Below, one piece after another: positions 1 to 64,000 of a DNA stretch of 64,000 nucleotides (its first letter is position 1; each line of letters begins with the position of its first letter). This DNA is from Nitrospirota bacterium (lineage in GTDB: Bacteria; Nitrospirota; JACRHJ01). The notes under the pieces were generated by a model. The model was not told where the DNA came from. It did not search any database and saw nothing but the letters and a program-made list of their open reading frames with translations. The stretch is taken from positions 335,280 through 399,279 of the forward strand of contig JAJYHX010000001.1 of NCBI GenBank assembly GCA_021784575.1. The letters are read 5' to 3'. A program made the translations under genes and the position numbers.

Positions 1-354
1 GAATGCGAGAGCGCCGAGTATGCCGGCCAGGTCGGCGAACGTAAGTTTTTTGAACAGTATGAACCTCTCGTTGTCCTTGTCGATTAACATCGCGCGGGTG
101 ATGTAGTAGATCATGACGGACGTCATGGAGGCGAAAAAGGACGACATGAGGTTTACCCGGAAGGCGACGTTCCCAAGGGGCAGGAACGTGAAGAGCTTGC
201 CGAGCGTGACGTATACGGGGTATCCTGGCGGATGTGAGACGCCAAGAGTATACGAGCCGGCGATCATCTCGCCGCTGTCGAAGAACGAGAGTGTCGGCGC
301 GATGGTCATAAGGTAGACCAGCATGGTCACGAAGAAAATGAATAACGCAATCAT
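1..354 (-). CDS. DUF2723 family membrane protein, N-terminal part
   Basis: The first 118 codons of a gene that runs off the left edge. Its ATG at 354 overlaps the stop of the upstream flippase-like gene (ATGA), so the two are translationally coupled. The protein opens with a hydrophobic helix and then shows a phosphate- or glycan-transferase-like signature, FFDSGEMI followed by VSHPPGYPVY. This Asp-Ser-Gly-Glu plus His-Pro-Pro-Gly-Tyr-Pro pattern is typical of DUF2723 proteins, large multipass membrane proteins related to the GT-C/PMT glycosyltransferase fold. Function is unproven; a membrane glycosyltransferase is likely. The C-terminal majority is outside the window. Confidence 0.8.
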   Translation of the reverse strand, partial: MIALFIFFVTMLVYLMTIAPTLSFFDSGEMIAGSYTLGVSHPPGYPVYVTLGKLFTFLPLGNVAFRVNLMSSFFASMTSVMIYYITRAMLIDKDNERFILFKKLTFADLAGILGALAF

Positions 355-1367
355 CTTGCTCCCCTCAGGCTTTCAGCCGATTTAAGACTCGATAGTGTGA
401 GGTTCTCCCTTGACAGGCAGATAAGCCCCACGATTACGACCGGCACGTATCCCATTGCCCAAATCACTATGGAAAGCGCCAACGCTTTTTCCTTCCCCAC
501 GCCGAGCGCCACCAGAGCGACCGACACCGCGGCCTGGAAAGTCCCTACGAAACCCGGCGTGGACGGCAGCGCCACGGCGAACGCAATCACGACGAACGTA
601 AAGACCGAGGCCCAGACGCCGAGGGAGAGGCCGTATCCCTTGAATATTATGTATACCGGAACCCATACAACCCCCCAGTGGACGGCGGAGAGAAGGATTA
701 TCGGCACGAGAAGCCCCGGTCTTTTTATAACGCTCAGGCCGTGGACGAATTTATCCATGAGACTGGCAGCCCTGTCAGCCAGCCTGGAGGAGAAGCGCCT
801 CAAGAAGCCCACGGCGACCCCTATAAAATAATCCCGCTTGCTTACCAGCGCCGCGAGAAAGACGACAAGGACTATCCCGCCTGTGAGCGAGACGGTCCTC
901 GTCCGGCGTATCGTCTCCGCCAGGTGTCCGCCGGAGAGCGACTGCGGCATGAGCGCCAGGACTATCAGCAGCATCACGAATACCGAAAGGCTGTCGAAGA
1001 CCCTCTCCACGACTATCGTGGCGAACGCGGAGCTTTTGGGGACGTTCTCCCGCCTGCCGATTACATAGGCCCTGACAATCTCGCCCAGCCTCGCCGGCAG
1101 GAGGTTGTTCGCCATGAAGCCTATCATCGTCGCGGAATAAAGATGCGAGAGTTTAACCCGTTCCTTTACCGGGGCCATTAGATAGCGCCACCTGAGCGCC
1201 CTGATTATGTAAATGGCGAGGTTTATGACCACCGCCGCCATGAGATACCAGAGGTTTACGCCCTTCGCGGCCTCCCAGAGACTCCTGAAGTTGAACCCCG
1301 TCCACCAGAACATCAGGGCCAGGAGCCCCGCGCTTATGAATATGCCGATCCAGAACTTAAAACGCAT
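351..1367 (-). CDS. lysylphosphatidylglycerol synthase TM-region / UPF0104 family membrane protein
   Basis: A 338-residue protein made almost entirely of hydrophobic segments (about eight membrane spans). It contains the family hallmark NNLLPARLGEIVRAY around residues 87-101 and a Pro-Gly-rich stretch (LPSTPGFVGTFQAA) near residue 270. This is the membrane half of MprF-like proteins without the aminoacyl-transferase domain; homologues act as or resemble lipid flippases and often sit beside envelope glycosyltransferases. The neighbour (DUF2723) fits that. Start is the ATG at 1367 with AGGTG about 7 nt upstream. The substrate cannot be read from the sequence. Confidence 0.85.
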   Translation of the reverse strand: MRFKFWIGIFISAGLLALMFWWTGFNFRSLWEAAKGVNLWYLMAAVVINLAIYIIRALRWRYLMAPVKERVKLSHLYSATMIGFMANNLLPARLGEIVRAYVIGRRENVPKSSAFATIVVERVFDSLSVFVMLLIVLALMPQSLSGGHLAETIRRTRTVSLTGGIVLVVFLAALVSKRDYFIGVAVGFLRRFSSRLADRAASLMDKFVHGLSVIKRPGLLVPIILLSAVHWGVVWVPVYIIFKGYGLSLGVWASVFTFVVIAFAVALPSTPGFVGTFQAAVSVALVALGVGKEKALALSIVIWAMGYVPVVIVGLICLSRENLTLSSLKSAESLRGAR

Positions 1368-1390
1368 TAATACACCTGATTTTCATAACT

Positions 1391-1440
1391 CCCCCATCCC
1401 CCTCTCTTTTATCTTAAGAGGGGGACAGGAGGGAGCGTTA
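1391..1440. repeat. C-rich/G-rich dispersed palindromic repeat (family R2, copy 1)
   Basis: An imperfect hairpin with CCCCCTCT and AGAGGGGG arms around TTAAG, ending in a GGGAGCGTTA tail. The same core and tail recur at 8588-8632 and 13621-13660. Lies between ribF and the flippase-like gene. Confidence 0.7.
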
Positions 1441-1447
1441 CTTTTCG

Positions 1448-2371
1448 TTAGTAAAGCACCGACCTTACAAGCTCCAGGTCCTTCCTTATCTGCTCCTTGA
1501 GCTCTTCCGTGGACTTGAACTTGAACTCGTCCCGGACCCGTTTTATGAACTTCATCTTGAGGAATTTCCCGTAGAGGTCGCCCTCGAAGTCGAAGAGGTG
1601 CGCCTCGTAGGATACGCTTGAATCCCCGAAGGTCGGGTTGCTGCCGATATTCGCCGCGCCCTTGTAGAGTTTTCCTTCGACCTCCAGCGTCACGGCGTAT
1701 ACGCCCTCCTTCGGGGCGAGTTCGTTGGGCGTGGTGATATTCGCCGTCGGGAAGCCTATCTCCCGCCCGCGGGAGTGGCCGGAGATGACCGTCCCTTCAA
1801 TGGAATATGGCCTGCCCAGGAGCTTCGAGGCAAGGCAGACCTCGCCGTCCATGATGAGCTGCCGGATTTTCGTGGAGGATACGATTATCCCTTCCACCTT
1901 TACCGGGCCTGTGACATGCACCTCGAAGCCGTATCTCTTCCCCGCCTCCCGGAGGAAGTTTATATCGCCCTTCCTGTCCTTACCGAAGGCGTAATCGTGC
2001 CCCACGTATATCGCCTTTGCCCCTATAGCGCCCGCCAGGACGTCCCGGACGAAGTCCTCCGGATTCTGGGAGGCGAACTCCGGCGTAAACTTCGCGCAGA
2101 TAACGGCGTCCATGCCCGCCGCCTCTATCCTCTCCATCTTCTCGCGGAACGTGGACAAAAGCTTGGGTGAGCGGTGTGGGGCAAGGACTTTGAGGGGGTG
2201 CGGCTCGAAGGTGAAGGCCGCGGACGACCCTCCGGTCTCAAGCGCCCGGGCCACTACCTGCTTGAATATGGTCTGGTGCCCCAGGTGGACTCCGTCGAAA
2301 TTGCCAAGCGTCAGGACCGGACTTACAAGCCCGCTTTTGGATATGTCTCCAAGGCTCCGGATAATTTTCAT
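1448..2371 (-). CDS. ribF: bifunctional riboflavin kinase / FAD synthetase
   Basis: A 307-residue, full-length RibF that converts riboflavin to FMN and then FAD. The N-terminal nucleotidyltransferase domain has TLGNFDGVHLGHQ (residues 21-33), the HxGH-type adenylyl-transfer motif, and ISSTKIR-like VSSTKIRQ near residue 164. The C-terminal kinase domain has GHSRGREIGFPTANI (about 197-211). The cofactors supplied fit the nearby flavin-dependent Rnf subunits, though ribF is on the opposite strand from them. Start ATG at 2371; stop TAA at 1448. Confidence 0.96.
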   Translation of the reverse strand: MKIIRSLGDISKSGLVSPVLTLGNFDGVHLGHQTIFKQVVARALETGGSSAAFTFEPHPLKVLAPHRSPKLLSTFREKMERIEAAGMDAVICAKFTPEFASQNPEDFVRDVLAGAIGAKAIYVGHDYAFGKDRKGDINFLREAGKRYGFEVHVTGPVKVEGIIVSSTKIRQLIMDGEVCLASKLLGRPYSIEGTVISGHSRGREIGFPTANITTPNELAPKEGVYAVTLEVEGKLYKGAANIGSNPTFGDSSVSYEAHLFDFEGDLYGKFLKMKFIKRVRDEFKFKSTEELKEQIRKDLELVRSVLY

Positions 2372-2517
2372 AGAGAGTAAAATATTCGCACAGCGAGCCC
2401 TTCTTTGTCAACAGTTTTAGGGGGTTTCGGGGATATTCGGGGTCTTTTCCTCTTGACAGCCGCTCCCCCCGGACGGTAAGATACGGTATCTTTCCCCCTC
2501 TGGAGGGGGCGGCAATT

Positions 2518-2570
2518 TGTAGGGGCGCGATTTATCGCGCCCGTGGGCGCAATGTAATTGCGCCCCTACA
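2518..2570. repeat. 53-bp palindromic dispersed repeat (family R1, copy A)
   Basis: A double hairpin bounded by TGTAGGGGCGC and GCGCCCCTACA, with two internal small palindromes of the type GCGATTTATCGC and GCAATGTAATTGC separated by CCGTGGG. Copies at 6929-6981 (opposite orientation) and 15892-15942 share ends and layout. It occupies the ribF-rpiB divergent spacer immediately before the rpiB ribosome-binding site. Confidence 0.85.
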
Positions 2571-2599
2571 TAAATACAGCGATTTGGAGAGGCATTATT

Positions 2600-3088
2600 T
2601 TGAAGGTTGCGATAGGCTGCGATCACGGCGGACTGGAACTGAAAGAAGGCATTGTCGCGCTCCTTGGCTCTCAGGGCGCGGAAATAATCGATATGGGGAC
2701 CGGAGGAGACTGCTGCTCCGCGGACGGCAAACCGGCGGCCGCCGGGCGACCGGTCTCGGTTGACTATCCCGATTACGGCGCGAAGGTGGCCGGGGCCGTA
2801 TCCGCCGGAGAGGTCGACAAGGGCATTCTCGTCTGCGGCACGGGAATAGGCATGTCCATAGTCGCAAACAAGTTCCCCGGCGTCCGCGCCGCGCTCTGCC
2901 ACGACGCCTTCACGGCAAGGATGTCCCGTATGCACAACGACGCCAATATACTGGCCATCGGCGGCCGGGTCACGGGCCGGGAGGTTGCGCTCGACATGGT
3001 AAACATCTGGCTTTCCACCCCCTTCGAGGGCGGGAGGCACCAGAGGCGGCTGGACAAAATATCGGACATAGAAAAATCGGCCCGTTAG
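2600..3088 (+). CDS. rpiB: ribose-5-phosphate isomerase B
   Basis: A 162-residue RpiB, interconverting ribose 5-phosphate and ribulose 5-phosphate. Family motifs: [12 protein letters not shown] at the N-terminus, [16 protein letters not shown] (catalytic Cys region, about residues 78-86), RAALCHD and [12 protein letters not shown]. The start is taken as TTG 2600 because GGAGAGG lies 7 nt upstream and the product then begins like the family; the longer reading frame begins inside repeat R1. Odd: about 18 extra residues (35-52, ending KPAAAGRPV) sit between the first alpha/beta unit and SVDYPDY, where the family normally has a short loop. Confidence 0.93.
2702..2755 (+). repeat. in-frame GRP/KPA-type insertion in rpiB
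   Basis: Extra coding DNA relative to the usual RpiB length, containing AAACCGGCGGC and GGGCGACCGGT. Related CCGGT/ACCGGCGGC-rich insertions occur in mqnB, mqnD and the ArnT-like gene. Proposed as a dispersed in-gene repeat by comparison among these copies. Confidence 0.45.
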
Positions 3089-3192
3089 GTATAATTTAGG
3101 GAAGTAACGCCCCTTATCAAGATAATAAGATGGGAAGGCGAAGCCGGGGGAGTTATGAAAGGTTATTCGGAGGTTTATCAAGAGGTCATATG

Positions 3193-4470
3193 ATGCGTTC
3201 GCTCAGGGAGTCGGACCCGGAGGTCTGGCAGGCAATCGAAGACGAAAAGAGGCGCGAGGGGGAGAAGATTGTCCTCATCGCTTCGGAGAACTACGCCTCC
3301 CAGGCCGTTCTGGAGGCCCAGGGGTCGGTGCTTACGAATAAATACGCGGAAGGCTATCCCGGCAGACGCTACTACGGCGGGTGCGAGTTCGCCGACATCA
3401 TAGAAGACCTGGCTATACGGCGGGCGAGGGAGCTTTTCGGCGCGGAGCACGTGAACGTCCAGCCGCACTCCGGCTCCCAGGCCAACATGGCGGTATACTT
3501 CGCCGCACTCGAGCCGGGCGACACCATCCTCGGCATGAAGCTCACCCACGGCGGGCACCTCACCCACGGGGCCGCCGCCAGCTTCTCCGGCAGGCTGTTC
3601 AAGTCCGTGAGCTACGGAGTCCGGCGCGCGTCCGAAGCCGGCTTGCCGGCGGGGCACATAGACTATGACGAAGTCGAGGCCCTTGCAAAGGAGCACAGGC
3701 CGAAGATTATTGTCGTCGGGGCCTCGGCGTATCCGAGGATAATAGATTTCAAGCGTTTCAGGGAGATTGCCGACGCGGTCGGAGCGTATCTCATGGCCGA
3801 CATGGCGCATATTGCCGGGCTTGTAGCCGGGGGGGTGCATCCGTCTCCGGTCCCGTATGCGCATTTTGTTACCAGCACAACGCACAAGACCCTTCGCGGC
3901 CCCAGGGGCGGGCTTATAATGTGCAACGACGAAGAGCTCGGCAGGAAGATAGACCACGTCATATTTCCGGGCATACAGGGCGGGCCGCTCATGCACGTCA
4001 TAGCGGCGAAGGCCGTGGCCTTCAGGGAGGCCGCCGAGCCTGAGTTCCGGGCATACCAGTCGCAGGTCGTCAGGAACGCGCAGGCCCTCGCGGAAGAGCT
4101 TGCGGCCCGCGGTTTCGACCTTGTCTCCGGCGGGACGGACAACCACCTCATGCTCGTTGACCTCACGAACAAGGGCGTAACCGGCAGAGAGGCCGAGGCG
4201 GCGCTCGACCTTGCCGGGATAACCGTGAACAAGAACGGCATCCCCTTCGACCTGAAGCCCCCGACGGTAACATCGGGCATAAGGGTCGGCACGCCGATAG
4301 TTACTACGCGCGGCATGAAGGAGCCGGAGATGGCCGAAATCGCCGACATGATAGCCTCGGTAATACACGACATAAACGACGCCGGGAACCTTGAGAGAGT
4401 CCGCGAGCGCGCAAGGGCGCTCTGCTCCCAGTTCCCAGTCTACGAAGGCCACGGGGCCTCGGCGCTATGA
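3193..4470 (+). CDS. glyA: serine hydroxymethyltransferase
   Basis: A 425-residue PLP enzyme making glycine and methylene-tetrahydrofolate from serine. Motifs: LIASENYAS near the N-terminus, [13 protein letters not shown], the PLP-lysine motif [15 protein letters not shown] (about residue 225) and GIQGGPLMH. The start is at 3193 (or the adjacent ATG at 3190): AGAGG lies 7 nt upstream, and the 20 residues upstream do not resemble the family. The loop [19 protein letters not shown] is several residues longer than the usual YGVDxxTGLIDYDE. The stop overlaps the next start (ATGA), so it is co-translated with the dCMP deaminase. Confidence 0.97.
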
Positions 4471-4928
4471 CCCGCCCGTCCTGGGACGAATACTTCATGG
4501 AGATTGCGCACCTGGTGAAGAGGCGCTCCACGTGCCTGAGGCGCCAGGTGGGCGCGGCGCTCGTCAAGGACAAGAACATCCTCGCAACCGGCTACAACGG
4601 CCCGCCGTCGGGGACGTCCCACTGCATGGACGTCGGCTGCCTCAGGGAGAAGCTCGGCATACCCTCCGGCGAGCGGCACGAGATATGCCGGGGCCTGCAC
4701 GCCGAACAGAACGCCATCATCCAGGCCGCGAAGCACGGCACGGCCATCAAGGGCTCCGTCCTTTACTGCACCAACCTCCCCTGCATCATCTGCTCAAAGA
4801 TGATAATAAACGCCGGTATAACAAGGATAATCTACGACGCGGGCTATCCCGACAAACTGGGGGCCGAGATGCTCGCCGAGGCGGGTATTGTCGTGGAGCA
4901 GTTTCAGGTCAAAAGCCCCGTCCCGTAG
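4467..4928 (+). CDS. dCMP deaminase (ComEB/Dcd-type cytidine deaminase)
   Basis: 153 residues, the usual size for deoxycytidylate deaminase, which converts dCMP to dUMP for thymidylate synthesis. The zinc site is clear: LHAEQNAI (His and catalytic Glu, about residue 75) and CTNLPCIIC (the two Cys ligands, about 102-110). An N-terminal Cys plus CMDVGCLRE supplies the second zinc or structural region found in ComEB-type enzymes. It follows glyA with ATGA overlap, giving a one-carbon/thymidylate operon. Confidence 0.93.
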
Positions 4929-4960
4929 GGCCGCGTTAGCCGCGCACGGTTTAAAAATCC

Positions 4961-4989
4961 TTGACAAACGCCGTTCTAATCTGCATAAT
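4961..4989 (+). promoter_or_regulatory. sigma-70-type promoter for nrdR
   Basis: TTGACA, 17-bp spacer, CATAAT. Located 40-70 nt upstream of the NrdR start and downstream of the dCMP deaminase stop. It matches five or six consensus positions in each hexamer. Confidence 0.75.
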
Positions 4990-5028
4990 CTTTAGGTTTT
5001 TTCTCTTACGGAAATGCAGGAGCGCCTT

Positions 5029-5511
5029 ATGAAATGCCCTTTCTGCGGCCATCTCGAAGACAAGGTTGTCGATTCCCGGCTCTCGACTGACGGCGAGGCC
5101 ATACGCCGCAGGCGCGAGTGCGAGAAGTGCGGCAAGCGCTTCACGAGCTACGAGCGCGTCGAGGAAATCATGCCGATGGTCGTGAAGAAGGACGGCCGGC
5201 GCGAGCCTTACGACCGTCAGAAGATATTGGGCGGCCTTAAAAAAGCCTGCGAGAAGAGGCCGATATCCACTCTCGCGCTCGATGCCACGGTGGACGAGAT
5301 AGAGAAGAAGCTCCTCGAGGGCGCGCAGAAGGAAGTCCAGGCGAGCCAGATAGGCGAGGAGATAATGAAGCGCTTGCAGGAGCTGGACAAGGTGGCGTAC
5401 GTCCGGTTCGCCTCGGTATACAGGGATTTCAAGGACATAAACGAGTTTGTGAAGGAGCTGGCCGAGCTCCTCGGGCCGGAGAAGAAGCCGGCGGACAGGC
5501 AGCGGAAATAA
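5029..5511 (+). CDS. nrdR: transcriptional repressor NrdR
   Basis: A 160-residue repressor of ribonucleotide reductase genes. The N-terminal zinc ribbon [15 protein letters not shown]...[13 protein letters not shown] is followed by an ATP-cone domain ([19 protein letters not shown], about residues 48-66). Start chosen at ATG 5029: the family begins MKCPFC and AGGAG lies 6-7 nt upstream; an in-frame ATG at 5014 would add five residues. Has its own promoter, and its placement after the dCMP deaminase fits dNTP-pool control. No NrdR box or nrd reductase gene was recognised in the window. Confidence 0.96.
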
Positions 5512-5522
5512 CTTTATAACAC

Positions 5523-6923
5523 ATGAGAATTACAAGCTTTAAAGGCGGGGTTCATCCCCCGGACAACAAAAAATCCACCGCGTCGCTCCCGATTGTGGAC
5601 GCAAGGCTCCCGGAGCGCGTGGTAATCCCCATGTCCATGCATATCGGCGCGCCCGCGAAGCCGATTGTGGGCGTGGGCGATGCCGTCAGGAAGGGACAGA
5701 AGATAGGCGAGGCGCAGGGGGCCGTTTCGGTTCCCGTACACGCCTCCATATCCGGCAAGGTCATCGCCGTCGGAAGTTTCCCGTCCCCGATGGGAGCGGA
5801 CGCCCAGGCCGTGGTTATAGAGTCGGACGGAGCCGACGAATGGGCGGACGGCCTGGCCGGGCATGACGACTACCTCTCGCTGAACCCGGACGTCCTCCGG
5901 AACATCATAAAAGAGGCTGGCATCGTCGGCATGGGCGGCGCGACATTCCCCTCGCACGTCAAGCTCTCCCCCCCGAAGGAAAAGAAGATAAAGTACGCCA
6001 TATTGAACGGCGCGGAGTGCGAGCCGTATCTTACGGCGGACGCCCGCCTGATGGAGGAGAACCCCGGCGACATAATCGAGGGCCTGAAGATTATAATGGC
6101 CATCCTCCGGGTTACGGATGGTTTTGTCGGCGTAGAGGACAACAAAAAGGCCGCCATAAAGGCCATGTCCGCCGAGGCGGGAAAGGTCGCCTGCGAGCTT
6201 GTGGTGGAGACGTATTACGAGCGGGACGGTATCCAGTATGAAGTCCCGAAGGGCTGCAAAATGGGCGTGAAGGTCGTTCCGCTCCCGGTGAAATACCCGC
6301 AAGGCTCGGAGAAGCAGCTTATAAAGGCCGTTACGGGCCTTGAGGTGCCGCCGGGGCACCTGCCGATGGACGTCGGCGCGGTCGTCCAGAACGTCGCCAC
6401 AGCCGCGGCGATATACCAGGCCGTGCGGTTTGGAAGGCCGCTTGTCGAGCGCGTCCTTACCGTTACCGGCCCCGGCATAAACGAGCCCAGGAACCTGCGC
6501 GTCCGGATAGGGACGCTTTTCGAGGATATAATATCCCAGTGCGGCGGGATAAACAAAAAGGCCGCGAAGGTCGTCATGGGCGGGCCTATGATGGGAATCG
6601 CCCAGTGGTCGCTCGGCGTGCCGGTCGTGAAGGGCACGTCCGGTATTGTCGCCCTTTCGGAGCGTGAGGCCGTGAACGTCATGGACTTCGGCCCCTGCAT
6701 ACGCTGCGGCCGGTGCATAGAGGTCTGCCCGATGGGCTTAAACCCAAGCGTCCTCGGCCAGCTTATCGAGAAGGGGCATTTCGAGGAGGCGAAGGACTAC
6801 GGGCTTCTCGACTGCTTCGAGTGCGGCTCGTGCTCGTTTGTCTGCCCGTCCGGAAGGCCGATGGTCCAGTTCACGAAGTGGGCCAAGAGGGAACTGGCAA
6901 GGAAGAAGCAGAAGGCGTCGTAA
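5523..6923 (+). CDS. rnfC: Rnf electron transport complex subunit RnfC
   Basis: 466 residues. RnfC is the peripheral NADH-side subunit of the Rnf complex, which couples ferredoxin:NAD+ electron transfer to ion pumping. Features in order: N-terminal barrel with FKGGVHPPDNK, a biotinyl-like segment (VGVGDAVRKGQKIGEA), the flavin/NADH-binding Nqo1-like domain with GAEC-EPYLTAD (about 165-175), the SLBB region, and two C-terminal 4Fe-4S motifs, CIRCGRCIEVCP and CFECGSCSFVCP. First gene of rnfCDGEAB, 11 nt after nrdR, so it may share the nrdR transcript. Confidence 0.96.
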   Translation: MRITSFKGGVHPPDNKKSTASLPIVDARLPERVVIPMSMHIGAPAKPIVGVGDAVRKGQKIGEAQGAVSVPVHASISGKVIAVGSFPSPMGADAQAVVIESDGADEWADGLAGHDDYLSLNPDVLRNIIKEAGIVGMGGATFPSHVKLSPPKEKKIKYAILNGAECEPYLTADARLMEENPGDIIEGLKIIMAILRVTDGFVGVEDNKKAAIKAMSAEAGKVACELVVETYYERDGIQYEVPKGCKMGVKVVPLPVKYPQGSEKQLIKAVTGLEVPPGHLPMDVGAVVQNVATAAAIYQAVRFGRPLVERVLTVTGPGINEPRNLRVRIGTLFEDIISQCGGINKKAAKVVMGGPMMGIAQWSLGVPVVKGTSGIVALSEREAVNVMDFGPCIRCGRCIEVCPMGLNPSVLGQLIEKGHFEEAKDYGLLDCFECGSCSFVCPSGRPMVQFTKWAKRELARKKQKAS

Positions 6924-6928
6924 ATTAT

Positions 6929-6981
6929 TGTAGGGGCGCAATTCATTTGCGCCCGTGGGCGCGATAAATCGCGCCCCTACA
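6929..6981. repeat. 53-bp palindromic dispersed repeat (family R1, copy B)
   Basis: Same ends (TGTAGGGGCGC / GCGCCCCTACA) and double-hairpin layout as 2518-2570 but in the opposite orientation. Begins 6 nt after the rnfC stop and fills most of the rnfC-rnfD spacer. Confidence 0.85.
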
Positions 6982-7011
6982 TTTTCAATTATCGTTCTAT
7001 TATAACTTAAA

Positions 7012-8007
7012 ATGGACACGGAAAAAAATCCTCAAGGAGGCGCAAGGGTTTTTCGCGCCTCGGCAGGCCCGCACATCAGGTCGGGCGAGAGTGTGCCGCA
7101 TATAATGTGGACGGTCTCGGCGGCCCTTCTGCCCGCGGCGGGGCTTTCCGTATATTATTTCGGACCAAGGGCCTTTTTAATACTAATCATATCCATCGCC
7201 TCATCGGCGGCCTTCGAGGCGCTCGCGCAGAAGCTTATGGGTGCGAAGATTACCGTAAGCGACGGCAGCGCAATCCTCACCGGACTTCTCCTGGGTATGA
7301 ACCTGCCCGCATCGGCGCCATTTTATCTCCCTGTAATAGGCTCCGCGGTCGCCATACTGATTACAAAACAGCTCTTCGGCGGCCTCGGCTACAATATCTT
7401 CAATCCCGCGCTCATTGGCCGCGCGTTCCTCATGGCCTCGTTTCCGAGGTTCATGACGGCATGGCCAGTCCCGCAGGGCTCGCTTTCGCTTGCAAGGCCC
7501 GACGCGGTCACCGGAGCCACGCCGCTCGGTATCCTGAAGGAAGAAGGATACCGGAAACTCCTTTCGCATTTCGCCAGCCGGCACGACATGTATGTCCAGC
7601 TTCTGCTCGGCCACAGGGGCGGCGCGATGGGCGAGACGGGCGTCATAGCCCTTCTCTTCGGCGCGGCCTATCTTCTTTACAAGGGCTATATCACCTGGCA
7701 CATCCCCGTGACATTCATTGCGACCGTCGCCGTCCTGACCGCCGTCTTCGGGGGAGACCCGTGGCTTGCCATGCTCTCCGGCGGGCTTGTGCTCGGCGCG
7801 TTCTTCATGGCCACGGACTACGTTACCGTCCCGCAGCTCAAGCGCGCGCAGATTGCCTTCGGCCTGGGGTGCGGTATAATCACGGCGCTTATAAGGCTTG
7901 AGGGCGGCTATCCCGAAGGCGTCTGCTACGCTATACTCCTTATGAACTGCTTCACCCCGCTCCTCGACAGGGCGTTTCGGCCAAGGAAGTTCGGAGAGGT
8001 TGCGTGA
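7012..8007 (+). CDS. rnfD: Rnf electron transport complex subunit RnfD
   Basis: A 331-residue integral membrane subunit with about nine hydrophobic segments. The covalent FMN attachment site is DAVTGATPLG (Thr in TGAT, about residue 169), as in NqrB/RnfD. YNIFNPALIGRAF (about 124-136) is the other family hallmark. No good Shine-Dalgarno precedes the ATG; TATAAC sits only about 8 nt upstream, so a short or absent leader is possible. Separated from rnfC by repeat R1. Confidence 0.96.
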   Translation: MDTEKNPQGGARVFRASAGPHIRSGESVPHIMWTVSAALLPAAGLSVYYFGPRAFLILIISIASSAAFEALAQKLMGAKITVSDGSAILTGLLLGMNLPASAPFYLPVIGSAVAILITKQLFGGLGYNIFNPALIGRAFLMASFPRFMTAWPVPQGSLSLARPDAVTGATPLGILKEEGYRKLLSHFASRHDMYVQLLLGHRGGAMGETGVIALLFGAAYLLYKGYITWHIPVTFIATVAVLTAVFGGDPWLAMLSGGLVLGAFFMATDYVTVPQLKRAQIAFGLGCGIITALIRLEGGYPEGVCYAILLMNCFTPLLDRAFRPRKFGEVA

Positions 8008-8014
8008 AAGTGGC

Positions 8015-8587
8015 ATGAACAACAAGGACATCATAAAAATAACCCTGAACTTAGTCGCCATCTGCGCGATCGCGGGCGTGATACTCTCCGTCACATGGGC
8101 GATCACGAACCCAGTCAGGCTCAGGAAAAAGGCAGAGGAGCTCCAGGCTGCGCTCAAGGAACTCATCCCCCAGGCCCAGAGCGTTACGCAGGCGAAGACG
8201 TTCGTCTCCGCGGGCGGCAAGGAAGGGATAATCTACAAGGCCGTGGCGAACGGCAAGACCGTCGGATACATCGTCCATGCATATGCCAAGGGCTACTCAA
8301 GCTTTATCGAAATGCTCGTTGCCGTTGACCCGGACTACAGGATTATCGGTATCCAGATACTCTCGGAGCAGGAGACGCCAAGCCTGGGCGCCGACGTGGA
8401 GAAGAAGTGGTTCAAGGGCCAGTTCAAAGGCAAGACGGAAGACCGCCTGGTCGTGATAAAGGGCGAGACAAAGACGGACATCCAGGCAATCTCCGGCGCG
8501 ACGATTTCGTCGAGGGCGGTAACGAACGGCGTGAAGGCGGCAATCGACACCCTGCGCGCGGCGCGGGCAAAAGATACTAATTTATAG
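8015..8587 (+). CDS. rnfG: Rnf electron transport complex subunit RnfG
   Basis: 190 residues with a single N-terminal membrane anchor and a periplasmic FMN-binding domain. The covalent FMN site SGATISSRAV (Thr, about residue 160) is intact. Start is the ATG at 8015; an in-frame TTG at 8000 overlaps rnfD and lacks an RBS at proper distance. The spacing to rnfD is 7 nt. Confidence 0.95.
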   Translation: MNNKDIIKITLNLVAICAIAGVILSVTWAITNPVRLRKKAEELQAALKELIPQAQSVTQAKTFVSAGGKEGIIYKAVANGKTVGYIVHAYAKGYSSFIEMLVAVDPDYRIIGIQILSEQETPSLGADVEKKWFKGQFKGKTEDRLVVIKGETKTDIQAISGATISSRAVTNGVKAAIDTLRAARAKDTNL

Positions 8588-8632
8588 TCCCTTCCTCCCA
8601 CTCTTAAGACAAGAGGGGGAACGGGGGGCGTT
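8588..8632. repeat. G-rich dispersed repeat (family R2, copy 2)
   Basis: TCCCACTCTTAAGACAAGAGGGGG core and GGGGGGCGTTA tail, matching 1391-1440 and 13621-13660. The tail abuts the rnfE ATG and supplies the only purine-rich stretch that could act as its ribosome-binding site. Confidence 0.65.
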
Positions 8633-9280
8633 ATGAAGACTAATTTTATGGCGACATCCTACAAAAAACTTATCTTGAACGGCATATTCTCGGAGAACCC
8701 GGTCTTCAGGCTCGCGCTCTCGCTTTGCCCGGCGGTGGCCGTAACGACCTCGGTCAAGAACGGCTTCCTTATGGGGGTCGCCGTTTTATTCGTAATGACG
8801 ATGGTGAACATAACCGTCTCGCTCTTTCGGAACCTCATAAACCCGAAGGTGCGCATACCGGCGTATATACTCATAATAGCGACATACGTCAGCATTACGG
8901 AAATGATGATGAGGGCATATTCCCGCACGGCTTACAAGCAGATGGGACTCTACATCCAGCTTATAGTCGTCTTTGCGATAATCATCTCCCGCGCGGAGCT
9001 TTTCGCAAGCAGGAACAAGGTTCTGCCGTCCGCCGCGGACGGGCTCGGGATGGGGCTTGGGTTCCTTGGCGCGCTCGTGCTCGTGGGCGCGGTCAGGGAA
9101 TTAATCGGCAATGGTAGTATCGCGGGTTTTCACATTACCCACGGAAGTCCCCTGCTTATCATGGTCCTGCCGACGGGCGGCTTCTTCGCCATAGGGCTTC
9201 TGATGGGGCTTTTCAACTGGATCGACCAGAAATACTACGGCGGCAGACCAGGCGGCGGTGGTGGAGGGGGACATCATTAA
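8633..9280 (+). CDS. rnfE: Rnf electron transport complex subunit RnfE
   Basis: A 215-residue membrane subunit with about six spans; RnfE and RnfA are paralogues with opposite topology that hold a [2Fe-2S] centre within the membrane. ENPVFRLALSLCPAVAVTTS near the N-terminus and DGLGMGLGFLGAL are family signatures. The C-terminus ends in an unusual Gly-rich tail, GGGGGGGHH. The start lies at the end of repeat R2; a second in-frame ATG at 8648 is an alternative. Followed by rnfA after 3 nt. Confidence 0.95.
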   Translation: MKTNFMATSYKKLILNGIFSENPVFRLALSLCPAVAVTTSVKNGFLMGVAVLFVMTMVNITVSLFRNLINPKVRIPAYILIIATYVSITEMMMRAYSRTAYKQMGLYIQLIVVFAIIISRAELFASRNKVLPSAADGLGMGLGFLGALVLVGAVRELIGNGSIAGFHITHGSPLLIMVLPTGGFFAIGLLMGLFNWIDQKYYGGRPGGGGGGGHH

Positions 9281-9283
9281 TTT

Positions 9284-9868
9284 ATGCTAAAGGACCTTTT
9301 CACGATATTCATAGCGTCGGCGGTCATAAACAACTTCGTGTTCACGCGCTACCTTGGGCTTTGCATATTTTTCGGCGTCTCGAAGAAGATGGAGACCGCC
9401 CTCGGCATGAGCATGACCTTCACCGCCGTCATGGTCATCTCCGCCGCGCTCTCATGGCTTGTGTACAGGCTCGTCATGCTTCCGCTGCACATAGAGTTCC
9501 TGAGGATTGTCCTGTTCATCGGAATCGTCGCGGGTTTTGTGCAGTTCGCCGACACGATGCTTAAAAAACTGAACCCGACGCTGTATTACAAGCTTGGGAT
9601 ATACCTTGTCCTCATCACCACGAACTGCATAATCCTGGCCGTGCCGTTGCTCAATGCGGACAACAACTACAACTTTCTGCAAAGCCTTACGCTGGGCCTT
9701 GGCTCCGGCGCGGGGTTCTCGCTCGCGCTTATAATCATGGCGAGCATACGCGAGCGCCTGGAGCTTGCAAATGTTCCGAAACCCTTCCAGGGGATGCCGA
9801 TTGCGTTTATCGTAACCGGGCTTATTGCGCTGGCGTTTCTCGGGTTCTCCGGCCTGATAACAATATAA
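9284..9868 (+). CDS. rnfA: Rnf electron transport complex subunit RnfA
   Basis: A 194-residue membrane subunit with about six spans. Signatures: NNFVFTRYLGLCIFFGVS near the N-terminus (with the conserved membrane Cys) and TTNCIILAVPLLN around residue 110. It is paralogous to the adjacent rnfE. Full length and standard for the family. Confidence 0.96.
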   Translation: MLKDLFTIFIASAVINNFVFTRYLGLCIFFGVSKKMETALGMSMTFTAVMVISAALSWLVYRLVMLPLHIEFLRIVLFIGIVAGFVQFADTMLKKLNPTLYYKLGIYLVLITTNCIILAVPLLNADNNYNFLQSLTLGLGSGAGFSLALIIMASIRERLELANVPKPFQGMPIAFIVTGLIALAFLGFSGLITI

Positions 9869-9917
9869 TTAATAGGAATTACTATTAATTGATGATATAA
9901 TAGGGCAGTTTAATTCC

Positions 9918-9991
9918 GTCACCCCCGTGAAAACGGGGGCCCAGCGATTTTTAAGACACTGGGTTCCCGATTGAACATTCGGGAATGACAG
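9918..9991. repeat. inverted dispersed repeat of the 'GTCATTCCCG' type (family R3)
   Basis: Starts GTCACCCCCGTGAAAACGGG and closes with an inverted half ending CGGGAATGACAG, with CCCAGCG and CACTGGGTTC between. Shorter relatives are at 13670-13699 and 55983-56010. Occupies the rnfA-rnfB gap. Confidence 0.75.
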
Positions 9992-10003
9992 TCGAGAGGA
10001 AAG

Positions 10004-10903
10004 ATGCAGGACGCCTTGCATCCCGATTTATTGAACGTAGTCCTTAAAAGCCTCGCCTTCATGGGCGGCATAGGCGCGGTATTCGGCCTCGGGCTTGCCT
10101 ATGCGGCGAAGAAGTTCGCCGTAAAGACGGACCCGAAGGTGCAGGCCGTGCGGGATGTCCTTCCGGGCGCGAACTGCGGCGCGTGCGGGTTTGCCGGGTG
10201 CCAGGGCTATGCCGAGGCCGTTGCGGGAGACCCGAACCTCTCGCCCGGTCTTTGCGCGCCGGGGAAGGCCGACGTCGCCGCCCTCGTGGCGAAGATTACC
10301 GGCAAGGCCGCGCCGGAGGTTATACCGATGGTCGCAACGGTATTCTGCCGGGGCGGCGAGTGCAAGGCCGGCCGGCGTTTCAAGTACGAAGGCGTGAAGG
10401 ACTGCCGGGCGGCGATACTCGTCGCCGGAGGGGACAAGACCTGCATTTACGGATGTCTCGGCTACGGCGCCTGTGAGAAGGCCTGCCCGTTCGGGGCCAT
10501 AAGCATGGGGCCTGAGAACCTGCCCATAATCGACCGCGAGAAATGCACCGCCTGCGGCGTGTGCGTCGCGGCCTGCCCTAAGGGCATAATCCACCTTACT
10601 CCCGCGGCCGGGAAGGTCCACATACTTTGCAGTTCGCACGACAAAGGCCCCGTGGTGAAGAAGGCGTGCGAGATAGGCTGCATCGGCTGCGGGCTGTGCT
10701 CGAAGGGCTGCCCCGAGGGCGCGATCTCCATGGACAACAACCTCGCCGTAATGGACTACGCCAAATGCACGCACTGCGAGACGTGCGTGCTTCTCTGCCC
10801 GCAGAAGACGATAAAAGACATGCTCGACCCCGCCAAAGAGCAGGCCGAACGCATAAAGCTCCCCAGGAAAGAGCCTCAGGCAAAGGCCGCCGGCGGTAAA
10901 TAA
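10004..10903 (+). CDS. rnfB: Rnf electron transport complex subunit RnfB
   Basis: 299 residues, the ferredoxin-interacting subunit. N-terminal membrane anchor; then the Fe-S domain GANCGACGFAGCQGYAEA (about residues 50-66); then several ferredoxin-type motifs: CLGYGACEKACP, CTACGVCVAACP, CIGCGLCSKGCP and CTHCETCVLLCP. That is four ferredoxin-like motifs, more than the two of proteobacterial RnfB and similar to the multi-cluster forms of anaerobes. A good RBS (GAGAGGAAAG) precedes the ATG. The gene order C-D-G-E-A-B completes the complex. Confidence 0.96.
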   Translation: MQDALHPDLLNVVLKSLAFMGGIGAVFGLGLAYAAKKFAVKTDPKVQAVRDVLPGANCGACGFAGCQGYAEAVAGDPNLSPGLCAPGKADVAALVAKITGKAAPEVIPMVATVFCRGGECKAGRRFKYEGVKDCRAAILVAGGDKTCIYGCLGYGACEKACPFGAISMGPENLPIIDREKCTACGVCVAACPKGIIHLTPAAGKVHILCSSHDKGPVVKKACEIGCIGCGLCSKGCPEGAISMDNNLAVMDYAKCTHCETCVLLCPQKTIKDMLDPAKEQAERIKLPRKEPQAKAAGGK

Positions 10904-10974
10904 ACCGGGAAGGCCGTGATTAATGGAGGGAATGTCGAGTTATTCGGGATGGAGGAAATAGCGGGGCTACTGGA

Positions 10975-11427
10975 TTAGTTCTTAGGTTTGTCCTCTTTCT
11001 TCTTACCTAAAAAATTCGCTGCCATGCTTGCAATTGCCGGGCCGCCAAAAACTGAACCAGTGATTTCATGTCCATGAAGGGCGAGATAAAAACCCGCGCC
11101 GCCTATAATCACAACAATAGCAAATGCTAACCATTGACCTCTTGTGCGCGCCGCGCTATCATCCTTATCAACTTTTATATCTGAATCAAGGGCTTTTTTC
11201 TCACATTCCCGCCTATGGTTAGCTTCACATTCCGCCAAAGCAACAATGCGTTCAGCAGAACCTGGGAGCACCTCATTATAATGCTGAAGCAGGTCAGGCG
11301 GAGGCAACGGACCCATGAAAGCCTGAACCTTAGTAGCTTGGATTTTTCCATTGACTGAATTTAAAGGATTTGCAGGGACGGCATCAATCACTTGGAGTGG
11401 ACGCGCTTTTTTACTTCTTTTCCCCAT
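10975..11427 (-). CDS. DUF2335 family membrane protein
   Basis: 150 residues. A central segment (LPPPDLLQHYNEVLPGSAERIVALAE) and a C-terminal pair of hydrophobic helices around LAFAIVVIIGGAGFYLALHG match DUF2335, a family of small predicted membrane proteins frequently found on mobile or accessory DNA. Base composition is clearly lower in GC than the flanking rnf and phoH genes, suggesting recent acquisition. Overlaps the small upstream gene by 17 nt. Function unknown; a toxin- or defence-related role has been suggested only from such contexts. Confidence 0.75.
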   Translation of the reverse strand: MGKRSKKARPLQVIDAVPANPLNSVNGKIQATKVQAFMGPLPPPDLLQHYNEVLPGSAERIVALAECEANHRRECEKKALDSDIKVDKDDSAARTRGQWLAFAIVVIIGGAGFYLALHGHEITGSVFGGPAIASMAANFLGKKKEDKPKN

Positions 11428-11608
11428 ACCACCTGTCGGATTGCGCTAAAACCTTACGAAAATCCCCGCCAATTTTCTTCCAATCTGAACACAATGCGGC
11501 GTGGGCTGATTCGTGCGGGCGGTAATGTTTGGTAGTAGCCTCACGCGGGCCTGGCAATAAGACGAAGGTACCCGCGCCACTAGCAATACTTTTTAGTAAT
11601 TTTGTCAT
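11411..11608 (-). CDS. small hypothetical protein coupled to DUF2335
   Basis: 65 residues; start ATG 11608 chosen because GGAG lies 8 nt upstream, whereas the longer frame extends into AT-rich leader. It has a short hydrophobic or Pro-Gly N-terminal part (LLPGPREATTKHYRPHESAH) and a C-terminal helix (ALCSDWKKIGGDFRKVL). Its 3' end overlaps the DUF2335 gene, so they form a two-gene operon. Not recognised as a named family; its constant pairing with DUF2335 would be worth checking. Confidence 0.6.
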   Translation of the reverse strand: MTKLLKSIASGAGTFVLLPGPREATTKHYRPHESAHAALCSDWKKIGGDFRKVLAQSDRWYGEKK

Positions 11609-11699
11609 TTTTGCAACTCCATACGGAAATTTTAAGCTAATTTGCCTTTTCTTGTCAAGACAAAAAAACTCAAGGAAATTCATCAAATTCTTTATATTC

Positions 11700-11728
11700 A
11701 TTATATCATCCATTACGATTTTCGTCAT
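11700..11728 (-). promoter_or_regulatory. candidate promoter of the DUF2335 operon
   Basis: On the minus strand, a perfect TATAAT -10 with ATGACG 17 bp upstream as a weak -35, in an AT-rich stretch. It would give a leader of about 85 nt before the ATG at 11608. Confidence 0.4.
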
Positions 11729-11884
11729 TAATTGGAACAATTTTCTACAATATGTCGATTTTGTATGGCACGAACCAACCTAATTCAATGTGATGAAATT
11801 ATGGCCGCAGAGGTAAGGCGGGTTTCCGAGGTGTTATTAGGATAACACCAGCGATTTCAAACTGACCCACTATCCCTTAATCAG

Positions 11885-11913
11885 TTGATTTTTTGCCGAA
11901 GGCGGGTTATTAT
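11885..11913 (+). promoter_or_regulatory. candidate promoter of the PhoH-family gene
   Basis: TTGATT, 17-bp spacer, TATTAT, about 50 nt before the TTG start. A perfect small hairpin, GGTGTTAT-TAGG-ATAACACC, lies just upstream at 11830-11849 and could end DUF2335-region antisense transcription or bind a regulator. Confidence 0.35.
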
Positions 11914-11961
11914 AAGCTGCAATTTGATTCTTTGCAGCGTTTCCCACCGAGGAGGCCGCTT

Positions 11962-13281
11962 TTGAGAAAGACATTCGTCCTGGATACAAACGTCCTGCTT
12001 CACGACCCGAATTCAATTTTCTCCTTCAAAGACAACGACGTAGTAATACCGATTGTCGTCATAGAAGAGCTCGACCGCTTCAAGAAGGGCCTGGACGAGA
12101 TAGGCCGTAACGCCCGCCAGGTCTCAAGGCACCTGGACGAGCTCCGTATGAAAAACAAGCTCTCCGCCGGGGTAGACTTGGACAACGGCGGGATGCTGCG
12201 CGTGGAGCTGAACCATCACCACGACGTTGCTTGCCCCCTTCCGCCGGGGATGGAGATAACGGCGGCGGACAACCGCATACTGCTGGTATCGCTTTGCCTC
12301 TCGCGCGAGCAGGGGGCCGACAGGGTCGTGCTCGTAACGAAGGACACGAACCTCCGCATAAAGGCGGACGCCCTCGGCGTGCGCACCGAGGACTACGAGA
12401 CCGGCACGGTGGACATCTCCGAGCAGTACAGCGGCGAGACGGAGTTCGAGGCGGAGCCGGATATGCTGAACCTTTTCTTCGAGAAGGGCGAGATTGCCGC
12501 CGATGGCGGCTTTTACCCGAACCAGTTCGTGCTGATAAAGGACAAGACCAACCCGAACCGCACCGGGCTTTCGAGGTATCACCAGAAGAAAAAGGCGCTC
12601 GTGAAGCTTATCCACGGCAAGGACGGCGTCTGGGGCGTTACGGCCAGGAACAAGGAGCAGAGCTACGCGCTCGACCTCCTGCTCGACGACGAAGTGAAGC
12701 TCGTTACGCTCGTCGGCCAGGCCGGGACGGGCAAGACGCTCCTTGCGCTCGCCTCCGGCCTCGAGAGGACGGTCGAGGAGCGCATGTACAACCGCCTCGT
12801 CGTCTCGCGCCCGATATTCCCGCTTGGGCGCGACATAGGCTTCCTGCCGGGCGATGTCGAGGAGAAGCTGAAGCCCTGGATGCAGCCGATATTCGACAAC
12901 CTGGAGTTCCTCATGGGGCCGACGGAGGGCCGGGGCAGGAAGCCCAAGGACTACCACGGCCTTGTCGACCTCGGCATGCTGGAGCTTGAGCCGCTCACGT
13001 ATATCCGGGGCAGGAGCATGCCGAACCGCTACCTCATCGTGGACGAGGCCCAGAACCTCACCCCGCACGAGATAAAGACCATTATCACCCGCGCGGGCGA
13101 CGGCACAAAGGTCGTCCTTACGGGAGACCCGTACCAGATAGACAACCCGTACATAGACTCTGCCTCAAACGGCCTTACGTTCGTAACGGAGCGGTTCAAG
13201 AACGAGCCGATTTCCGGGCACATAACTCTAAAGAAGGGCGAACGCTCCCGCCTGGCGGAGCTTGCCGCCGAGCTTTTATGA
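11962..13281 (+). CDS. PhoH family ATPase with N-terminal PIN domain
   Basis: 439 residues. N-terminal PIN nuclease domain (FVLDTNVLLHDP with the first Asp; VIEELDRFK; later acidic NVD-like positions in TAADNRIL) followed by a PhoH P-loop ATPase: Walker A GQAGTGKTLLAL (about residue 255) and Walker B LIVDEAQNLTPHE, then LTGDPYQID. PIN-PhoH fusions (PhoH2/YlaK type) are RNA helicase-ribonucleases. Start TTG 11962 is preceded by GAGGAGG at 6 nt, and the product then begins directly with the PIN strand. The downstream small gene overlaps by ATGA. Confidence 0.93.
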   Translation: MRKTFVLDTNVLLHDPNSIFSFKDNDVVIPIVVIEELDRFKKGLDEIGRNARQVSRHLDELRMKNKLSAGVDLDNGGMLRVELNHHHDVACPLPPGMEITAADNRILLVSLCLSREQGADRVVLVTKDTNLRIKADALGVRTEDYETGTVDISEQYSGETEFEAEPDMLNLFFEKGEIAADGGFYPNQFVLIKDKTNPNRTGLSRYHQKKKALVKLIHGKDGVWGVTARNKEQSYALDLLLDDEVKLVTLVGQAGTGKTLLALASGLERTVEERMYNRLVVSRPIFPLGRDIGFLPGDVEEKLKPWMQPIFDNLEFLMGPTEGRGRKPKDYHGLVDLGMLELEPLTYIRGRSMPNRYLIVDEAQNLTPHEIKTIITRAGDGTKVVLTGDPYQIDNPYIDSASNGLTFVTERFKNEPISGHITLKKGERSRLAELAAELL

Positions 13282-13574
13282 AAAAGCGGCTTTTCTTCTC
13301 GTTTATATTTCTCCTTCTTCTCTCGGCGGTCGGCTCCCGCCACTGCCGGTGGTATTTCTCACACCCGCGCTCGAGCTATGCCAACGCCGGGGAATTCACC
13401 GTCTCGCATCACCGCGGGCCCGCGAGGCCCGCGCTTTTGTCCATAAACGGCAACATCCTTTCTATTCCCATCCCGGCCATGCCGGTTCCTTGTTACAGCC
13501 TTCCATTTGCGAATTTCCGCCTTAATTATAACGACACGATAAGACCTCCTCCCGCCTGCCAAGACCACGCTTAA
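13278..13574 (+). CDS. possible small secreted protein
   Basis: 98 residues, its ATG overlapping the PhoH stop. A convincing signal peptide (MKKRLFFSFIFLLLLSAVGS) is followed by a Pro/Ser/Cys/His-rich mature part without a recognisable domain. The reading frame runs into the repeat cluster that follows. The signal peptide and coupling favour a real gene; the low-complexity remainder and lack of a known family count against it. Confidence 0.4.
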   Translation: MKKRLFFSFIFLLLLSAVGSRHCRWYFSHPRSSYANAGEFTVSHHRGPARPALLSINGNILSIPIPAMPVPCYSLPFANFRLNYNDTIRPPPACQDHA

Positions 13575-13620
13575 AAGCTGTCATTCTGAGGCGTCAGCCG
13601 AAGAATCCGCATCTGTCATA

Positions 13621-13660
13621 ACGCCCCCTCTGTCCCCCTCTTATCTTAAGAGGGGGATAA
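13621..13660. repeat. C-rich/G-rich dispersed repeat (family R2, copy 3)
   Basis: TAACGCCCCCTCTGTCCCCC and AAGAGGGGGATAA halves around CTTATCTTAAG; the reverse-complement orientation of 1391-1440. Preceded at 13580-13612 by a TGTCATTCTGAGGCGTCAGC-type motif that is itself a commonly dispersed sequence. Confidence 0.7.
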
Positions 13661-13669
13661 AGGCAAGCT

Positions 13670-13699
13670 GTCATTCCCGTGAAAACGGGAATCCAGCGG
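13670..13699. repeat. GTCATTCCCGTGAAAACGGGAA-type repeat (family R3)
   Basis: Hairpin TTCCCG-TGAAAA-CGGGAA followed by TCCAGCGG. Same family as 9918-9991 and 55983-56010. Confidence 0.75.
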
Positions 13700-13711
13700 C
13701 TTCGCCGGGGT

Positions 13712-13731
13712 CTTAAGTTCATTGTGCCCGC
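13712..13731. repeat. 20-bp direct repeat, left copy
   Basis: CTTAAGTTCATTGTGCCCGC. The right copy at 14062-14081 differs at one base. Together they bracket the small secreted-protein gene 13780-13965 and its terminator. Confidence 0.7.
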
Positions 13732-13779
13732 AGGTTAATGTTTAACCTGACACGCATCATTAACAGGAGGAAACATATA

Positions 13780-13965
13780 ATGAAGAACCTGAAAATCGTA
13801 ACGATAATAGCAGCGCTTTGCGCAACAGCAGTCCTTTCCGTCGCCGGTCTTGTCTTTTCCGACGAGGGCGGAAACGCCGCCCCGGCTGGCGGCGCGGCGA
13901 TGACAAACACCTCTACCGCAGCCCCTGCCGCGGCCCCCGCGACTGCCCCGGACACCGAGGAGTAA
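13780..13965 (+). CDS. small secreted Ala/Pro-rich protein
   Basis: 61 residues. Start ATG 13780 is preceded by AGGAGG at 7-8 nt. A signal peptide of about 28 residues (MKNLKIVTIIAALCATAVLS...) is followed by a short Ala/Pro/Thr-rich mature peptide ending in DTEE. It has its own downstream terminator and is flanked by 20-bp direct repeats. No family recognised. Similar in style to the 90-residue secreted protein at 57793-58065. Confidence 0.65.
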   Translation: MKNLKIVTIIAALCATAVLSVAGLVFSDEGGNAAPAGGAAMTNTSTAAPAAAPATAPDTEE

Positions 13966-13987
13966 AAAGGGCCGCAAGACCTTCCTC

Positions 13988-14020
13988 AAAACCCCCTCTT
14001 AACCGGAGGGGGTTTTGTTT
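13988..14020 (+). terminator. rho-independent terminator
   Basis: AAAACCCCCTC stem, 7-nt loop, GAGGGGGTTTT stem, then TGTTTT. Perfect 11-bp stem, 22 nt after the stop of the small secreted protein. Confidence 0.9.
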
Positions 14021-14327
14021 TCGCCAGTCTTCCCGCCGCCCCGCCTGCGCATAGCAGGGGCCTTAAGTTCATTGCGCCCGCCTTTTACTCATAAAACAAC
14101 CCGAACAGCCGTGAGTAATCCTCATCGGTAGGCGGAGTTCACTGTCAGCGGCCATTCCGGATTAGCCATGCAACCTGTTGATTGTTAAAGTAAAAATAAG
14201 GTAAAATCGCGTTTTTCCGCCGGTATCGAAAGCGGCTCGAAAACGGGCCGTTTTCGGGCAATTTCGGTCCAAAAAGGGGGCGCGGGGAAAGGGGAAAGAA
14301 CCTCCTGCGTTCCCGGTTCAATATTTC
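14021..14327. other. intergenic stretch with repeat copy and palindrome
   Basis: About 300 nt without a supported gene. Holds the right copy of the 20-bp direct repeat (14062-14081) and a 19-bp palindrome, CGAAAACGG-G-CCGTTTTCG, at 14238-14256 with no U-tract. A short reverse-strand reading frame here looks like chance. Confidence 0.6.
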
Positions 14328-14357
14328 TTGACTTTGCGGGGTGATAACGCTTATAAT
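14328..14357 (+). promoter_or_regulatory. sigma-70-type promoter of the ccsA-hem cluster
   Basis: TTGACT, 18-bp spacer, TATAAT, about 28 nt before the first ATG of the run that leads into ccsA and hemA. Confidence 0.75.
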
Positions 14358-14384
14358 TTTTACGGTTAACCCTGCGGAGGCAAA

Positions 14385-14564
14385 ATGTTCCTGCATGTTA
14401 TCATGGTCATCGGCGGGCTTTTTATAATAGGCTGGGGCTTCTGGGCCGCGCACAACGCGAAAAAGCCGCTCGACCTTATCGGCTCGTTTTCAATCCTGAT
14501 AGGCCTTGCCGCCGCGGTTATCGGGACGCTCCTTCTGTGCGTTCCGGGCTTTTTCTCTTCCTGA
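14385..14564 (+). CDS. small two-span membrane protein
   Basis: 59 residues with two hydrophobic helices (roughly 4-20 and 30-55) joined by AHNAKKPLD. Start ATG 14385 has GGAGG 5 nt upstream and sits right behind a strong promoter. Heads the group that continues into ccsA and the hem genes. Too short for many gene finders; family not recognised. Confidence 0.75.
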   Translation: MFLHVIMVIGGLFIIGWGFWAAHNAKKPLDLIGSFSILIGLAAAVIGTLLLCVPGFFSS

Positions 14565-14580
14565 AAAAGAGCGTGAAACT

Positions 14581-15036
14581 ATGGAAAAAGTCAGGGTATT
14601 CAAGGCTATCAGAAACGCGGTCATAATCATCGTCGTGCTGGTCGCGATGGTATGGGTAAAGACCTATTTCTACGGCCTCGACCAATACAAACAGGGCGAA
14701 AAAGCAATGGCCTCAGGCGACCTTAAAGACGCCATCACCGACTACGAAACCGCCATACACATGTATACGCCGTTTGCGGAATACGTCCCCGCATCAGCCC
14801 AGAGGCTCTGGGAGATAGGCCGGGGGTTCGAGCGTTCCGGAGATTACGACTGGGCGCTCCTTGCATACCGCTCCATCAGGAGCAGCTTCTACGGCGTCAG
14901 GAGCCTCTATACCCCTTATAAAAGCTGGATAATCCGCTCTGACGCCAGGATAAACAGGGTGCTTGCCCTTCAGGCCCGGCAGCACACGAAAACCGCGCCG
15001 CCTAAGGCCGCCGCGTCCGGCGGCAAGGGAGAATAA
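14581..15036 (+). CDS. membrane-anchored TPR-like protein upstream of ccsA
   Basis: 151 residues. One N-terminal membrane helix (about 11-27), then a helical-repeat region (YKQGEKAMASGDLKDAITDYETAIHMY) of tetratricopeptide type, and a Lys/Ala/Gly-rich tail. Start ATG 14581 lacks a strong RBS. It lies 3 nt before ccsA, which suggests a role in cytochrome c assembly or envelope organisation, but this is inference from position only. Confidence 0.75.
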   Translation: MEKVRVFKAIRNAVIIIVVLVAMVWVKTYFYGLDQYKQGEKAMASGDLKDAITDYETAIHMYTPFAEYVPASAQRLWEIGRGFERSGDYDWALLAYRSIRSSFYGVRSLYTPYKSWIIRSDARINRVLALQARQHTKTAPPKAAASGGKGE

Positions 15037-15039
15037 ATA

Positions 15040-15855
15040 GTGAGCGGGGTCCTCTTCGGCGCCACCCTTTTCTTTTATTTCCTCGCTACCTTCCACTACA
15101 TCCTCTTCCTCATCAGCCAGCGCGAGAGCATAGGCAAGGTCTGCCAGCTTGCCACCATCGTCGGGTTCGCTCTTAACACCATGTTCCTGATATACGGCAT
15201 GGTGAGCCAGGGCCATGTCCCGATGACCAATATCCGCGAGTCCCTGATATTCTTCTCCTGGTCGATTGTCCTTATCTACCTGATACTTGAATACAAATGG
15301 AAGATACGCGTGATGGGCGCGTTCATCATAACAATCGCCTTTGTTCTCATCCTGCTCTCCACGCTTTTCCCGCCGGGCCATGCCCCCCTGCCGGAATACT
15401 TTTCGAGCGGCTGGCTCGGCATCCATACGACGCTTGCGTTCCTTGCGGACGCGTCATTTGCGATAGCCTTCGCCATCGGACTGATGTATATAATCCAGGA
15501 GCGGCAGCTTAAGCGCAAAAGCCCCGGCGCGTTTTACAGGAGGCTGCCGCCGCTCGACGTCCTGGACGAGCTTTCATACAGGGCGATTATAATGGGTTTC
15601 CCGCTCCTTACGCTCGCCATGCTTACCGGGGCGATATGGGCGGACTCGGCCTGGGGCTCCTACTGGGGCTGGGAGCCGAAGGAGATATGGTCTCTCATAA
15701 CGTGGCTCGTATACGCCGTATATCTGCACGCGAGGCTCATCACGGGCTGGCGCGGGCGGAAGGCTGCGTATCTTGCCGTTACGGGTTTTCTGGTTGTCAT
15801 ATTCACGTTCCTCGGCGTGAGCCTGCTCATGCCGGGGGAACACGCGTTCAGGTAG
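15040..15855 (+). CDS. ccsA: cytochrome c biogenesis protein CcsA (haem handling protein)
   Basis: 271 residues, about eight membrane spans. The Trp-rich haem-handling motif is present: WADSAWGSYWGWEPKEIWS (about 200-218), followed by conserved HxR in YLHARLIT, with MVSQGHVPM-type and GIHTTLAF histidines serving as haem ligands. Starts with GTG 15040, AGGGAGA at 7 nt. Its partner CcsB/ResB is not in the window. Placement ahead of hemA is a common arrangement (hemX-like) in anaerobes and links haem synthesis to cytochrome c maturation. Confidence 0.93.
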   Translation: MSGVLFGATLFFYFLATFHYILFLISQRESIGKVCQLATIVGFALNTMFLIYGMVSQGHVPMTNIRESLIFFSWSIVLIYLILEYKWKIRVMGAFIITIAFVLILLSTLFPPGHAPLPEYFSSGWLGIHTTLAFLADASFAIAFAIGLMYIIQERQLKRKSPGAFYRRLPPLDVLDELSYRAIIMGFPLLTLAMLTGAIWADSAWGSYWGWEPKEIWSLITWLVYAVYLHARLITGWRGRKAAYLAVTGFLVVIFTFLGVSLLMPGEHAFR

Positions 15856-15891
15856 GGGGAGGCGCAACTTGCCTGCGTCCGCGCCAGGAGC

Positions 15892-15942
15892 GCAGGGGCG
15901 CGATTAATCGCGTCCGCGGGCGCAATAAATTGTTCCCCTGCA
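15892..15942. repeat. 51-bp palindromic dispersed repeat (family R1, copy C)
   Basis: Diverged copy of 2518-2570: GCAGGGGCGCGATTAATCGC and GCAATAAATTGTTCCCCTGCA halves. Fills the ccsA-hemA spacer. Confidence 0.75.
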
Positions 15943-15997
15943 AATTGTGGCGACAACAGTTTCCTGCAATGACAGAAGATTTGGCGCAACGGGTATT

Positions 15998-17320
15998 ATG
16001 GAAATCGTAGTAGTCGGCATAAGCCACAAGACGGCCTCGGTGGAAATCAGGGAGCGCCTGTCCTTCCCGGAGGCGAAGCTTCCGGACGCGCTTGCGAAGA
16101 TGAAGGGCATAAGCGGCGTCGGCGAGAACCTTATCCTCTCCACGTGCAACCGCGTCGAGAGCTACGCGACCGTCAAGGACGCGGAAGGCGGGATGGAGCG
16201 CATAAGGCGCTTCTTCCTCGACTACCACGGCATGGACGGCGGGGGCGTGAACGACTGCATATACTGCCTCTCCGGCAGGGACGCCGTCCGTCACATATTC
16301 CGCGTTGCCGCCTCGCTCGACTCCATGGTCGTCGGCGAGCCGCAGATACTTGGACAGCTAAAGGACTCCTTCGACCACGCCCTGATGAACAAGACGACGG
16401 GCGTGGTGATGAACCGCCTAATGAAGAAGGCCATCTCCGTCGCCAAGCGTATACGGACGGAGACGAAGATTGCGGAGTCGGCGGTCTCCATAAGCTTCGC
16501 CGCCGTGGAGCTTGCAAGGAAGATATTCGGAGACTTGAAGGACAAGTCCGTCATGCTGGCCGGGGCGGGCGAGATGGCGGAGCTTGCGGCGAGGCACCTC
16601 GTAAACAACGGCGTCAAGACCGTCATGGTGGCCAACCGCACGCACGAGCGGGCCGTGGAGCTTGCGGCGCAGTTCGAGGGCGTCCCCGTGCGTTACGAAG
16701 ACCTCGCCCTGGAGATGGCCCGCGCGGACATTCTCATCGCCTCGACGGGCTCGCCGCATTACATACTCTCCGCGCACGACATGGCAAGGGTAATAAAGGA
16801 GCGGAAGAACCGCCCGGTATTCCTGATAGACATAGCCGTGCCAAGGAACCTCGACCCCGAGATAAACAAGATAGACAACGTGTATCTCTACGACATCGAC
16901 GACCTCCAGGGCGTCGTCCAGTCCAACATAAAGGAGCGCCAGAAGGAAGCGGAGCTTGCGGGCGGGATAGTCGAGGAAGAAATTGAAACCTTCCTCACCT
17001 GGCTTAAATCAATCGATGTCGTACCGACGATTGTCGCCATCCGGGAGAAGGCGGAAGATATACGGACGGCGGAGCTCGAAAAGACGCTCTCGAAGATGGG
17101 AGAGCTCTCCGAGAAGCAGAAAAAACAGGTGGAAGCCCTTACGCAGGCCATTGTGAACAAGCTCCTGCATAACCCGCTCGTGGCCCTTAAGAAAGGCGCG
17201 GGCGACCCTGAAGGCAGCGGCCACGTGGAGGCCGCGCGAGTGCTCTTCGGCATCAACGAAAAAACGGAGCCTGACGGAGGCTCGGAGTCCTCCGCGCTCT
17301 CCGAGGCGGAGACAAGGTGA
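15998..17320 (+). CDS. hemA: glutamyl-tRNA reductase
   Basis: 440 residues; reduces glutamyl-tRNA to glutamate-1-semialdehyde, the first step of C5 haem synthesis. Catalytic Cys in LSTCNRVE (about residue 50), VGEPQILGQLKDSF, NADPH-binding MLAGAGEMAELAARHL (about 185-200), and a C-terminal dimerisation helix. Start ATG 15998 gives the family N-terminus MEIVVVGISHKTA; the longer frame enters repeat R1. The last 25 residues are an acidic, Ser-rich extension. The stop overlaps the hemC GTG. Confidence 0.97.
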   Translation: MEIVVVGISHKTASVEIRERLSFPEAKLPDALAKMKGISGVGENLILSTCNRVESYATVKDAEGGMERIRRFFLDYHGMDGGGVNDCIYCLSGRDAVRHIFRVAASLDSMVVGEPQILGQLKDSFDHALMNKTTGVVMNRLMKKAISVAKRIRTETKIAESAVSISFAAVELARKIFGDLKDKSVMLAGAGEMAELAARHLVNNGVKTVMVANRTHERAVELAAQFEGVPVRYEDLALEMARADILIASTGSPHYILSAHDMARVIKERKNRPVFLIDIAVPRNLDPEINKIDNVYLYDIDDLQGVVQSNIKERQKEAELAGGIVEEEIETFLTWLKSIDVVPTIVAIREKAEDIRTAELEKTLSKMGELSEKQKKQVEALTQAIVNKLLHNPLVALKKGAGDPEGSGHVEAARVLFGINEKTEPDGGSESSALSEAETR

Positions 17321-18273
17321 AAGATAAAATAATCATCGGCACGCGGGGTAGCCAGCTCGCGCTATGGCAGGCGGAGTTCGTCCAGAGAGAGCTTATGATG
17401 CGTAACCCCGGCGTCGAGATAACGCTCAAGAAAATAAAGACCACCGGCGACATGATACTCGATGTGCCGCTCGCGCAGGTGGGCGGGAAGGGCCTGTTCG
17501 TAAAGGAGATTGAGGAGGCCATGCTCCGGGGCGAGATAGACCTGGCCGTGCACAGCATGAAGGACGTGCCGACATTTCTCCCGGACGCGCTGCACCTGTC
17601 CTGCATGGCGAAGCGGGAAGACCCCAGGGACGCGTTCCTCTCGCGGGACTGGCCATCGTTTAAAAACCTCCCGAAGGGCGCGTCGGTTGGCACGAGCAGC
17701 CTGAGGAGGCAGTGCCAGCTCATGGCGGCAAGGCCGGACATAAAAGTCGAACAGCTCCGGGGCAACCTCGACACCCGTATCAGGAAATGCGAGGAGGGCC
17801 TCTTCGACGCCGTGATACTCGCAGCCGCCGGCATAAGGCGCATGGGCTGGGAAGAGAGGATAAAGGAGTATATCGGGCCTGATGTTTGCCTCCCGGCGAT
17901 AGGCCAGGGCGCGATAGGCATAGAGTGCCGCCGGGACGCCGAATTTATAAACCACGCGCTTTCCGCCCTCCAGCACCAGGACACCTGGGACGCAGTAGTC
18001 GCGGAAAGGGCGTTTCTGGGAAGGCTTGAAGGCGGATGCCAGGTGCCCATCGCCGCCCATGCGGTCATTGCGGACGGCGGGAAGAAGCTCAGGATGGCGG
18101 GGCTTGTCGGGAGCGTATCCGGCGACAGGATTATCAGGGACGAGATGGAAGCCCCGGTCAGGGAAGGGGAAAGGCTCGGCGTGGAGCTTGCCGAGAGACT
18201 TCTTGCCAGGGGGGCGGACGGCATCCTCGCGGAGGTTTACGGCAGGGAACTTAAAGGCTACCAGGAGGGGTGA
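17317..18273 (+). CDS. hemC: porphobilinogen deaminase (hydroxymethylbilane synthase)
   Basis: 318 residues; polymerises four porphobilinogens. RGSQLALWQAEFV at the N-terminus, LAVHSMKDVP (about 80), GTSSLRRQCQL (about 127-137), and the dipyrromethane-attachment Cys in LEGGCQVPIAAHA (about 245). Start GTG overlaps the hemA stop (GTGA). Confidence 0.97.
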   Translation: MKDKIIIGTRGSQLALWQAEFVQRELMMRNPGVEITLKKIKTTGDMILDVPLAQVGGKGLFVKEIEEAMLRGEIDLAVHSMKDVPTFLPDALHLSCMAKREDPRDAFLSRDWPSFKNLPKGASVGTSSLRRQCQLMAARPDIKVEQLRGNLDTRIRKCEEGLFDAVILAAAGIRRMGWEERIKEYIGPDVCLPAIGQGAIGIECRRDAEFINHALSALQHQDTWDAVVAERAFLGRLEGGCQVPIAAHAVIADGGKKLRMAGLVGSVSGDRIIRDEMEAPVREGERLGVELAERLLARGADGILAEVYGRELKGYQEG

Positions 18274-18278
18274 CGATA

Positions 18279-19271
18279 ATGTTCCGGAAAATATTGCCCG
18301 TATTCTTGGTTTTGTCGGTTGTTTTCGGATGGCGCGCGGCGCGCGGCGCGCGCGCGGACCAGGCGCAGAAAGTCCAGGCTCGGAAGCCTCAGGCCGCAAA
18401 GTCCGGGAACACGAAGAAAACGAAGAAAACAAAGAAAACTCCAGAGGAAATAAGGAGCGATAAGGCAAGGCTGTATTACGGCGAGGCCCTCTGGGCGGAG
18501 ATGCAGGGCAACTACCAGAAAGCGATAAAGGACTTCACGATGGTTACCGTGCTGGAGCCGCGGAGCTACAAGTCATGGCTGCACATTGCGCGGGACTACA
18601 GGAAAACATCCCGCGCGATGGACGCCATCTCCGCATTGAACAACGCGATAAACGTGGAACCGAAGGCCCCGCAGGCATACCTCTCGCTGATGGAAAGCTA
18701 CTGGGAACTGGGCGGCCTTGTAAAGAACGCCGTCCATACCGGCGAAAGGGCCATGAAGAACGGCGTAAGCCCGGCGATCATCCTTCCGGACATGGGCTGG
18801 TATTATTACCTTGCCAACGATAAGGCCAACGCGAGTGATTGCTACAAAAAGGCATACAAGACGGACCCGAAAAACTCTGTCCTGGTGAACAACATGGGAC
18901 TGCTCCTCTTCTCCGAGGGCAGGTACGGCGATGCCATCAGCAGGTTCGGGGAGGCATTGAAGCTAAATCCCGGAAGCGTCCTTGCGCCGTATTTCGAGGC
19001 CCTTTCCTACAACAAGCTCGGGAAAGAAAAGGAGGCGCTGGAGGCGCTTCGGAAGGCGCTCAAAAAAGACTGGAGGCTGCCGGAAGAGTCGGCGGGATTC
19101 AACAATAAGTTCTTCCCGTGGGCGAACCCCGGCGACCTCTCGAAGCTCTTTGCGAAGCTTAAGCCTGCGCCTCCGGCTCTCAAGAACTCGTCGGTTAAGG
19201 CCCGGGCGCCGAAGAAAATACCCTCGGCTGCGCCGCCGAAAAACGGCAGGGGCGCGGCAAAAGGGAAATGA
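18279..19271 (+). CDS. TPR-repeat protein with signal peptide or anchor
   Basis: 330 residues. N-terminal hydrophobic segment (residues 2-20), Lys-rich linker, then four to five tetratricopeptide units (for example LYYGEALWAEMQGNYQKAIKDF, then NNMGLLLFSEGRYGDAISRFGEAL) and a Pro/Lys/Ala-rich tail. Start set at ATG 18279 because AGGAGG is 11 nt upstream; a GTG at 18270 is too close to it. Embedded between hemC and hemD with ATGA overlap to hemD, so co-expressed; function in this pathway is unproven. Confidence 0.85.
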   Translation: MFRKILPVFLVLSVVFGWRAARGARADQAQKVQARKPQAAKSGNTKKTKKTKKTPEEIRSDKARLYYGEALWAEMQGNYQKAIKDFTMVTVLEPRSYKSWLHIARDYRKTSRAMDAISALNNAINVEPKAPQAYLSLMESYWELGGLVKNAVHTGERAMKNGVSPAIILPDMGWYYYLANDKANASDCYKKAYKTDPKNSVLVNNMGLLLFSEGRYGDAISRFGEALKLNPGSVLAPYFEALSYNKLGKEKEALEALRKALKKDWRLPEESAGFNNKFFPWANPGDLSKLFAKLKPAPPALKNSSVKARAPKKIPSAAPPKNGRGAAKGK

Positions 19272-20071
19272 AACCGGCATCCGTGATGGCGCTCTCAGGC
19301 GTCCGCGTGGTTGTTACCCGCGCGCGAGAGCAGTCCGGCGAACTTATCGCGATGTTTGAAGGGGCGGGCGCGGAAGTGGTATCGGCGCCGGCCATAGAGA
19401 CGGTCCCGCCGCAGGACTGCTCCGGCCTGGATGAGGGGATAAAAAACCTCTCTTCCTACGACTATGCGGTGTTCACAAGCGCAAACTCCGTAAAGTTCCT
19501 GCTGCTTCGGATGGCCGAGCTTGGTAAGGAGGCCGGCGAGCTGAGGCGCCTCCGGATAGTGTCGGTGGGGCCGAAGACGGCCCAGGCGCTTGAAAGAAGC
19601 GGACTTAAGGTGGACATCGTCCCGGATGAGTTTGTGGCCGAGGGGGCGGTTTCGGCCCTCCTGGGGGAGGATATCGGAGGCAAAAGATTCTTCTATCCGA
19701 GGGCGGAAAAGGCGAGGGACGCGCTGCCGGAGGCGCTGAGGAAGGCGGGCGCGGTTGTGGATGTCGCAGCCGCGTATAGGACTGTCGCGCCGGATGGTCT
19801 GGCTGGTATAATAAAAGACGCGCTTGCGGGCGGCAAGCCGGCGGTGATTACTTTTACAAGCTCGTCAACGGTTAAAAACTTCCTGGATGCGGCTGAGAAG
19901 GCGGGACTGCCGCCGGCAAAGGCGCTCTCCGGGGCGGTTATCGCCTGCATAGGGCCCGTGACGGCGAAGACGGCTGAGGAAGCGGGGCTTAAGGTTTCGG
20001 TTGTCCCGCGCGAATATACGGCGGAATCCCTTTTTTCCGCTATAATTGATTACCTTAAAGGAGAAAAATAA
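19268..20071 (+). CDS. hemD: uroporphyrinogen-III synthase
   Basis: 267 residues; cyclises hydroxymethylbilane with D-ring inversion. Typical weakly conserved two-domain HemD: VRVVVTRAREQSGEL at the N-terminus, YDYAVFTSANSVKFLL (about 65-80), a TFTSSSTVKNF block in the second domain (about 196-206), and IACIGPVTAKTAEEAGL (about 220-236). Overlaps hemC-linked TPR gene by ATGA and the next gene by TAATG. Confidence 0.95.
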   Translation: MKPASVMALSGVRVVVTRAREQSGELIAMFEGAGAEVVSAPAIETVPPQDCSGLDEGIKNLSSYDYAVFTSANSVKFLLLRMAELGKEAGELRRLRIVSVGPKTAQALERSGLKVDIVPDEFVAEGAVSALLGEDIGGKRFFYPRAEKARDALPEALRKAGAVVDVAAAYRTVAPDGLAGIIKDALAGGKPAVITFTSSSTVKNFLDAAEKAGLPPAKALSGAVIACIGPVTAKTAEEAGLKVSVVPREYTAESLFSAIIDYLKGEK

Positions 20072-20406
20072 TGCTTGAAGTCAGCGAAAGGGCGGTAAGC
20101 GAATTTAAAAAAGTCCTGGAGGCCCAGGAGGAAAAAGGCCTGGGCGTCAAGATAAGGGCGTTCATGGCGCAGTCGTCATGCTGTTCCTGCGGCCCGTCCC
20201 AGAACTACGAGATGGACCTGGTCGAGAAAGGCGAAAAAGGCGACCTGAGCTTTGAGATGCAGGGCGTCAGCTTCTATCTCGACCCGCAGACCGACGCCAT
20301 GATGGACGGCCTCCAGGTGGATTTCGCGGAAGACCACGGTTTTATAATAAAGGAGACCGGAGCCTCGTCGTGCGGCTGCGGGAGTCACGGCGGCTCCTGC
20401 TGCTAA
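20071..20406 (+). CDS. HesB/IscA-type (A-type carrier) protein
   Basis: 111 residues, begins MLEVSERAVSEFKKVLEAQ like A-type iron-sulphur carriers. It has a Cys-rich insertion (SSCCSCGPSQ, about 31-40) at the position of the usual first ligand Cys and a C-terminal CGCGSHGGSCC. The canonical CGCG is kept but extended by two more Cys. Likely iron-sulphur or metal binding; lies inside the hem operon, overlapping hemD by one base. Confidence 0.85.
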   Translation: MLEVSERAVSEFKKVLEAQEEKGLGVKIRAFMAQSSCCSCGPSQNYEMDLVEKGEKGDLSFEMQGVSFYLDPQTDAMMDGLQVDFAEDHGFIIKETGASSCGCGSHGGSCC

Positions 20407-20419
20407 AAAAGGAGAGGAG

Positions 20420-20722
20420 ATGGCGGAGAAACCGAAAGACATGCCGGGCGGGCTGACGTTCGAGCTCAGGCCGGAGGTGGAGGCCGGCGTCTATTCCAAC
20501 GTCGCCAGCATCGTGCATAACCCCAACGAGTTCATATTCGATTTCGCGGCGGTCATGCCCGGGAAGGATACCGCCGTCGTGCGTGCGCGTATTATAACGA
20601 ACCCCGTGCATGCAAAACAGTTCCTCGCGGCCCTCGCGGAGAACATATCGGGATACGAGAGGCAGTTTGGAGAGATACAGTCACCCTTGCAGATGCCCGG
20701 GCAGAAGACGACGGTGCATTAA
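20420..20722 (+). CDS. DUF3467 family protein
   Basis: 100 residues. FELRPEVEAGVYSNVASIVHNPNEFIFDFA and ITNPVHAKQFLAALAENI are the family signatures of DUF3467, a small protein of unknown role widespread in bacteria and archaea. RBS GGAGAGGAG precedes the ATG. In the hem operon. Confidence 0.85.
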   Translation: MAEKPKDMPGGLTFELRPEVEAGVYSNVASIVHNPNEFIFDFAAVMPGKDTAVVRARIITNPVHAKQFLAALAENISGYERQFGEIQSPLQMPGQKTTVH

Positions 20723-20747
20723 TAATTAGCTCTGATGGAGGTTTGAA

Positions 20748-21722
20748 ATGTTTTTCCCCCAGTACCGCGCAAGGAGGATGCGTTCAAGCGAGACTATAAG
20801 GAAAATGGTGCGCGAGACCACGCTTTCCCCGGACGATTTCATCTATCCGCTATTCGTCGCGCACGGGAAGGGCGTGAAGAAGGAAATATCCTCCATGCCG
20901 GGGAATTTCCAGCAGTCCGTGGACAACATCGTGCGGGACGCGAAGGAGACGTTTGCGCTTGGCATCCCCGCCGTGCTACTTTTCGGGATCCCGGCGGCGA
21001 AGGACTCGCGCGGCTCCGAGGCGTATGCCGATGACGGCATAGTCCAGCAGGCGGTGCGCGCTATAAAGGACGCCGTGCCGGATATCCTGGTCGTGACGGA
21101 CGTCTGCCTGTGCGAATATACCGACCACGGCCATTGCGGCATCGTGGAGAACGGCGAGATACAAAACGACCCGACAGTGGAGCTGCTTTGCAAGGAGGCG
21201 CTTTCCCATGCGCGCTCCGGCGCGGACATCGTCGCGCCTTCGGACATGATGGACGGGCGCGTCGGCGCAATACGCGAGGCGCTCGACGACTCCGGGTATT
21301 CCGGCACGCCGATAATGTCTTATGCCGTTAAATACGCGTCGTCCTTCTACGGGCCGTTCCGGGAGGCCGCCGAATCCACCCCGGCCTATGGCGACAGGCG
21401 CAGCCACCAGATGGACCCTGCCAACGCGCGCGAGGCCCTGCGGGAGGCGGAGCTCGACATCGACGAGGGCGCGGACATAATCATGGTGAAGCCCGCGCTC
21501 CCGTATCTCGACATCATCTGCCGCCTGCGCGAAAACACCGACCACCCCATAGCCGCCTATAACGTCTCTGGCGAGTTCTCCATGATAAAAGCGGCGGAGA
21601 GGCTCGGCTGGATGGACGGCCGGCGCGCCATGATGGAATCCCTCATCGGCATAAAGCGCGCGGGCGCGGACATAATAATCACGTATTTCGCCAAGGAGGC
21701 GGCGGAGATTCTGAGTAAATAG
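20748..21722 (+). CDS. hemB: delta-aminolevulinic acid dehydratase (porphobilinogen synthase)
   Basis: 324 residues. Zinc-type active site [14 protein letters not shown] (about 119-132, three Cys), Schiff-base lysines in [13 protein letters not shown] and [12 protein letters not shown] (about 195 and 250). Completes hemA-C-D-B; with ccsA this supplies haem for c-type cytochromes such as the sensor at 45714-47222. hemL and later steps are not in the window. Confidence 0.97.
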
Positions 21723-21783
21723 TTTATGTCTCGTTTTCTTTTGGTTGCGTTCCCTTCCCCTGCGAAAAGAAACTAACAGGGTT

Positions 21784-22527
21784 TTGACCAGATACGACAT
21801 AACAATAAGCGGACGCAATGTCCGGTATTACGAAGGCGGCGAGGGAAGGCCGCTTTTGCTTTTGCACGGCGCGGGAGCGACCGCAAGACTCTGGCATCGC
21901 CAGTCCGGCCCGCTCTCCGGACGTTTCAGGGTCATAGCCCCCGACCTGCCGGGTTTCGGCGGTTCCGCGCGCGGCCCGGAAATCAAAAGCGTCCGGGATT
22001 ATGCGCGCTTCCTGTCCCAATTCATCGGCTCTTTAAAAATCGACCGCGTATCCGTTCTCGGAAGCTCTATGGGCGGCTGGGCCGCCCTGTGGCTGGCGGC
22101 GGATTTCCCCGCGCTTGTCGAGCGGCTCGCTCTCGTCTCTCCCGCAGGCGCATACAGGCCGGGCGCCATGCCGATGACGGTGGACGAGCTCCTGCGCGAG
22201 ATAGAGAAATATTACGTCCCGGTATCCGGCGGGGACTTTCCCGCCGCCTCGGACGAATTGTCAATGGCCGTTGATACTATAAGGAGCATGGACAATGCCG
22301 GAGGATTTATCCCGGATATCGAGCCGGAGCTTGCGGTAATAAAGGCCCCGACGCTGATAATCTGGGGAAGCGAGGACAGGGTGATACCCGCTTCGTACGC
22401 GGAGATATTCGCCCGCGCGATACCGGGCGCGCGCCTTGAGGTTATGGAAGGCGCGGGACATCTGCCCTACGTGGAGCGGCCAGAGGAATTCAACCGGGTT
22501 GTAATGGAATTTTTTGGAAGGGAATAA
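21784..22527 (+). CDS. alpha/beta hydrolase
   Basis: About 247 residues from the TTG at 21784 (weak AGGG upstream); a TTG at 21745 is the only earlier option. Catalytic triad visible: nucleophile in LGSSMGGWAA (about 99-108), acid in IWGSEDRVIPA (about 195), His in GAGHLPYVERPEEF (about 223). Oxyanion-hole LLLHGAGATARLW. Substrate not deducible; it resembles carboxylesterase or meta-cleavage hydrolase families. 59 nt after hemB. Confidence 0.88.
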   Translation: MTRYDITISGRNVRYYEGGEGRPLLLLHGAGATARLWHRQSGPLSGRFRVIAPDLPGFGGSARGPEIKSVRDYARFLSQFIGSLKIDRVSVLGSSMGGWAALWLAADFPALVERLALVSPAGAYRPGAMPMTVDELLREIEKYYVPVSGGDFPAASDELSMAVDTIRSMDNAGGFIPDIEPELAVIKAPTLIIWGSEDRVIPASYAEIFARAIPGARLEVMEGAGHLPYVERPEEFNRVVMEFFGRE

Positions 22528-22534
22528 GAGCAGC

Positions 22535-23101
22535 ATGAAAAAGATTATCCTCGCCTCGGCATCGCCGCGCCGCCGGGAGCTGCTGAAACTCGCCGGCATA
22601 CCATTCCGTGTCGAGCCTGCCAACGCGGATGAATCTCCACTGCCGGGCGAGTCTCCGAAAGAGCACGTAAGGCGCCTGGCGCTCCTGAAGTCCGGAGTGG
22701 TCGCGGCGAGGCGCAGGGAGGGAGCGGTGCTCGGGGCGGATACGGTAGTGGTCGTTGACGGTATTATCCTCGGCAAGCCCGCATCAAAGGCGCAGGCAAG
22801 GCGCATGTTGAACCTCATCTCCGGGAGGACGCACGAAGTCCTGACCGGGATCGCCCTCGTGGACGCCGCGGCGGGGCGCGCCCTGAGCGCCGTCGAGAAG
22901 ACGGTCGTATCCGTGAAACCGCTCTCGAAAAAAGATATAGAGGACTACGTAAAAACGGGCGAGCCGATGGACAAGGCCGGCGCGTACGGCATACAGGGAC
23001 TTTTCTCCGTATATGTGAAGGGGATACGCGGGTGCTTTTTCAATGTCGTGGGGCTTCCTCTTCCGCGCCTGTCCGAGCTCATGAAGGAATTCTTGCGATA
23101 A
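22535..23101 (+). CDS. maf: Maf-like nucleoside triphosphate pyrophosphatase
   Basis: 188 residues. IILASASPRRRELL at the N-terminus, GADTVVVVDG (about 70-79), GRTHEVLTGIAL and GEPMDKAGAYGIQG (about 143-156) are Maf hallmarks. Such enzymes hydrolyse non-canonical or modified NTPs (dTTP/UTP in YhdE-type). Start ATG 22535 matches the family N-terminus. Confidence 0.94.
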   Translation: MKKIILASASPRRRELLKLAGIPFRVEPANADESPLPGESPKEHVRRLALLKSGVVAARRREGAVLGADTVVVVDGIILGKPASKAQARRMLNLISGRTHEVLTGIALVDAAAGRALSAVEKTVVSVKPLSKKDIEDYVKTGEPMDKAGAYGIQGLFSVYVKGIRGCFFNVVGLPLPRLSELMKEFLR

Positions 23102-23111
23102 AGGAATATTT

Positions 23112-24146
23112 ATGAAAGTAGCAGTATCCGGCATAACGCCTCCGGGCTGCGCCATCGCCGCGCTCCTCGCCGAAGCCGGCGAAGAGGTATGCCTTGTCGG
23201 TCCTCCCGAAAAGATAGAGCGTATCTATGAGAGGATTCTCACGGTGCGGCAGGTCTGGGACGGCAGGGTAATATCGGTGGATGTCGAGATGGCGCCTTAT
23301 CCGGCCTTTTCGCCGGACGTGCTGGTTTTTGCGGAAAGGGTGCAGGATACGCTTGCGGCGGCGGAGAAGCTTCTGCCCTGGTGCCGCGAGGCGACGGTTG
23401 CGGCAATCCAGGAAGGCACCAAGACGGAGCAGATTATCGCAAAGGTATTCCCGCGCGATAACATAGTCACCTGCGTCCTGACGCTCGGAGCGAACTGCGC
23501 CGTGCCCGGAGAAGTAACCATAAACTTCAAGGGATATATGGTAATCGGCAAGGCCTACGACGCGCCGGGCTGGCGCGAGGACATGGTGATGAATCTCATG
23601 TCCAGGGCCTTCAGCACGCGCCTCGGCAAAAAAATAGCGCATTTCAACTGCACGCGCCTCCTGCTGAACCTGCCGTACTGTATTCCGGCGATAATCGGAG
23701 AAACGGTGCAGAAGACATTCACCGACCCGGAGATGGCGGAGGCCGCCGCGCTTCTCTTGAAGGAAGGGATGACGATAATAAAAAAGGCGGGAGTTCATAT
23801 AGAGGCCCTCCCCGACCTGGACGAGAAAGGCCTGCACGACCTCGTGGATTCGCCGCTCCCGGAGGCGTCGCGGAGGTTCATGGAAGCGGTGGCGTCGCTC
23901 TCGGGTTGTCCGTGCGAGGGGCCGGTGCTGGGCAGCATCGAGAACGGAGAGGCTTCAGAGATAGACTACCAGAACGGCGAGCTGGTGAAGATTGCCAAAG
24001 CCCTTGGACGCGACGCGCCGCTGAACGAACTGATGGTAAGGCTTGTCCACCGCGTCGAGAAGACCTGGAGGTTTATGACGAAGGAGGAGTTCCTGTCCTG
24101 TGTCAGAAAAGCAGCGCCTCGCCAAGAGCCACGGCAAGGACTATGA
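23112..24146 (+). CDS. ketopantoate reductase (ApbA/PanE)-like dehydrogenase
   Basis: 344 residues. Begins with a Rossmann-like VAVSGITPPGCAIAALLAEAG, though the usual GxGxxG is replaced by GITPPG. The middle (VTCVLTLGANCAVPGEV) and C-terminal helical domain (FNCTRLLLNLPYC; Lys/Asn-type catalytic region) follow the PanE/ApbA plan. The altered nucleotide loop and distance from panC argue against assuming pantoate synthesis. Its 3' end overlaps the convergent DUF401 gene by 44 nt. Confidence 0.75.
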   Translation: MKVAVSGITPPGCAIAALLAEAGEEVCLVGPPEKIERIYERILTVRQVWDGRVISVDVEMAPYPAFSPDVLVFAERVQDTLAAAEKLLPWCREATVAAIQEGTKTEQIIAKVFPRDNIVTCVLTLGANCAVPGEVTINFKGYMVIGKAYDAPGWREDMVMNLMSRAFSTRLGKKIAHFNCTRLLLNLPYCIPAIIGETVQKTFTDPEMAEAAALLLKEGMTIIKKAGVHIEALPDLDEKGLHDLVDSPLPEASRRFMEAVASLSGCPCEGPVLGSIENGEASEIDYQNGELVKIAKALGRDAPLNELMVRLVHRVEKTWRFMTKEEFLSCVRKAAPRQEPRQGL

Positions 24147-25338
24147 GCTCCGGCACGAGCATAATCCGGAAAATCGGCAGTATGTCCGACTTGAAATAGT
24201 CCTTGGTGAGCACAAGGCAAAGGTGAACAGGCGAGAACATTATGCCGGCGAAACCGGCGGCGTATGCGAACGCGAGCATACCAAGGTCTGCGTGTGTTCC
24301 GCCAATCAGGGGGACCACCAGCGGGAAGGTTATTCCGACGTATGCGAGGGTAATGCCGGTTATCATCCCGACAAGGAACGGCAGGAAAAAGATTATCGCC
24401 AGCACGGGGATTCCCTCCGCCTTGAAAAACACGGGCAGAGTCCTGACGGCGCCTGAGTTCTGCATCACGGCGCTGAACACCACCACGCCCCATACCAAAA
24501 GCAGGCTCTTCCATGTGATGCTCTCCCTGAAGGTCCGGAAAACCCTTTTTATACTGTATCTGAAATAAACGAACAGCCCCGCAACCACTACTCCGAGCGC
24601 GATTGCTATATCGACCTTGAAGAGCATCACGAGGATCATGACCACGAGTATCGGCGAGAAGGTAACCGCGAGCGTGCGGATGTCCTGGGATTTCGTAACG
24701 CTCAAAACCGCTTCCCCGCCGCCTCTCCCGGCCCCGTAACTCCTGCCCCTGCCCACTCCCCGGAACGCAAACAGAGCCCCCGTCAGAAGGACCGTGAGCG
24801 TTAAAAATATCGTGTGCAGGAAGATGGATTCCATGTGCGCGCCCGACATGTGGACGAGCAGGAGAAAGCCGGGGTAGAGCGGCGATATATACTCCCATAT
24901 GTGCCTGAACCAGTAGTTTATGAAGCTCTTCCGTCTCGGGGAGATATTCTCGCCCTCGGAGGTGGACTGCACCATCGGCGCGGAGAAATACGCCCCGCCC
25001 GCGGACGGCAGTATGCCGACAATCGCGGGCATGAGCGCCATGACGATGCGCTGGTCTCCGGAGAGGCGCTTTAAGGATTCCACCATCTTCTTGAGCGTCT
25101 CGGTAGTCCTGAGCTGATTCTCCAGGACCATGATGAGCGCGAAGGCTGCGATGAGGGAGTCGGACTCCAGGTCTATGCTTGCGTGCCAGGCGGAGAGAAG
25201 TATGGCCAGGGGAGTCATGCGCATCAGGAGGCCCAGGGCGGCGGCCCCGATGAGCATGACTCCGCCGAGGTGCCACTTGAACTTAAGGAGGGTGATTATG
25301 AGCCCGAATACGAGGAGGATTTTTAAAAGGTCATGCAA
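24103..25338 (-). CDS. DUF401 family integral membrane protein
   Basis: 411 residues with about ten hydrophobic spans. Signature region MALMPAIVGILPSAGGAYFSAPMV (about 99-122) and FINYWFRHIWEYISPLYPG belong to DUF401, a permease-like family of unknown substrate. Start TTG 25338 with GGAGC about 9 nt upstream, 4 nt behind the GGDEF gene. Last in a folK-panC-GGDEF-DUF401 run. Confidence 0.85.
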   Translation of the reverse strand: MHDLLKILLVFGLIITLLKFKWHLGGVMLIGAAALGLLMRMTPLAILLSAWHASIDLESDSLIAAFALIMVLENQLRTTETLKKMVESLKRLSGDQRIVMALMPAIVGILPSAGGAYFSAPMVQSTSEGENISPRRKSFINYWFRHIWEYISPLYPGFLLLVHMSGAHMESIFLHTIFLTLTVLLTGALFAFRGVGRGRSYGAGRGGGEAVLSVTKSQDIRTLAVTFSPILVVMILVMLFKVDIAIALGVVVAGLFVYFRYSIKRVFRTFRESITWKSLLLVWGVVVFSAVMQNSGAVRTLPVFFKAEGIPVLAIIFFLPFLVGMITGITLAYVGITFPLVVPLIGGTHADLGMLAFAYAAGFAGIMFSPVHLCLVLTKDYFKSDILPIFRIMLVPELIVLAVALGEALLF

Positions 25339-25342
25339 TTTC

Positions 25343-26371
25343 TTAAAGCTCCCTGTACTCCACGGCCTGGTCCTTGCCGCGTCTCTTCGCCGCGTAAAGC
25401 GCCTTGTCGGCCTGTTTTATCAGTTCCGTTTTCTTCTGCGAGTCCTTGGGGTAGTTGGATATGCCGATGCTGACTGTCAGGATGCCCTTGCCTTTCATCA
25501 GCGCCGAGGTCTTCTCTTTTATATGTTTTCTTATCCTGTTCGCGAGCGCCAGCGCCTGGGCGGACCCCACCTTCGGCAGTATTATGACGAACTCTTCTCC
25601 GCCGTAGCGCGCGGCGGTGTCGGATGCGCGTATCGACGATTTCAGTATCTCCGCAAGCTTCTCCAGCACCCTGTCTCCGAAGGTGTGGCCGTATGTGTCG
25701 TTTATTGTCTTGAAGTTGTCGATGTCGATCATCAGCACCGAGAAGGTTTCCTTATACCTCGTCGCGCGGCTGAACTCCCTGTCGAACTGCTGCATCAGGT
25801 AGCGGTGGTTGAAAAGCCCTGTCAGGCCGTCCGTCACGGCCATCTTGCTTGTCCGGGCATGGAGACTCGCGTGGTCTATGCTCATTGCCGCGAACGTGGA
25901 AAGGATTGAGAGGAGCTCAAGGTCGTTCTTGCCGAAGCGTCTCGGCGTGAAGTCGTCTACATACAATATGCCGATTATTTCGTCCTTGAATACGAGCGGC
26001 ACGCAGATTACGGACTTGATGCCCTCGCCGATGGCGATGGGGTTGGTGAAATATTCATTCTTCGTCGCGTCCGATATGACGACCGGCCTGTCGGCTTTAA
26101 GTATCACGTCCGTGAGGCCGCCCGGACGCACCTTCCACTTGGTGTTTCCCACGAAGCCCTTGGAAAAGCCGCGGTGGGCGTGCATCTCCAACTCATGCTT
26201 GCTTTTGTTGTAAAGGGCGATGCTCCCGGCGCTTGTCTTCGTCAGCTTCATGGCGCTTTTAAGTATGGCCTCAAGGACCTGGTCCAGGTTCAGGGTAGAG
26301 ACCACGAGGCGCGCTATCTGAAAGAGGTCGAGCAGTTCCTTTACGTCTACGCTATCGTCAGATGTTCCCAT
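25343..26371 (-). CDS. GAF-GGDEF diguanylate cyclase
   Basis: 342 residues. N-terminal GAF domain (about 20-170) and C-terminal GGDEF domain with an intact RYGGEEF active site (about 258-264), DIDNFKTINDTYGH metal/substrate region and an I-site (RASD, five residues before GGEEF), so it should make cyclic di-GMP and be product-inhibited. No membrane segment; the GAF domain would sense a cytosolic ligand. Start ATG 26371 with AGGAC upstream. Confidence 0.95.
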   Translation of the reverse strand: MGTSDDSVDVKELLDLFQIARLVVSTLNLDQVLEAILKSAMKLTKTSAGSIALYNKSKHELEMHAHRGFSKGFVGNTKWKVRPGGLTDVILKADRPVVISDATKNEYFTNPIAIGEGIKSVICVPLVFKDEIIGILYVDDFTPRRFGKNDLELLSILSTFAAMSIDHASLHARTSKMAVTDGLTGLFNHRYLMQQFDREFSRATRYKETFSVLMIDIDNFKTINDTYGHTFGDRVLEKLAEILKSSIRASDTAARYGGEEFVIILPKVGSAQALALANRIRKHIKEKTSALMKGKGILTVSIGISNYPKDSQKKTELIKQADKALYAAKRRGKDQAVEYREL

Positions 26372-26459
26372 CAAGTATAAGTCCTGTATTTGGAAGTTAT
26401 TATGAAATACCTGCGAAATGCTTGATTATAGCCGGTTACAGGACGGATTTCAACGGTTT

Positions 26460-27299
26460 TTACAGGAGGATGTTGTCGATAAGCCTTGTTTTTCCGATAC
26501 GCGCCGCGACGGCCAGAACCGCGCCCGCCGTAACCTGCTTAAGCGGGGCCAGCGTCTCCGTGTCCGATACCTCCGCATACTCAGTCTCAATCATCGGCTC
26601 TTCTCCCAGGACTTTCCGCACGCCCAGGGCGAGAGCCGCGGCGCTTCTCTCCCCGCCGCCGTAAAGTTTCTCAGCCTCCAGGAGCGCCCTGTAGATTACG
26701 GGGGCCGCGGCCCGTTCAGGCCCTGAGAGATAGGCGTTTCTTGAACTCATGGCAAGGCCGTCCGGCTCGCGCACCGTCGGCATTACCACCACCTCCGCGT
26801 CGAGATTCAAGTCCCGCGCCATGCGCCGTATCACAACGGTCTGCTGGTAATCCTTCCGGCCGAAGTAAGCCCTGGCCGGCATGACGATATTGAAGAGCTT
26901 CAGGACGACCGTGGCTACCCCCCGGAAATGTCCGGGACGCCTGATTCCCTCCATGACATCCGTTGCGGCCACGACATCGACATGCGTGGAAAAACCCTCC
27001 GGGTACATCTCGCGGACGTCCGGGACAAAAACGGCGTCAACCCGGGCAGACTCGCATTTTTCAAGGTCGCCTTCCATATCGCGCGGATATGCCGCGAAGT
27101 CCTCCGACGGCCCGAACTGGGCGGGGTTAACGAAAATCGAAATGACGGTTTTCGCGTTTTTGGCTCTGGCCTCCCGCGCGAGCGACATGTGCCCTTCGTG
27201 CAGGTATCCCATAGTCGGGACGAAGCCTATAGCATCTCCGGAAGAGCGGGCCTTACGGGAGAACGACTGCATTTCGGAGATGGATTTAATGATTTTCAT
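26460..27299 (-). CDS. panC: pantothenate synthetase (pantoate--beta-alanine ligase)
   Basis: 279 residues. FVPTMGYLHEGHMSL (HxGH adenylation motif, about 27-41), FVNPAQFGPSEDFAAYPR, FGRKDYQQ (about 150) and MSSRNAYLS (KMSKS-like, about 186). Start ATG 27299 is inside the 3' end of folK and preceded by GAAGGG. The folK-panC pairing places folate and coenzyme A precursor genes together. Confidence 0.96.
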   Translation of the reverse strand: MKIIKSISEMQSFSRKARSSGDAIGFVPTMGYLHEGHMSLAREARAKNAKTVISIFVNPAQFGPSEDFAAYPRDMEGDLEKCESARVDAVFVPDVREMYPEGFSTHVDVVAATDVMEGIRRPGHFRGVATVVLKLFNIVMPARAYFGRKDYQQTVVIRRMARDLNLDAEVVVMPTVREPDGLAMSSRNAYLSGPERAAAPVIYRALLEAEKLYGGGERSAAALALGVRKVLGEEPMIETEYAEVSDTETLAPLKQVTAGAVLAVAARIGKTRLIDNILL

Positions 27300-27750
27300 A
27301 CAGCCCTTCAAGCAGCTCCTGCACCGTCTTTCCCAGCACGGGGTGATATGCGTCCGGGGCGATGTCGGCCAGCGGCCTCAGCACAAACTCTCTTTCGTGC
27401 ATCAGGGGGTGCGGCACTGTAAGCTCCGCGGTCTGTATTACTTCCTCGCCGTAGAGCAGGATGTCCAGGTCTATCGTCCTCGGCCCCCACTTCACCGTCC
27501 GGACACGTCCGAGCGCGTCCTCGATATTCCCGCACACCGCCAGGAGCCCAGGCGGGGAAAGGGCCGTATAGACCTCCGCCGCCGCGTTGACGAACTTCCC
27601 CTGCGGCACGTCTCCCACGGGTTCCGTCTCGTAAAAGGGGGAGAGTTTCACCACTTTTATCCCCGGCGATTTCTCCAGCAGTCCGACGGCCTTTCGTATG
27701 TTCTCCTCGCGGTTGCCGAGGTTGGAGCCGAGCCCGATATACGCCTTCAT
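27286..27750 (-). CDS. folK: 2-amino-4-hydroxy-6-hydroxymethyldihydropteridine pyrophosphokinase
   Basis: 154 residues; transfers pyrophosphate to the pterin in folate synthesis. YIGLGSNLGNREENI at the N-terminus, FYETEPVG, and WGPRTIDLDILLYG (about 88-101) then HPLMHEREFVLRPL are the HPPK motifs. Overlaps panC by 14 nt. Confidence 0.97.
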   Translation of the reverse strand: MKAYIGLGSNLGNREENIRKAVGLLEKSPGIKVVKLSPFYETEPVGDVPQGKFVNAAAEVYTALSPPGLLAVCGNIEDALGRVRTVKWGPRTIDLDILLYGEEVIQTAELTVPHPLMHEREFVLRPLADIAPDAYHPVLGKTVQELLEGLYENH

Positions 27751-27823
27751 AGCCGAATTACAGCACGAAAAATGCCTGAAGTCAACGAAACTAAAGCGTG
27801 CGCAAAGGCCGGGTCTTTTTCTT

Positions 27824-27870
27824 TTGACTTGGAAACGCCTGAGGTGCTATCCTTTAAATTTAAAGGATAG
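27824..27870 (+). promoter_or_regulatory. mqnBD promoter with overlapping 24-bp perfect palindrome
   Basis: TTGACT (27824-27829), 18-bp spacer, TATCCT (27848-27853). The -10 lies in a perfect 24-bp palindrome, CTATCCTTTAAA and its complement, at 27847-27870, 3 nt before the mqnB ATG. The right arm includes AAAGGA, the probable ribosome-binding site. It could serve as an operator, or as a hairpin hiding the RBS. Confidence 0.6.
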
Positions 27871-27873
27871 CGA

Positions 27874-28659
27874 ATGATACTTGTAGTCTTTGCCACGGAG
27901 CAGGAGGCCGGGCCTTTTCTCGAAGGGGCGTCCTGGGAGCGGGAAGAAATCGGGAACAGGCCGATGTTCAGGCGAAGGGCCGATGCCCCCGCCGTCTCCC
28001 GGCGTTCCACGCCACCCTCCACCGCAGCCGGTCGGCCGGCCACGGGTTGGGAGGGCCGTGAGGAAGAGAAAACTATAGGCGTTCTTATTTGCGGCATGGG
28101 GCAGGTGAATGCCGCGCAGGCGCTGACGGCTTATCTGGAGCGCCGCGCGAAGCCGGATCTTATTATCATGGGCGGGTGCGCGGGCGCGTTCCGGGGCGGG
28201 TCCGCCGTGGCGGGGGATGTATGTTTCGCCACGGAGGAGATATATGCGGATACCGGAATAAATTCCCCGGAAGGCTTCCGGGGCCTTGAGAAAACCGGCA
28301 TCCCGCTTTCGGAAGCGGAAGGCGCGAAATACTATAACCGCTTTCCCGTCCACGACCTATCCGGCAGGGTTGCCGGAGAGGGATTCACTTTTAAAATTTT
28401 TTCCGGCCCTTTCGCCACCGTATCCGCCGTCAGCGGGACGGAAATGTCCGCCGCCGGGATTGAAAAGACCTGGCGTCCGCTCTGCGAGAACATGGAGGGC
28501 GCGGCGGCGGCGCACGTCTCGCTTCTGTATAAAGCGCCCTTCGCCGAGGTGCGCGGGATTAGCAACATGGCGGAAGACAGAGACCGCGCCCGGTGGGATA
28601 TTCCAAAGGCTTGCGCCAACTGCGCGGCTGTCATCAAGGAACTCATGGAGAAAATATGA
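27874..28659 (+). CDS. mqnB: futalosine hydrolase (nucleosidase)
   Basis: 261 residues; MTA/SAH-nucleosidase-fold enzyme that cleaves futalosine in the alternative menaquinone pathway. LVVFATEQEA at the N-terminus, GMGQVNAAQALT, GGCAGAF, and CENMEGAAAAHVSLLY with FAEVRGISNMAEDRD (substrate Glu and catalytic Asp regions). About 30 residues (36-65, ending AAGRPATG) are inserted before the second strand relative to a compact nucleosidase. Overlaps mqnD by ATGA. Confidence 0.9.
   Translation: MILVVFATEQEAGPFLEGASWEREEIGNRPMFRRRADAPAVSRRSTPPSTAAGRPATGWEGREEEKTIGVLICGMGQVNAAQALTAYLERRAKPDLIIMGGCAGAFRGGSAVAGDVCFATEEIYADTGINSPEGFRGLEKTGIPLSEAEGAKYYNRFPVHDLSGRVAGEGFTFKIFSGPFATVSAVSGTEMSAAGIEKTWRPLCENMEGAAAAHVSLLYKAPFAEVRGISNMAEDRDRARWDIPKACANCAAVIKELMEKI
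27979..28068 (+). repeat. in-frame Pro/Arg/Ala-rich insertion in mqnB
   Basis: Extra low-complexity codons containing GCAGCCGGTCGGCCGGCC. Resembles the insertions in rpiB, mqnD and the ArnT-like gene. Confidence 0.4.
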
Positions 28660-29537
28660 ACACGCTGACGCTCGGATACTCCCCCTGCCCCAACGACACC
28701 TTCATATTCTACGCCCTGACCCACGGCAGGATACACGCGGACTTTACCGTGCGCGAAATACTCGAGGACGTGGAGACCCTGAACATGCGCGCAATGGCAG
28801 GTCAACCGGCGTCGGGCAGTCAACCTGCTTCAGCCGGTCAACCGGCGGCGGGAGAGATGCTCGACTTGACCAAAATATCTTTTCATGCGGCGGCATATCT
28901 CCTGGACAATTACTGCCTGCTGCGCTCCGGCGGCGCCCTCGGAAGGGGCTGCGGGCCTCTTGTAGTATCCAGGGATTATTCCGGCATAGAGGATATTCGC
29001 GGCAGGAGAATCGCCATCCCTGGCCGCTATACCACGGCGCAGCTCCTGCTGATGCTCTACGGGCGCGGGTTCGAGGATGTCCGCGTTATGCAGTTCGACA
29101 GGATAATGCCGGCTGTCGCAAGCGGAGAGGTGGACGCGGGTCTTATAATCCACGAAGGCCGCTTCACGTACCAGAACTACGGACTCAAAAAACTCCTCGA
29201 CCTTGGCGAGTGGTGGGAGAGGGAAACCGGCTCACCCATCCCGCTTGGCTGCATCCTGGCGAAAAGGTCGCTTGGGAAGAAGACGATCCTGGCCGTCGAG
29301 GACGCGATCCGCCGGAGCATAGCTTACGCCGGCGGCAACAGGGCGGAATGCACGGGCTACATCAAGGCGCACGCCCAGGAGATGGATGACTCCGTTATAG
29401 ACGGCCACATAAGGCTTTACGTAAATTCCTTCTCGGACGACTTCGGCGAAGAAGGCGTCCGGGCGATAGAAAAACTCTTCTCTCTGGCCTCCGAAGCCGG
29501 CATTATATCCGCGAACCGCGAACCGCTCTTTCTTTAA
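28656..29537 (+). CDS. mqnD: 1,4-dihydroxy-6-naphthoate synthase
   Basis: 293 residues; periplasmic-binding-fold enzyme turning cyclic dehypoxanthine futalosine into 1,4-dihydroxy-6-naphthoate. LGYSPCPNDTFIFYAL at the N-terminus, LTKISFHAAAYLLDNYCLL, and GLIIHEGRFTYQNYGL. Start ATG 28656 (GGAG 6 nt upstream) overlaps mqnB. Residues 49-66 (GQPASGSQPASAGQPAAG) interrupt the conserved segment between the substrate loop and DLTKIS and are absent from normal family members. mqnA, C and E are not in the window. Confidence 0.95.
   Translation: MNTLTLGYSPCPNDTFIFYALTHGRIHADFTVREILEDVETLNMRAMAGQPASGSQPASAGQPAAGEMLDLTKISFHAAAYLLDNYCLLRSGGALGRGCGPLVVSRDYSGIEDIRGRRIAIPGRYTTAQLLLMLYGRGFEDVRVMQFDRIMPAVASGEVDAGLIIHEGRFTYQNYGLKKLLDLGEWWERETGSPIPLGCILAKRSLGKKTILAVEDAIRRSIAYAGGNRAECTGYIKAHAQEMDDSVIDGHIRLYVNSFSDDFGEEGVRAIEKLFSLASEAGIISANREPLFL
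28800..28853 (+). repeat. in-frame GQPA tandem insertion in mqnD
   Basis: Three imperfect units of GGTCAACCGGC-type DNA encoding GQPAS-GSQPAS-AGQPAA. The block CCGGCGTCGGGCAG is closely matched in the ArnT-like gene (48731-48819, minus strand). Confidence 0.6.
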
Positions 29538-29545
29538 GAAGCAAA

Positions 29546-30757
29546 ATGAAGTTCAAGACTTTTACCGCCCTCCGGCACCGCAACTTCCGCCTGTTCCTGA
29601 CCGGCCAGGCCATCTCGCTTGGCGGCACGTGGATGCAGTCGATGGCGCAGGGGTGGCTCGTTCTTAAGCTGACGGACTCGGCTTTTTACCTCTCACTTGT
29701 TCAGGCGATGAGCTCGCTCCCCATACTTTTCTTCTCGCTTGCGGGAGGGGTTATAGCGGACAGGATGAACAAACGGAGGCTTCTGTTGATTACACAGACA
29801 TCTTCGTTGGTGCTCGCGGCTGTGCTCGGAGTGCTGGTGAACCTGGGAGCGGTCAGGTTCTGGCACGTCATGCTTCTGGCGGGGTGCCTGGGCGTGGTGA
29901 ACGCCTTCGACATGCCCGGCAGACAGTCGTTCATAATCGAGATGGTGGGGCGCGAAGACCTTATGAACGGTATAGCCTTGAACTCCGCCGTCTTCAACGG
30001 CGCGCGCATCGTCGGCCCATCCGCCGCCGGGTTCCTGATAAGCGCCGTGGGGATAGCACTGTGTTTCTACTTAAACGCGCTTTCGTTCCTCGCGATTATC
30101 TTCATGCTGGCCATCATGCGTTTCGAGAAGGCCAAAGAGAAGCCCAAGGCCCGCCCGATGCTCAAAGAGCTGCGCGAGGGCCTGGTATACGTAAACAAAA
30201 CGCCGTCCATAAAGTATCTTATCCTCTTCGTCGCCATAACGAGCCTGTTCATGATCCCTTACATCGCGCTGATGCCGGTATTCGCGCGGGACATCCTGCA
30301 TATCGGCGCAAAGGGCCTCGGCGTTATGATGGGGTTCGCTGGAGTGGGGGCATTGGCCGGCTCGCTCTCGCTTGCGACGTTCGGCCACCGCGCAAGGAAG
30401 GCGGTCATCGCCTTTACAGCCGCGTTCATATCGGCCATGGCGCTCCTGGGCTTCTCACTCTCGCGGACGCCGCTTTTTTCGTACGCCCTCCTGATAGCCG
30501 TCGGCTGGGGGATGATAACCCAGTTCTCGACGGTGAACGCCGCAATCCAGCAGACCGTCCCGGACGAGCTCCGCGGCCGCGTGATGAGCCTTTACGTCCT
30601 TGTCATGCTTGGCTTCGTCCCGGTGGGCAACCTTATCATCGGGACGCTCGCGCACTATGTCGGCACACCGCACGCAGTCGCCGCGGGGGCCGTGGTATGC
30701 GTGATCACGTATGCCGCGCTGCTCGCCTTCGCGCGGCGGGAACTGCTCTCCTCGTAG
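29546..30757 (+). CDS. MFS transporter (EntS/MFS_3-like)
   Basis: 403 residues with about twelve membrane spans. FRLFLTGQAISLGGTWMQSMAQGWLVL at the N-terminus, the A-loop GGVIADRMNKRRLL (about 68-81) and NAFDMPGRQSFI are typical of the DHA3/EntS-like branch that exports siderophores or drugs. Only 8 nt after mqnD, so probably co-transcribed, but no link to menaquinone is evident. Confidence 0.92.
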   Translation: MKFKTFTALRHRNFRLFLTGQAISLGGTWMQSMAQGWLVLKLTDSAFYLSLVQAMSSLPILFFSLAGGVIADRMNKRRLLLITQTSSLVLAAVLGVLVNLGAVRFWHVMLLAGCLGVVNAFDMPGRQSFIIEMVGREDLMNGIALNSAVFNGARIVGPSAAGFLISAVGIALCFYLNALSFLAIIFMLAIMRFEKAKEKPKARPMLKELREGLVYVNKTPSIKYLILFVAITSLFMIPYIALMPVFARDILHIGAKGLGVMMGFAGVGALAGSLSLATFGHRARKAVIAFTAAFISAMALLGFSLSRTPLFSYALLIAVGWGMITQFSTVNAAIQQTVPDELRGRVMSLYVLVMLGFVPVGNLIIGTLAHYVGTPHAVAAGAVVCVITYAALLAFARRELLSS

Positions 30758-30863
30758 CAAGTATTTTTCCTAATCCCTTCTCCTAAAATATTTTCTCAAG
30801 ACCTCCCGAATACGCCTCGCCGCTGCCGGTGTATCTTCCCGTAAACCAACAACGGGGGTGCGC

Positions 30864-31517
30864 ATGAAGACTTGCATGGAATGCGGCAAGCGCGAGAAAT
30901 GCATTGAGATTTGTTTATATGTTAAGAGGCTTATCCCGGCTGTCGAGGACGGGCGGAACTCGGAAAGAGAGGTCTTGATGGCCCCGTCCAGCCTCGCGCT
31001 GGCCGCGGATTTATATTCCCTCTCGGAGTACAGCGGCGAGAGAACAAGGGCTTCAAGCCCGGCGATAGACCTTGCGGCGCTCTCCGCCTCGGAGAGGCGC
31101 GCTCTCCTGCTTATAGCCGAGGGCATGTCCTACGCGGAGACGGCGAAGGTCATTGGCGTCTCGCGCTCCACCGTCCAGAGCTATGTCGCGCGGGCCAGGA
31201 CAAAGTTTGCCATACAAAACCGGCATATAGTGGGAACAGGAAAAACAGCGGGAATAAAACCAACCACAGGAGGCGCCAGCATGAGCACACGCATAAGGCA
31301 TACCGCCGAAAAATCAGTCCGGAAACCTGCGGCGGAGAAGGCCGCAAAGGTCTCTCGCGGCAGGAAGCCCTCTCGGAAGCCGCATAAGACCGCCGTATCC
31401 GGGACCGGCAAAAAAGCGCAGGAACAGGCTGCGGCGGCGGGAGCGGTTTTCGAGAAGGGAAGTTACGACCCCGGCGTAATCAAGACAGGTACGGACATAA
31501 ACCATGACGGAGTTTAA
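30864..31517 (+). CDS. HTH regulator with N-terminal Cys cluster (phage late-gene activator candidate)
   Basis: 217 residues from ATG 30864. Cys-rich start CMECGKREKCIEIC (about 4-17), a linker, then a sigma-70-region-4/LuxR-like helix-turn-helix: LSASERRALLLIAEGMSYAETAKVIGVSRSTVQSYV (about 72-107). The rest is Lys/Arg/Ala-rich low complexity. Small proteins with this CIEIC-plus-HTH layout are found just upstream of terminase genes in other prophages. As first gene it may turn on the structural operon. Overlaps the next gene by 14 nt. Confidence 0.75.
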   Translation: MKTCMECGKREKCIEICLYVKRLIPAVEDGRNSEREVLMAPSSLALAADLYSLSEYSGERTRASSPAIDLAALSASERRALLLIAEGMSYAETAKVIGVSRSTVQSYVARARTKFAIQNRHIVGTGKTAGIKPTTGGASMSTRIRHTAEKSVRKPAAEKAAKVSRGRKPSRKPHKTAVSGTGKKAQEQAAAAGAVFEKGSYDPGVIKTGTDINHDGV

Positions 31518-31776
31518 CGGGAGGCCGGGAGCGGAGCGCGCCTGCGACAAGTGCGGCTCCGGCGTGCTGCTCAGAAGCCATATCGCTGAAATATGTCCCA
31601 TATGCGGGGAATATTTTTTCCCGGCATGCGCGGACAATGCGGCGGCGAAACCTGATACGGCTTATGTCGCAGCCGAGTGGAAGGAACACCGACTCGGCCT
31701 GATGATGAAAAAGGACGGCTGGCGCTGGATAGAGGTCTTGTCGCCTCCGCGCTGGTTCACAGAAGAGGTTGCATAG
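31504..31776 (+). CDS. small zinc-ribbon protein
   Basis: 90 residues. Two Cys pairs, CDKCGSGVLLRSHIAEICPICG (about 13-34), form a zinc ribbon. The rest has no known domain. ATG 31504 overlaps the regulator gene. Unrecognised phage protein. Confidence 0.65.
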   Translation: MTEFNGRPGAERACDKCGSGVLLRSHIAEICPICGEYFFPACADNAAAKPDTAYVAAEWKEHRLGLMMKKDGWRWIEVLSPPRWFTEEVA

Positions 31777-31784
31777 GTATATCA

Positions 31785-32120
31785 ATGACAAAACCGAAAA
31801 ACGACAGCCTGTTTGTAAACAACCGGCACTTGGCGGGTTTCAGGAAATTCCAGAACGCGGCCATTCGCGCGCTGTCACTGCTTTCCGGGGGCCTCAAGAA
31901 AAAGAAGGCCGACCGGGCGCTGAAGGTCTCCGACATGAAATCGCTTGTCTCGACTTACAAGGAAGCGGTCATGGGGGAACGGAACGTCCTGGGGCTCGTC
32001 GGAGAGCCGCAGGGGGAATGGCCCGAAGAGGTTGTGGTGCGGTGGGAAGACCCGGAAGGCGAGCCGGACGAGGCCGGTCAGCCGGAAGACGGTATGCCGG
32101 CGGCGGAGACCGAGGATTGA
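31785..32120 (+). CDS. putative small terminase-like protein
   Basis: 111 residues from ATG 31785 (AGG 8 nt upstream). Helical, basic N-terminal two-thirds (FRKFQNAAIRALSLLSGGLKKKKADRAL) and an acidic Glu/Asp/Pro tail that includes EAGQPEDGMPAAE. Position immediately before the large terminase, overlapping it, is that of a terminase small subunit; sequence alone does not prove it. Confidence 0.5.
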   Translation: MTKPKNDSLFVNNRHLAGFRKFQNAAIRALSLLSGGLKKKKADRALKVSDMKSLVSTYKEAVMGERNVLGLVGEPQGEWPEEVVVRWEDPEGEPDEAGQPEDGMPAAETED

Positions 32121-33412
32121 GCTTCCGCAGGCTGGGCATAAAATACAGGATGCTCCCGGCGCAGGCGGCCTTCCACCGCTCATGTTCAAAATACAAGGCG
32201 TATGTCGGAGGATACGGCTCCGGCAAGACGTATGCCGGATGCCATGAAGCGATAAGGCTCTCGGTGATAAACCGGGGACTGCCCGGCATGGTCGTAGCCC
32301 CCACATACGGGATGCTCGAAGACGCCACGCTGCCCGCCTTTCTCGGGATACTCGACCGCGCGGGTATCGCGTACGGGTGGCGCCGTTCAAGCCTGAATCT
32401 CCTGCTTCCGTGGGGGTCGAAGGTCATGTTCCGTTCGGCGGACTCTCCGGAGCATCTCAAGGGGCCGAGCCTCGCCTGGGCGGGCATCGACGAGGGCGCG
32501 ATAGTCTCGCGCACAGCGTGGGAGGTGTTGATCTCGCGCATCAGGCATCCGGAGGCGAAGAGGCTCCAGGCGTTTATCACCACAACGCCCGAAGGCTATA
32601 ACTGGCTCTTCGAGGAGTTCGTGGAGAAGCGGAAGAAAAGGCACCGTCTTATCACCGCAAGCACGCGGGAGAATATATATCTCCCGCCGGAGTACGCGGA
32701 AGACCTTGTGGAGGCCTATGGCGCAAACCTCGCCAGGCAGTACGTGTCGGGCGAATTCGTAAATCCCGGCGCGGGCCGCGTGTACGACGCCTTCTCACGC
32801 GAGAGGCATGTCCGGGACGGCCTGGAATACGACCCGGCCTATCCGCTCTCGATGGCGGTGGATTTTAACGTTGACCCGCTCCACGCCGCGCTGATACAGG
32901 CCGCGGATGGAGAGGTGCGGATAGTGGACGAGATCGTCATCCGCTCATCGAACACGTGGGAGTTGTGCGAGGCGGTGCGGAACCGTTACGGGGATATACC
33001 CGTAACCGCATATCCAGACCCGACCGGCAGGGCGAGGAAGACCGTCGGAACCCCGGAGGCGCCGTCTGATTTCGCGGTGCTTTCGATTAACGGGTTTACG
33101 GTTAGGGCCAGGAACTCCTCGCCGACGGTGCGGAACAGGGTGAATGCCGTAAACAGGGTGCTGGCCGGGGACGGCCGATTAAGCGGCGGCGGCCCGGCGC
33201 GTTTGGCAATCTCATCCGCGTGCCGCGAGAGCATACGGTCGTTCGAGCGCACATGTTGGAAGGACGGTTCATCCGTGATAGACAAATCGCATGGCGACGA
33301 GCACATGACCGACGCCATCGGATATTTCATAGAATACGAATTTCCCGTGCGCGTGCCGCAGAGGGTGGAATACGAAGGATTTTCAAGGCGCGCGGCTGCG
33401 AGAGGTTTTTAA
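32117..33412 (+). CDS. phage terminase large subunit
   Basis: 431 residues from TTG 32117 (GGAG 8 nt upstream, overlapping the previous stop); ATG 32150 is the alternative. Packaging ATPase Walker A GGYGSGKTYAG (about 31-41), Walker B WAGIDEGA (about 123), coupling motif FITTTPEG, then the RNase H-like nuclease domain with AVDFNVDPLHAAL (about 251) and later acidic positions. Cuts and pumps DNA into the capsid. Full length with catalytic residues intact. Confidence 0.93.
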   Translation: MSFRRLGIKYRMLPAQAAFHRSCSKYKAYVGGYGSGKTYAGCHEAIRLSVINRGLPGMVVAPTYGMLEDATLPAFLGILDRAGIAYGWRRSSLNLLLPWGSKVMFRSADSPEHLKGPSLAWAGIDEGAIVSRTAWEVLISRIRHPEAKRLQAFITTTPEGYNWLFEEFVEKRKKRHRLITASTRENIYLPPEYAEDLVEAYGANLARQYVSGEFVNPGAGRVYDAFSRERHVRDGLEYDPAYPLSMAVDFNVDPLHAALIQAADGEVRIVDEIVIRSSNTWELCEAVRNRYGDIPVTAYPDPTGRARKTVGTPEAPSDFAVLSINGFTVRARNSSPTVRNRVNAVNRVLAGDGRLSGGGPARLAISSACRESIRSFERTCWKDGSSVIDKSHGDEHMTDAIGYFIEYEFPVRVPQRVEYEGFSRRAAARGF

Positions 33413-33432
33413 AAAAAAGGAGGTCTATTATT

Positions 33433-34302
33433 TTGGAGCCTTCAGAGAAGCTTTCATTCACATTGGAGAAGGGTCTTGAGCTTAACGGAAACGACGTGCC
33501 GGAAGAAGTACAGCTCCTGCCGGCAGGTGAAGTGCGTCCGAAGGGCAAGATGCAGTTCCTGATGGACGAGGAAGGTATGCAGTTGATGCTCGCCGCCTTC
33601 AATAAATCCGACACCGACCTTGTCATCGACTACGAGCACCAGAGCCTCTCGGGTTCCGAGGCGCCCGCCGCAGGCTGGATAAAGGGACTTATCGACAAAG
33701 GCGCAGAGGGACTCTGGGCGAAGGTGCAGTGGACTGACCGCGCGAAGGAATATCTTCGGAAGCGGGAATACCGCTATATCTCGCCCGTCGTGCTCGTCCG
33801 CAAGAAAGACGGGCGCGCCGTTGAGCTGCTTGGGGCGGCGCTTACTAACCTGCCGGCCATCGACGGCATGGCCCCGGTCGTAAACTCTACGCAGAAGGAT
33901 TACAGGAGCCTGTACATGGAGGCGTTGAAGTTCCTTGGGCTCCCGGAAGACGCGGAGGCCGAGGCCGTGAGACTAAGGGCCGAGGCGCTTGTCAGGCCAT
34001 CCGGTTTCGTGCCGGAGGCGGAACATCTTGCGCTCAGGGAGACACTCAGGAAGTATGAGACGGAAGAGCTTGTGAGGCAGGCGCTTTCAAAGGGGAGGAT
34101 AACCCCGGCGCTTCTTCCGTGGGCCCGTTCGTACGCATTCGCAGACCCGGAAGGATTCCTGGAGTTCTGCGGGAAGGCCTCTCCGGCGGCGCTTGAGAGC
34201 AGACTCCCGGCGGATGCGCATCCCGCGCCCGCGCAGGCCAGGATAAACGGCCTGCTCGGGCTGGACGACAAAACCTTCTTCCGATACGCAAGCCATAATT
34301 AA
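33433..34302 (+). CDS. Mu gpI-like capsid protease/scaffold protein
   Basis: 289 residues from TTG 33433 (AGGAGG at 9 nt). The N-terminal half (LLPAGEVRPKGK, DLVIDYEHQSLSG, AAGWIKGL, YRYISPVVL, ALTNLPAIDGM) matches Mu-like phage I proteins, whose N-part is the prohead protease and C-part the scaffold; the helical, Glu-rich C-terminal half fits scaffolding. Stop directly abuts the portal start. Confidence 0.88.
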   Translation: MEPSEKLSFTLEKGLELNGNDVPEEVQLLPAGEVRPKGKMQFLMDEEGMQLMLAAFNKSDTDLVIDYEHQSLSGSEAPAAGWIKGLIDKGAEGLWAKVQWTDRAKEYLRKREYRYISPVVLVRKKDGRAVELLGAALTNLPAIDGMAPVVNSTQKDYRSLYMEALKFLGLPEDAEAEAVRLRAEALVRPSGFVPEAEHLALRETLRKYETEELVRQALSKGRITPALLPWARSYAFADPEGFLEFCGKASPAALESRLPADAHPAPAQARINGLLGLDDKTFFRYASHN

Positions 34303-35385
34303 ATGAACAAAAAAGACTACACAAAGGAAATCGCTGCGCCGACGCTTCGGGACAGGTGGTCGGATTATCCATCGTCCGGCCTCACTCCAAAGCGGCTTTC
34401 CCGGATACTTCGGGAGGCCGACGCAGGGTATATACATTTGCAGGCGGAACTTTTCTCCGAGATGGAAGAGAAGGATGCGCATCTTTACTCCTGCCTCCAG
34501 ACGCGGAAGCTCTCCGTTTCGGGATGTCCCTGGGAGATTGTCCCGGCAGCCGGGGCGGGGCCTGCCGAGACAGAAGCGGCTTCGTTTGTTTCCGAGTGCA
34601 TTACGGGAACTGACAATTTCGACGAGTCGCTCACCGACCTGATGGACGCGGTAGGAAAGGGATTTTCCGTATCGGAGATCATCTGGGAACTCGACCACGA
34701 GCGGCTTGTCCCGCGGCGCCTGAAGAAAAGACCGCAGAAAATGTTTACTTTTCTCTCGGAGGACGGCGTCCCGACCGAACGCCCGCGCCTTGTTACGGAC
34801 GACGATCCGGTTTACGGTATCGCTCTTCCGGCGTCGAAGTTCGTCGTTCACATATACCGCGCCGGGGCCGATTATCCCGAGCGGGGGGGTCTTTTAAGGA
34901 CGCTTTCCTGGATATACCTTTTTAAAAACTATGCGATCAAGGACTGGGTCTCGTTCTGCGAGGTCTTCGGGATGCCGCTCAGGCTCGGCGTATACTCGCC
35001 CTCGGCGTCAAAAGACGACAAGGACGCGCTCCTTGAAGCCGTGACCAGCCTTGGCTCAGACGCGGCAGGGATTATATCCGAAAGCACCAGGATACAGTTT
35101 ATCGAATCCGCGAAACGCGGCGACGGCGGGCCGTACAAAGACCTTGTGGACACGATGAACAAGGAAATATCCAAGGCCGTCCTGGGCCAGACCCTGACGA
35201 CGGAAGCAGGCCACAGCGGAAGCCTTGCCGCCGGGCTTGTCCATGACGGCGTGCGAAAGGACATAGTCCGCGCGGATGCCCGCTCGCTTGCGAGAACCAT
35301 AAACCGCGATTTATTGCGCCCGATGACGGCGCTGAACTTCGGCCCGGACGTAAAACCGCCGGAATTCAGATTCACAACCAACTGA
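34303..35385 (+). CDS. DUF935 / Mu gp29-like portal protein
   Basis: 360 residues, somewhat shorter than Mu gp29. Family features: LQTRKLSVSGCPWEIV, DAVGKGFSVSEIIWEL (about 110-125), DWVSFCEVFGMPLRLGVY (about 212-229) and LGQTLTTEAGHSGSLAAGLVH. Forms the dodecameric DNA gate of the capsid. The gpF-like gene that usually follows is missing. Confidence 0.92.
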   Translation: MNKKDYTKEIAAPTLRDRWSDYPSSGLTPKRLSRILREADAGYIHLQAELFSEMEEKDAHLYSCLQTRKLSVSGCPWEIVPAAGAGPAETEAASFVSECITGTDNFDESLTDLMDAVGKGFSVSEIIWELDHERLVPRRLKKRPQKMFTFLSEDGVPTERPRLVTDDDPVYGIALPASKFVVHIYRAGADYPERGGLLRTLSWIYLFKNYAIKDWVSFCEVFGMPLRLGVYSPSASKDDKDALLEAVTSLGSDAAGIISESTRIQFIESAKRGDGGPYKDLVDTMNKEISKAVLGQTLTTEAGHSGSLAAGLVHDGVRKDIVRADARSLARTINRDLLRPMTALNFGPDVKPPEFRFTTN

Positions 35386-35395
35386 GGAGGTTTCG

Positions 35396-35806
35396 ATGTC
35401 GGCACTGACAAAGGACAGAGACACTGTTAGGAAGGAAGGGGTGTATGCTTCTTACCCCGTGGAAGGCGGGGCGGTAATTTATGCGGGGAGCATGGTCTGC
35501 ATAGGCGCGGATGGCTATGCCGTCCCGGCTTCGGATACTGCGGGGCTAAAGTTCATGGGCATATCACGCCAGTACGTGGACAACTCCGCCGGCGCAGGCG
35601 GAAGCGTCGAAGTGGAAGTCTGGAGGCGCGGCTGTTTTAACCTCGCCGCGTCAGGCATTGCGCTTTCCAATGCGGGAGACCCGGTATACGCGCTTGACAA
35701 CCAGACGGTGGGCCTCACTGCCGCGTCCACCAATCACGTCGCCTGCGGGAAGATATCGGAATACGACACGGCGTCCACAGTATACGTGGACATCAGCAGG
35801 ATATAA
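35396..35806 (+). CDS. capsid decoration (DUF2190-like) protein
   Basis: 136 residues, rich in beta strands and Ala/Gly/Ser. VEGGAVIYAGSMVCI and AGDPVYALDNQTV recall the DUF2190 or capsid-cement family of Mu-like and related phages. Lies between portal and major capsid genes, AGGAGG 6 nt before the ATG. Confidence 0.75.
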   Translation: MSALTKDRDTVRKEGVYASYPVEGGAVIYAGSMVCIGADGYAVPASDTAGLKFMGISRQYVDNSAGAGGSVEVEVWRRGCFNLAASGIALSNAGDPVYALDNQTVGLTAASTNHVACGKISEYDTASTVYVDISRI

Positions 35807-35815
35807 GGAGGGAAG

Positions 35816-36709
35816 ATGATAATCAACCAGGCAAATTTATCGGCGCTTTATACAGGCTTTTCGGCAATATTCAAAGACGTGTTCGACAACGCGACTGTGC
35901 TCTACAGGCGAGTCGCGACCGAAGTCCCGTCCACTTCCCGCCAGGAGCAGTATAACTGGCTGGGCCGCGTGCCCCGTATGCGCGAATGGCTGGGGGAGCG
36001 CGTAATACAGAACCTCTCCGCCTATTCGTACACCATAAAGAACCTCGACTGGGAAACCACGGTCGCCATTGACAGAAACGACGTGGAAGACGACGCCGTC
36101 GGAATATATATGCCAATGGTCAAGGCGCTTGCCGACGCTGCCGCCACGCATCCCGACGAACTGGTCTTCGATCTTATGACCGGCGGCTTTGCCAACCCCT
36201 GCTACGACGGCATGTCGTTTTTCAACGCTGCGCATCCGACCGGCGCCTCTACCCAGTCCAACAGGGGCACTGCGGTGCTCACGCCAACGAGCTATGCCGC
36301 GGCCCGCGCGCAGATGATGTCGCTTACGGACGAGCACGGGAAACCGCTTAACGTGGTTCCCGATCTCCTCGTAGTCCCGCCGCAGCTTGAGAGCGCCGCT
36401 CTGGGAATATTGCACGCCGACGTCTACGAGGACGGCACCACTAACGTATTCGTGGATTCCGCAGACCTTGTAGTGGCTCCGTATCTCTCCGCCAGCCCGA
36501 CGGCATGGTATCTGTTGGACACGAAGAAGGCCGTGAAGCCTTTTATCTTCCAGAGGAGGAAGCCGCCCGTTTTCGTGGCCAAGGATACGCCGGATGACGA
36601 GGGGGCGTTTATGAAGAGGGAATACGTCTTCGGTGTGGATTCGCGGGACAACGCAGGCTACGGTCTCTGGCAGCTCGGGTACGCGTCAGACGGAACGACG
36701 CTGAATTAA
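35816..36709 (+). CDS. Mu gpT-like major capsid protein
   Basis: 297 residues, the family's usual size. IINQANLSALYTGFSAIFKDVF at the N-terminus, WLGRVPRMREWLGERV (about 43-58), MSFFNAAHP and DLLVVPPQLESAAL (about 183-196) are Mu-like head subunit motifs. Stop is 2 nt before the gp36-like gene. Confidence 0.95.
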   Translation: MIINQANLSALYTGFSAIFKDVFDNATVLYRRVATEVPSTSRQEQYNWLGRVPRMREWLGERVIQNLSAYSYTIKNLDWETTVAIDRNDVEDDAVGIYMPMVKALADAAATHPDELVFDLMTGGFANPCYDGMSFFNAAHPTGASTQSNRGTAVLTPTSYAAARAQMMSLTDEHGKPLNVVPDLLVVPPQLESAALGILHADVYEDGTTNVFVDSADLVVAPYLSASPTAWYLLDTKKAVKPFIFQRRKPPVFVAKDTPDDEGAFMKREYVFGVDSRDNAGYGLWQLGYASDGTTLN

Positions 36710-36711
36710 CC

Positions 36712-37104
36712 ATGTATATATCAATATCCGATTTATATGTCCCTGAGGACGTATTGATACGTCTCACGGATGACGAGTCAAGCGGTTCAGTAAATACCGC
36801 GCGCGTGGACGACGCAATTTCTTCCGCGCAGTCGGTGGTGGACGCCTCGCTCTCGATGCAGTACGATGTGCCGCTTGAAAACCCGCCGCAGCTCGTAATA
36901 AAGCTGACGACGGACATGGCGGTATATAACCTTTACCTCCGCCAGGCAATTGTCCCGGCGGAGGTAAAGGACTCCTATGTCAGGGCGCTTGAGACATTGC
37001 AGAACATCGCAGACGGCGCCCTTTTGCTGTCCCTGGCCATTCCCGGAATATCGGTTTCGGAAAGTCGGAGAGAATTCAGCCGGGAAAGCATGGAAGACTT
37101 CTGA
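36712..37104 (+). CDS. DUF1320 / Mu gp36-like head-tail connector protein
   Basis: 130 residues. YISISDLYVPEDVLIRLTD, ARVDDAISSAQSVVDASL and KLTTDMAVYNLYLR match DUF1320 (Mu gp36), a head-completion or adaptor protein. Confidence 0.88.
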   Translation: MYISISDLYVPEDVLIRLTDDESSGSVNTARVDDAISSAQSVVDASLSMQYDVPLENPPQLVIKLTTDMAVYNLYLRQAIVPAEVKDSYVRALETLQNIADGALLLSLAIPGISVSESRREFSRESMEDF

Positions 37105-37123
37105 TGGAGGCGGAAGAATATAA

Positions 37124-37555
37124 ATGGCGATTTATAAACGAAAAGACCTTCTGAACGCCGTGGCCTCGGCCCTGTCGCCCATGCTTATATCCAACGGAGG
37201 CTCTGCGCGTGCGGTTTATGTAAGTGATATTACAAAGCCGGAGGATATTCTGGCGAAATCGCCCGCATTGCCATCCGTCGCGGTCGTTTTCCTGTCATCG
37301 ACATGCAGGCCGGGACCATACCAGGCTTACGCGGAACGGATCAATTTCGGTATTGTCGCTATGGCGCGGTATGATATTTCGCCGACGCCGCTCGATTTGC
37401 TGGAGGACGTGCGGCCTCTGCTGATTGGGAAGGACCTGGGCGTAGGGACTTATCCTCCGAGGTTGGAGAGTGAATCGCCCGTGTCGGTGCGTGACGATTT
37501 CGCATACGCTTCCGCGAACTATTACCTGGTCCGGTATGTAACGCTGGAAAGCTGA
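37124..37555 (+). CDS. Mu gp37 (DUF1834)-like protein
   Basis: 143 residues. Second adaptor position after gp36. LPSVAVVFLSSTCRPGP then AYASANYYLVRYVTLES at the C-terminus is compatible with gp37-like tail-terminator proteins, but similarity is weak. RBS GGAGGCGG upstream. Confidence 0.6.
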   Translation: MAIYKRKDLLNAVASALSPMLISNGGSARAVYVSDITKPEDILAKSPALPSVAVVFLSSTCRPGPYQAYAERINFGIVAMARYDISPTPLDLLEDVRPLLIGKDLGVGTYPPRLESESPVSVRDDFAYASANYYLVRYVTLES

Positions 37556-37569
37556 ACGAGGAGGCTTGA

Positions 37570-37980
37570 ATGCCAGGCGCTTCTTTTACCGCGGTTGGCC
37601 TTACACCGCTTAATTTCTCCGTGAACCCGTGTTATCCGGGCAAGGTCACGCTGGATACCGGTTTCATAAATTTAAAGAGCGAGGGAGGCGAGGATATTTT
37701 TCTTCGCAAGGCCGATAGTTCTGCGCTCATAGCGCTGAATTTCTCGGGTCTTACGGCATCGGATTTCGACGGCGGGTTTGACTATGCCGCCGGCGCGCAG
37801 GCTGCCGGCACCCAGAGCCTCGTCAACTGGTTCATAAGCCAGGCCGGCAAAACCTTCACTTATGATGACCCGTTCGGCAACTCGCATTCGGTCGTATTCG
37901 GGCAGGAAAAATTAGAGTTTTCTTTTACGGAGGATGGCGCGTATAACGGCGCCGTGCTTCTCAAGGAGATAATAGGCTGA
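37570..37980 (+). CDS. unidentified tail protein (possible tube or connector)
   Basis: 136 residues, beta-rich: LNFSVNPCYPGKVTLDTGFINLKS, then GAQAAGTQSLVNWFISQAG and LEFSFTEDGAYNGAVLL. Not recognised. Its place before the large tail protein suggests a tail-tube-like or stopper protein. Overlaps the next gene by TGATG. Confidence 0.55.
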   Translation: MPGASFTAVGLTPLNFSVNPCYPGKVTLDTGFINLKSEGGEDIFLRKADSSALIALNFSGLTASDFDGGFDYAAGAQAAGTQSLVNWFISQAGKTFTYDDPFGNSHSVVFGQEKLEFSFTEDGAYNGAVLLKEIIG

Positions 37981-40556
37981 TGCAGGCGATAAACCAGAAT
38001 TTTGCAGCGGCTGCGGACGGGCATCAGCCGGCATGTATACTCGCCGTATTTCATTTCGCCAGCGGCGACGTATTCATATCGGATAGGACGATAACACCGC
38101 CTGACGGCCCTGCCTTTTCCGGACTTGTAACTGATTGGGCGGCGCCTGCCGTTTCTTACAAGGGGCCGTTCTCAATCGCTATTCCGGAGATTGAGATTGA
38201 AATAGCCAATTCTGGAAATCCGCCGTTCTCGACGTTAATAGAATCAAACGATGCGGAAAACACCGAAATAGAACTGTTCGCATGGTTCGAGGGGACAAAC
38301 TACGCCGATAAAGAGGCGATAGGGAAATTTAAAATTTCCGCAAACAATTCGGGTAGCGGAATCGGGTCGGCGGCTGTTTGCTATGGTGATAATTCCGTCA
38401 GACTGCAACTGGCAGGGGCCTTTAAAGGAAGGGAACGACAGGTCGGGACTGTCATAAGCCGGGACATATGGCCAAACGCGGAACCTCACGCAATCGGCAA
38501 GGCGGAAAACATTATTTATGGTTCCGTACAAGACGTCCCGTGTCCGGCAGTCTCCGCCGGGGCGGTTACTACGCTTGTCTCTGATATTACGCTGTCCCAG
38601 ACAGACGACATCGAGCTCTCCATTGCGCCGGGCGAGATGGCCTTTCCGCCTTCCGGTGTGGTTCAGGTCGGCGACGAGAGGATAAGCTATACCGGATTAT
38701 CCGGGAAGGTATTGACCGGCGTATCGCGCGGCGCCGAGGGGACACAGGCATTCTCGCACAATAAGGGCGCGAAGGTCTTTGAGGTGCTGATCTCCTACGA
38801 CTATCTTGTGGCGGGGCATCCGGTTCAGTCTATAGGAAACGTCTATGTGGACGGCATACGGGTAACCTCCGGGGTAAGCATACTGACCGACGATGGGAAC
38901 GGAAGGGCTAAGCTGTCGTTCAGCGACAGATTCATCCTGGAGAAATCGGTGGATTTAAGCGTCAGCCAGGGCAGCCATTCCCATCAGAACACCACGTGGA
39001 GCGGGCAGGGAAACCAGTCATATTCGACGCGCTGGACAGCATCGGTAAACCCGAACTGGGCGGTAAACGAACATGTGGGCAACGCATTCCTGGATTCCGC
39101 GGGTAATTATTTCTATATCATAGACAACGGCGCAAACTATCTTGACGTGCGGAGCATCAACGGCTATGCGCTGGCCCCCGGCGCTTATACCGGCACGATA
39201 ATACAGACTCAAACCGAGACCATCTTTCAGGATGCGGTAGAGGGTACGTTTGACGCCCCGGTTGCCGGCGACGCCTATGCGTTGTGCGACAAAAGCCTGA
39301 ACGATTTTGGCGCAATAATAGTCCCGGGCGGCTATATCGACACGGTAAGGTCGTTTCTGGCGACAGACAAGGGGTACATTGTCGGCGCCAAGATATGCGC
39401 CGCCATCGGACAGATGACATATAACGGTATCGGCATGAGCACGGTTCAGGGGGGAATATTTGGCGGCGCATATGTCCAGGGCGGCGGGTCTTCAATGCAG
39501 GTATGCAAGACCGCCGGGACTATTATCCGCAGCACGGTCGGCGAGGTTTCATGGGGCGACTTTTCGAATATGGCGCTGCGCGCCACGTTTTCTTCCGGAC
39601 TGGCCGCAGCCGCATTTTTTGAACAATGGGTCGAGGTAACTTACGTCCCGTATCATACCTCGACTCCTGCAACAGGTGTTGCGCTATCCGGCAGATCCGC
39701 GGCTGATTATGTTATTGGCCGGACTGTCAGTTGCGACGTAAACGGCATATTTGACGACACCGCCGGAAGCGTCACGGGGACGCCCGGCGCGCTTATAGAA
39801 AATCCTGCGGATGTCATCAGTCATTTCCTCATGAATTATTTGGATATGCCGATATCTGAAATTGACGGTTCGTTTGCCGTGGCCAGGTCTTCGCTGGAGG
39901 GCGCAATTACGGGAGGATATTCGTTTGCCGGGGTAATAAACACAGCTGTGGACGGTTTTAAGTTCATCGAGAAACTACTCCGGCAGTCTCGCCTTGCAAT
40001 GATGCACAACGGATATGTTGCGAAACTGAAATTCCTGTCGAACAGCCCACAGTCCGCCGACATGACAGTAGAGACGGAAATGGTGCCGATGGGGGGCATA
40101 AGAATCTCTCGCACAGGGAAGGGCGAGATAATAAATTCTCTCGACCTTCATTACCAGAAGGACTTCATCAATGGCGGAAGATCCGCGGCATATCTGGCCG
40201 TCTGTTCATCGTCCGCACTTTATCCTTATGGCGGGGATCCGATCTCTGTGTCTAAATACGGCGAATTAACTCCAGCGCACCCATTTCTTTTCGATTTTGT
40301 CGTCTCAGACTCGCAGGCGTCAGACATGCGTGATTTTTTTATCGCGCGTTATAAAGACGTCAAGAGGCGGATAGAAGTTTTTACTCTTCTTGACTGTTTT
40401 GGTATCGAGATGGGAGACATAATTTCATTTGACTGGCCGACGACGTATTTCTCTCTGTCGGGCGCGCAGTTCTTCGTCGAGGAGGTCTCATTTATTCCCG
40501 GAAGTTTTAAGAAAAAAAGGCCGGATCAGCTCCGGCTTACTGTGCGGGAGGCATAG
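37980..40556 (+). CDS. large phage tail / baseplate hub-like protein
   Basis: 858 residues. N-terminal domain (about 1-170) resembles DUF2163/hub-type tail proteins (VFHFASGDVFISDR, KGPFSIAIPEIEIEIAN). A PSGVVQVGDERISYTGLSG...VSRGAEGTQAFSHNKGA unit (about 222-262) is common in phage tail proteins. A long beta-rich middle (about 315-560) may bind ligand, and the C-terminal region (VINTAVDGFKFIEKLLRQSRLAMMHNG, about 655 onwards) looks like a hub core. No tape measure precedes it. Somewhat AT-richer than the head genes. Confidence 0.7.
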   Translation: MQAINQNFAAAADGHQPACILAVFHFASGDVFISDRTITPPDGPAFSGLVTDWAAPAVSYKGPFSIAIPEIEIEIANSGNPPFSTLIESNDAENTEIELFAWFEGTNYADKEAIGKFKISANNSGSGIGSAAVCYGDNSVRLQLAGAFKGRERQVGTVISRDIWPNAEPHAIGKAENIIYGSVQDVPCPAVSAGAVTTLVSDITLSQTDDIELSIAPGEMAFPPSGVVQVGDERISYTGLSGKVLTGVSRGAEGTQAFSHNKGAKVFEVLISYDYLVAGHPVQSIGNVYVDGIRVTSGVSILTDDGNGRAKLSFSDRFILEKSVDLSVSQGSHSHQNTTWSGQGNQSYSTRWTASVNPNWAVNEHVGNAFLDSAGNYFYIIDNGANYLDVRSINGYALAPGAYTGTIIQTQTETIFQDAVEGTFDAPVAGDAYALCDKSLNDFGAIIVPGGYIDTVRSFLATDKGYIVGAKICAAIGQMTYNGIGMSTVQGGIFGGAYVQGGGSSMQVCKTAGTIIRSTVGEVSWGDFSNMALRATFSSGLAAAAFFEQWVEVTYVPYHTSTPATGVALSGRSAADYVIGRTVSCDVNGIFDDTAGSVTGTPGALIENPADVISHFLMNYLDMPISEIDGSFAVARSSLEGAITGGYSFAGVINTAVDGFKFIEKLLRQSRLAMMHNGYVAKLKFLSNSPQSADMTVETEMVPMGGIRISRTGKGEIINSLDLHYQKDFINGGRSAAYLAVCSSSALYPYGGDPISVSKYGELTPAHPFLFDFVVSDSQASDMRDFFIARYKDVKRRIEVFTLLDCFGIEMGDIISFDWPTTYFSLSGAQFFVEEVSFIPGSFKKKRPDQLRLTVREA

Positions 40557-40558
40557 GA

Positions 40559-40795
40559 ATGGATTGGCTTACCCGGATAATGGCAGCGGCGGCTGGATTT
40601 CTTTTGGCGTTCTTTTATTCCCGCATGATGAAGGCGGCGGACCAGGCGCCTGAGAAATATATGAGCAAGCACGACTGCGAGACCACACGCATTGAGTGCA
40701 GGCGCAATAACGAGCTTTGGCTGGACGAGGTCTTGCAGAGGCTTGAACGCATGGAATCAAAAATGGACAGGATGGCCGAGAGGATATTTGAATAA
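40559..40795 (+). CDS. membrane-anchored coiled-coil protein
   Basis: 78 residues: one N-terminal membrane helix (about 5-25), then a heptad-patterned helix (LWLDEVLQRLERMESKMDRM, 53-72). Ends 1 nt before the DUF5675 gene. Typical of small lysis-region phage proteins (holin or antiholin-like); not assigned further. Confidence 0.65.
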   Translation: MDWLTRIMAAAAGFLLAFFYSRMMKAADQAPEKYMSKHDCETTRIECRRNNELWLDEVLQRLERMESKMDRMAERIFE

Positions 40796-40796
40796 C

Positions 40797-41222
40797 ATGG
40801 AACTGGGACTTAAGAGGACCTGGCCCGATTCAAACTGCACCATCGGAGAGCTTTTTATCGGCGGCGGCGCGTCGCGGGAATGCTATATCCTTGAACCGCC
40901 GGTGCGAGAAATCGAAGGTATGCCTTTAGCGAAGTGGAAGGTGCCGGGCCATACCGCTGTGCCGCGCGGCAGATACAGGGTAATACGAAGATTTTCCCCA
41001 AAGCACGGGAAAGTCGTGCCGTGGTTGACGGGAATACCCGGGTTTGAAGATGTGGAAATCCACTCCGGCAATACGGTCATCGACACGGAAGGCTGCCTGC
41101 TTCCGGGCATGGAAAGAGGGAATGAGTCTGTTTTTAAAAGCGTTGCCGCATTTAATTCTCTGGATTTAAAAATTGCCGGCGCGATTGAAAGCGGCGATGA
41201 GGTCTTTATAACAATATCGTAA
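40797..41222 (+). CDS. DUF5675 family phage protein
   Basis: 141 residues from ATG 40797. LKRTWPDSNCTIGELFI, CYILEPPVRE, AVPRGRYRVIRRFSPKHG, VEIHSGNTVIDTEGCLLPG match DUF5675, found in lysis or tail regions of many phages. The conserved His/Asn (HSGN) and Gly-Cys recall L,D-transpeptidase-like folds, but activity is unproven. Confidence 0.8.
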   Translation: MELGLKRTWPDSNCTIGELFIGGGASRECYILEPPVREIEGMPLAKWKVPGHTAVPRGRYRVIRRFSPKHGKVVPWLTGIPGFEDVEIHSGNTVIDTEGCLLPGMERGNESVFKSVAAFNSLDLKIAGAIESGDEVFITIS

Positions 41223-41237
41223 CCAAAGGAGGAAACA

Positions 41238-41408
41238 ATGGATAACCCGAAAACGACCATTACCGGAGTAATCACCGGAATTATAAGTCTGCTGGGATTC
41301 TTTCATGTCGGTATTCCGAGCTGGATAACGCCTCTGGCGACCGCCATAGGCGTAACGCTGATTGGTATTTTCGCAAAAGACGACGGCAACAGCCAGACTG
41401 CCAAATAG
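41238..41408 (+). CDS. small two-span holin-like protein
   Basis: 56 residues. AGGAGG 5-6 nt before ATG 41238. Two hydrophobic stretches (about 10-25 and 28-46) and a polar tail KDDGNSQTAK. Size, topology and position in the lysis block fit a phage holin. Confidence 0.65.
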   Translation: MDNPKTTITGVITGIISLLGFFHVGIPSWITPLATAIGVTLIGIFAKDDGNSQTAK

Positions 41409-41424
41409 GGAGAATTTCAGGGAC

Positions 41425-41655
41425 ATGACGATCAGTCTCATTTCCGGTGTTATCGGCCTTTTAAGCGCGCTGGCCGCCGTGTTCCTCAAATTCTGGCCAG
41501 AATTGGAAAGAAAGCGCGATTTAAAAATAAGTCTGGAGACTTCAGATGAATTCGGGCGGGAACTTTTGGAAGGGAATGATATTGGCGCTTCTGTGCGCAT
41601 GTCTGATGAGATTGACCGCGTGCGCCGAGAGGAAGGTGGCGATACTTCAATCTGA
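41425..41655 (+). CDS. Rz-like inner-membrane spanin candidate
   Basis: 76 residues from ATG 41425: N-terminal membrane helix (3-22) and a charged helical periplasmic part. Overlapped out of frame by the lipoprotein gene at 41546, the classic Rz/Rz1 arrangement. Short for an i-spanin, so confidence is moderate. Confidence 0.55.
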   Translation: MTISLISGVIGLLSALAAVFLKFWPELERKRDLKISLETSDEFGRELLEGNDIGASVRMSDEIDRVRREEGGDTSI

Positions 41656-41779
41656 CCATCTTATTGAAACCATACCCGACAATCATTGTGTCGATTGCCA
41701 CGGGAGTTGGTACGACGGGCGCAAAGTAATTTCAGGCGGATACCTCCTGGACATCTTCAAGGAGTTGCAGAACAAATGA
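41546..41779 (+). CDS. Rz1-like outer-membrane lipoprotein candidate
   Basis: 77 residues in a different frame from the Rz-like gene it overlaps by 110 nt. Signal peptide with lipobox (ALLCACLMRLTAC; Cys at about 26), then AILQSDHLIETIPDN and SGGYLLDIFKELQ, a layout seen in small phage lipoproteins with o-spanin roles. Start at 41546 keeps a Lys in the n-region; ATG 41576 is possible. Overlaps the next gene by ATGA. Confidence 0.6.
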   Translation: MNSGGNFWKGMILALLCACLMRLTACAERKVAILQSDHLIETIPDNHCVDCHGSWYDGRKVISGGYLLDIFKELQNK

Positions 41780-42972
41780 AAAAATATCTACTTATACGTT
41801 TAAAACCCAGGCTTGCCAAACGGGCGCTTGTGGTGGTAATTATTTTTTTGTGCGGATGCGCGATGTGCGCATTTGCGGCGCCCGTCGGTATGACAAAGCA
41901 GACCGCCGACATCCTCTACGCGCACAGGCTCGTGTTCCAGAACGCCACGTCGAGCCTGCATCACGAGATTACCGGCTCTGTCGCCGGCGTCACATCCTTT
42001 AATGGTCGCACGGGGACAGTAACTCCCGCGCTTTTGGACTACAGTTCGTTCTTCCCGACAAAGCCGGTGTTCCAGAACGCCACGTCAACCCTGCATCACG
42101 AGATGGTTAATTCCGTCGCGGGAGTAGCTTCTTTCAACGGGCGCACCGGCGCGGTTCTTCCGATGGCGAACGACTACACCCCCGCGCAGGTGGGCGCGGA
42201 GAGCCAGGGCGCGTTCTCGGCATATTCATCGAACATCGCGCACAACGGCACTCCGGTAAAGGGCTACACGAACATTTCCGGCCTCGCCGTGAATGCGCTT
42301 CCGCACAATGCGTTCAATTCTTATTCCGGGAACCAGGCCGTGAACATTTCCGGGCTACAGGCGGACGACACAACCTACGCGAAGGCGGCCCTTCTGCGTT
42401 CCGGCGGCACGATGACCGGGCCGATTAAGGGCGGCGTGCAGGCGACGTTCGGGAATACTTCTACGGCGAATATCTGCGCGACCGGCATGGTCATGGCATC
42501 GGGTATGGGGAAGTTCACGAACATATCCACGAGCGGCTATTACTACGGCAACGGCTCGAAGCTCACGGGCGTGACGGCGGCGGCATCGCTGGCTTACGTC
42601 TCGTCTCACCTGACATCCAATATAGCGATGACGACCGCCAACACGTATTATAACGGGCCCGCAGTAAGTCTTGGCGCAGGGACATGGTTGGTGGTTGGGA
42701 GTGTCCTGTGTTATAACGGCAGCGGCGGTTACATATATACCGGCAAACTGTGGGATGGCACGAATGTATATTCATCCACCGAAGCGCAAGACGCGGGGTC
42801 GTCGGTAGAATATTTACGATTAAATCTGTCTGCGATTATAACCGTGGCATCCTCCGCCACAATATACATTGCCGCAGCCTCCAAAGGCGGGAGCAGTTAC
42901 ATGTATGCGGCGTGTCCCGACAACGGCGCCGGCAACACGGCGAGCTACATCAACGCCATTAAAATACAGTGA
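41776..42972 (+). CDS. tail-fibre-like protein with signal peptide
   Basis: 398 residues from ATG 41776. A basic n-region and hydrophobic helix ending AFA-A (about 14-37) form a Sec signal peptide. Two repeats follow, each FQNATS(S/T)LHHE...SVAGV(T/A)SFNGRTG (about 45-130); SFNGRTG is a classical phage fibre motif. Then fibre-like segments with QVGAESQGAFS and a C-terminal beta domain (about 285-398) like those in phage receptor-binding proteins. Phage fibres normally lack signal peptides, which makes this unusual. Confidence 0.75.
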   Translation: MKKYLLIRLKPRLAKRALVVVIIFLCGCAMCAFAAPVGMTKQTADILYAHRLVFQNATSSLHHEITGSVAGVTSFNGRTGTVTPALLDYSSFFPTKPVFQNATSTLHHEMVNSVAGVASFNGRTGAVLPMANDYTPAQVGAESQGAFSAYSSNIAHNGTPVKGYTNISGLAVNALPHNAFNSYSGNQAVNISGLQADDTTYAKAALLRSGGTMTGPIKGGVQATFGNTSTANICATGMVMASGMGKFTNISTSGYYYGNGSKLTGVTAAASLAYVSSHLTSNIAMTTANTYYNGPAVSLGAGTWLVVGSVLCYNGSGGYIYTGKLWDGTNVYSSTEAQDAGSSVEYLRLNLSAIITVASSATIYIAAASKGGSSYMYAACPDNGAGNTASYINAIKIQ

Positions 42973-42983
42973 GGAGCGAATAG

Positions 42984-43895
42984 ATGAAGAAGTATAACTG
43001 CTCGATACTCAGCCTGACAACCGTTATTGGACTGCTCATAACACTTGGAATCTCCGTGGCCGCCCTGGCAGACTTCACCGTCAACAAGCCGATGCGCGAG
43101 GCGTTCCAGATGTTCAATTCCGACGGTTCGCCCCGGACGAACTGCGACATGACAAAGTTCAGCGCGGAGACCTGGCTGGACGACTCGCGCGTCCCTCTTT
43201 CGTGGACATTCCGGAACCAGTCCACGGGCGACTACGACGCCACGGCGACACCTTCTACCGCCGGGGACTACGAGGCGATATTCTTCTACGACAACACGAC
43301 CATCGGGACGTTCACCGATGACGTGCGCCTGTGGGACATCGACACGATGTATGCGAACGCCGGGCCGCGCATGGCGAATATCAGCACGGCGATAACGGCG
43401 ACGCCGGGGAATGTGTGGGCGAACGGGACGAGGACGCTGACGGGCGCCGAATGGTCGTATGCGAACAACACGAGCATCAACAATTACCTGACGACGGAGC
43501 ACGGGACGGGCTTGTGGAACGCCGCCGGGAATGTTACCGTTCTGCCCTTCCAGGGCGCGGCGACATACGAGACGGTCGCCCAGGGAAATGACGTTCACAT
43601 AACGCATGGGGATTCGGTATCAATCCCGTATTCCGTCGGCAAGGACATCTCGGGCTATACGGTCTGGTTCGGGGCGAAGGCGAATACGACAGACACGACA
43701 TATGCAATCGTGCCGAGAGATATAACCGCATACGTTACGAGTGCCTCAACCGGCTCCGGATTGATTAACCTCTCGACGATGGATACCGCGCTTCCTACCC
43801 GAAAGTATGCGGCGCAGGTGGAGATAAAGAACGGGAGCACGGTTAATACGGTGCTGAAGTTCAACCTGTATATTGATGTGAGTGTGCTGAATTAG
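42984..43895 (+). CDS. second phage fibre/baseplate-like protein with signal peptide
   Basis: 303 residues. N-terminal signal peptide (ILSLTTVIGLLITLGISVAALA, about 8-29). The body has NVWANGTRTLTG (about 147-158), common in phage proteins, and a C-terminal immunoglobulin-like beta domain (VHITHGDSVSIPYSV ... LKFNLYIDVSVLN), reminiscent of baseplate/BppU-like N-domains. Follows the previous gene by 11 nt with GAGGAGCG as RBS. Confidence 0.7.
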   Translation: MKKYNCSILSLTTVIGLLITLGISVAALADFTVNKPMREAFQMFNSDGSPRTNCDMTKFSAETWLDDSRVPLSWTFRNQSTGDYDATATPSTAGDYEAIFFYDNTTIGTFTDDVRLWDIDTMYANAGPRMANISTAITATPGNVWANGTRTLTGAEWSYANNTSINNYLTTEHGTGLWNAAGNVTVLPFQGAATYETVAQGNDVHITHGDSVSIPYSVGKDISGYTVWFGAKANTTDTTYAIVPRDITAYVTSASTGSGLINLSTMDTALPTRKYAAQVEIKNGSTVNTVLKFNLYIDVSVLN

Positions 43896-43956
43896 CCTAC
43901 TCTTTGCATCGTTTTTTTTCGTGTGTTAAATTTATAATAAGAAGAGGAGGCGCTAT

Positions 43957-44328
43957 ATGCGGAAGCTCCACATCGAATGGCAGGGATATTTCCCGTTTAA
44001 GGGGAAAGTTATACGGAGCAAGGCTGACGACAGGGCGGGCGTCTATAAAATTTCAAAAAAACAGAAAGACGGGAGCCTCAAGCCGGTTTATGTCGGGCAT
44101 GCGGACAGTATCAAGATGAGGCTTTTGGTGCATGCAACTTCAACGGATGATTCCTGTGTATCAATAGAACTAAGAGACGGGGGTTGTCAATTCCGCTTTG
44201 CCTATTTATACACCAGGGAAGACATAGCCGCCGTGGTGAAGGCCCTTTATGTGCGCTATGCCCCAAAATGTAATATTGGAGAAAGTCTGCCGGCAGAGAC
44301 CGAGGAAGTGGAGATAAATTATAACTGA
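43957..44328 (+). CDS. GIY-YIG-like small protein
   Basis: 123 residues. GVYKISKKQKDG and YVGHADSIKMRL (about 29-55) resemble the GIY-YIG nuclease core with Tyr and Gly conserved, followed by a Lys/Tyr C-terminal helix (AVVKALYVRYAPKCNIGE). The catalytic Arg/Glu positions are uncertain. RBS GAGGAGG, with TTTATAATAAG just upstream as a promoter -10, so it may be expressed separately from the phage operon. Confidence 0.6.
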   Translation: MRKLHIEWQGYFPFKGKVIRSKADDRAGVYKISKKQKDGSLKPVYVGHADSIKMRLLVHATSTDDSCVSIELRDGGCQFRFAYLYTREDIAAVVKALYVRYAPKCNIGESLPAETEEVEINYN

Positions 44329-44331
44329 AAA

Positions 44332-45717
44332 TTACGCATCCAGCTTGTACTTATTCAAGAGGCGGTGGATGGTCTTTCGGTCTATCCCCGCCTCTTTTGC
44401 CGCGCGGGATATGTTGTTCCCATTCCTGGCCAGCAGGTCCGAGAGATAATCTTTCTCGAAATCCACGAGCCAGCGTTTCTTGGATTCCTTGAAAGAAGCT
44501 CCCTCCTGTATCGCGGGTGTCCGCAACCTTGTCGAAGTTCTGATAAACTCCGGGAGGTCTTCGGGATTAATTATCTCGCCTGAACAAAGAGTCACCGCGC
44601 GGGAAACAACATTCTGCAACTCCCGCACGTTTCCAGGCCAGGCGTATTCCTCCAGAAGCTTCATCGCTTCCGCCGATATGCCGGTCGGGCCGTTCCGGGA
44701 AGATCTGACAAACTCTCCAAGAAAATGGTCCGCAAGCAGAGGGACGTCTCCCACTCTGTCGCGAAGCGGAGGAAGTTTTATGCTTATTACGTTCAGCCGA
44801 TAGTATAGGTCCTCCCTGAATGTTCCCCGTCCAACACCTTCTTCCAAATTGCGGTTAGTTGCGGCGATTAAACGTATGTCGATGTCTATCATCTTCCTGC
44901 CGCCGACCCGCCTGAATTGCCTTTCCTGCAGAACCCGCAGGAACTTTGCCTGAAGGTTCAGTCCCATCTCGCCTATCTCGTCAAGAAAAAACGTCCCGCT
45001 GTTCGCAAACTCCAGAAGACCTGGTCTTGTAGTGTCCGCCCCCGTAAAAGTCCCTTTTTCATGCCCGAATAGTTCCGACTCCAGCAGGTTTTCCGGAAGC
45101 GAGGCGCAGTCAACCGGCACGAATGGTTTCCCGTTGCGGTTGCTGTTCATGTGTATGCTTCTGGCCACAAGCTCCTTGCCCGTGCCGGATTCGCCGTATA
45201 TCAATATATTCGTATCGGTAACGGAGACCTTCCTTATCGTGTCGAATACCTTCCTCATGGCGAGTGATGAGCCGAGCATGTTATCCATGCCGTGACTCTG
45301 CGCCAGTTGCGTGCGGAGGTAGCGGTTCTCTTCCTCGAGGTTCTTATGCCTCACCGCCCTTTCCAGCGCAACCTTCAGCTGCTCGGCGGAAAACGGCTTC
45401 GCAAGATAATCGAAAGCCCCTTCCTTCATTGCCTCGACTACGTTTGGAATGGTGGCATATCCGCTGATAAGGATAACCATGCAGTCCGGGTTTATTTCCT
45501 TGCCGATGCGGAGCAAGTCCAGGCCGTTTAAACCAGGCATGGCGAAATCTGTCAATATAATAGACGGCATCTCGCGTCCGATAATCTCCGCGGCTGTCGC
45601 CGAATCCCGGACGGTGGTGCATTTATATCCGAGTTTCCCGATAATGCGGGCGCAATTATCCAGCATGTCCGCTTCGTCGTCGATTACGACTATCTTTATG
45701 CTCTGCGGGTCGATCAA
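44332..45717 (-). CDS. NtrC-family sigma-54 response regulator
   Basis: 461 residues. Receiver domain (VVIDDEADM, phospho-Asp in ILTDFAMPG about residue 57, Lys in LAKPFS), AAA+ domain with Walker A GESGTGKE (about 172), sigma-54 contact loop GTFTGAD (about 224), FLDEIGEM Walker B and a C-terminal Fis-type helix-turn-helix (SRAAKEAGIDRKTIHRLLNKY). Starts with TTG overlapping the kinase stop (TTGA). Activates sigma-54 promoters on phosphorylation by the adjacent kinase. Confidence 0.95.
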   Translation of the reverse strand: MIDPQSIKIVVIDDEADMLDNCARIIGKLGYKCTTVRDSATAAEIIGREMPSIILTDFAMPGLNGLDLLRIGKEINPDCMVILISGYATIPNVVEAMKEGAFDYLAKPFSAEQLKVALERAVRHKNLEEENRYLRTQLAQSHGMDNMLGSSLAMRKVFDTIRKVSVTDTNILIYGESGTGKELVARSIHMNSNRNGKPFVPVDCASLPENLLESELFGHEKGTFTGADTTRPGLLEFANSGTFFLDEIGEMGLNLQAKFLRVLQERQFRRVGGRKMIDIDIRLIAATNRNLEEGVGRGTFREDLYYRLNVISIKLPPLRDRVGDVPLLADHFLGEFVRSSRNGPTGISAEAMKLLEEYAWPGNVRELQNVVSRAVTLCSGEIINPEDLPEFIRTSTRLRTPAIQEGASFKESKKRWLVDFEKDYLSDLLARNGNNISRAAKEAGIDRKTIHRLLNKYKLDA

Positions 45718-47222
45718 GCTTCCTCCACAAGACGGGGCAGGTTGATATTAAACCTTGTCCCTTCCCCCGCCCTGCTTTCAACCTCGATATTACCGCCGAA
45801 GTCCTGTATTATGCCGTAACTTACCGCAAGGCCCAAGCCGGTGCCCTTGCCGACCTCTTTGGTAGTAAAAAAGGGATCGAATATGTTGCCCAGTATATCT
45901 TCCGGTATGCCGTCTCCGGTGTCCGCGAGCGTTATCTCGACCTTGTTTCCGGAATTGGCGGTCGCTATTATTATCGTGCCGCCGGAAGGCATTGCATCCC
46001 GCGCGTTGTTGAGCAGGTCCAGGAGCACCTGCTGAAGCTGGTTCTTGTTTGCCTTGACTTTAGGGGATTTCTGGAACAGGTGTTTTTCTATGACTATATT
46101 TTCTTTTAGGAATTGCTTTATAACCAGGAACAGGGTGTCTTCCACGATTGCGTTGACATCGACGGCTTCCATATCTGCCGGAGCCTGTCTTGCAAACGCG
46201 AGGAGAGATTTGGTTATCTCGCCGATCCTCCCGGCCTGCTTGCCTATTACCATGAGGTCGTCTTTCAACTGGCCCTCCGGCGCGCTTTCCCACAACATGC
46301 AATCAACCCTGGAAGATATTATTCCGGTGGGGTTGTTTATCTCGTGGGCAATGCCGGCAACGAGCGTGCCTATGGCTGCAAGTTTTTCGGACTGCATCAG
46401 TTTTTTTTGCGCCGCCTGCATCGACTCGTACGCCTCGCGGGTCTGTCTGCTCCTCTCCTCCAACTCGTCCCTGGAACGCTTCAGGTCCTGGATCATCCTG
46501 TTGAAAGAACGCCTGAGTTCGCCAACTTCGCCCTCACCCTGGGGAGGCACCCGGACGTCGAGGTCGCAATGCCCTACCCGTTCCGTGGCCTGAGAAAGCT
46601 CCCTCAGGGGCTCGACCACGTTTCTTGAAAGGAGCGTGAGGAGCGTAATCGCGGCAGCGAGCGTGGCCACGAGGAGAGATATAAGCATTATAGCCACAAG
46701 GAAGCGGCTCTCAGACATTACGTCAACCGAGCGTTGTCTTATAATTAGCGCCCCGTTTACGTTTCCCTGGGTATGGCAGCTCCTGCACTTCGTTTTGTTC
46801 ATTACAGGCAAGGCCAGAAGCCGGATCGAGTTTGGGCCTTCGCGCGAAAAGGTGGTTACTTCAACCCCCTTTTGCAGCACCATTTTCATTTGTTTAGGGT
46901 CGATTTTCGGGATGTTTTTGCCGAAAGAGATAACTTCTTCCCCGCGCGGGTTAACAAGCGTTACGCTTCGGACGCCCTTGAAGCCGGCAAATTTTTGCAG
47001 GACAGATTTTACGCCGTCGAGTTGATTTACCATCATTGCCTGTTCCATGTCCCGGACAAGCGTTTTCTTGACTATTCTGTCGGATTCGTTAATGGTTTGG
47101 GAGAACTGCGAGGCAAGCGCGAACTGCTTCAGAATTATGACCATCCCCACAAACAGGGGGATGAGAAGCATAGCGGCAATCGTCCAGACGGTGATACTGG
47201 TGCGAAGGCTTTTGAATTTCAT
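45714..47222 (-). CDS. haem c-binding membrane sensor histidine kinase
   Basis: 502 residues. Two membrane helices (about 12-32 and 177-198) flank a periplasmic sensor domain that carries a single CxxCH haem-attachment motif, [14 protein letters not shown] (about 142-155). Then HAMP, a coiled coil, HisKA with [12 protein letters not shown] (about 265) and HATPase_c ([29 protein letters not shown]). A periplasmic c-haem suggests sensing of redox state, NO or O2. First gene of a two-gene operon with the sigma-54 regulator. Confidence 0.94.
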
Positions 47223-47245
47223 GCACTTTGCCTTTGAATACCGTC

Positions 47246-47275
47246 ATTATAAAAGCGTTTTAAAATATAAGTCAA
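47246..47275 (-). promoter_or_regulatory. promoter of the haem-sensor two-component operon
   Basis: Minus strand TTGACT (47275-47270), 18-bp spacer, TATAAT (47251-47246), 23 nt before the kinase ATG. Confidence 0.75.
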
Positions 47276-47317
47276 GAAATTTATAAGGGAATAATGTCCG
47301 AAATCGGAGGCGGGCAG

Positions 47318-48106
47318 CTAATTTACGTCATCCTCTATAACTTTTTTGGTTTTTACCATCATTTTGGAAACCGGGGCGCCGGTATACGCGCCGTTTAAGT
47401 CATTCCGGCGTATCTTCAATATGTCCGTCAGCATGTTCAGAGAATCGGAGAATATCCGGATGCTTGTTTTTCTGGGATTCTGAAGGGATATCGGGAGCTC
47501 TTTTATCGTGCAGTTTAATTTGCTTGCAATAAAAATCAGCTCGGCGTCGAAGGCGAATCTCCTGGTTCGCATTAACGGGAAAATTTTCCTTGCGCACTTT
47601 CCATGGAAGAGCTTAAAACCGCACTGCGTGTCCTTTATGTTGTAATTGTTTATTATAACCATCCTTATCAGCCTGAAAACGCGCTCCATTATCTTTCTGT
47701 ACCAAAGCACTGGCTCAAGGACCTTAAGTCCGGGCACAAACCTCGACGCTATCACCATATCTGTCCCGGAGAGGGCCTCTGCCATGAACTTGTCCAACTC
47801 CTCGATTGGTATGGCAAGGTCCGCATCAAGGAATAACACGAAATCAAACCGGCTTGCAGCCACCCCGTCTTTTACCGCGTAGCCTTTGCCTTCGTTTACC
47901 TCTTTATTTATGGTGATTATTCCGAATTTCTCTCGCGCTTTTTCCATCTCGCTCCAGGTATTGTCCCGGCTGCCGTCGTTTACGGCAATAATTTCGTAGC
48001 GGGCAAATCTCTTGTCGAGATAATTCCTGATCTTCTCAATATTTTTATAGATTGTTCCCGACTCGTTGAAGCATGGCACAACGACGGAAATTGAGTTCTT
48101 TTTCAT
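47318..48106 (-). CDS. family 2 glycosyltransferase (dolichyl/polyprenyl-phosphate sugar synthase-like)
   Basis: 262 residues from ATG 48106; the upstream extension overlaps the neighbouring gene and is not conserved-looking. SVVVPCFNESGTIYKNI, NDGSRDNTW (about 46-54), FLDADLAIPIEEL (DxD, about 98), and the basic LQNPRKTSIRIFSDS are those of ALG5/DPM1-like enzymes. No C-terminal membrane helices. Placed 5 nt after an ArnT-like transferase, so it probably makes the polyprenyl-phosphate sugar donor that enzyme uses. Confidence 0.93.
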   Translation of the reverse strand: MKKNSISVVVPCFNESGTIYKNIEKIRNYLDKRFARYEIIAVNDGSRDNTWSEMEKAREKFGIITINKEVNEGKGYAVKDGVAASRFDFVLFLDADLAIPIEELDKFMAEALSGTDMVIASRFVPGLKVLEPVLWYRKIMERVFRLIRMVIINNYNIKDTQCGFKLFHGKCARKIFPLMRTRRFAFDAELIFIASKLNCTIKELPISLQNPRKTSIRIFSDSLNMLTDILKIRRNDLNGAYTGAPVSKMMVKTKKVIEDDVN

Positions 48107-48111
48107 CTGGT

Positions 48112-49821
48112 TTAGTCTCTTTTCGAGGTTTCGGTGTTGCAAATAATAGCCCCGGAAGCATGATATATAACACGTGATGGCGCCGAAAGCAAGCTTGAAT
48201 CGGGACTGCCGGCGAAAAAGACCCTGGCGCCGGATTTCCACAACTCCCGGAACTCATTATTATTTATAATAAAACTGGCGCCGTCGTTAAAAACCGACGG
48301 GACCATCGGGTTAACGCCGTCCCTCAGTATAAGCACCTTCCTGCGGGTGTAATAGCAGTAGACGGCGCTGTATTCGTACTCCTCATGCGCCTGAACGACA
48401 AGCGGGTCGCCGGGCTTGAGAAACCTCGCCGCCGCTTTTGCGAGATGCGCATCGGACAGCTCCGGCTGGAGCGCGTCGAGTGCGGGTTTTGAGCCAGCCC
48501 CCAGCACAATGCCTATAAGAAGCACCGCCGTGAACGCCTTCCCGATGCCGCCCTTCCTTATGAATATGAATGCCGCCGCCCCGCCTGCTGCAATGGCAAG
48601 AAAACAGGCTTCCGCCGTATAAAGCAATATTCTGCCGTGATGAGCCGGGACATCGGCTGAAAATTTATTGAATAAAAAAGGCGCGGCAGCCGCACCCGCG
48701 GCCCCCATCAATAGCAATAAAATGCTCCCTGCCGCCGCCGGTTTGGTCGTCAGGCCGGCCTCAGGGGGCAGACTGGCCCTGCCCGATGCCGGTCTACCGG
48801 TCGATGCCGGTCTGACGGCTTCCGCGAGCGCCGCCAGATAACCTCCGACAAGTATTGCGAGCGGCGGCAGGAGCGGTATCTGGTAGTATTCCATCTTCTG
48901 GGAAGAAAGGAGCAGAAATACCATGCCCCCAAGCCCCCAGTAAAGCGCCATGCGCAGGTTCGCATCACGCTTCCGGACGGCCATCCTGGCCCCCTGCAGG
49001 AGGAATACCGCCCAGGGCATCATCCAGGCCAGGGTAATCAGGGAAAAAAGCGGCGAACTTATGCTGTCCCAATCCGGCGGGATACGCTTGTTAAAAAACC
49101 TCAGCACCTGCTCGTTTATTATGAAGTCGTACAGGAAGCCCGGGTTCCTTAGCTCCATAAGGATGTGCCAGGGCGCTGTTATCGCCATAAACACGGCAAT
49201 CGCGGGTATGCTTGCCAGTTTTTTCAACATGTCGCGTCTGCCTTCGGCGGCGATGAAAACCACAAAGGCTATGCCGGGGAATATGAGGCCCAGGAAGCCC
49301 TTGGTCATTACGGCCAAGCCAAGCGAGGCCCAAAGCCCGAACGTCCTGTTTTTCCCGTCGGATATCTTAAGGAAATAATATACCGCGCATGTCGTTAAAA
49401 ACCCGAGCGGCACGTCCGGAAGGAGCTCCGCGGTATGGAAAACGAAGCCGTAGGACGTCGCAAGGACGCCTGCGGCCATCAATCCGGAGGTCTTTGAGGA
49501 GCGGGCGGCGATTTTATACGCGAATACTACGGTGCCCGCGGCGAAAAGGGCCTGCGGAATCCTGGGGCCGAGATGTTGCCCGAAAAGCCATATCGAGAGG
49601 GCGTTTGTCCAGAAGAAAAGCGGCGGCTTGAAGATAAAAGGGGCGTAGTTAAGCGTGGGGTAAAGGAAATCCTTCGACTCCAGCATCTCCCGCGGAACCT
49701 CGGCGTACATCGCCTCGGCATTCCATAGCGGATGCAGGCTGAATAAGAGGTAACATATTGATAAGACAATAAAAATAAAGGCGGTCACAAAAAGGCCGCC
49801 CTGGTTCTTCGTCTCAGGCAT
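48112..49821 (-). CDS. ArnT-like (GT39/PMT) membrane glycosyltransferase
   Basis: 569 residues with about eleven membrane spans. NAEAMYAEVPREML (periplasmic acidic loop, about 34-47) and FIFKPPLFFWTNAL are ArnT/PMT signatures, and the C-terminal periplasmic domain is present. Transfers sugar from a polyprenyl-phosphate donor to lipid A or another envelope acceptor. An in-frame Arg/Gly-Pro-Ala block (about residues 335-363, RPASTGRPASG...KPAAAG) interrupts a loop between two spans. Confidence 0.9.
   Translation of the reverse strand: MPETKNQGGLFVTAFIFIVLSICYLLFSLHPLWNAEAMYAEVPREMLESKDFLYPTLNYAPFIFKPPLFFWTNALSIWLFGQHLGPRIPQALFAAGTVVFAYKIAARSSKTSGLMAAGVLATSYGFVFHTAELLPDVPLGFLTTCAVYYFLKISDGKNRTFGLWASLGLAVMTKGFLGLIFPGIAFVVFIAAEGRRDMLKKLASIPAIAVFMAITAPWHILMELRNPGFLYDFIINEQVLRFFNKRIPPDWDSISSPLFSLITLAWMMPWAVFLLQGARMAVRKRDANLRMALYWGLGGMVFLLLSSQKMEYYQIPLLPPLAILVGGYLAALAEAVRPASTGRPASGRASLPPEAGLTTKPAAAGSILLLLMGAAGAAAAPFLFNKFSADVPAHHGRILLYTAEACFLAIAAGGAAAFIFIRKGGIGKAFTAVLLIGIVLGAGSKPALDALQPELSDAHLAKAAARFLKPGDPLVVQAHEEYEYSAVYCYYTRRKVLILRDGVNPMVPSVFNDGASFIINNNEFRELWKSGARVFFAGSPDSSLLSAPSRVIYHASGAIICNTETSKRD
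48731..48819 (-). repeat. in-frame RPA/GRPA insertion in the ArnT-like gene
   Basis: Tandem ACCGGCATCG-type units on the coding strand, then ACCAAACCGGCGGCGGC. Shares CCGGCATCGGGCAG (one difference) with the mqnD insertion. Confidence 0.6.
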
Positions 49822-49916
49822 TACTCAGGCGTATGCTCCAGGCGTTTTTCGGCTAAAGACGATTCTCAAGCTTTCCTAAAATAGCAGAAAAAAATTACCC
49901 AGTCCAGCCTGTGTGA

Positions 49917-50186
49917 TTATACGGGCAAATGCCGGTGCGTCTCTCCAACCTTGCAGGCCTCGCAGGAGTTATGCTTTATAAGGGCGTTCAAGGGGCACCA
50001 TGAGAATATGCCTGTCAGAAACACTATTGCCCCCACAAAGGCCAGTATAAGGCCTGCGACGGTCGCGGCTGCGATTTCGGATACAAATACCGCATAACCC
50101 TTTAGGACGAGCCAGCCGATGATAAATAAAATCAACCCGCCTGTCAGACGGATAAGTTTTTCCTGCCTGCCCATGTTGTGTTTCAT
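49917..50186 (-). CDS. DUF2892-like small membrane protein
   Basis: 89 residues from ATG 50186 (GAGGTG about 8 nt upstream; a GTG at 50195 is possible). Two membrane helices and the C-terminal FSWCPLNALIKHNSC (about 66-80) belong to the YgaP-like/DUF2892 family, often linked to sulphur or redox metabolism. Divergent from the DoxX gene. Confidence 0.85.
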   Translation of the reverse strand: MKHNMGRQEKLIRLTGGLILFIIGWLVLKGYAVFVSEIAAATVAGLILAFVGAIVFLTGIFSWCPLNALIKHNSCEACKVGETHRHLPV

Positions 50187-50223
50187 CTTCCGCACCTCAC
50201 TCGATAGTTTATATTTATTATTA

Positions 50224-50242
50224 TATCACCTTTTCTGTGATA
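50224..50242. promoter_or_regulatory. candidate operator between divergent DUF2892 and DoxX genes
   Basis: Dyad TATCAC-N7-GTGATA in an AT-rich 80-nt spacer, centred about 35 nt before the DoxX start and about 47 nt before the DUF2892 start. Position between two divergent genes suggests a shared regulator; which one is unknown. Confidence 0.4.
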
Positions 50243-50267
50243 AAATTACAAGCAGGAGGTGGCGCGT

Positions 50268-50717
50268 ATGATTGGAAAACTGTTTTATACCGAGGATTCC
50301 TGGGCGATGCTCATTTTAAGGCTCGCGCTTGGCATTGTCTTTCTGGCCCACGGTTCCCAGAAGGTTCTGGGGTTGTTCGGCGGGCCTGGGTTATCTCAGA
50401 CATTCAAGACCTTTTCCAGCATGGGCATCCCGCCCTTCTTTGCCGCGCTGGATGTAGCCGCCGAATTCCTTGGAGGGCTGTTCCTGATAATCGGCTTCCT
50501 GACGCGCGTTTCCGCCCTGGGAATAGCTGCGGTAATGGTTGTCGCGGTATACATGGTGCATTGGCATAACGGCTTTTTTATGAACTGGTTTGGCCGGATG
50601 CCGGCCGGGAAGGAGGGTTTTGAGTATCATATACTGGCCTTCGGGGCGGCGGTTGCGCTTGTTTTCAAGGGCGGCGGAAAGCTTTCGCTTGACCGTGCGG
50701 TGGCCAAAAAATTATAA
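50268..50717 (+). CDS. DoxX family membrane protein
   Basis: 149 residues, four membrane spans. LRLALGIVFLAHGSQKVLGLFGGPGL (about 17-42) and AEFLGGLFLIIGFLTR are the DoxX hallmarks. DoxX-like proteins are associated with quinone or thiosulphate redox chemistry and oxidative stress. AGGAGG precedes ATG 50268. Confidence 0.92.
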   Translation: MIGKLFYTEDSWAMLILRLALGIVFLAHGSQKVLGLFGGPGLSQTFKTFSSMGIPPFFAALDVAAEFLGGLFLIIGFLTRVSALGIAAVMVVAVYMVHWHNGFFMNWFGRMPAGKEGFEYHILAFGAAVALVFKGGGKLSLDRAVAKKL

Positions 50718-50817
50718 AATTACCCGGAGAGTTGACAGGCAGGCCCGCGAGTATTACCCTTTAAATAAGGTTAACGCGGCTGTTTATGGCCTGGCTTGTA
50801 ACGGAAGGGAGATAACC

Positions 50818-51399
50818 ATGGAAAAGAAGATAAAAATCATAGGGTTTGCCGGGAGCCTGAGAAAGGAATCGTATAACAGGGCGCTCCTCCGGGCGGCGCA
50901 GGAACTGGCCCCGGATAATGTCGAGCTTGAGATTTTCGACCTTGAGGGCCTGCCGCTATTTAACCAGGACCTGGAGAACGATCCGCATCCGAAGGTGGCC
51001 GATTTCAAGTCCAGGATAAGGGCTGCGGACGCGATTTTAATCGCCACTCCGGAATATAATTATTCAATTCCGGGCGTCCTTAAAAACGCCATAGACTGCG
51101 CCTCGCGCCCGTACGGCGACAATGCGTTTGCCGGAAAACCGGTGGCCATAATGGGCGCGTCGATAGGCATGACAGGAACCGCGAGGGCGCAGTATCACCT
51201 CAGGCAGAGTTTCGTGTTCCTCGACGTATATCCCCTGAACAGTCCGGAGGTTATGGTGTCGTATGCCGGCGAAAAGAATTTCCCCGGTGGGCGGCTTGCG
51301 GACCAGAAGTCGAGGGATATGATAAAGCAGCTGCTCGTAAACCTGGCGGAATGGACGATGAAGCTGAAAGGGGGAAAGGAGCTTAAAAAAGCGGCCTGA
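50818..51399 (+). CDS. NADPH-dependent FMN reductase
   Basis: 193 residues, flavodoxin-like. GFAGSLRKESYNRALL (phosphate-binding loop, residues 9-24), TPEYNYSIPGVLKNAIDCASRP (about 76-97) and IMGASIGMTGTARAQ (about 112-126) are family motifs of YieF/ChrR-like quinone reductases. Start ATG 50818 has GGAAGGGAG upstream. The nearness of DoxX hints at a shared redox-stress function. Confidence 0.93.
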   Translation: MEKKIKIIGFAGSLRKESYNRALLRAAQELAPDNVELEIFDLEGLPLFNQDLENDPHPKVADFKSRIRAADAILIATPEYNYSIPGVLKNAIDCASRPYGDNAFAGKPVAIMGASIGMTGTARAQYHLRQSFVFLDVYPLNSPEVMVSYAGEKNFPGGRLADQKSRDMIKQLLVNLAEWTMKLKGGKELKKAA

Positions 51400-51522
51400 C
51401 CATAGCTCTATACGCCATAATTAATCGCATATTTCCAGCGCTGTCGGATGTCCGCCCGTGGGCAAAGGCGTGGAATGAATTATTCAGTTGCCGGGGCAGT
51501 TCTTTTTTAATAGAATAATTCA

Positions 51523-54219
51523 ATGGCGCCCCGAAAACCCTCCCTTTTCTTGATTGACGGTAACTCCTATATCTACCGGGCGTTCTACGCCATCCGCGGG
51601 CTTGCCACGTCCAGGGGATTTCCCACCAACGCCGCCTACGGTTTCACGAACATGCTGATGAAGGTGGTAAACGAGAAGAAACCGGAATATCTCGCCGTCT
51701 GTTTCGACCCAAGGGGCATCACAACGCGCCACCAGGTATACGGGGAATACAAGGCTACGCGCCCCCCTATGCCCGAGGATCTGGCGCCGCAGATTCCATA
51801 CATACACGGTATTGTCGATGCATTCAACATACCGCTCATTATGTTCGACGGGATAGAGGCGGACGATGCTATCGCTGCAGTCGCGCGCGAGGCCGTAAAA
51901 GATGGCCTCGCGGTAACGATTGTTACGGCGGACAAGGACTTGTTTCAGTTGATAAACGACGATGTGCTTATATACGACACCATGAAAGACGAGATGTACG
52001 GCACCTCCGAATGCGTAAGAAAATTCGGTGTCCCGCCGGAGAAGATACCGGAGTTTCTCGGGCTTGTAGGCGACGTGGCCGACAACATACCCGGCGTTCC
52101 CGGCGTGGGGCCCAAGACGGCCGTGCAGTTGATTTCCGAGTTTGGATCCATAGACAATATCCTTGAAAACCTCGATAAAATATCAAGGCCGAAGCTCAAG
52201 GAGGCCTTGAAGGCGAACGCGGACAACGCCAGGCTCTCGAGAGAACTCGTAGAACTGAAATGGGAATTGCCGTCGCCTCTGGATATAAGCTCGCTTGCCT
52301 GCCGCCACCAGAAAAGCCGCGAGTTGACAGCGCTTTTCAAGGAGCTTGAGTTTACCGCGCTCCTCAAGTTCGTTATGCCCGAAAAGGCCGCGGAGGCCGA
52401 ATATATTACCGTCCGGGACGAAGTTTTGCTGGGTGAGCTCGCGGAAGAGATAAGGAGAACCGGCTTGGTTTCCGTGCATCTGGAGACGACGAGCGTTCTG
52501 CCGATGGACGGAGAGCCGGTGGGAATTGCGCTCTGCGCGGGCAATACGCGCTCGTATTATGTCCCGTTCGGGCATGTGGAGCAAAGGGAAGGAGACCTTC
52601 TGGCAACCGAAGCGCCGGGACAGCTTCCGGTTCGGAAGGTAATCGGGATTATCGGGCCCGTCCTGGAAGACGAGAGAATAAAAAAAATCGGCCACAATAT
52701 AAAATACGACATCATCGCCCTGTCCAACATGGGCGTCCGGCTTAAGGGCGCGGAGTTCGATACGATGGTCGGCTCGTATCTCCTTAACCCGGGACGCGCG
52801 ATGCATAACCTCGAGAGCGTGGCGCTTGAGCATCTGAGCCTCAGGAAGACGGCGCTTCCCGACATCGTCGGAACGGGACAGAAGGTTATGCAATTCTCGC
52901 GCGTGGACGTGGAGACGGCGGCGGAATACTCGGGGGAATGGGCATACCTGTCCTGGAGGCTCGCCGAAGTCCTGAAACCCAGGCTTGAGGCGGAAGGGCT
53001 CGCAAGGCTTTTTTATGAAATGGAGCTTCCTCTGATATATGTCCTTGCGCAGATGGAGAGAGACGGGATATATATCGACACGGAATATCTGCGGGACATG
53101 GGAGTTGAATTAAGTTCCGAGCTTGAGCGGCTGATGAAAAAGATATACTCCATAGCCGGCGGGGAGTTCAACATCAACTCCCCCAGGCAGCTCGCTTATA
53201 TTCTGTACGAAAAGCTTGGCCTCCCGCCGCTTAAGAAAACCAAGAGCGGATATTCCACGGACGAGGAGGTGTTAAGAACGCTGGCATTAAGTCATCCGCT
53301 TCCGGCGGAGATACTCGGATACAGGGAGATATTTAAACTTAAATCCACCTACGTTGACGCCCTGGGCAGACTTGCGAATCCGAAGACCGGCAGGGTGCAC
53401 ACGAGCTTCAACCAGGCCGTTACGGCTACGGGCCGCCTGAGCTCGTCCGACCCTAACCTGCAAAATATCCCAATCCGGGACGAGCTTGGCAGGAAGATAA
53501 GGACGGCTTTCTCCGCGCCGGAGGGCAGCGTCATAATCTCGGCGGACTATTCCCAGGTGGAGCTCAGGATAATGGCGCACCTTTCGGAAGACGGCTCGCT
53601 TATCGAGTCCTTCGTAAACGACGAGGACGTTCACAGAAGGACGGCATCGGAGATTTTCAATATCGCGCCGGAGTCGGTAACGCAGGAGATGCGCAGGCGC
53701 GCAAAGGCTGTGAATTTCGGCATAATGTACGGCCTTAGCGCGTACGGCTTGTCTGTCCAGTTGGGCGTTCACCCGCGCGAGGCGCAGAAGTATATAGATG
53801 CGTATTTCACGCGCCATAGCGGCGTAAGGGATTTTATTGCAAAGACGCTCGACGAGACGTCCCGGCAGGGCTGCGCCGTGACGCTCTTCGGCAGGAAACG
53901 GCCCATCCCGGAACTGCAAAGCGGAAACAAGGCGACGCGCTCCCTGGGCGAGCGGCTGGCGGTAAATACGCCGATACAGGGGAGCGCAGCCGACATTATA
54001 AAGACCGCGATGATAAACATCGGCAGACGGCTTAAAGACGGCGGCTTTAGGGCGAAGATGGTGCTTCAGGTGCATGACGAGCTTGTCTTTGAGGCCCCGG
54101 AAGACGAGGCGGGGCGGGTCAGGGAACTTGCCGTCCGCGAGATGGAGGGCGCGGCGCGTTTAAAGGTCCCGCTGAAAGTCGATGTCGGCGTCGGGAAGAA
54201 TTGGGGAGAGGCGCACTAA
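51523..54219 (+). CDS. polA: DNA polymerase I with degenerate proofreading site
   Basis: 898 residues. 5'-3' exonuclease (1-290; DGNSYIYRAF, FDPRG, TADKDLFQL, GDVADNIPGVPGVGPKTA), 3'-5' exonuclease-like domain (about 305-500) and polymerase: motif A DYSQVELRIMAHL (about 672), motif B RRAKAVNFGIMYGLSAYG (about 724) with Phe at the sugar-selectivity position, motif C VHDELVFE. In the proofreading domain DxE has become HLE (SVHLETTS) and the later YxxxD is YSGEW, so two of four metal Asp ligands are lost while NIKYD keeps its Asp. Proofreading is probably absent. Confidence 0.95.
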   Translation: MAPRKPSLFLIDGNSYIYRAFYAIRGLATSRGFPTNAAYGFTNMLMKVVNEKKPEYLAVCFDPRGITTRHQVYGEYKATRPPMPEDLAPQIPYIHGIVDAFNIPLIMFDGIEADDAIAAVAREAVKDGLAVTIVTADKDLFQLINDDVLIYDTMKDEMYGTSECVRKFGVPPEKIPEFLGLVGDVADNIPGVPGVGPKTAVQLISEFGSIDNILENLDKISRPKLKEALKANADNARLSRELVELKWELPSPLDISSLACRHQKSRELTALFKELEFTALLKFVMPEKAAEAEYITVRDEVLLGELAEEIRRTGLVSVHLETTSVLPMDGEPVGIALCAGNTRSYYVPFGHVEQREGDLLATEAPGQLPVRKVIGIIGPVLEDERIKKIGHNIKYDIIALSNMGVRLKGAEFDTMVGSYLLNPGRAMHNLESVALEHLSLRKTALPDIVGTGQKVMQFSRVDVETAAEYSGEWAYLSWRLAEVLKPRLEAEGLARLFYEMELPLIYVLAQMERDGIYIDTEYLRDMGVELSSELERLMKKIYSIAGGEFNINSPRQLAYILYEKLGLPPLKKTKSGYSTDEEVLRTLALSHPLPAEILGYREIFKLKSTYVDALGRLANPKTGRVHTSFNQAVTATGRLSSSDPNLQNIPIRDELGRKIRTAFSAPEGSVIISADYSQVELRIMAHLSEDGSLIESFVNDEDVHRRTASEIFNIAPESVTQEMRRRAKAVNFGIMYGLSAYGLSVQLGVHPREAQKYIDAYFTRHSGVRDFIAKTLDETSRQGCAVTLFGRKRPIPELQSGNKATRSLGERLAVNTPIQGSAADIIKTAMINIGRRLKDGGFRAKMVLQVHDELVFEAPEDEAGRVRELAVREMEGAARLKVPLKVDVGVGKNWGEAH

Positions 54220-54224
54220 AGAAA

Positions 54225-54311
54225 TGGTGCCGAAGGGGGGATTTGAACCCCCATGGGCTTGCGCCCACTAGGTCCTGAACCTAGCGTGTATACCAGTTTC
54301 ACCACTCCGGC
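54225..54311 (-). tRNA. tRNA-Leu (anticodon CAG)
   Basis: 87 nt on the minus strand including an encoded CCA. Acceptor GCCGGAG pairs with CTTCGGC (one G-U), anticodon stem CTAGG/CCTAG with loop TTCAGGA giving CAG, long variable arm (GTGGGCGCAAGCCCAT), and T-loop GGTTCAAATCC. Long variable arm confirms a class II tRNA. Confidence 0.96.
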
Positions 54312-54412
54312 AACGAACCAATAAATTATCCTGAAGACCTTTAAAAGTCAAGAGTAAAAGTCGCTCTCCTCCGAATTCCTGAAAAACTTATCATACATCC
54401 CGGAAAAATATC

Positions 54413-54442
54413 TTGACAACTCTACTCTCCTTTTGATATACA
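54413..54442 (+). promoter_or_regulatory. promoter of the SAM-riboswitch transcript
   Basis: TTGACA (54413-54418), 18-bp spacer, TATACA (54437-54442), 10 nt before the riboswitch. Confidence 0.7.
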
Positions 54443-54451
54443 TAATTTCAC

Positions 54452-54555
54452 CTTATCCAGAGCTGGCGGAGGGACTGGCCCTTTGAAGCCCGGCAACCTG
54501 GCGGATTCGCCAAGGTGCCAATTCCAGCTCCGGTAATGACCGGAGGGAGATAAGG
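54452..54555 (+). ncRNA. SAM-I (S-box) riboswitch
   Basis: Starts CTTATCCAGAG and closes GGAGATAAG (P1). Conserved SAM-I elements in order: GGCGGAGGGACTGGCCC, TTGAAGCCC-GGCAACC, AAGGTGCCAATTCC and a terminal GACCGG hairpin. Followed at once by an intrinsic terminator, so high SAM should stop transcription before the homocysteine-synthesis genes. Confidence 0.95.
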
Positions 54556-54578
54556 GGGGATGTTACGGCTTTATATTT

Positions 54579-54610
54579 ACCCCCTCTCGCAATCCGGGAG
54601 GGGGTTTTGT
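54579..54610 (+). terminator. riboswitch-controlled terminator
   Basis: ACCCCCTC stem, loop, GAGGGGGT stem, then TTTTGT. Lies 24 nt after the SAM-I element. The AAGGGGGG at its start could pair alternatively. Confidence 0.85.
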
Positions 54611-54612
54611 TG

Positions 54613-54682
54613 TACCCTCGCCCCTGCATAATTACCCTCCCCACCCGCGTGGGAGGGCGGCGCGCAGCGCCGGGAGAGGGCG
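54613..54682. repeat. dispersed repeat with CAGCGCCGGGAGAGGG core (family R4, copy 1)
   Basis: CCCTCGCCCC ... GTGGGAGGGCGGCGCGCAGCGCCGGGAGAGGG. A second copy is at 60694-60744. Lies between the riboswitch terminator and the gene it controls. Confidence 0.7.
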
Positions 54683-54793
54683 GTTTAAGGAGGTGGTCTT
54701 CATGTTATGTATAATGCGAGGCCGGGAGCCGAAAACGCGGCTCCAGGGCATAAGGGATATTTAAGGATTTTACTGTCAGATAAGGAGGTTGAT

Positions 54794-55969
54794 TTGAAGA
54801 CCTGCGAGGAAATAAACGAAAAAATCCGCAAAGGACAGGCGGTTGTGCTCACGGCGGAGGAGGTTGTGGCGCTTGGCAGGGAGAAGGGAGTTAAGCATGT
54901 CGCGGAGACCGTGGATGTCGTAACCACCGGCACCTTCGGCCCGATGTGTTCTTCCGGGGCGTTTTTAAACTTTGGCCATTCCGACCCGCCCATAAAGATG
55001 CAGAAGGTGTGGATAAACGACGTGCCGGTATTCGCCGGGCTTGCGGCGGTTGACGCGTATATAGGCGCGACGGAGCTCTCCGAGAAGGTGGGTTTCGATT
55101 ACGGCGGCGGGCATTTGATAGAAGACCTTATCGCCGGGAAGACCGTAACGCTCAGGGCGGTGTCGTACGGGACGGACTGCTATCCCAGGCGCGAGATAGA
55201 GACGGAAATATCGCTTGAGTCGATAAACCAGGCGTTCCTTTTCAATCCCAGGAACGCATACCAGAACTACAACATCGCCGTGAACTCCTCGGACCGGGCG
55301 CTCAATACCTACATGGGCATCCTGCTCCCGAACTTCGGCAATGCGACCTATTCCACGTCGGGGGAACTCTCTCCGCTTTTAAACGACCCGCTCTACAGGA
55401 CAATCGGCATAGGCACCAAGATATTCCTGGGCGGGGCGCAGGGGTTCGTGGCGTGGGAGGGCACGCAGCACAACCCGAAACAGGCCAGGGGCGATAACGG
55501 TCTTCCTCTCGCGCCTGCGGGGACGCTGTCGCTCATAGGCGACATGAAGTCCATGTCCACGCGCTATATCCGCGGCGCGTATTATTACAAATATGGCATA
55601 TCCCTCTTCGTGGGCGTCGGGATCCCCATTCCGGTACTGGACGAAGAGATGGCGAGATTCGTCTGCACGGGAAACGACGAAATATTCGCCACGGCGGTGG
55701 ACTACAGCGTCGAAGCCAGAGCCAAGCCCTCGTTCGGCAGGTTCAGCTATGCGGAGCTTCGGAGCGGCAGGATTACCGTGAACGGGAAGGAAATCCAGAC
55801 GGCGCCGCTCAGCTCGCTCAAGAGGGCGCGTGAGATTGCGGGAGTGCTGAAGGGCTGGATAGAAGACGGCCAGTTCACGTTGACCGCGCCTGTCAGACCG
55901 CTTGCGGGAGACTGGTCTTTCAAGCCGCTCAATATTGTCCCGCCGAAGGCGGAGGCGGTAAGTTCATAA
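54794..55969 (+). CDS. homocysteine biosynthesis protein (COG1900/DUF39)
   Basis: 391 residues from TTG 54794, which has GGAGG 5 nt upstream and yields the family N-terminus MKTCEEINEKIRKGQAVVLTAEE. Signatures: TTGTFGPMCSSGAFLNFGHSDPPIKM (about 43-68), YIGATE, GGGHLIEDL, LGGAQGFVAWEGTQH (about 215-229). In methanogens and some anaerobes this protein with its NIL-ferredoxin partner forms homocysteine from aspartate semialdehyde and sulphide (MA1821/MA1822). Control by a SAM riboswitch supports that role. Confidence 0.93.
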   Translation: MKTCEEINEKIRKGQAVVLTAEEVVALGREKGVKHVAETVDVVTTGTFGPMCSSGAFLNFGHSDPPIKMQKVWINDVPVFAGLAAVDAYIGATELSEKVGFDYGGGHLIEDLIAGKTVTLRAVSYGTDCYPRREIETEISLESINQAFLFNPRNAYQNYNIAVNSSDRALNTYMGILLPNFGNATYSTSGELSPLLNDPLYRTIGIGTKIFLGGAQGFVAWEGTQHNPKQARGDNGLPLAPAGTLSLIGDMKSMSTRYIRGAYYYKYGISLFVGVGIPIPVLDEEMARFVCTGNDEIFATAVDYSVEARAKPSFGRFSYAELRSGRITVNGKEIQTAPLSSLKRAREIAGVLKGWIEDGQFTLTAPVRPLAGDWSFKPLNIVPPKAEAVSS

Positions 55970-55982
55970 ACCGCACCCGGCC

Positions 55983-56010
55983 GTCATTCCCGCGAGAGCG
56001 GGAACCCAGG
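55983..56010. repeat. GTCATTCCCG-type repeat (family R3)
   Basis: GTCATTCCCG-CGAGAG-CGGGAACCCAGG, a short member of the family at 9918-9991 and 13670-13699. Confidence 0.75.
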
Positions 56011-56077
56011 GACTTTATGGCTAAGCTGATGCGTGATTAAATAAGACACTGTGTATAAATGCCATTGGACTCGCTTC

Positions 56078-56203
56078 ATGAGGATTCGTTCGGGAAATTC
56101 CAAGACTCGTTCGCTATGCGGCAAAAACCCGGCTTTCGCCTCGGACGGGTTTGCCGCATGGCCGCTTACTTCGCCAGGAATTTCCAGTCTCGCTCATCCT
56201 GAT
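56078..56203. repeat. about 125-bp imperfect inverted repeat
   Basis: Three matched blocks in mirrored order: ATGAGGAT / ATCCTGAT, GGAAATTCC (56093-56101) / GGAATTTCC (56177-56185), and ATGCGGCAAAAACCCG (56116-56131) / CGGGTTTGCCGCAT (56146-56159), with a 14-nt central loop. Could fold into one long stem-loop; MITE-like. Sits between the two homocysteine-pathway genes. Confidence 0.65.
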
Positions 56204-56243
56204 GTCCGCTCGTTCCGGTGGCATTTGGAAAGGAGTTTTTGAT

Positions 56244-56645
56244 ATGGCCCAACAGAGGGTGGTTCTTACGTTCCAGCGCTGGCAGCTTGACCAGCCCATT
56301 ACATACAGGCTTGTGAAGGACTTCGACCTCGTGACGAATATCCTCCAGGCGAAGGTTACGCCGGACGAGGGGAGGATGTCTCTTGAGTTGTCCGGCCTGG
56401 AGCAGAATATCGAGCAGGGTATAAAGTGGCTAAAGGAACAGCAGGTAATCGTATACCCACTTGCGACGGGGCTTTCCGTGGAGAAGGACTCATGCGTGGA
56501 CTGCGGGGCCTGCACCGCCGTATGCCCCACGGGCGCGCTTGAGCTCAACCGCGACTGGACGCTTGCATACGAAGAGGACAAATGTATACTCTGCCTCGCG
56601 TGCGTCCCGGCCTGCCCTGTGCGCGCCATACGGGAAAGGGAATAA
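56244..56645 (+). CDS. NIL-domain ferredoxin (homocysteine synthesis partner)
   Basis: 133 residues from ATG 56244. N-terminal NIL domain (LDQPITYRLVKDFDLVTNILQAKV, about 15-38) as in MetN-type ligand domains, then two 4Fe-4S motifs, CVDCGACTAVCP and CILCLACVPACP (about 77-120). This domain pairing is the MA1822-type partner of COG1900 proteins. The 274-nt gap to its partner holds repeats, so it might also use its own promoter. Confidence 0.93.
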   Translation: MAQQRVVLTFQRWQLDQPITYRLVKDFDLVTNILQAKVTPDEGRMSLELSGLEQNIEQGIKWLKEQQVIVYPLATGLSVEKDSCVDCGACTAVCPTGALELNRDWTLAYEEDKCILCLACVPACPVRAIRERE

Positions 56646-56701
56646 CGAAAACCTGATATTTATCATTTCGCGCTTAGGCTCGATGCGGTAGAATTTTTAT
56701 T

Positions 56702-57703
56702 ATGAAGCTTGCCCCAGGGACATACAGACAGACGGTCCAATGGGGCTTTTTTCTTTTTATCCTGTACCTGGGTTTTCAGCTATGGCGGTTCGCCGTCTCA
56801 TACGGCCTGAACGGAGCCGTGTCTGAAATCTCCCGCCCGCCGCACCCGGACGGCGTCGAGGGTTTCTTGCCTATCGGCGCGCTGACGAGCCTGAAATACT
56901 GGCTTGTCACGGGCCGTGTCCCCCCGGCGCACCCGGCGGCAATGTTCATCCTTCTCGGCGCAATCGCCGTCTCGGTAATATTCAAAAAAAGCTTCTGCGG
57001 CTGGATATGCCCGATAGGCCTGATTTCCGATTGGCTCCGAAGGCCCTTTAGGCGGCTTTTCGGGCGTGAGCCTTCCCTGCCTTTCTGGCTCGACTATCCC
57101 CTCCGGTCGCTGAAGTACATAATCCTGCTGTTCTTCTTCTGGGCGATTGCCGTAAACATGGATAAAGCCGCGCTGCAAGGTTTCCTGGACGGGTATTACT
57201 GGAAGGTTGCGGACGTGAAGATGCTGCTCTTTTTCACGGACATATCGGCGCTCGCCCTGGACGTGATAATAGTCCTGGCGGTACTGTCCCTGTTCTTGAA
57301 GGGTTTCTGGTGCAGGTATCTGTGTCCGTACGGCGCGCTCCTGGGGCTTTTGTCCCTTGTCTCGCCCTTCGGTGTAAGGCGCGATAAAGGCAAATGCACC
57401 GGTTGCCGGAAATGCGCGCGCGAATGCCCAGCAAGCCTGCCCGTGGACAGGAAGGAAGGGATTATATCGCCCGAATGCACCTCCTGCCAGAGCTGCATAT
57501 CCGCCTGTCCGGAAAGGGCGCTTTCATACAGGACGCGGCGGGGGAGTTTTGCCGTATCCGGCCCCTGGCTTGCGGCGGGGATACTCGGAGTCTTCCTCGG
57601 CGTCTACGTCATTGCGCTTGCAACCGGCCACTGGCATTCCGGCGTCAGCCAGGCCGACTTAAGACGCCTTGTCCCGGTTACAGCCTCCCTTGAGCACCCC
57701 TGA
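56702..57703 (+). CDS. NapH/CcoG-like membrane 4Fe-4S protein
   Basis: 333 residues with about five membrane spans. Two CxxxCP motifs on the inner face (CGWICPIG about 99, CRYLCPYG about 202) and two ferredoxin motifs (CTGCRKCARECP, CTSCQSCISACP, about 230-270). Such NapH/NosR-like proteins pass electrons between quinol and periplasmic or cytosolic redox partners. No obvious terminal reductase is adjacent; it could feed the ferredoxin upstream. Confidence 0.88.
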   Translation: MKLAPGTYRQTVQWGFFLFILYLGFQLWRFAVSYGLNGAVSEISRPPHPDGVEGFLPIGALTSLKYWLVTGRVPPAHPAAMFILLGAIAVSVIFKKSFCGWICPIGLISDWLRRPFRRLFGREPSLPFWLDYPLRSLKYIILLFFFWAIAVNMDKAALQGFLDGYYWKVADVKMLLFFTDISALALDVIIVLAVLSLFLKGFWCRYLCPYGALLGLLSLVSPFGVRRDKGKCTGCRKCARECPASLPVDRKEGIISPECTSCQSCISACPERALSYRTRRGSFAVSGPWLAAGILGVFLGVYVIALATGHWHSGVSQADLRRLVPVTASLEHP

Positions 57704-57707
57704 AATT

Positions 57708-57736
57708 AAAAAAGCCGGGAATATCCCGGCTTTTTT
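57708..57736. terminator. bidirectional intrinsic terminator
   Basis: AAAAAAGCCGGGA, short loop, TCCCGGCTTTTTT. A- and U-tracts on both sides; serves the NapH-like gene and the convergent secreted-protein gene. Confidence 0.9.
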
Positions 57737-57792
57737 AAAACTTTCGCCCCCCCCGTTTCACCCTGAAATGGTGAATGCCGGAGCATGAGGTA

Positions 57793-58065
57793 TTACAGGA
57801 TGGTGTTGCAGGAGCTGTCGAGGCAGACCTTGCTCTCGTCGTTTATGGGGACGATCTTTGGGTTGACCGTCGCGACCGCTTCGGCGGTAAGTTTGCCCGC
57901 ACTGTCGAAGACCGCCTGCCTGGCGGCGGCAACTGCGCTTGTCTGCGCCGCCGGGGCCTTGATGCCGATGCCGGCCAGACCGTTCGAGTCGATGGACGCC
58001 GCGGAAGCCATTGCCGCGGAAGAGGCTATTGCCGCAAACGCCAAAAATGCCGCCAGTTTTTTCAT
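57793..58065 (-). CDS. small secreted/periplasmic protein
   Basis: 90 residues from ATG 58065 (AAGGAG upstream). Signal peptide MKKLAAFLAFAAIASSAAMA with Ala cleavage site near 22, then an Ala-rich stretch and a conserved-looking C-terminal part ending KVCLDSSCNTIL with two Cys (a likely disulphide or metal site). Family not recognised. A CRP/FNR-like site lies upstream, so it may be strongly regulated. Confidence 0.7.
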   Translation of the reverse strand: MKKLAAFLAFAAIASSAAMASAASIDSNGLAGIGIKAPAAQTSAVAAARQAVFDSAGKLTAEAVATVNPKIVPINDESKVCLDSSCNTIL

Positions 58066-58140
58066 GGCCTTTCTCCTTTTCAACTTCGCTTGTTTGCAAT
58101 AGGAAGGGATGCCATATCCCGTCCGCCATTACTGTGTCAA

Positions 58141-58183
58141 AGTATAATAATCAGGATACATATTGTCTGTGACTTTGGTCACG
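58141..58183 (-). promoter_or_regulatory. promoter with CRP/FNR-family site for the secreted protein
   Basis: TGTGA-N6-TCACG at 58168-58183 fits the CRP/HcpR-type consensus (one mismatch). On the minus strand TATACT (58146-58141) is a good -10; the dyad centre is then about 41.5 bp upstream of the expected start site, the class II activator position. Confidence 0.5.
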
Positions 58184-58279
58184 AAAACATATGATTTTAA
58201 TCAGCACATCGAAATGATTGATTATTTCGACGATTTATATTATGTTTAGCGCATCGGGGATTAACCTTGAGGTATATTT

Positions 58280-60523
58280 ATGGCCGGGAGGAAGACAGTC
58301 AGGGCAGGCGCGGGCAAGGGCGAGCGAAGAGGCGAGTTCTTCGGCATCGTTTCGATTGCCGCCTCGCTTATAATAGGCCTGTCCCTTTTCTCCTACAGCC
58401 GCTTCGACACTTCCTGGGGTGCATACTCAGGCCAGCATACCGTCCATAACCTGATTGGCCGTTTCGGGGCATATTCCTCCGATTTCCTCTTCCAGCTCTT
58501 CGGCGGCGGGGCTTTCCTGATACCCTTTTATATGCTGGTATACGGCATCAACCGTTTCATGCGGAAGGAGCGCCGCTACCGCATCCTGAAGGTCTTCGGC
58601 GGTCTGCTCGTAATCGTCTCTCTCTCCTCTCTCCTTAAGCTCAGGTACGACTACCTCTCTTTCGGCGACATACGCGCGGGCGGCTGGATAGGGGACGCCG
58701 CAACGGCCAGGATGCTCGATTTCTTCGGCAGGGCCGGCTCCTACATCCTTACCGTTACGGTGCTTCTATCCGCGCTTGTTCTCTCCACCACCGTATCTCT
58801 CATGTCCATTGTCATGTCCGTAAAGTCGGGCATAACCGCCGCCGCCGACAGCATGAGAAGGTTCTTTGCGTTGCGCGCGGAAAAGAAGACCAAGCGGGAG
58901 GCGCTGGAGAAGCTCGATGAGGCCGAGGCCTCGCCGCCGCCGGAGGTTGTCGTGCCGAAGGAGCCGCGCGCGGTCAGGAACCCCGCCCCCGAGAGGCTCC
59001 AGGAGGCCCTGCCGTTCACCGGCCCGGACAGGGATTACGCGCTCCCGCCGCTCAGCCTTTTAAACGACCCGCCTTCCGGCAGGAAGCGCGCGGACAGGGA
59101 CTCGCTTATCATGAGTTCGTCCATACTCGAAAAGAAACTTGAGGATTTCGGCGTGGAGGGGAAGGTGTCGCAGGTATATCCCGGGCCGGTGGTTACGATG
59201 TATGAGTTCGAGCCCGCGCCGGGGGTGAAGGTAAACAGGATTTCCACCCTTTCGGACGACCTTGCCCTTGCGATGCGGGCGGAATCCGTGCGCATTGTCG
59301 CGCCCCTGCCGGGAAAGGCCGCGGTGGGCGTCGAGATACCGAACAACATACGCGAAGAGGTCTTTGTGAAGGAGATCCTGTCCTCGCCGGAGTATATAAA
59401 GGCGAAGTCTCCCTTGAACCTTGCGCTCGGGAAAGACATCTACGGCTCTCCTATGACCTCGGACCTCGCAAAGATGCCGCACCTGCTTGTGGCCGGCGCG
59501 ACAGGCTCCGGCAAGTCGGTTGCGATAAACACCATGACGGTAAGCCTCCTGATGTCCGCCAAGCCGCGCGATCTGAGGCTCCTGATGGTTGACCCGAAGC
59601 GGCTGGAGCTGTCCGTCTACGACGGAATCCCGCACCTCCTTGAGCCGGTCATTACGGAGCCGCGGCGGGCGGCGGCCTCGCTTCGGCGCGTGGTCGTGGT
59701 CATGGAGGAGCGCTACAAGCTCCTGGCCGAGAAGGGCGTGCGGAACATCGAAGGCTTCAACCAGAAGCTCCTTGAGGAGAAAAAGCATCCGCGCCTCGGC
59801 GTGGAAAGCGAGGCGGGAGAGCCGAGGCGCGAGGCCGTCGTAAACGACGACGGGACTCTCCCGTATATCGTGGTCATAATAGACGAGCTTGCGGACCTGA
59901 TGATTGTCGCGGCGAAGGAAGTGGAGGACTCCATCGCGCGTCTTGCGCAGATGGCGAGGGCCTCCGGCATACACCTGGTACTTGCGACACAGAGGCCTTC
60001 GGTCGATGTCCTGACAGGCGTCATTAAAGCCAACTTCCCGGCAAGGATTTCCTTCCAGGTCTCGTCCAAGACGGATTCCCGCACCATCCTTGACGCAAAC
60101 GGGGCGGAGGCCCTTCTCGGAAAAGGGGACATGCTGTTCCTGCCGCCCGCGTCGTCGAAGCTTGTGCGCGTGCACGGCTCCTACGTTTCGGAGGAGGAGA
60201 TAAATCGCGTCGTGGATTTCCTGAAGAAGCAGGCAAAGCCGAAATACGACGCGTTCTCCGCAATCAACCCGCCGGCCTACGACGCCAGGAAGGCCTCCGA
60301 AGAGCTCTCGGACGAAGGCGCAAGGGACGCGAAGTATTTTCAGGCGGTGCAGATTGTCCAGGATGCCGGCAAGGCCTCGGCGTCGCTCCTGCAAAGGCGC
60401 ATGAGGATAGGCTATCCGACCGCGGCCAGGATGATGGAAATGATGGAAGAGGACGGCATCGTAGGCCCCAAGAAAGAGGGCGGCAAGGAACGCGAGGTGC
60501 TCAGGAAGGATTCTTTCATGTAA
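58280..60523 (+). CDS. ftsK: DNA translocase FtsK/SpoIIIE
   Basis: 747 residues. Four N-terminal membrane spans (about 20-190), a short Glu/Pro linker, the motor domain with Walker A GATGSGKSVAIN (about 411-422) and Walker B VVIIDELADLM (about 530), TQRPSVDVLTG, and a C-terminal winged-helix gamma domain (KASASLLQRRMRIGYPTAARMM). Pumps chromosome ends through the septum. Linker is short, as in SpoIIIE-like members. A 30-residue Glu/Arg-rich loop precedes Walker B. Confidence 0.96.
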   Translation: MAGRKTVRAGAGKGERRGEFFGIVSIAASLIIGLSLFSYSRFDTSWGAYSGQHTVHNLIGRFGAYSSDFLFQLFGGGAFLIPFYMLVYGINRFMRKERRYRILKVFGGLLVIVSLSSLLKLRYDYLSFGDIRAGGWIGDAATARMLDFFGRAGSYILTVTVLLSALVLSTTVSLMSIVMSVKSGITAAADSMRRFFALRAEKKTKREALEKLDEAEASPPPEVVVPKEPRAVRNPAPERLQEALPFTGPDRDYALPPLSLLNDPPSGRKRADRDSLIMSSSILEKKLEDFGVEGKVSQVYPGPVVTMYEFEPAPGVKVNRISTLSDDLALAMRAESVRIVAPLPGKAAVGVEIPNNIREEVFVKEILSSPEYIKAKSPLNLALGKDIYGSPMTSDLAKMPHLLVAGATGSGKSVAINTMTVSLLMSAKPRDLRLLMVDPKRLELSVYDGIPHLLEPVITEPRRAAASLRRVVVVMEERYKLLAEKGVRNIEGFNQKLLEEKKHPRLGVESEAGEPRREAVVNDDGTLPYIVVIIDELADLMIVAAKEVEDSIARLAQMARASGIHLVLATQRPSVDVLTGVIKANFPARISFQVSSKTDSRTILDANGAEALLGKGDMLFLPPASSKLVRVHGSYVSEEEINRVVDFLKKQAKPKYDAFSAINPPAYDARKASEELSDEGARDAKYFQAVQIVQDAGKASASLLQRRMRIGYPTAARMMEMMEEDGIVGPKKEGGKEREVLRKDSFM

Positions 60524-60635
60524 CTCCTTGTCAAATAAGAAGTAAAAAAAATTTGAGATTTTTCCCCGGCGTAAAATTAGCGTTTTCCCCTTATTTTTCA
60601 ATCAGTTCACTTCAAAACGTAACCCTTTGGGGCTA

Positions 60636-60664
60636 TTGACAGCCCCGAAAACCCCTGATAAATT
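60636..60664 (+). promoter_or_regulatory. promoter of the cold-shock gene with long leader
   Basis: TTGACA, 17-bp spacer, TAAATT. It would give a leader of about 245 nt before the csp GTG, in line with the long structured leaders of cold-shock mRNAs. Confidence 0.5.
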
Positions 60665-60693
60665 AACAACTAAGCTCGAATTCCGGGGCAAAT

Positions 60694-60744
60694 TCCCCCT
60701 CGCCCTTTCATGGGAGAGGGTGGCGTGCAGCGCCGGGAGAGGGT
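60694..60744. repeat. dispersed repeat with CAGCGCCGGGAGAGGG core (family R4, copy 2)
   Basis: CCCCCTCGCCC ... GGGAGAGGGTGGCGTGCAGCGCCGGGAGAGGG. Matches 54613-54682. It lies inside the proposed csp leader. The rest of 60524-60915 holds no supported gene; a 69-codon frame at 60710 looks like chance. Confidence 0.7.
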
Positions 60745-60915
60745 TTATTTTCAGAGGTGCCGCGGCGGCAGTATGTTGCGGCGTATTATAAGCGTTACTC
60801 CGGGCAGGCCGGAGGTAAGGACGGCAGGCGGGGCAAGAGACGGCAGACAGTTCTATTTCCGAGGAACACCGGCTTTTAGCCTTTGGATCCTGAAGTCGCG
60901 GAAGGAGGACAGGAC

Positions 60916-61113
60916 GTGATAGGGAAAGTGAAATGGTTCAACGACAGCAAGGGATACGGGTTTATTGAACAGGATTCAGGCAAGGATGTGTTTGTCCATT
61001 TCTCGGCCATAAACATGGACGGGTACAAGACCCTGAAGGAAGGACAGCAGGTGGAGTTTGAAATAACCGAAGGCCCGAAAGGCCCTCAGGCTTCAAACGT
61101 AATGAGGGCGTAA
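60916..61113 (+). CDS. cold-shock protein (CspA family)
   Basis: 65 residues from GTG 60916 (AAGGAGG at 7 nt). Single OB-fold cold-shock domain: [15 protein letters not shown] (RNP1), DVFVHFSAI (RNP2), [20 protein letters not shown] chaperone. Followed by a terminator. Confidence 0.97.
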
Positions 61114-61138
61114 CAAAACACAAATCCACAAATCCCCT

Positions 61139-61169
61139 AAGCCCCGGCGATGATTCTCCGGGGCTTTTT
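61139..61169 (+). terminator. rho-independent terminator after csp
   Basis: AAGCCCCGG stem, 10-nt loop, CCGGGGCTT stem, TTTG. Confidence 0.9.
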
Positions 61170-61189
61170 GCTGTCAGACCGCGGTCGTC

Positions 61190-62581
61190 TTACGCATTCC
61201 CCCTGAGCGGAAGGAATATTTTAAAAGTCGAACCCGCGCCGGGGATGCTTTCCACGGCAGCCCTGCCGCCGTGGGCCTCCGCCACGGCCTTCACGACCGC
61301 GAGTCCGAGGCCGGAGCCGCGAACCGCTCCGTTTCCCCGTTCGCCCGACTGGTAATACTTCTCGAATATCCTGTCCATCTCGTCCGGCGGTATTCCCGGG
61401 CCGGTATCGCTTACGGCTATGGCGAGGAAACCGCGGTTCTTTCTCCTTCCGTCAAGCTCCCTGACGCCGCTGTATGCCGACAGGCTTACCGCCCCCCTGG
61501 GCCCGGCATAGTTGAAGGCGTTTTCCAGCAGGTTCGCTATGGCCCGCTCCATGTAGGCCCGGTCCAGCCAGGCCTTTTCCATGGGCGCGAACTCCACCTT
61601 CAGCGAGATTCCCTTCCGGGCGGCAAGTGCGGTGAAATTCTTCTCTATCTCTTTTAGCATGTCCGCCGGGTTTTCCGGTGAGAGCCGGACACGAAGCTCC
61701 CCGGCCTCCATCCTGAAGACGGTCAGGAAATAGTTCACCATGTCGAGGATCTTGTTGCCGTTCCTGCGTATCGCTTCCACCATCTCCAGGGTTTCCGGCT
61801 CCATCTGTTTCTTGAACTTTATCAGGATGTCGGAATAACCCAGGATGGTTGTAAGGGGCGATTTCAAGTCGTGGGTCATCATGGCGACGAAATCCCGCTG
61901 TCTTTTCTCCATCTCCTTGCGCCCGGATATGTCCGTAGCTATGCCGATTATGGCCGGTTTGCCCCTGTATTCCGTGACGATGGTGAGCATCTCCACATGG
62001 ATTATGCCGCCGTCTTTGCGGACGCTCCGGATTTCAAAGCATTTGTGCTCTCCCTTCTTGCCCGAAAAATCCTCCATTATTCTTTTTGTCTTGTCCAGGT
62101 CTCCGGGGTATACGAGGCTCATCACGTCGTCCATCCCGATAAGCTCCTCCCTGGTATATCCGAGGATCTCGGAAACGCGGCTGTTCAGGAATTCAAACCG
62201 GCCGTCCTGTATCATAAAGTTTCCGACAGGAGATTTCTCCGCAAGCGTTTTAAGCTTATCGTCCATATCTCGAAGGGATTCCTGGCGCTCCCTCTGGCGT
62301 ACGAGCAGAATCGCGGCCACCCAGCCCGCGAGTATTCCCGCGATACGGTTAAACGCGATATCCGGAGCAAGGAGCGCGGAAGGCGGGACGGTCCCCAGGA
62401 TTACCAGTGCCGAGAGAATGGCCGTAACCAGGTAAACCTTTTTTTTCGGGAAATTCCTGGCGGCGATTAAAAGCGGCAGAGTGTAGCCGAGCCATACGGC
62501 CATGCCCGGAGGAGCCAGGGCGCCGAGTATGAAGACCGCGAGGGTGGTAACGATTATGAACAGCCAGGGGCGTAGTTTCAT
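61190..62581 (-). CDS. membrane PAS-domain sensor histidine kinase
   Basis: 463 residues. About four short membrane spans in the first 90 residues, a PAS domain with PAC tail (MIQDGRFEFLNSRVSEILGYTREELIG, about 120-147), HisKA with MTHDLKSPLTTILGYSD (about 238) and HATPase_c (NLLENAFNYAG; DTGPGIPPDE; GSGLGLAVVKAV). No partner regulator adjacent, so an orphan kinase. On its strand TATAAT ends only 15 nt before the ATG with no RBS, suggesting a very short leader. Confidence 0.94.
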   Translation of the reverse strand: MKLRPWLFIIVTTLAVFILGALAPPGMAVWLGYTLPLLIAARNFPKKKVYLVTAILSALVILGTVPPSALLAPDIAFNRIAGILAGWVAAILLVRQRERQESLRDMDDKLKTLAEKSPVGNFMIQDGRFEFLNSRVSEILGYTREELIGMDDVMSLVYPGDLDKTKRIMEDFSGKKGEHKCFEIRSVRKDGGIIHVEMLTIVTEYRGKPAIIGIATDISGRKEMEKRQRDFVAMMTHDLKSPLTTILGYSDILIKFKKQMEPETLEMVEAIRRNGNKILDMVNYFLTVFRMEAGELRVRLSPENPADMLKEIEKNFTALAARKGISLKVEFAPMEKAWLDRAYMERAIANLLENAFNYAGPRGAVSLSAYSGVRELDGRRKNRGFLAIAVSDTGPGIPPDEMDRIFEKYYQSGERGNGAVRGSGLGLAVVKAVAEAHGGRAAVESIPGAGSTFKIFLPLRGNA

Positions 62582-62699
62582 ATGCGTTAAGTAAAAATTA
62601 TAACATTTATTTTTTTTGGATAATATAAAAAAATGCCGTTTTGTCTGTTTCGTCCTAAAACCCTTTGCTTTTGCCGGACTATTGAAATAAAATGTTTGA

Positions 62700-63698
62700 A
62701 TGTCAAAAAACCCCGGCCTGCTTTCGGCGCCCGTAAGGGTCTTTTGGGAATTGGGACTTAAGTCCGGCGTCTCGCGGGAACGCGCCTTTCGGACGGCGGA
62801 AGAGCTTATAGCGTTAAAGGTATTTTACGTTACAATCCGCCCGGCAGATGGGCAGTCGGCCCGGCTGGCGGCGGAATTGATAGAAAAATCAAGCCGTTTT
62901 GCGCATATCACGCTCTCCGTCGCCTCGCCGGACGCGTTCCCCGGCCAGGGTAAAACAGTTGGAATCAAGGCCCTCGACATCTATAATTTCCCGGCGGGCC
63001 GTCTCCAAGAGTCTACCACAATCCTCAAGAACGCACCTGCCGGAGTCGCGCTGTCCGTTACGGCCGTCCCGGAAAAGGGAAAGCTCGACGGGCTTTTGGA
63101 AATTATCCGTGAGGGCCTTGCGCTGGGGATAAAGATTTTTTCGCTTGCCAACCCGAATCTCGTGAATATACATTGCAGCGGCGCGGATAAGCCGGTTCCA
63201 CCCTCCCCCTCAGGCGGTGAAGCCGTCTCCCGTTTTATCCTCGGCAAGTCCGACAGGGAATACCTGAAACGGGGCCTGGAGGCCCTCTTTGCGCCACACG
63301 GGGATGAAGCAAGACTCCTCGTTCACGACCTCTTCCTCCATGAGGCTCTGAATCTGCCCGGACTCGGCAGGGCGGAATATGCGGGCTGCCAGGCGGGGGA
63401 CGCCATAGCGTTTATCGCTGCGGACGGGACAGTCTATCCGTGCGCCACGCTTCCCCTTCCGCTGGGCAATATTAACGGCGAAAGCCTGAAGGACATCTGG
63501 GCCGGGGCGGCGCGCAGGAAACTCCGGGCGGAAATCGAGGCCCTTCCGGGCGTATGCGCCGCCTGCGGGCTTTCCGCGAGGTGCCTGGGGGCGTGCAGGG
63601 GGCTTGCGTTTGCAAGCGGAGGTTTCGGCCTCCCAGACCCGTCCTGCGGGAGAGATGAACAATCGGGCGGGAGTGTTCCCGGAGAAAAAGCATCTTGA
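62700..63698 (+). CDS. SPASM-domain protein lacking the radical SAM cluster motif
   Basis: 332 residues. The N-terminal half follows a radical SAM-like barrel order (PVRVFWELGLKSG..., ITLSVASPDAFPG, ALGIKIFSLANPN), but the CxxxCxxC expected after the first strand is absent. The C-terminal SPASM domain is Cys-rich: YAGCQAGDAIAFIAADGTVYPCATLPLPLGNI, then CAACGLSARCLGACRG and PSC. It resembles the SPASM-only partner of GeoRSP-type systems; its radical SAM and precursor partners would be expected nearby, beyond the right edge. Weak RBS at 62700. Confidence 0.7.
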   Translation: MSKNPGLLSAPVRVFWELGLKSGVSRERAFRTAEELIALKVFYVTIRPADGQSARLAAELIEKSSRFAHITLSVASPDAFPGQGKTVGIKALDIYNFPAGRLQESTTILKNAPAGVALSVTAVPEKGKLDGLLEIIREGLALGIKIFSLANPNLVNIHCSGADKPVPPSPSGGEAVSRFILGKSDREYLKRGLEALFAPHGDEARLLVHDLFLHEALNLPGLGRAEYAGCQAGDAIAFIAADGTVYPCATLPLPLGNINGESLKDIWAGAARRKLRAEIEALPGVCAACGLSARCLGACRGLAFASGGFGLPDPSCGRDEQSGGSVPGEKAS

Positions 63699-63784
63699 CC
63701 GTAAGACAGGGCTATTGCTGATATGGCGTTATTGCGGATAATATTTTTTCGGAGGGAATGCTCCCTCCCGCATACGGGGGTGTA

Positions 63785-64000
63785 ATGCAGGAAAGACGAA
63801 GAAAACTGATGGAAGAGCGGGTCATAAGAGACATCTCCGGCGCCTTCACGCCGCTTGAGCCGGGGAGGCAGAAATATATCATCGAGAAGGACAAGTTCGC
63901 TTTCTACATATTCGATTCGCGCCCGAAGGGCCGTTCGAGCGGCCCCGGGACAGGCGCGGCCTCCGGGGAGGACGGCTGGACGAAGACGCCCGTGGCAAAG
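63785..64000 (+). CDS. unidentified protein, N-terminal part
   Basis: First 72 codons of a gene cut by the right edge, from ATG 63785 (GGGGGTG upstream; ATG 63809 also possible). Basic helix (QERRRKLMEERVIRDIS), then LEPGRQKYIIEKDKFAFYIFDSRPKG and a Gly/Ser-rich stretch. Not recognised. A hairpin GGAGGGA-ATGC-TCCCTCC (63751-63768) lies in the leader. May belong with the SPASM protein. Confidence 0.55.
   Translation, partial: MQERRRKLMEERVIRDISGAFTPLEPGRQKYIIEKDKFAFYIFDSRPKGRSSGPGTGAASGEDGWTKTPVAK

Follow-up and report, generated by a model that had tools for sequence, protein, structure and literature searches.

A palindromic repeat of 18–20 bp dispersed through the genes of one Nitrospirota genus, probably as a selfish non-autonomous element

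Palindromic elements that invade genes in frame are known above all from Rickettsia and Wolbachia, and the Rickettsia palindromic elements measure 100–150 bp. REPs are located mainly outside genes and are linked to RAYT, and the SDR5-type repeats of cyanobacteria (reportedly Elhai et al. 2008) are said to be about as tiny as the repeat described below and to have no known transposase. Rickettsia palindromic elements occur as dispersed palindromes both in frame within conserved genes and in intergenic regions, are polymorphic between species, and several of them can be found at one site (PMC3767692). A minority of REPs is located within genes (PMC3733652), and SDR5 inserts precisely inside HIP1 sites (PMC4390886). 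The GC clusters of yeast mitochondria are mobile palindromes, short and rich in GC, which merge and shuffle by an unsettled mechanism, with an AG target duplication in the case of GC42 (PMC4478555).

Here we describe a dispersed repeat with the consensus GCCGGTNGACCGGCYTCGG, which is probably a non-autonomous, very small selfish element that spreads as DNA through one Nitrospirota genus. It was followed up from the window, i.e. the whole stretch of 64,000 nucleotides that was analyzed (G000:C6:335280-399279), in the genome of the window (G000; 2.1 Mb, 14 contigs) and in four congeners (G001 to G004), all of which are draft assemblies, three of the five being just 75–88% complete. From G000, 864 kb of sequence was sampled, from G001 1.07 Mb and from G002–G004 smaller parts, and genes were called with a home-made codon-usage script. 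Pairs of congeners shared 86–90% nucleotide identity in three genes, and a tree calculated from rpiB, glyA and mqnD after removal of the inserts had the topology ((G001,G004),(G000,(G002,G003))).

The unit is 18–20 bp long and consists of a 14-bp palindrome, formed by its first 14 bases with the two central ones free and containing two RCCGGY half-sites, and a 5-bp tail that sets the orientation. An alignment of 47 instances revealed a conserved core of ~19 columns, GCCGGTNGACCGGC(T/C)TCGG, in which columns 5–8 are variable (G, T/C, A/C/T, G) and outside of which the flanks are not conserved. When single-stranded, the unit folds into a hairpin with a 5-bp stem and a loop of 4 bases. The palindrome CCGGTNNACCGG was ~10 times more common than palindromes of the same composition, with 21 exact matches in 464 kb of G000 and 34 in 344 kb of G001 (means for 30 such palindromes, 2.2 and 1.8, respectively). 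Covariation between the arms slightly exceeded that of shuffled alignments for pair 6–9 alone, the remaining pairs being too invariant or ascertainment-biased to carry a signal. GTAG is confined to variants with AG in the middle and lies inside the palindrome. One in-gene copy in G001 (L133:18041-18068) is extended to a perfect 28-bp palindrome, GCCCGAAGCCGGTCGACCGGCTTCGGGC, which may represent a head-to-head version of the unit.

A 19-base pattern with one mismatch allowed matched 55 times in G000 and 92, 86, 41 and 25 times in the four congeners, and its reversed control had no match in any of these five genomes. The same pattern was absent from a genome of the same family and had 0–3 matches in each of 391 other Nitrospirota genomes. 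Genome-wide in the window's genome, GACCGGCNTCGG had 48 matches versus 6 for the reversed pattern. A 20-column profile (PWM), trained partly on sequence that it scored, yielded 124 matches in the 864 kb of G000 versus 9 in the reversed sequence (71 versus 1 with a stricter cut) and 143 versus 17 in the 1.07 Mb of G001 (100 versus 0). Extrapolation from the profile suggests ~250 strong copies per genome, and the density of copies is ~1 per 8 kb. Taken by itself, the window showed no significant excess of the single motif (10 matches, 6.4 expected); the element is established by the genome-wide and comparative tests only. Within Nitrospirota, it is confined to one genus, where intergenic copies also occur.

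About 85% of the matches fell into called genes, which make up 88% of the DNA; thus, coding DNA is hardly avoided. Relative to the host gene, 113 copies were sense and 118 antisense, and all six frames were occupied (sense0, 66 copies, read as AGRPAS; sense1, 23; sense2, 24, RPVDRLQ; anti0, 67, SEAGRPA; anti1, 36, RSRSTG; anti2, 15, KPVDR). Since one DNA sequence encodes unrelated peptides, it is the DNA and not the peptide that spreads. The Pro-Ala insertions from which the earlier note had started represent one of six readings of the repeat. The variant with AG in the middle was found in none of the 23 sense1 copies as opposed to 26 of 42 intergenic ones; this was not counted as selection against TAG, because the pattern arises partly by construction, as an open reading frame cannot hold TAG. 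At seven loci rich in intergenic copies, a search for structural RNAs with insertions gave ordinary tRNAs only, none of which contained a copy. Spread by phages was considered and set aside: one exact match was found in each of three IMG/VR contigs, and by our own estimate this does not exceed chance for an 18-base pattern in so large a collection.

Other repeats were observed alongside. A separate, apparently intergenic dispersed repeat contains TAAGAGGGGGA, which frequently takes the form of the inverted repeat CCCCCTCTTAAGATAAGAGGGGG; this repeat is present at positions 1415, 13633 and 13647 of the window and at many sampled loci (48 matches in the 864 kb from G000 and 21 in the 1.07 Mb from G001). 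At 2490–2580 and 6958 of the window lie intergenic stretches with inverted repeats like GTAGGGGCGCGATTTATCGCGCCC, the former being missing at the orthologous site of G001. At the start of contig G000:C5 (L065:176-1564), a tandem array carries the 15-mers GTGGCAAACAACACG and GGCAACCAGGCGAGC seven to nine times with a spacing of ~186–207 bp, mostly multiples of three, and is possibly a gene for a repetitive protein.

The earlier note had pointed out, from the window alone, related inserts in rpiB, mqnB, mqnD and an ArnT-like gene. All four contain copies of the one dispersed repeat and vary between congeners (Table 1), and the candidate in glyA, rated weaker at the time, is a real insert. Neither of the two outcomes that would have spoken against the earlier note was observed: unrelated homologues of mqnD and rpiB lack the loops, and the genome contains many further copies.

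Table 1 Inserts of the repeat and one weak candidate in the window
Feature	Position in window	Strand	Description
rpiB insert	2717..2756	+	two element-like units (ADGKPAA + AGRPVS) in a loop before SVDYPDY; PWM matches at 2717 and 2741
glyA insert	3631..3650	-	one unit, antisense reading SEAGLPA; net +18 bp
mqnB insert	27979..28068	+	~27 codons; one degenerate unit, PWM match 28021-28040 on the minus strand
mqnD insert	28797..28852	+	three in-frame 18-bp units (AGQPAS GSQPAS AGQPAA)
weak candidate	32067..32101	-	two degenerate units close to the C-terminal end of a small ORF of phage type (31785-32120); PWM 15.6 and 16.4
ArnT-like glycosyltransferase insert	48731..48819	-	tandem units (VRPASTGRPASG...EAGLTTKPAAAG)

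Between ETLNxRA and LDxTK, MqnD had exactly 4 residues in all 78 homologues from outside the genus (Nitrospirota, Desulfuromonadales, Geobacter, Thermus, Methanoperedens and others), whereas the three sequences from within the genus in that alignment had 22 or 29. The mqnD insert was present in all five species of the genus, with lengths that differed mostly by 18-bp steps. MqnD itself was detected in 17 of 41 Nitrospirota relatives, and the futalosine menaquinone route is therefore patchy in the phylum. The rpiB insert was missing from all 11 aligned homologues of other families and from G003 as the sole species of the genus; the other four species carry four different versions of one to three units. 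In glyA (window 3190-4470), G000 and G002 have ASEAGLPA in place of DN, and the insert is missing in G001, G003 and G004. The 27 extra residues of MqnB were found solely in the window's species among four compared (G001, G002 and G003 lacking them), and outside its one degenerate unit this insert contains no recognisable element sequence. The ArnT-like inserts have differing lengths in G000, G002 and G003 and a short, degenerate version in G001. The candidate at 32064-32108 contains two weak units, a part of this stretch is 12 bp shorter in G003, and it is still a weak case. The surrounding region of the window (~31000–43000) contains phage-type genes, among them a terminase-like ORF (32150-33412), and aligns partly with G001.

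The host proteins are ordinary enzymes, which Pfam recognised despite the inserts: RpiB, SHMT, MqnD, ferrochelatase and a PUA-containing amino-acid kinase, the copy in the last being located between the kinase and PUA domains. Judged by sequence, tRNA-guanine transglycosylase (Tgt) and an RsmB-like methyltransferase carry copies as well. In AlphaFold models, the MqnD and RpiB inserts form loops between regular elements, with pLDDT <50 for residues 50–66 of MqnD and 36–54 of RpiB, both disordered, in otherwise confident models. This fits with inserts that are tolerated in loops, where the few added amino acids would apparently be harmless.

At clean-flanked coding sites at which the partner species lacked the motif and the length had changed, the difference was divisible by three in 38 comparisons and not in 3, whereby the species pairs partly repeat the same event and are partly non-independent. 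The frame preservation proposed earlier is thus borne out within genes, although the spread extends to intergenic DNA. Twenty clean single-gap inserts measured 12–54 bp, all multiples of three, and 18 bp was the length of seven of them; exact 18-bp insertions were found, for example, in an LpxK-like gene (L282:18562) and at L074:3351, L270:12273 and L277:11113. Among the clean events, the inserts varied in length and in where they lay relative to the motif, and no fixed target duplication was found at the 20 insertions. A scheme of 14+4 bp, apparent at one locus, failed at others. Junction repeats averaged 1.9 bp compared to 0.99 bp for shuffled inserts, a weak signal from 20 events. Tandem units in genes were spaced mainly by 15, 18, 21, 24 or further multiples of three, and most intergenic arrays had a spacing of 19 or 20 bp (e.g., four units in L299:7946), the sample of intergenic insertions being small. 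The glyA insert is at odds with the species tree, as G002 has it and its sister G003 does not; together with the absence of the rpiB copy from G003, this means that loss, recombination or repeated insertion at one place must occur. Hence, dispersal, insertion, tandem growth and frame-compatible retention of the repeat are demonstrated, and loss is implied by the tree.

As for the mechanism, copies may arise when the hairpin-forming palindrome serves as the template for a short insertion into an unrelated site while DNA is replicated or repaired. Single-copy inserts of variable length (12–30 bp) and the lack of a linked transposase would agree with this. We infer such template switching because the insert ends vary, junction microhomology slightly exceeds chance, a fixed target duplication was not found, and G000 has no Y1/RAYT gene. 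Arrays would then lengthen by slippage, and purifying selection would retain frame-compatible copies only, mainly in flexible surface loops and linkers, with no host function required. Lengths in multiples of three are the expected residue of such selection and are thus uninformative on the mechanism if taken alone. An unlikely variant is a native unit of exactly 18 bp, or six codons, which would be neutral to the frame because of its size and would multiply mainly within coding DNA without the help of a dedicated transposase. That coding DNA is undepleted, even though a random length would disrupt the frame in two of three cases, hints at such a unit, whereas the 19-bp intergenic step argues against it. 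If correct, the six-codon unit would be mobile DNA whose niche is the interior of genes.

Other origins of the repeat were weighed against template switching. It is conceivable, with a rather low probability, that an enzyme of the genus which has escaped recognition, a site-specific recombinase or a retro-copying enzyme, moves the micro-repeat, since the copy numbers and polymorphism require some mover and the modal 18-bp insert could reflect an enzyme. The variable length and position of the inserts relative to the motif and the lack of a fixed target duplication speak against this explanation, and a search that covered Y1_Tnp only yielded no candidate gene. We regard as improbable a REP-type element whose RAYT/Y1 tyrosine transposase acts in trans and either has since been lost or is located elsewhere. 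REPs are similar in being small (20–40 bp), palindromic and in some cases inside genes (PMC3733652), and copies with AG in the middle contain GTAG, but here GTAG is no unpaired end tag, many copies lack it, and the element is not depleted in genes. Furthermore, Y1_Tnp (PF01797) was not found in G000, G002 and G004, although G004 is rich in copies. G001 and G003 each had a single match, an IS200-like ORF of 143 aa (L157, G001:C13) and a RAYT-like ORF of 162 aa (L158, G003:C120), respectively; the presence of these ORFs would suit a REP, but both are unlinked to the repeat and not flanked by copies.

A selected protein-binding, methylation or DNA-uptake site that arises by point mutation and is not mobile would account for the strong palindrome with its two half-sites, the density of about one copy per 8 kb and the equal use of both strands. 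It is nevertheless very improbable, because the clean empty sites differ by insertions, mostly of 18 bp, and not by substitutions, because tandem arrays exist, and because the motif is restricted to one genus of the phylum. Finally, convergent expansion of Pro/Ala-rich loops in a G+C-rich genome, with no shared DNA origin, deserves hardly any credence. The window has a GC content of 57% and the Ala-Gly-Pro frames are the commonest, but one DNA sequence yields unrelated peptides in six frames and is found between genes as well, and neither the excess of the palindrome over others of its composition nor the empty reversed control of the 19-mer would be expected from loop expansion.

A selfish repeat spreading as DNA would add a second, independent in-frame palindromic case from a Nitrospirota genus, one that is almost undepleted in coding DNA and shows how small mobile units can get. 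The five species allow gain, growth and loss to be read site by site, and the inserts in housekeeping enzymes (SHMT, RpiB, Tgt, ferrochelatase, MqnD) amount to dozens of natural insertion experiments, which can be of use in studies of loop tolerance and of new peptide segments.

Among the known systems, the yeast mitochondrial GC clusters resemble the element in being GC-rich short palindromic mobile units, but they belong to an organelle and GC42 has an AG target duplication, unlike the inserts described here. REPs and REPINs are likewise short, palindromic and dispersed, with some copies in genes. The element is not a REP, as the tag, the RAYT link and the extragenic habit all fail: the unpaired GTAG or CGTC end tag of the GTAG/CGTC REPs was not encountered, G000 is devoid of a Y1 nuclease, and copies lie in genes in proportion to coding DNA. 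Nearest in size are the cyanobacterial SDR elements. SDR5-type repeats target HIP1 (GCGATCGC), whereas the 20 empty sites here contain no GCGATCGC and share no fixed target. The Rickettsia palindromic elements and their Wolbachia counterparts agree with the element in being palindromic, dispersed in many copies and inserted in frame in conserved genes, and the sharing of one site by different Rickettsia elements (PMC3767692) resembles the turnover seen here. The likeness suggested in the earlier note holds in these respects but not for the defining length, the unit being 5–8 times shorter, and the element further differs in phylum, probably in sequence, and in its tandem arrays with an 18–19 bp step. 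Our best reading is that the element works like the Rickettsia palindromic elements and represents an independent, probably unrelated case.

Follow-up and report, generated by a model that had tools for sequence, protein, structure and literature searches.

Organization of a phage-derived module in a Nitrospirota genome

Does a block of phage structural genes that lacks every gene for replication and integration represent a prophage in decay, or a particle that its host has kept for its own use? The locus studied here, at positions 30864-43895 of the window (the whole 64,000-nucleotide stretch of Nitrospirota DNA that was analyzed), raises this question, and the preliminary description had left it as a decayed prophage or an element resembling a gene transfer agent (GTA). 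Few phyla are known to have GTAs, and locating unrelated GTAs by sequence is an open problem; a review, whose GTA features we used, states that new ones cannot yet be located definitively in this way (PMC11841831). In 15 of the 17 open-access papers that mention gene transfer agents together with Nitrospir, neither title nor abstract opening reports a Nitrospirota GTA. We argue that the module is probably a set of phage structural genes that has been domesticated, passes on vertically and works like a GTA, and our best reading of its origin is independent derivation from a Mu-headed siphophage.

The module comprises about 19 genes, all on the plus strand. From the regulator to the second fibre gene, neighbours either overlap or are separated by no more than 29 bp, and one more small open reading frame lies beyond (Table 1). 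The open reading frames, their order and their strand bear out the earlier account of an intact, one-strand module of about 13 kb behind a regulator. Gene identities were assigned with Pfam and PHROGs, which, together with homologues, agree with the packaging, head, portal, adaptor, tail-hub, lysis-like and fibre genes named before. As had also been claimed, no integrase, transposase, repressor, replication gene, gpF-like gene or tape measure is present among the module's open reading frames. The frames on either side read as ordinary host genes.

The label "Mu-like" had to be narrowed. It holds for the head genes, but the closest matches of the large terminase in phage records lie in phages other than the Mu-like ones, and the tail genes are, by homology, of siphophage type. 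On these matches, only the head of the module is Mu-like.

Table 1. Features of the module and its immediate flanks (window coordinates).
Feature	Position	Strand	Evidence and conservation
MFS transporter, host gene, left flank	29546..30757	+	Adjoins module in G001, G003, G004 (3' part), G005; on a separate left-flank contig in G002
Regulator	30864..31517	+	4-Cys N-terminus, sigma-70 region-4-like HTH, basic tail; Sigma70_r4_2 E 2e-12; orthologues at operon head in G001, G003 (frameshifted), G004, G005
Small zinc-ribbon-like protein	31504..31776	+	Zinc-ribbon matches weak; kept in G001, G003, G004, G005, L053
Putative small terminase subunit	31785..32120	+	Position alone; no family match in Pfam or PHROGs; kept in G001, G003, G004, G005
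Large terminase subunit	32150..33412	+	Terminase_6N/Terminase_3 E 1e-13 (Terminase_6N E 1.5e-13); phrog_2 E 1.5e-41; alternative upstream start near 32119 possible
Mu gpI-like protease/scaffold	33433..34302	+	Mu-like_Pro E 3e-61
Mu-type portal	34303..35385	+	Portal_Mu E 2e-102
Capsid cement/decoration protein	35396..35806	+	Phage_cement_2 E 2e-6; phrog_1731 E 3e-35
Major capsid protein gpT	35816..36709	+	Mu-like_gpT E 2e-99
gp36 head-tail adaptor	36712..37104	+	Phage_Mu_Gp36 E 1e-23; phrog_195
gp37-like neck/terminator protein	37124..37555	+	Position; conservation in G001-G005 and L053; no family match
136-aa ring protein, tail-tube fold	37570..37980	+	Homologue of post-tape-measure gene in L052, L055
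Tail hub/tip protein, 858 aa	37980..40556	+	Homologous to hub gene of L052, L055, L056
Small membrane protein, possible holin/antiholin	40559..40795	+	One N-terminal hydrophobic stretch; kept in G001, G002, G003, G005, L053
DUF5675 protein, endolysin slot	40797..41222	+	DUF5675 E 2e-24
Holin-like small membrane protein	41238..41408	+	Hydrophobic; 86-88% in G001 and G002; no family match
Rz-like inner spanin	41425..41655	+	Membrane anchor; overlaps Rz1-like frame; dN/dS 0.14-0.16
Rz1-like spanin lipoprotein, nested in other frame	41546..41779	+	phrog_456 Rz-like spanin E 0.002; lipobox-like LTAC; dN/dS 0.09-0.14
Fibre protein 1	41776..42972	+	Collagen/fibre-like repeats; relatives align over first 65 aa only (57-68%)
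Fibre protein 2	42984..43895	+	Conserved C-terminus; homologues in G001 (74%), G002, G005, L053
Small GIY-YIG-like ORF, module/right-flank gap	43957..44328	+	Weak Pfam match; identity 74-88% in G002 and G001; dN/dS 0.09
NtrC-type response regulator, host gene, right flank	44332..45717	-	Same neighbour in G001 (C38), G002, G005

The lysis region is variable in one position: an M15 peptidase endolysin occupies the slot of the DUF5675 protein in G005 and L053. Structural comparison of the DUF5675 protein gave no credible relative. The preliminary description had omitted the nested Rz/Rz1-like pair; in G001 and G002 both frames are uninterrupted and under constraint.

Conservation of the locus within the family

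The comparison of related genomes that had been proposed for this locus was carried out on six genomes from two genera of one Nitrospirota family, G000 (the genome of the window) to G005. A search with gpT matched each of the other four congeneric genomes and the single genome from the second genus. In the six family genomes examined, BLASTN shows one and the same MFS gene and NtrC/histidine-kinase pair beside the module, the right junction being unseen in G003 and G004. Both flanks lie on one contig in G005. The right side was found on contig C38 in G001, and the left side of G003, on contig C207, reads from the MFS gene through the regulator to the terminase. The left flank of G002 is on C215, which stops just beyond the MFS gene; this genome, which is 75% complete, did not yield the module's 5' half. 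Two IMG/VR contigs from one metagenome, L053 and L087, are further copies of the locus. The ends of L053 fall exactly on gene borders, as in a trimmed provirus call. A viral-sequence database carries such a locus as a virus.

The capsids at the locus form one clade (support 95/96). A terminase match at E<=1e-30 was obtained in 6 of 396 sampled genomes of the phylum, five of which belong to the family. The protease precedes the portal in G000, G005 and L053, an unusual arrangement and the reverse of the order in L030 and L068, and gpF is absent from the locus copies with the protease-first order. The shared protease-portal order, the lack of gpF and the missing tail genes together point to one origin of the module before the two genera split. 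In the search for an empty site, outside genomes with homologues of both the MFS and the NtrC gene had them widely separated or split between contigs.

Other Nitrospirota families hold related clusters that were at first glance read as additional GTAs with very short tape measures, an impression that was dropped. Their right flanks vary between genera where compared, some genomes hold two copies, and several clusters have long tape measures; they may be prophages.

Selection and divergence of the module genes

The module has diverged together with its host. Between G000 and G001, module genes have a median dS of about 0.41 against 0.43 in the flanks; between G000 and G002 the medians are about 0.8 and 0.88, respectively. 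This agreement with the host flanks indicates long residence and not mobility. Nearly all module genes show dN/dS of 0.04-0.3, a sign of strong purifying selection. Within the genus, the ratio is lowest for portal, cement and capsid (0.04-0.06; gpT about 0.05), about 0.06-0.23 for most other genes, and highest (0.21-0.46) for the regulator, the gene of the zinc-ribbon-like protein and fibre 1 as far as it can be aligned. The ATPase and nuclease motifs of the terminase are invariant.

These values bear directly on the first half of the preliminary alternative, a decaying remnant without function. The loss of integration, replication and tail-length genes would suit such a remnant, as would the frameshifted regulator of G003, the one broken gene among the copies and the sole exception to the expectation that relatives carry no pseudogenes; G003 is a fragmented draft, and the frameshift is possibly a sequencing error. 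However, the aligned module genes contain zero internal stops at dS of 0.4 to above 1, distances at which a simulation free of selection accumulated 101-138 stops and left fewer than one of 17 genes intact, and the locus is common to two genera. We consider decay extremely improbable and, on dN/dS and synteny, rejected it; of the two options offered at the outset, GTA-like domestication is the one that these results support.

Search for mobility genes and for a resident helper

A Mu-type transposase, or an integrase with attachment sites, elsewhere in the same prophage had been named as a finding that would speak against domestication. Five tyrosine-recombinase matches exist in G000, all on contigs other than the 623-kb contig of the module, and no direct or inverted repeat of at least 9 bp is shared by the two border regions searched. 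The Mu-transposase C-domain (Mu-transpos_C) gave no match in the six genomes, a weak negative given that it matched no control genome either. An integrase of its own with attachment sites, as expected of a PICI- or P4-like satellite, was likewise not found on the contig or in the searched borders.

The module could also be a defective prophage that depends, like a satellite, on another resident phage for its missing tail genes. G002, G003 and G005 do carry another set of tail genes, tail tube and tape measure included, and its fibre in G005 is 54% identical to the module fibre. Such dependence is nevertheless improbable, as G000 and G001 (about 97% complete) have an intact module without such tail genes, no integrase was found on the contig and no attachment repeat in the searched borders, and the match of dS to the host flanks speaks for long residence.

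A reduced tail

What the tail has lost can be read from its relatives. Contig L052 runs from gp36 through gpG and a gp37-like gene to a tail-tube candidate of 425 aa, followed by a small gene, a tape-measure candidate of 587 aa, the ring (122 aa) and the hub. In G003 and G005, the second cluster has a tail-tube candidate of 468-479 aa, then a tape measure and after it the hub, the tape measure of G005 matching PhageMin_Tail (E 2e-17). At the locus, gp37 is followed directly by ring and hub in all copies covering the region (G000, G001, G002, G003, G005 and L053). The homologue of the 136-aa ring gene in related phages comes after the tape measure, so the module lacks the tail tube as well as the tape measure. 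Neither a tail-tube profile nor either of two tape-measure families gave a match anywhere in G000 or G001; a tail of some unrelated family elsewhere in these genomes is possible. The AlphaFold model of the ring (pLDDT 77) matches tail-tube and tail-tip proteins, weakly but consistently (best E 0.002). No phage record matches the hub, and with a pLDDT of 36 its predicted fold was not used. Judged by these genes, the particle probably has a stub tail.

With tail tube and tape measure gone, DNA delivery becomes doubtful, and this lends weight to the main rival of a GTA-like role. The same construction might serve a domesticated particle with another job, such as a PBSX-like killer or lysis device, perhaps one that packages host DNA without passing it on, or a capsid kept for release or storage; the gain would then be killing, lysis or packaging instead of gene transfer. 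The selection evidence fits this equally well, efficient DNA injection is hard to expect of such a tail, and divergence is fastest in the fibres and the regulator. Yet terminase, portal, protease and hub are all kept under strong constraint, whereas a device for lysis or storage alone could do without them, and tail-based killers are built differently, usually retaining a full tail and often lacking the head. PBSX of Bacillus subtilis, likewise a domesticated phage particle, packages host DNA but acts by killing and not by transfer; its tail is complete and contractile, whereas that of the module is reduced. Overall, we regard a particle with another job as rather unlikely, and the more to be reckoned with given the reduced tail.

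Comparison with known systems

The module resembles the RcGTA-type GTAs of Alphaproteobacteria (Rhodobacter, Caulobacter) in being a prophage-derived, vertically inherited cluster of terminase, portal, protease and capsid genes without replication or integration genes. In contrast to them, it has a Mu gpT/gp29-type head, no tail tube or tape measure, lysis genes in the same operon, and a host of another phylum. Structural matches between RcGTA parts and the module are at fold level only; sequence homology to RcGTA was not found beyond one hub homologue with a weak Rcc01698_C match (E 0.23). By the features tested, the module is neither an RcGTA relative nor a satellite.

The module also resembles phages. 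The head proteins gpT, portal, gpI and gp36 are shared with Mu-like transposable prophages. Mu-headed siphophages include Pseudomonas B3, DMS3 and JBD30, and with phages of this kind and the MAG contig L052 there is likeness too: homologues of protease, portal, cement, gpT, gp36, ring and hub occur in L052 or in portal-related records. Unlike these phages, the module lacks transposase, repressor, gpF, tail tube, chaperone and tape measure, places the protease before the portal and has a terminase of another type.

Bartonella GTA, VSH-1, Dd1 and VTA are independent domestications of other phages (PMC11841831). The module is likened to these by description only, as a further case of independent domestication. 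Dd1 has been described as a short-tailed particle, a possible likeness in shape only.

Proposed function and implications

The two sets of GTA features found here, a cluster of head, packaging and other structural genes that comes from a phage and lacks replication and integration genes, and a fixed locus with vertical inheritance and purifying selection, are consistent with the following scheme, in which we infer expression, packaging of host DNA, the stub-tail shape and delivery to other cells. The upstream HTH regulator would turn the operon on in some cells, Mu-type capsids would assemble, and the terminase would load them with host chromosomal DNA, because there is no phage genome present to package. 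A very short tail of gp36, gp37, one tube-fold ring, hub and fibres would close the particle. Lysis by the holin-like, DUF5675 and Rz/Rz1-like proteins would free the particles, whose fibres and hub would attach to related cells.

Several observations touch on single steps. The terminase profile matches the solved terminases 4zni and 4idh, which we take to be the P74-26 and Sf6 enzymes; a terminase of this kind would suit headful filling. A ComEC-type uptake gene is present in five of the six genomes, and, being a common gene, offers weak support for the GTA reading. Against the GTA reading, a capsid that kept the size of its phage relatives could take up more DNA than the 13-kb cluster, whereas particles of known GTAs contain 4-14 kb (PMC11841831). 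The fuller proposal, an independent GTA lineage fixed in a whole Nitrospirota family, built from a Mu-headed siphophage minus tail tube and tape measure and transferring DNA through a stub tail, is a tentative one that we would stop short of calling probable.

The locus offers a worked case of recognizing a GTA-like element through a shared locus, matched dS and low dN/dS. If active, the element would give uncultured Nitrospirota a route for exchanging genes, and it would be a natural test of how minimal the tail of a transducing particle can be. Taken together, the findings suggest that the cell has tamed a virus and is probably using it to package and share its own DNA.

Related structural clusters in other Nitrospirota genomes

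Clusters related to the module, but from other Nitrospirota families, were found at loci L030, L085, L061 and L066 (families f13 and f19). The tape-measure candidates of these Mu-like clusters are very short, with lengths of 172-279 aa, whereas those of families f21 and f26 span 737-1095 aa. Two genomes of one genus, G092 and G235, have the hub end and right flank in common at 93% DNA identity.

In three separate clusters, PilZ-like genes lie 3' of the tail hub gene, either directly or one gene away, a placement that may reflect coincidence or a regulatory link.

Besides its module, genome G005 carries a second, apparently complete structural cluster, one fibre of which is 54% identical to that of the module. 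No integrase was found within the stretch examined, and the neighbouring genes look like a type III restriction system. Further diverged genes for the Mu-type major capsid protein (gpT) and hub occur on other contigs of G002 (L025, G002:C247; L054, G002:C194). Those on L054 adjoin tyrosine recombinases, and related active prophages therefore seem to be present in the genus.

Variation among copies of the module

In the window, a DUF5675 protein, which may be a wall-active enzyme, occupies the slot held by an M15-peptidase endolysin in sister copies. The regulator heading the operon is frameshifted in G003, which may represent either a sequencing error or true loss. One copy of the module forms an IMG/VR 'viral' contig with ends cut at gene borders; loci of this kind may have been entered in catalogues as viruses.

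Coordinates of the features described
Feature	Location	Details
PilZ-like gene	L030 16099-16863	strand opposite to hub
PilZ-like gene	L064 5583-7008	strand opposite to hub
PilZ-like gene	L056 12617-13327	strand opposite to hub
Second cluster of G005	G005:C4 about 93200-115550 (L072 8747 to L056 11549)	lysozyme, fibres, tail tube, tape measure, hub
DUF5675 gene	window 40797-41222	
G003 regulator	L135 1122-1723	
IMG/VR copy	L053 1-12879
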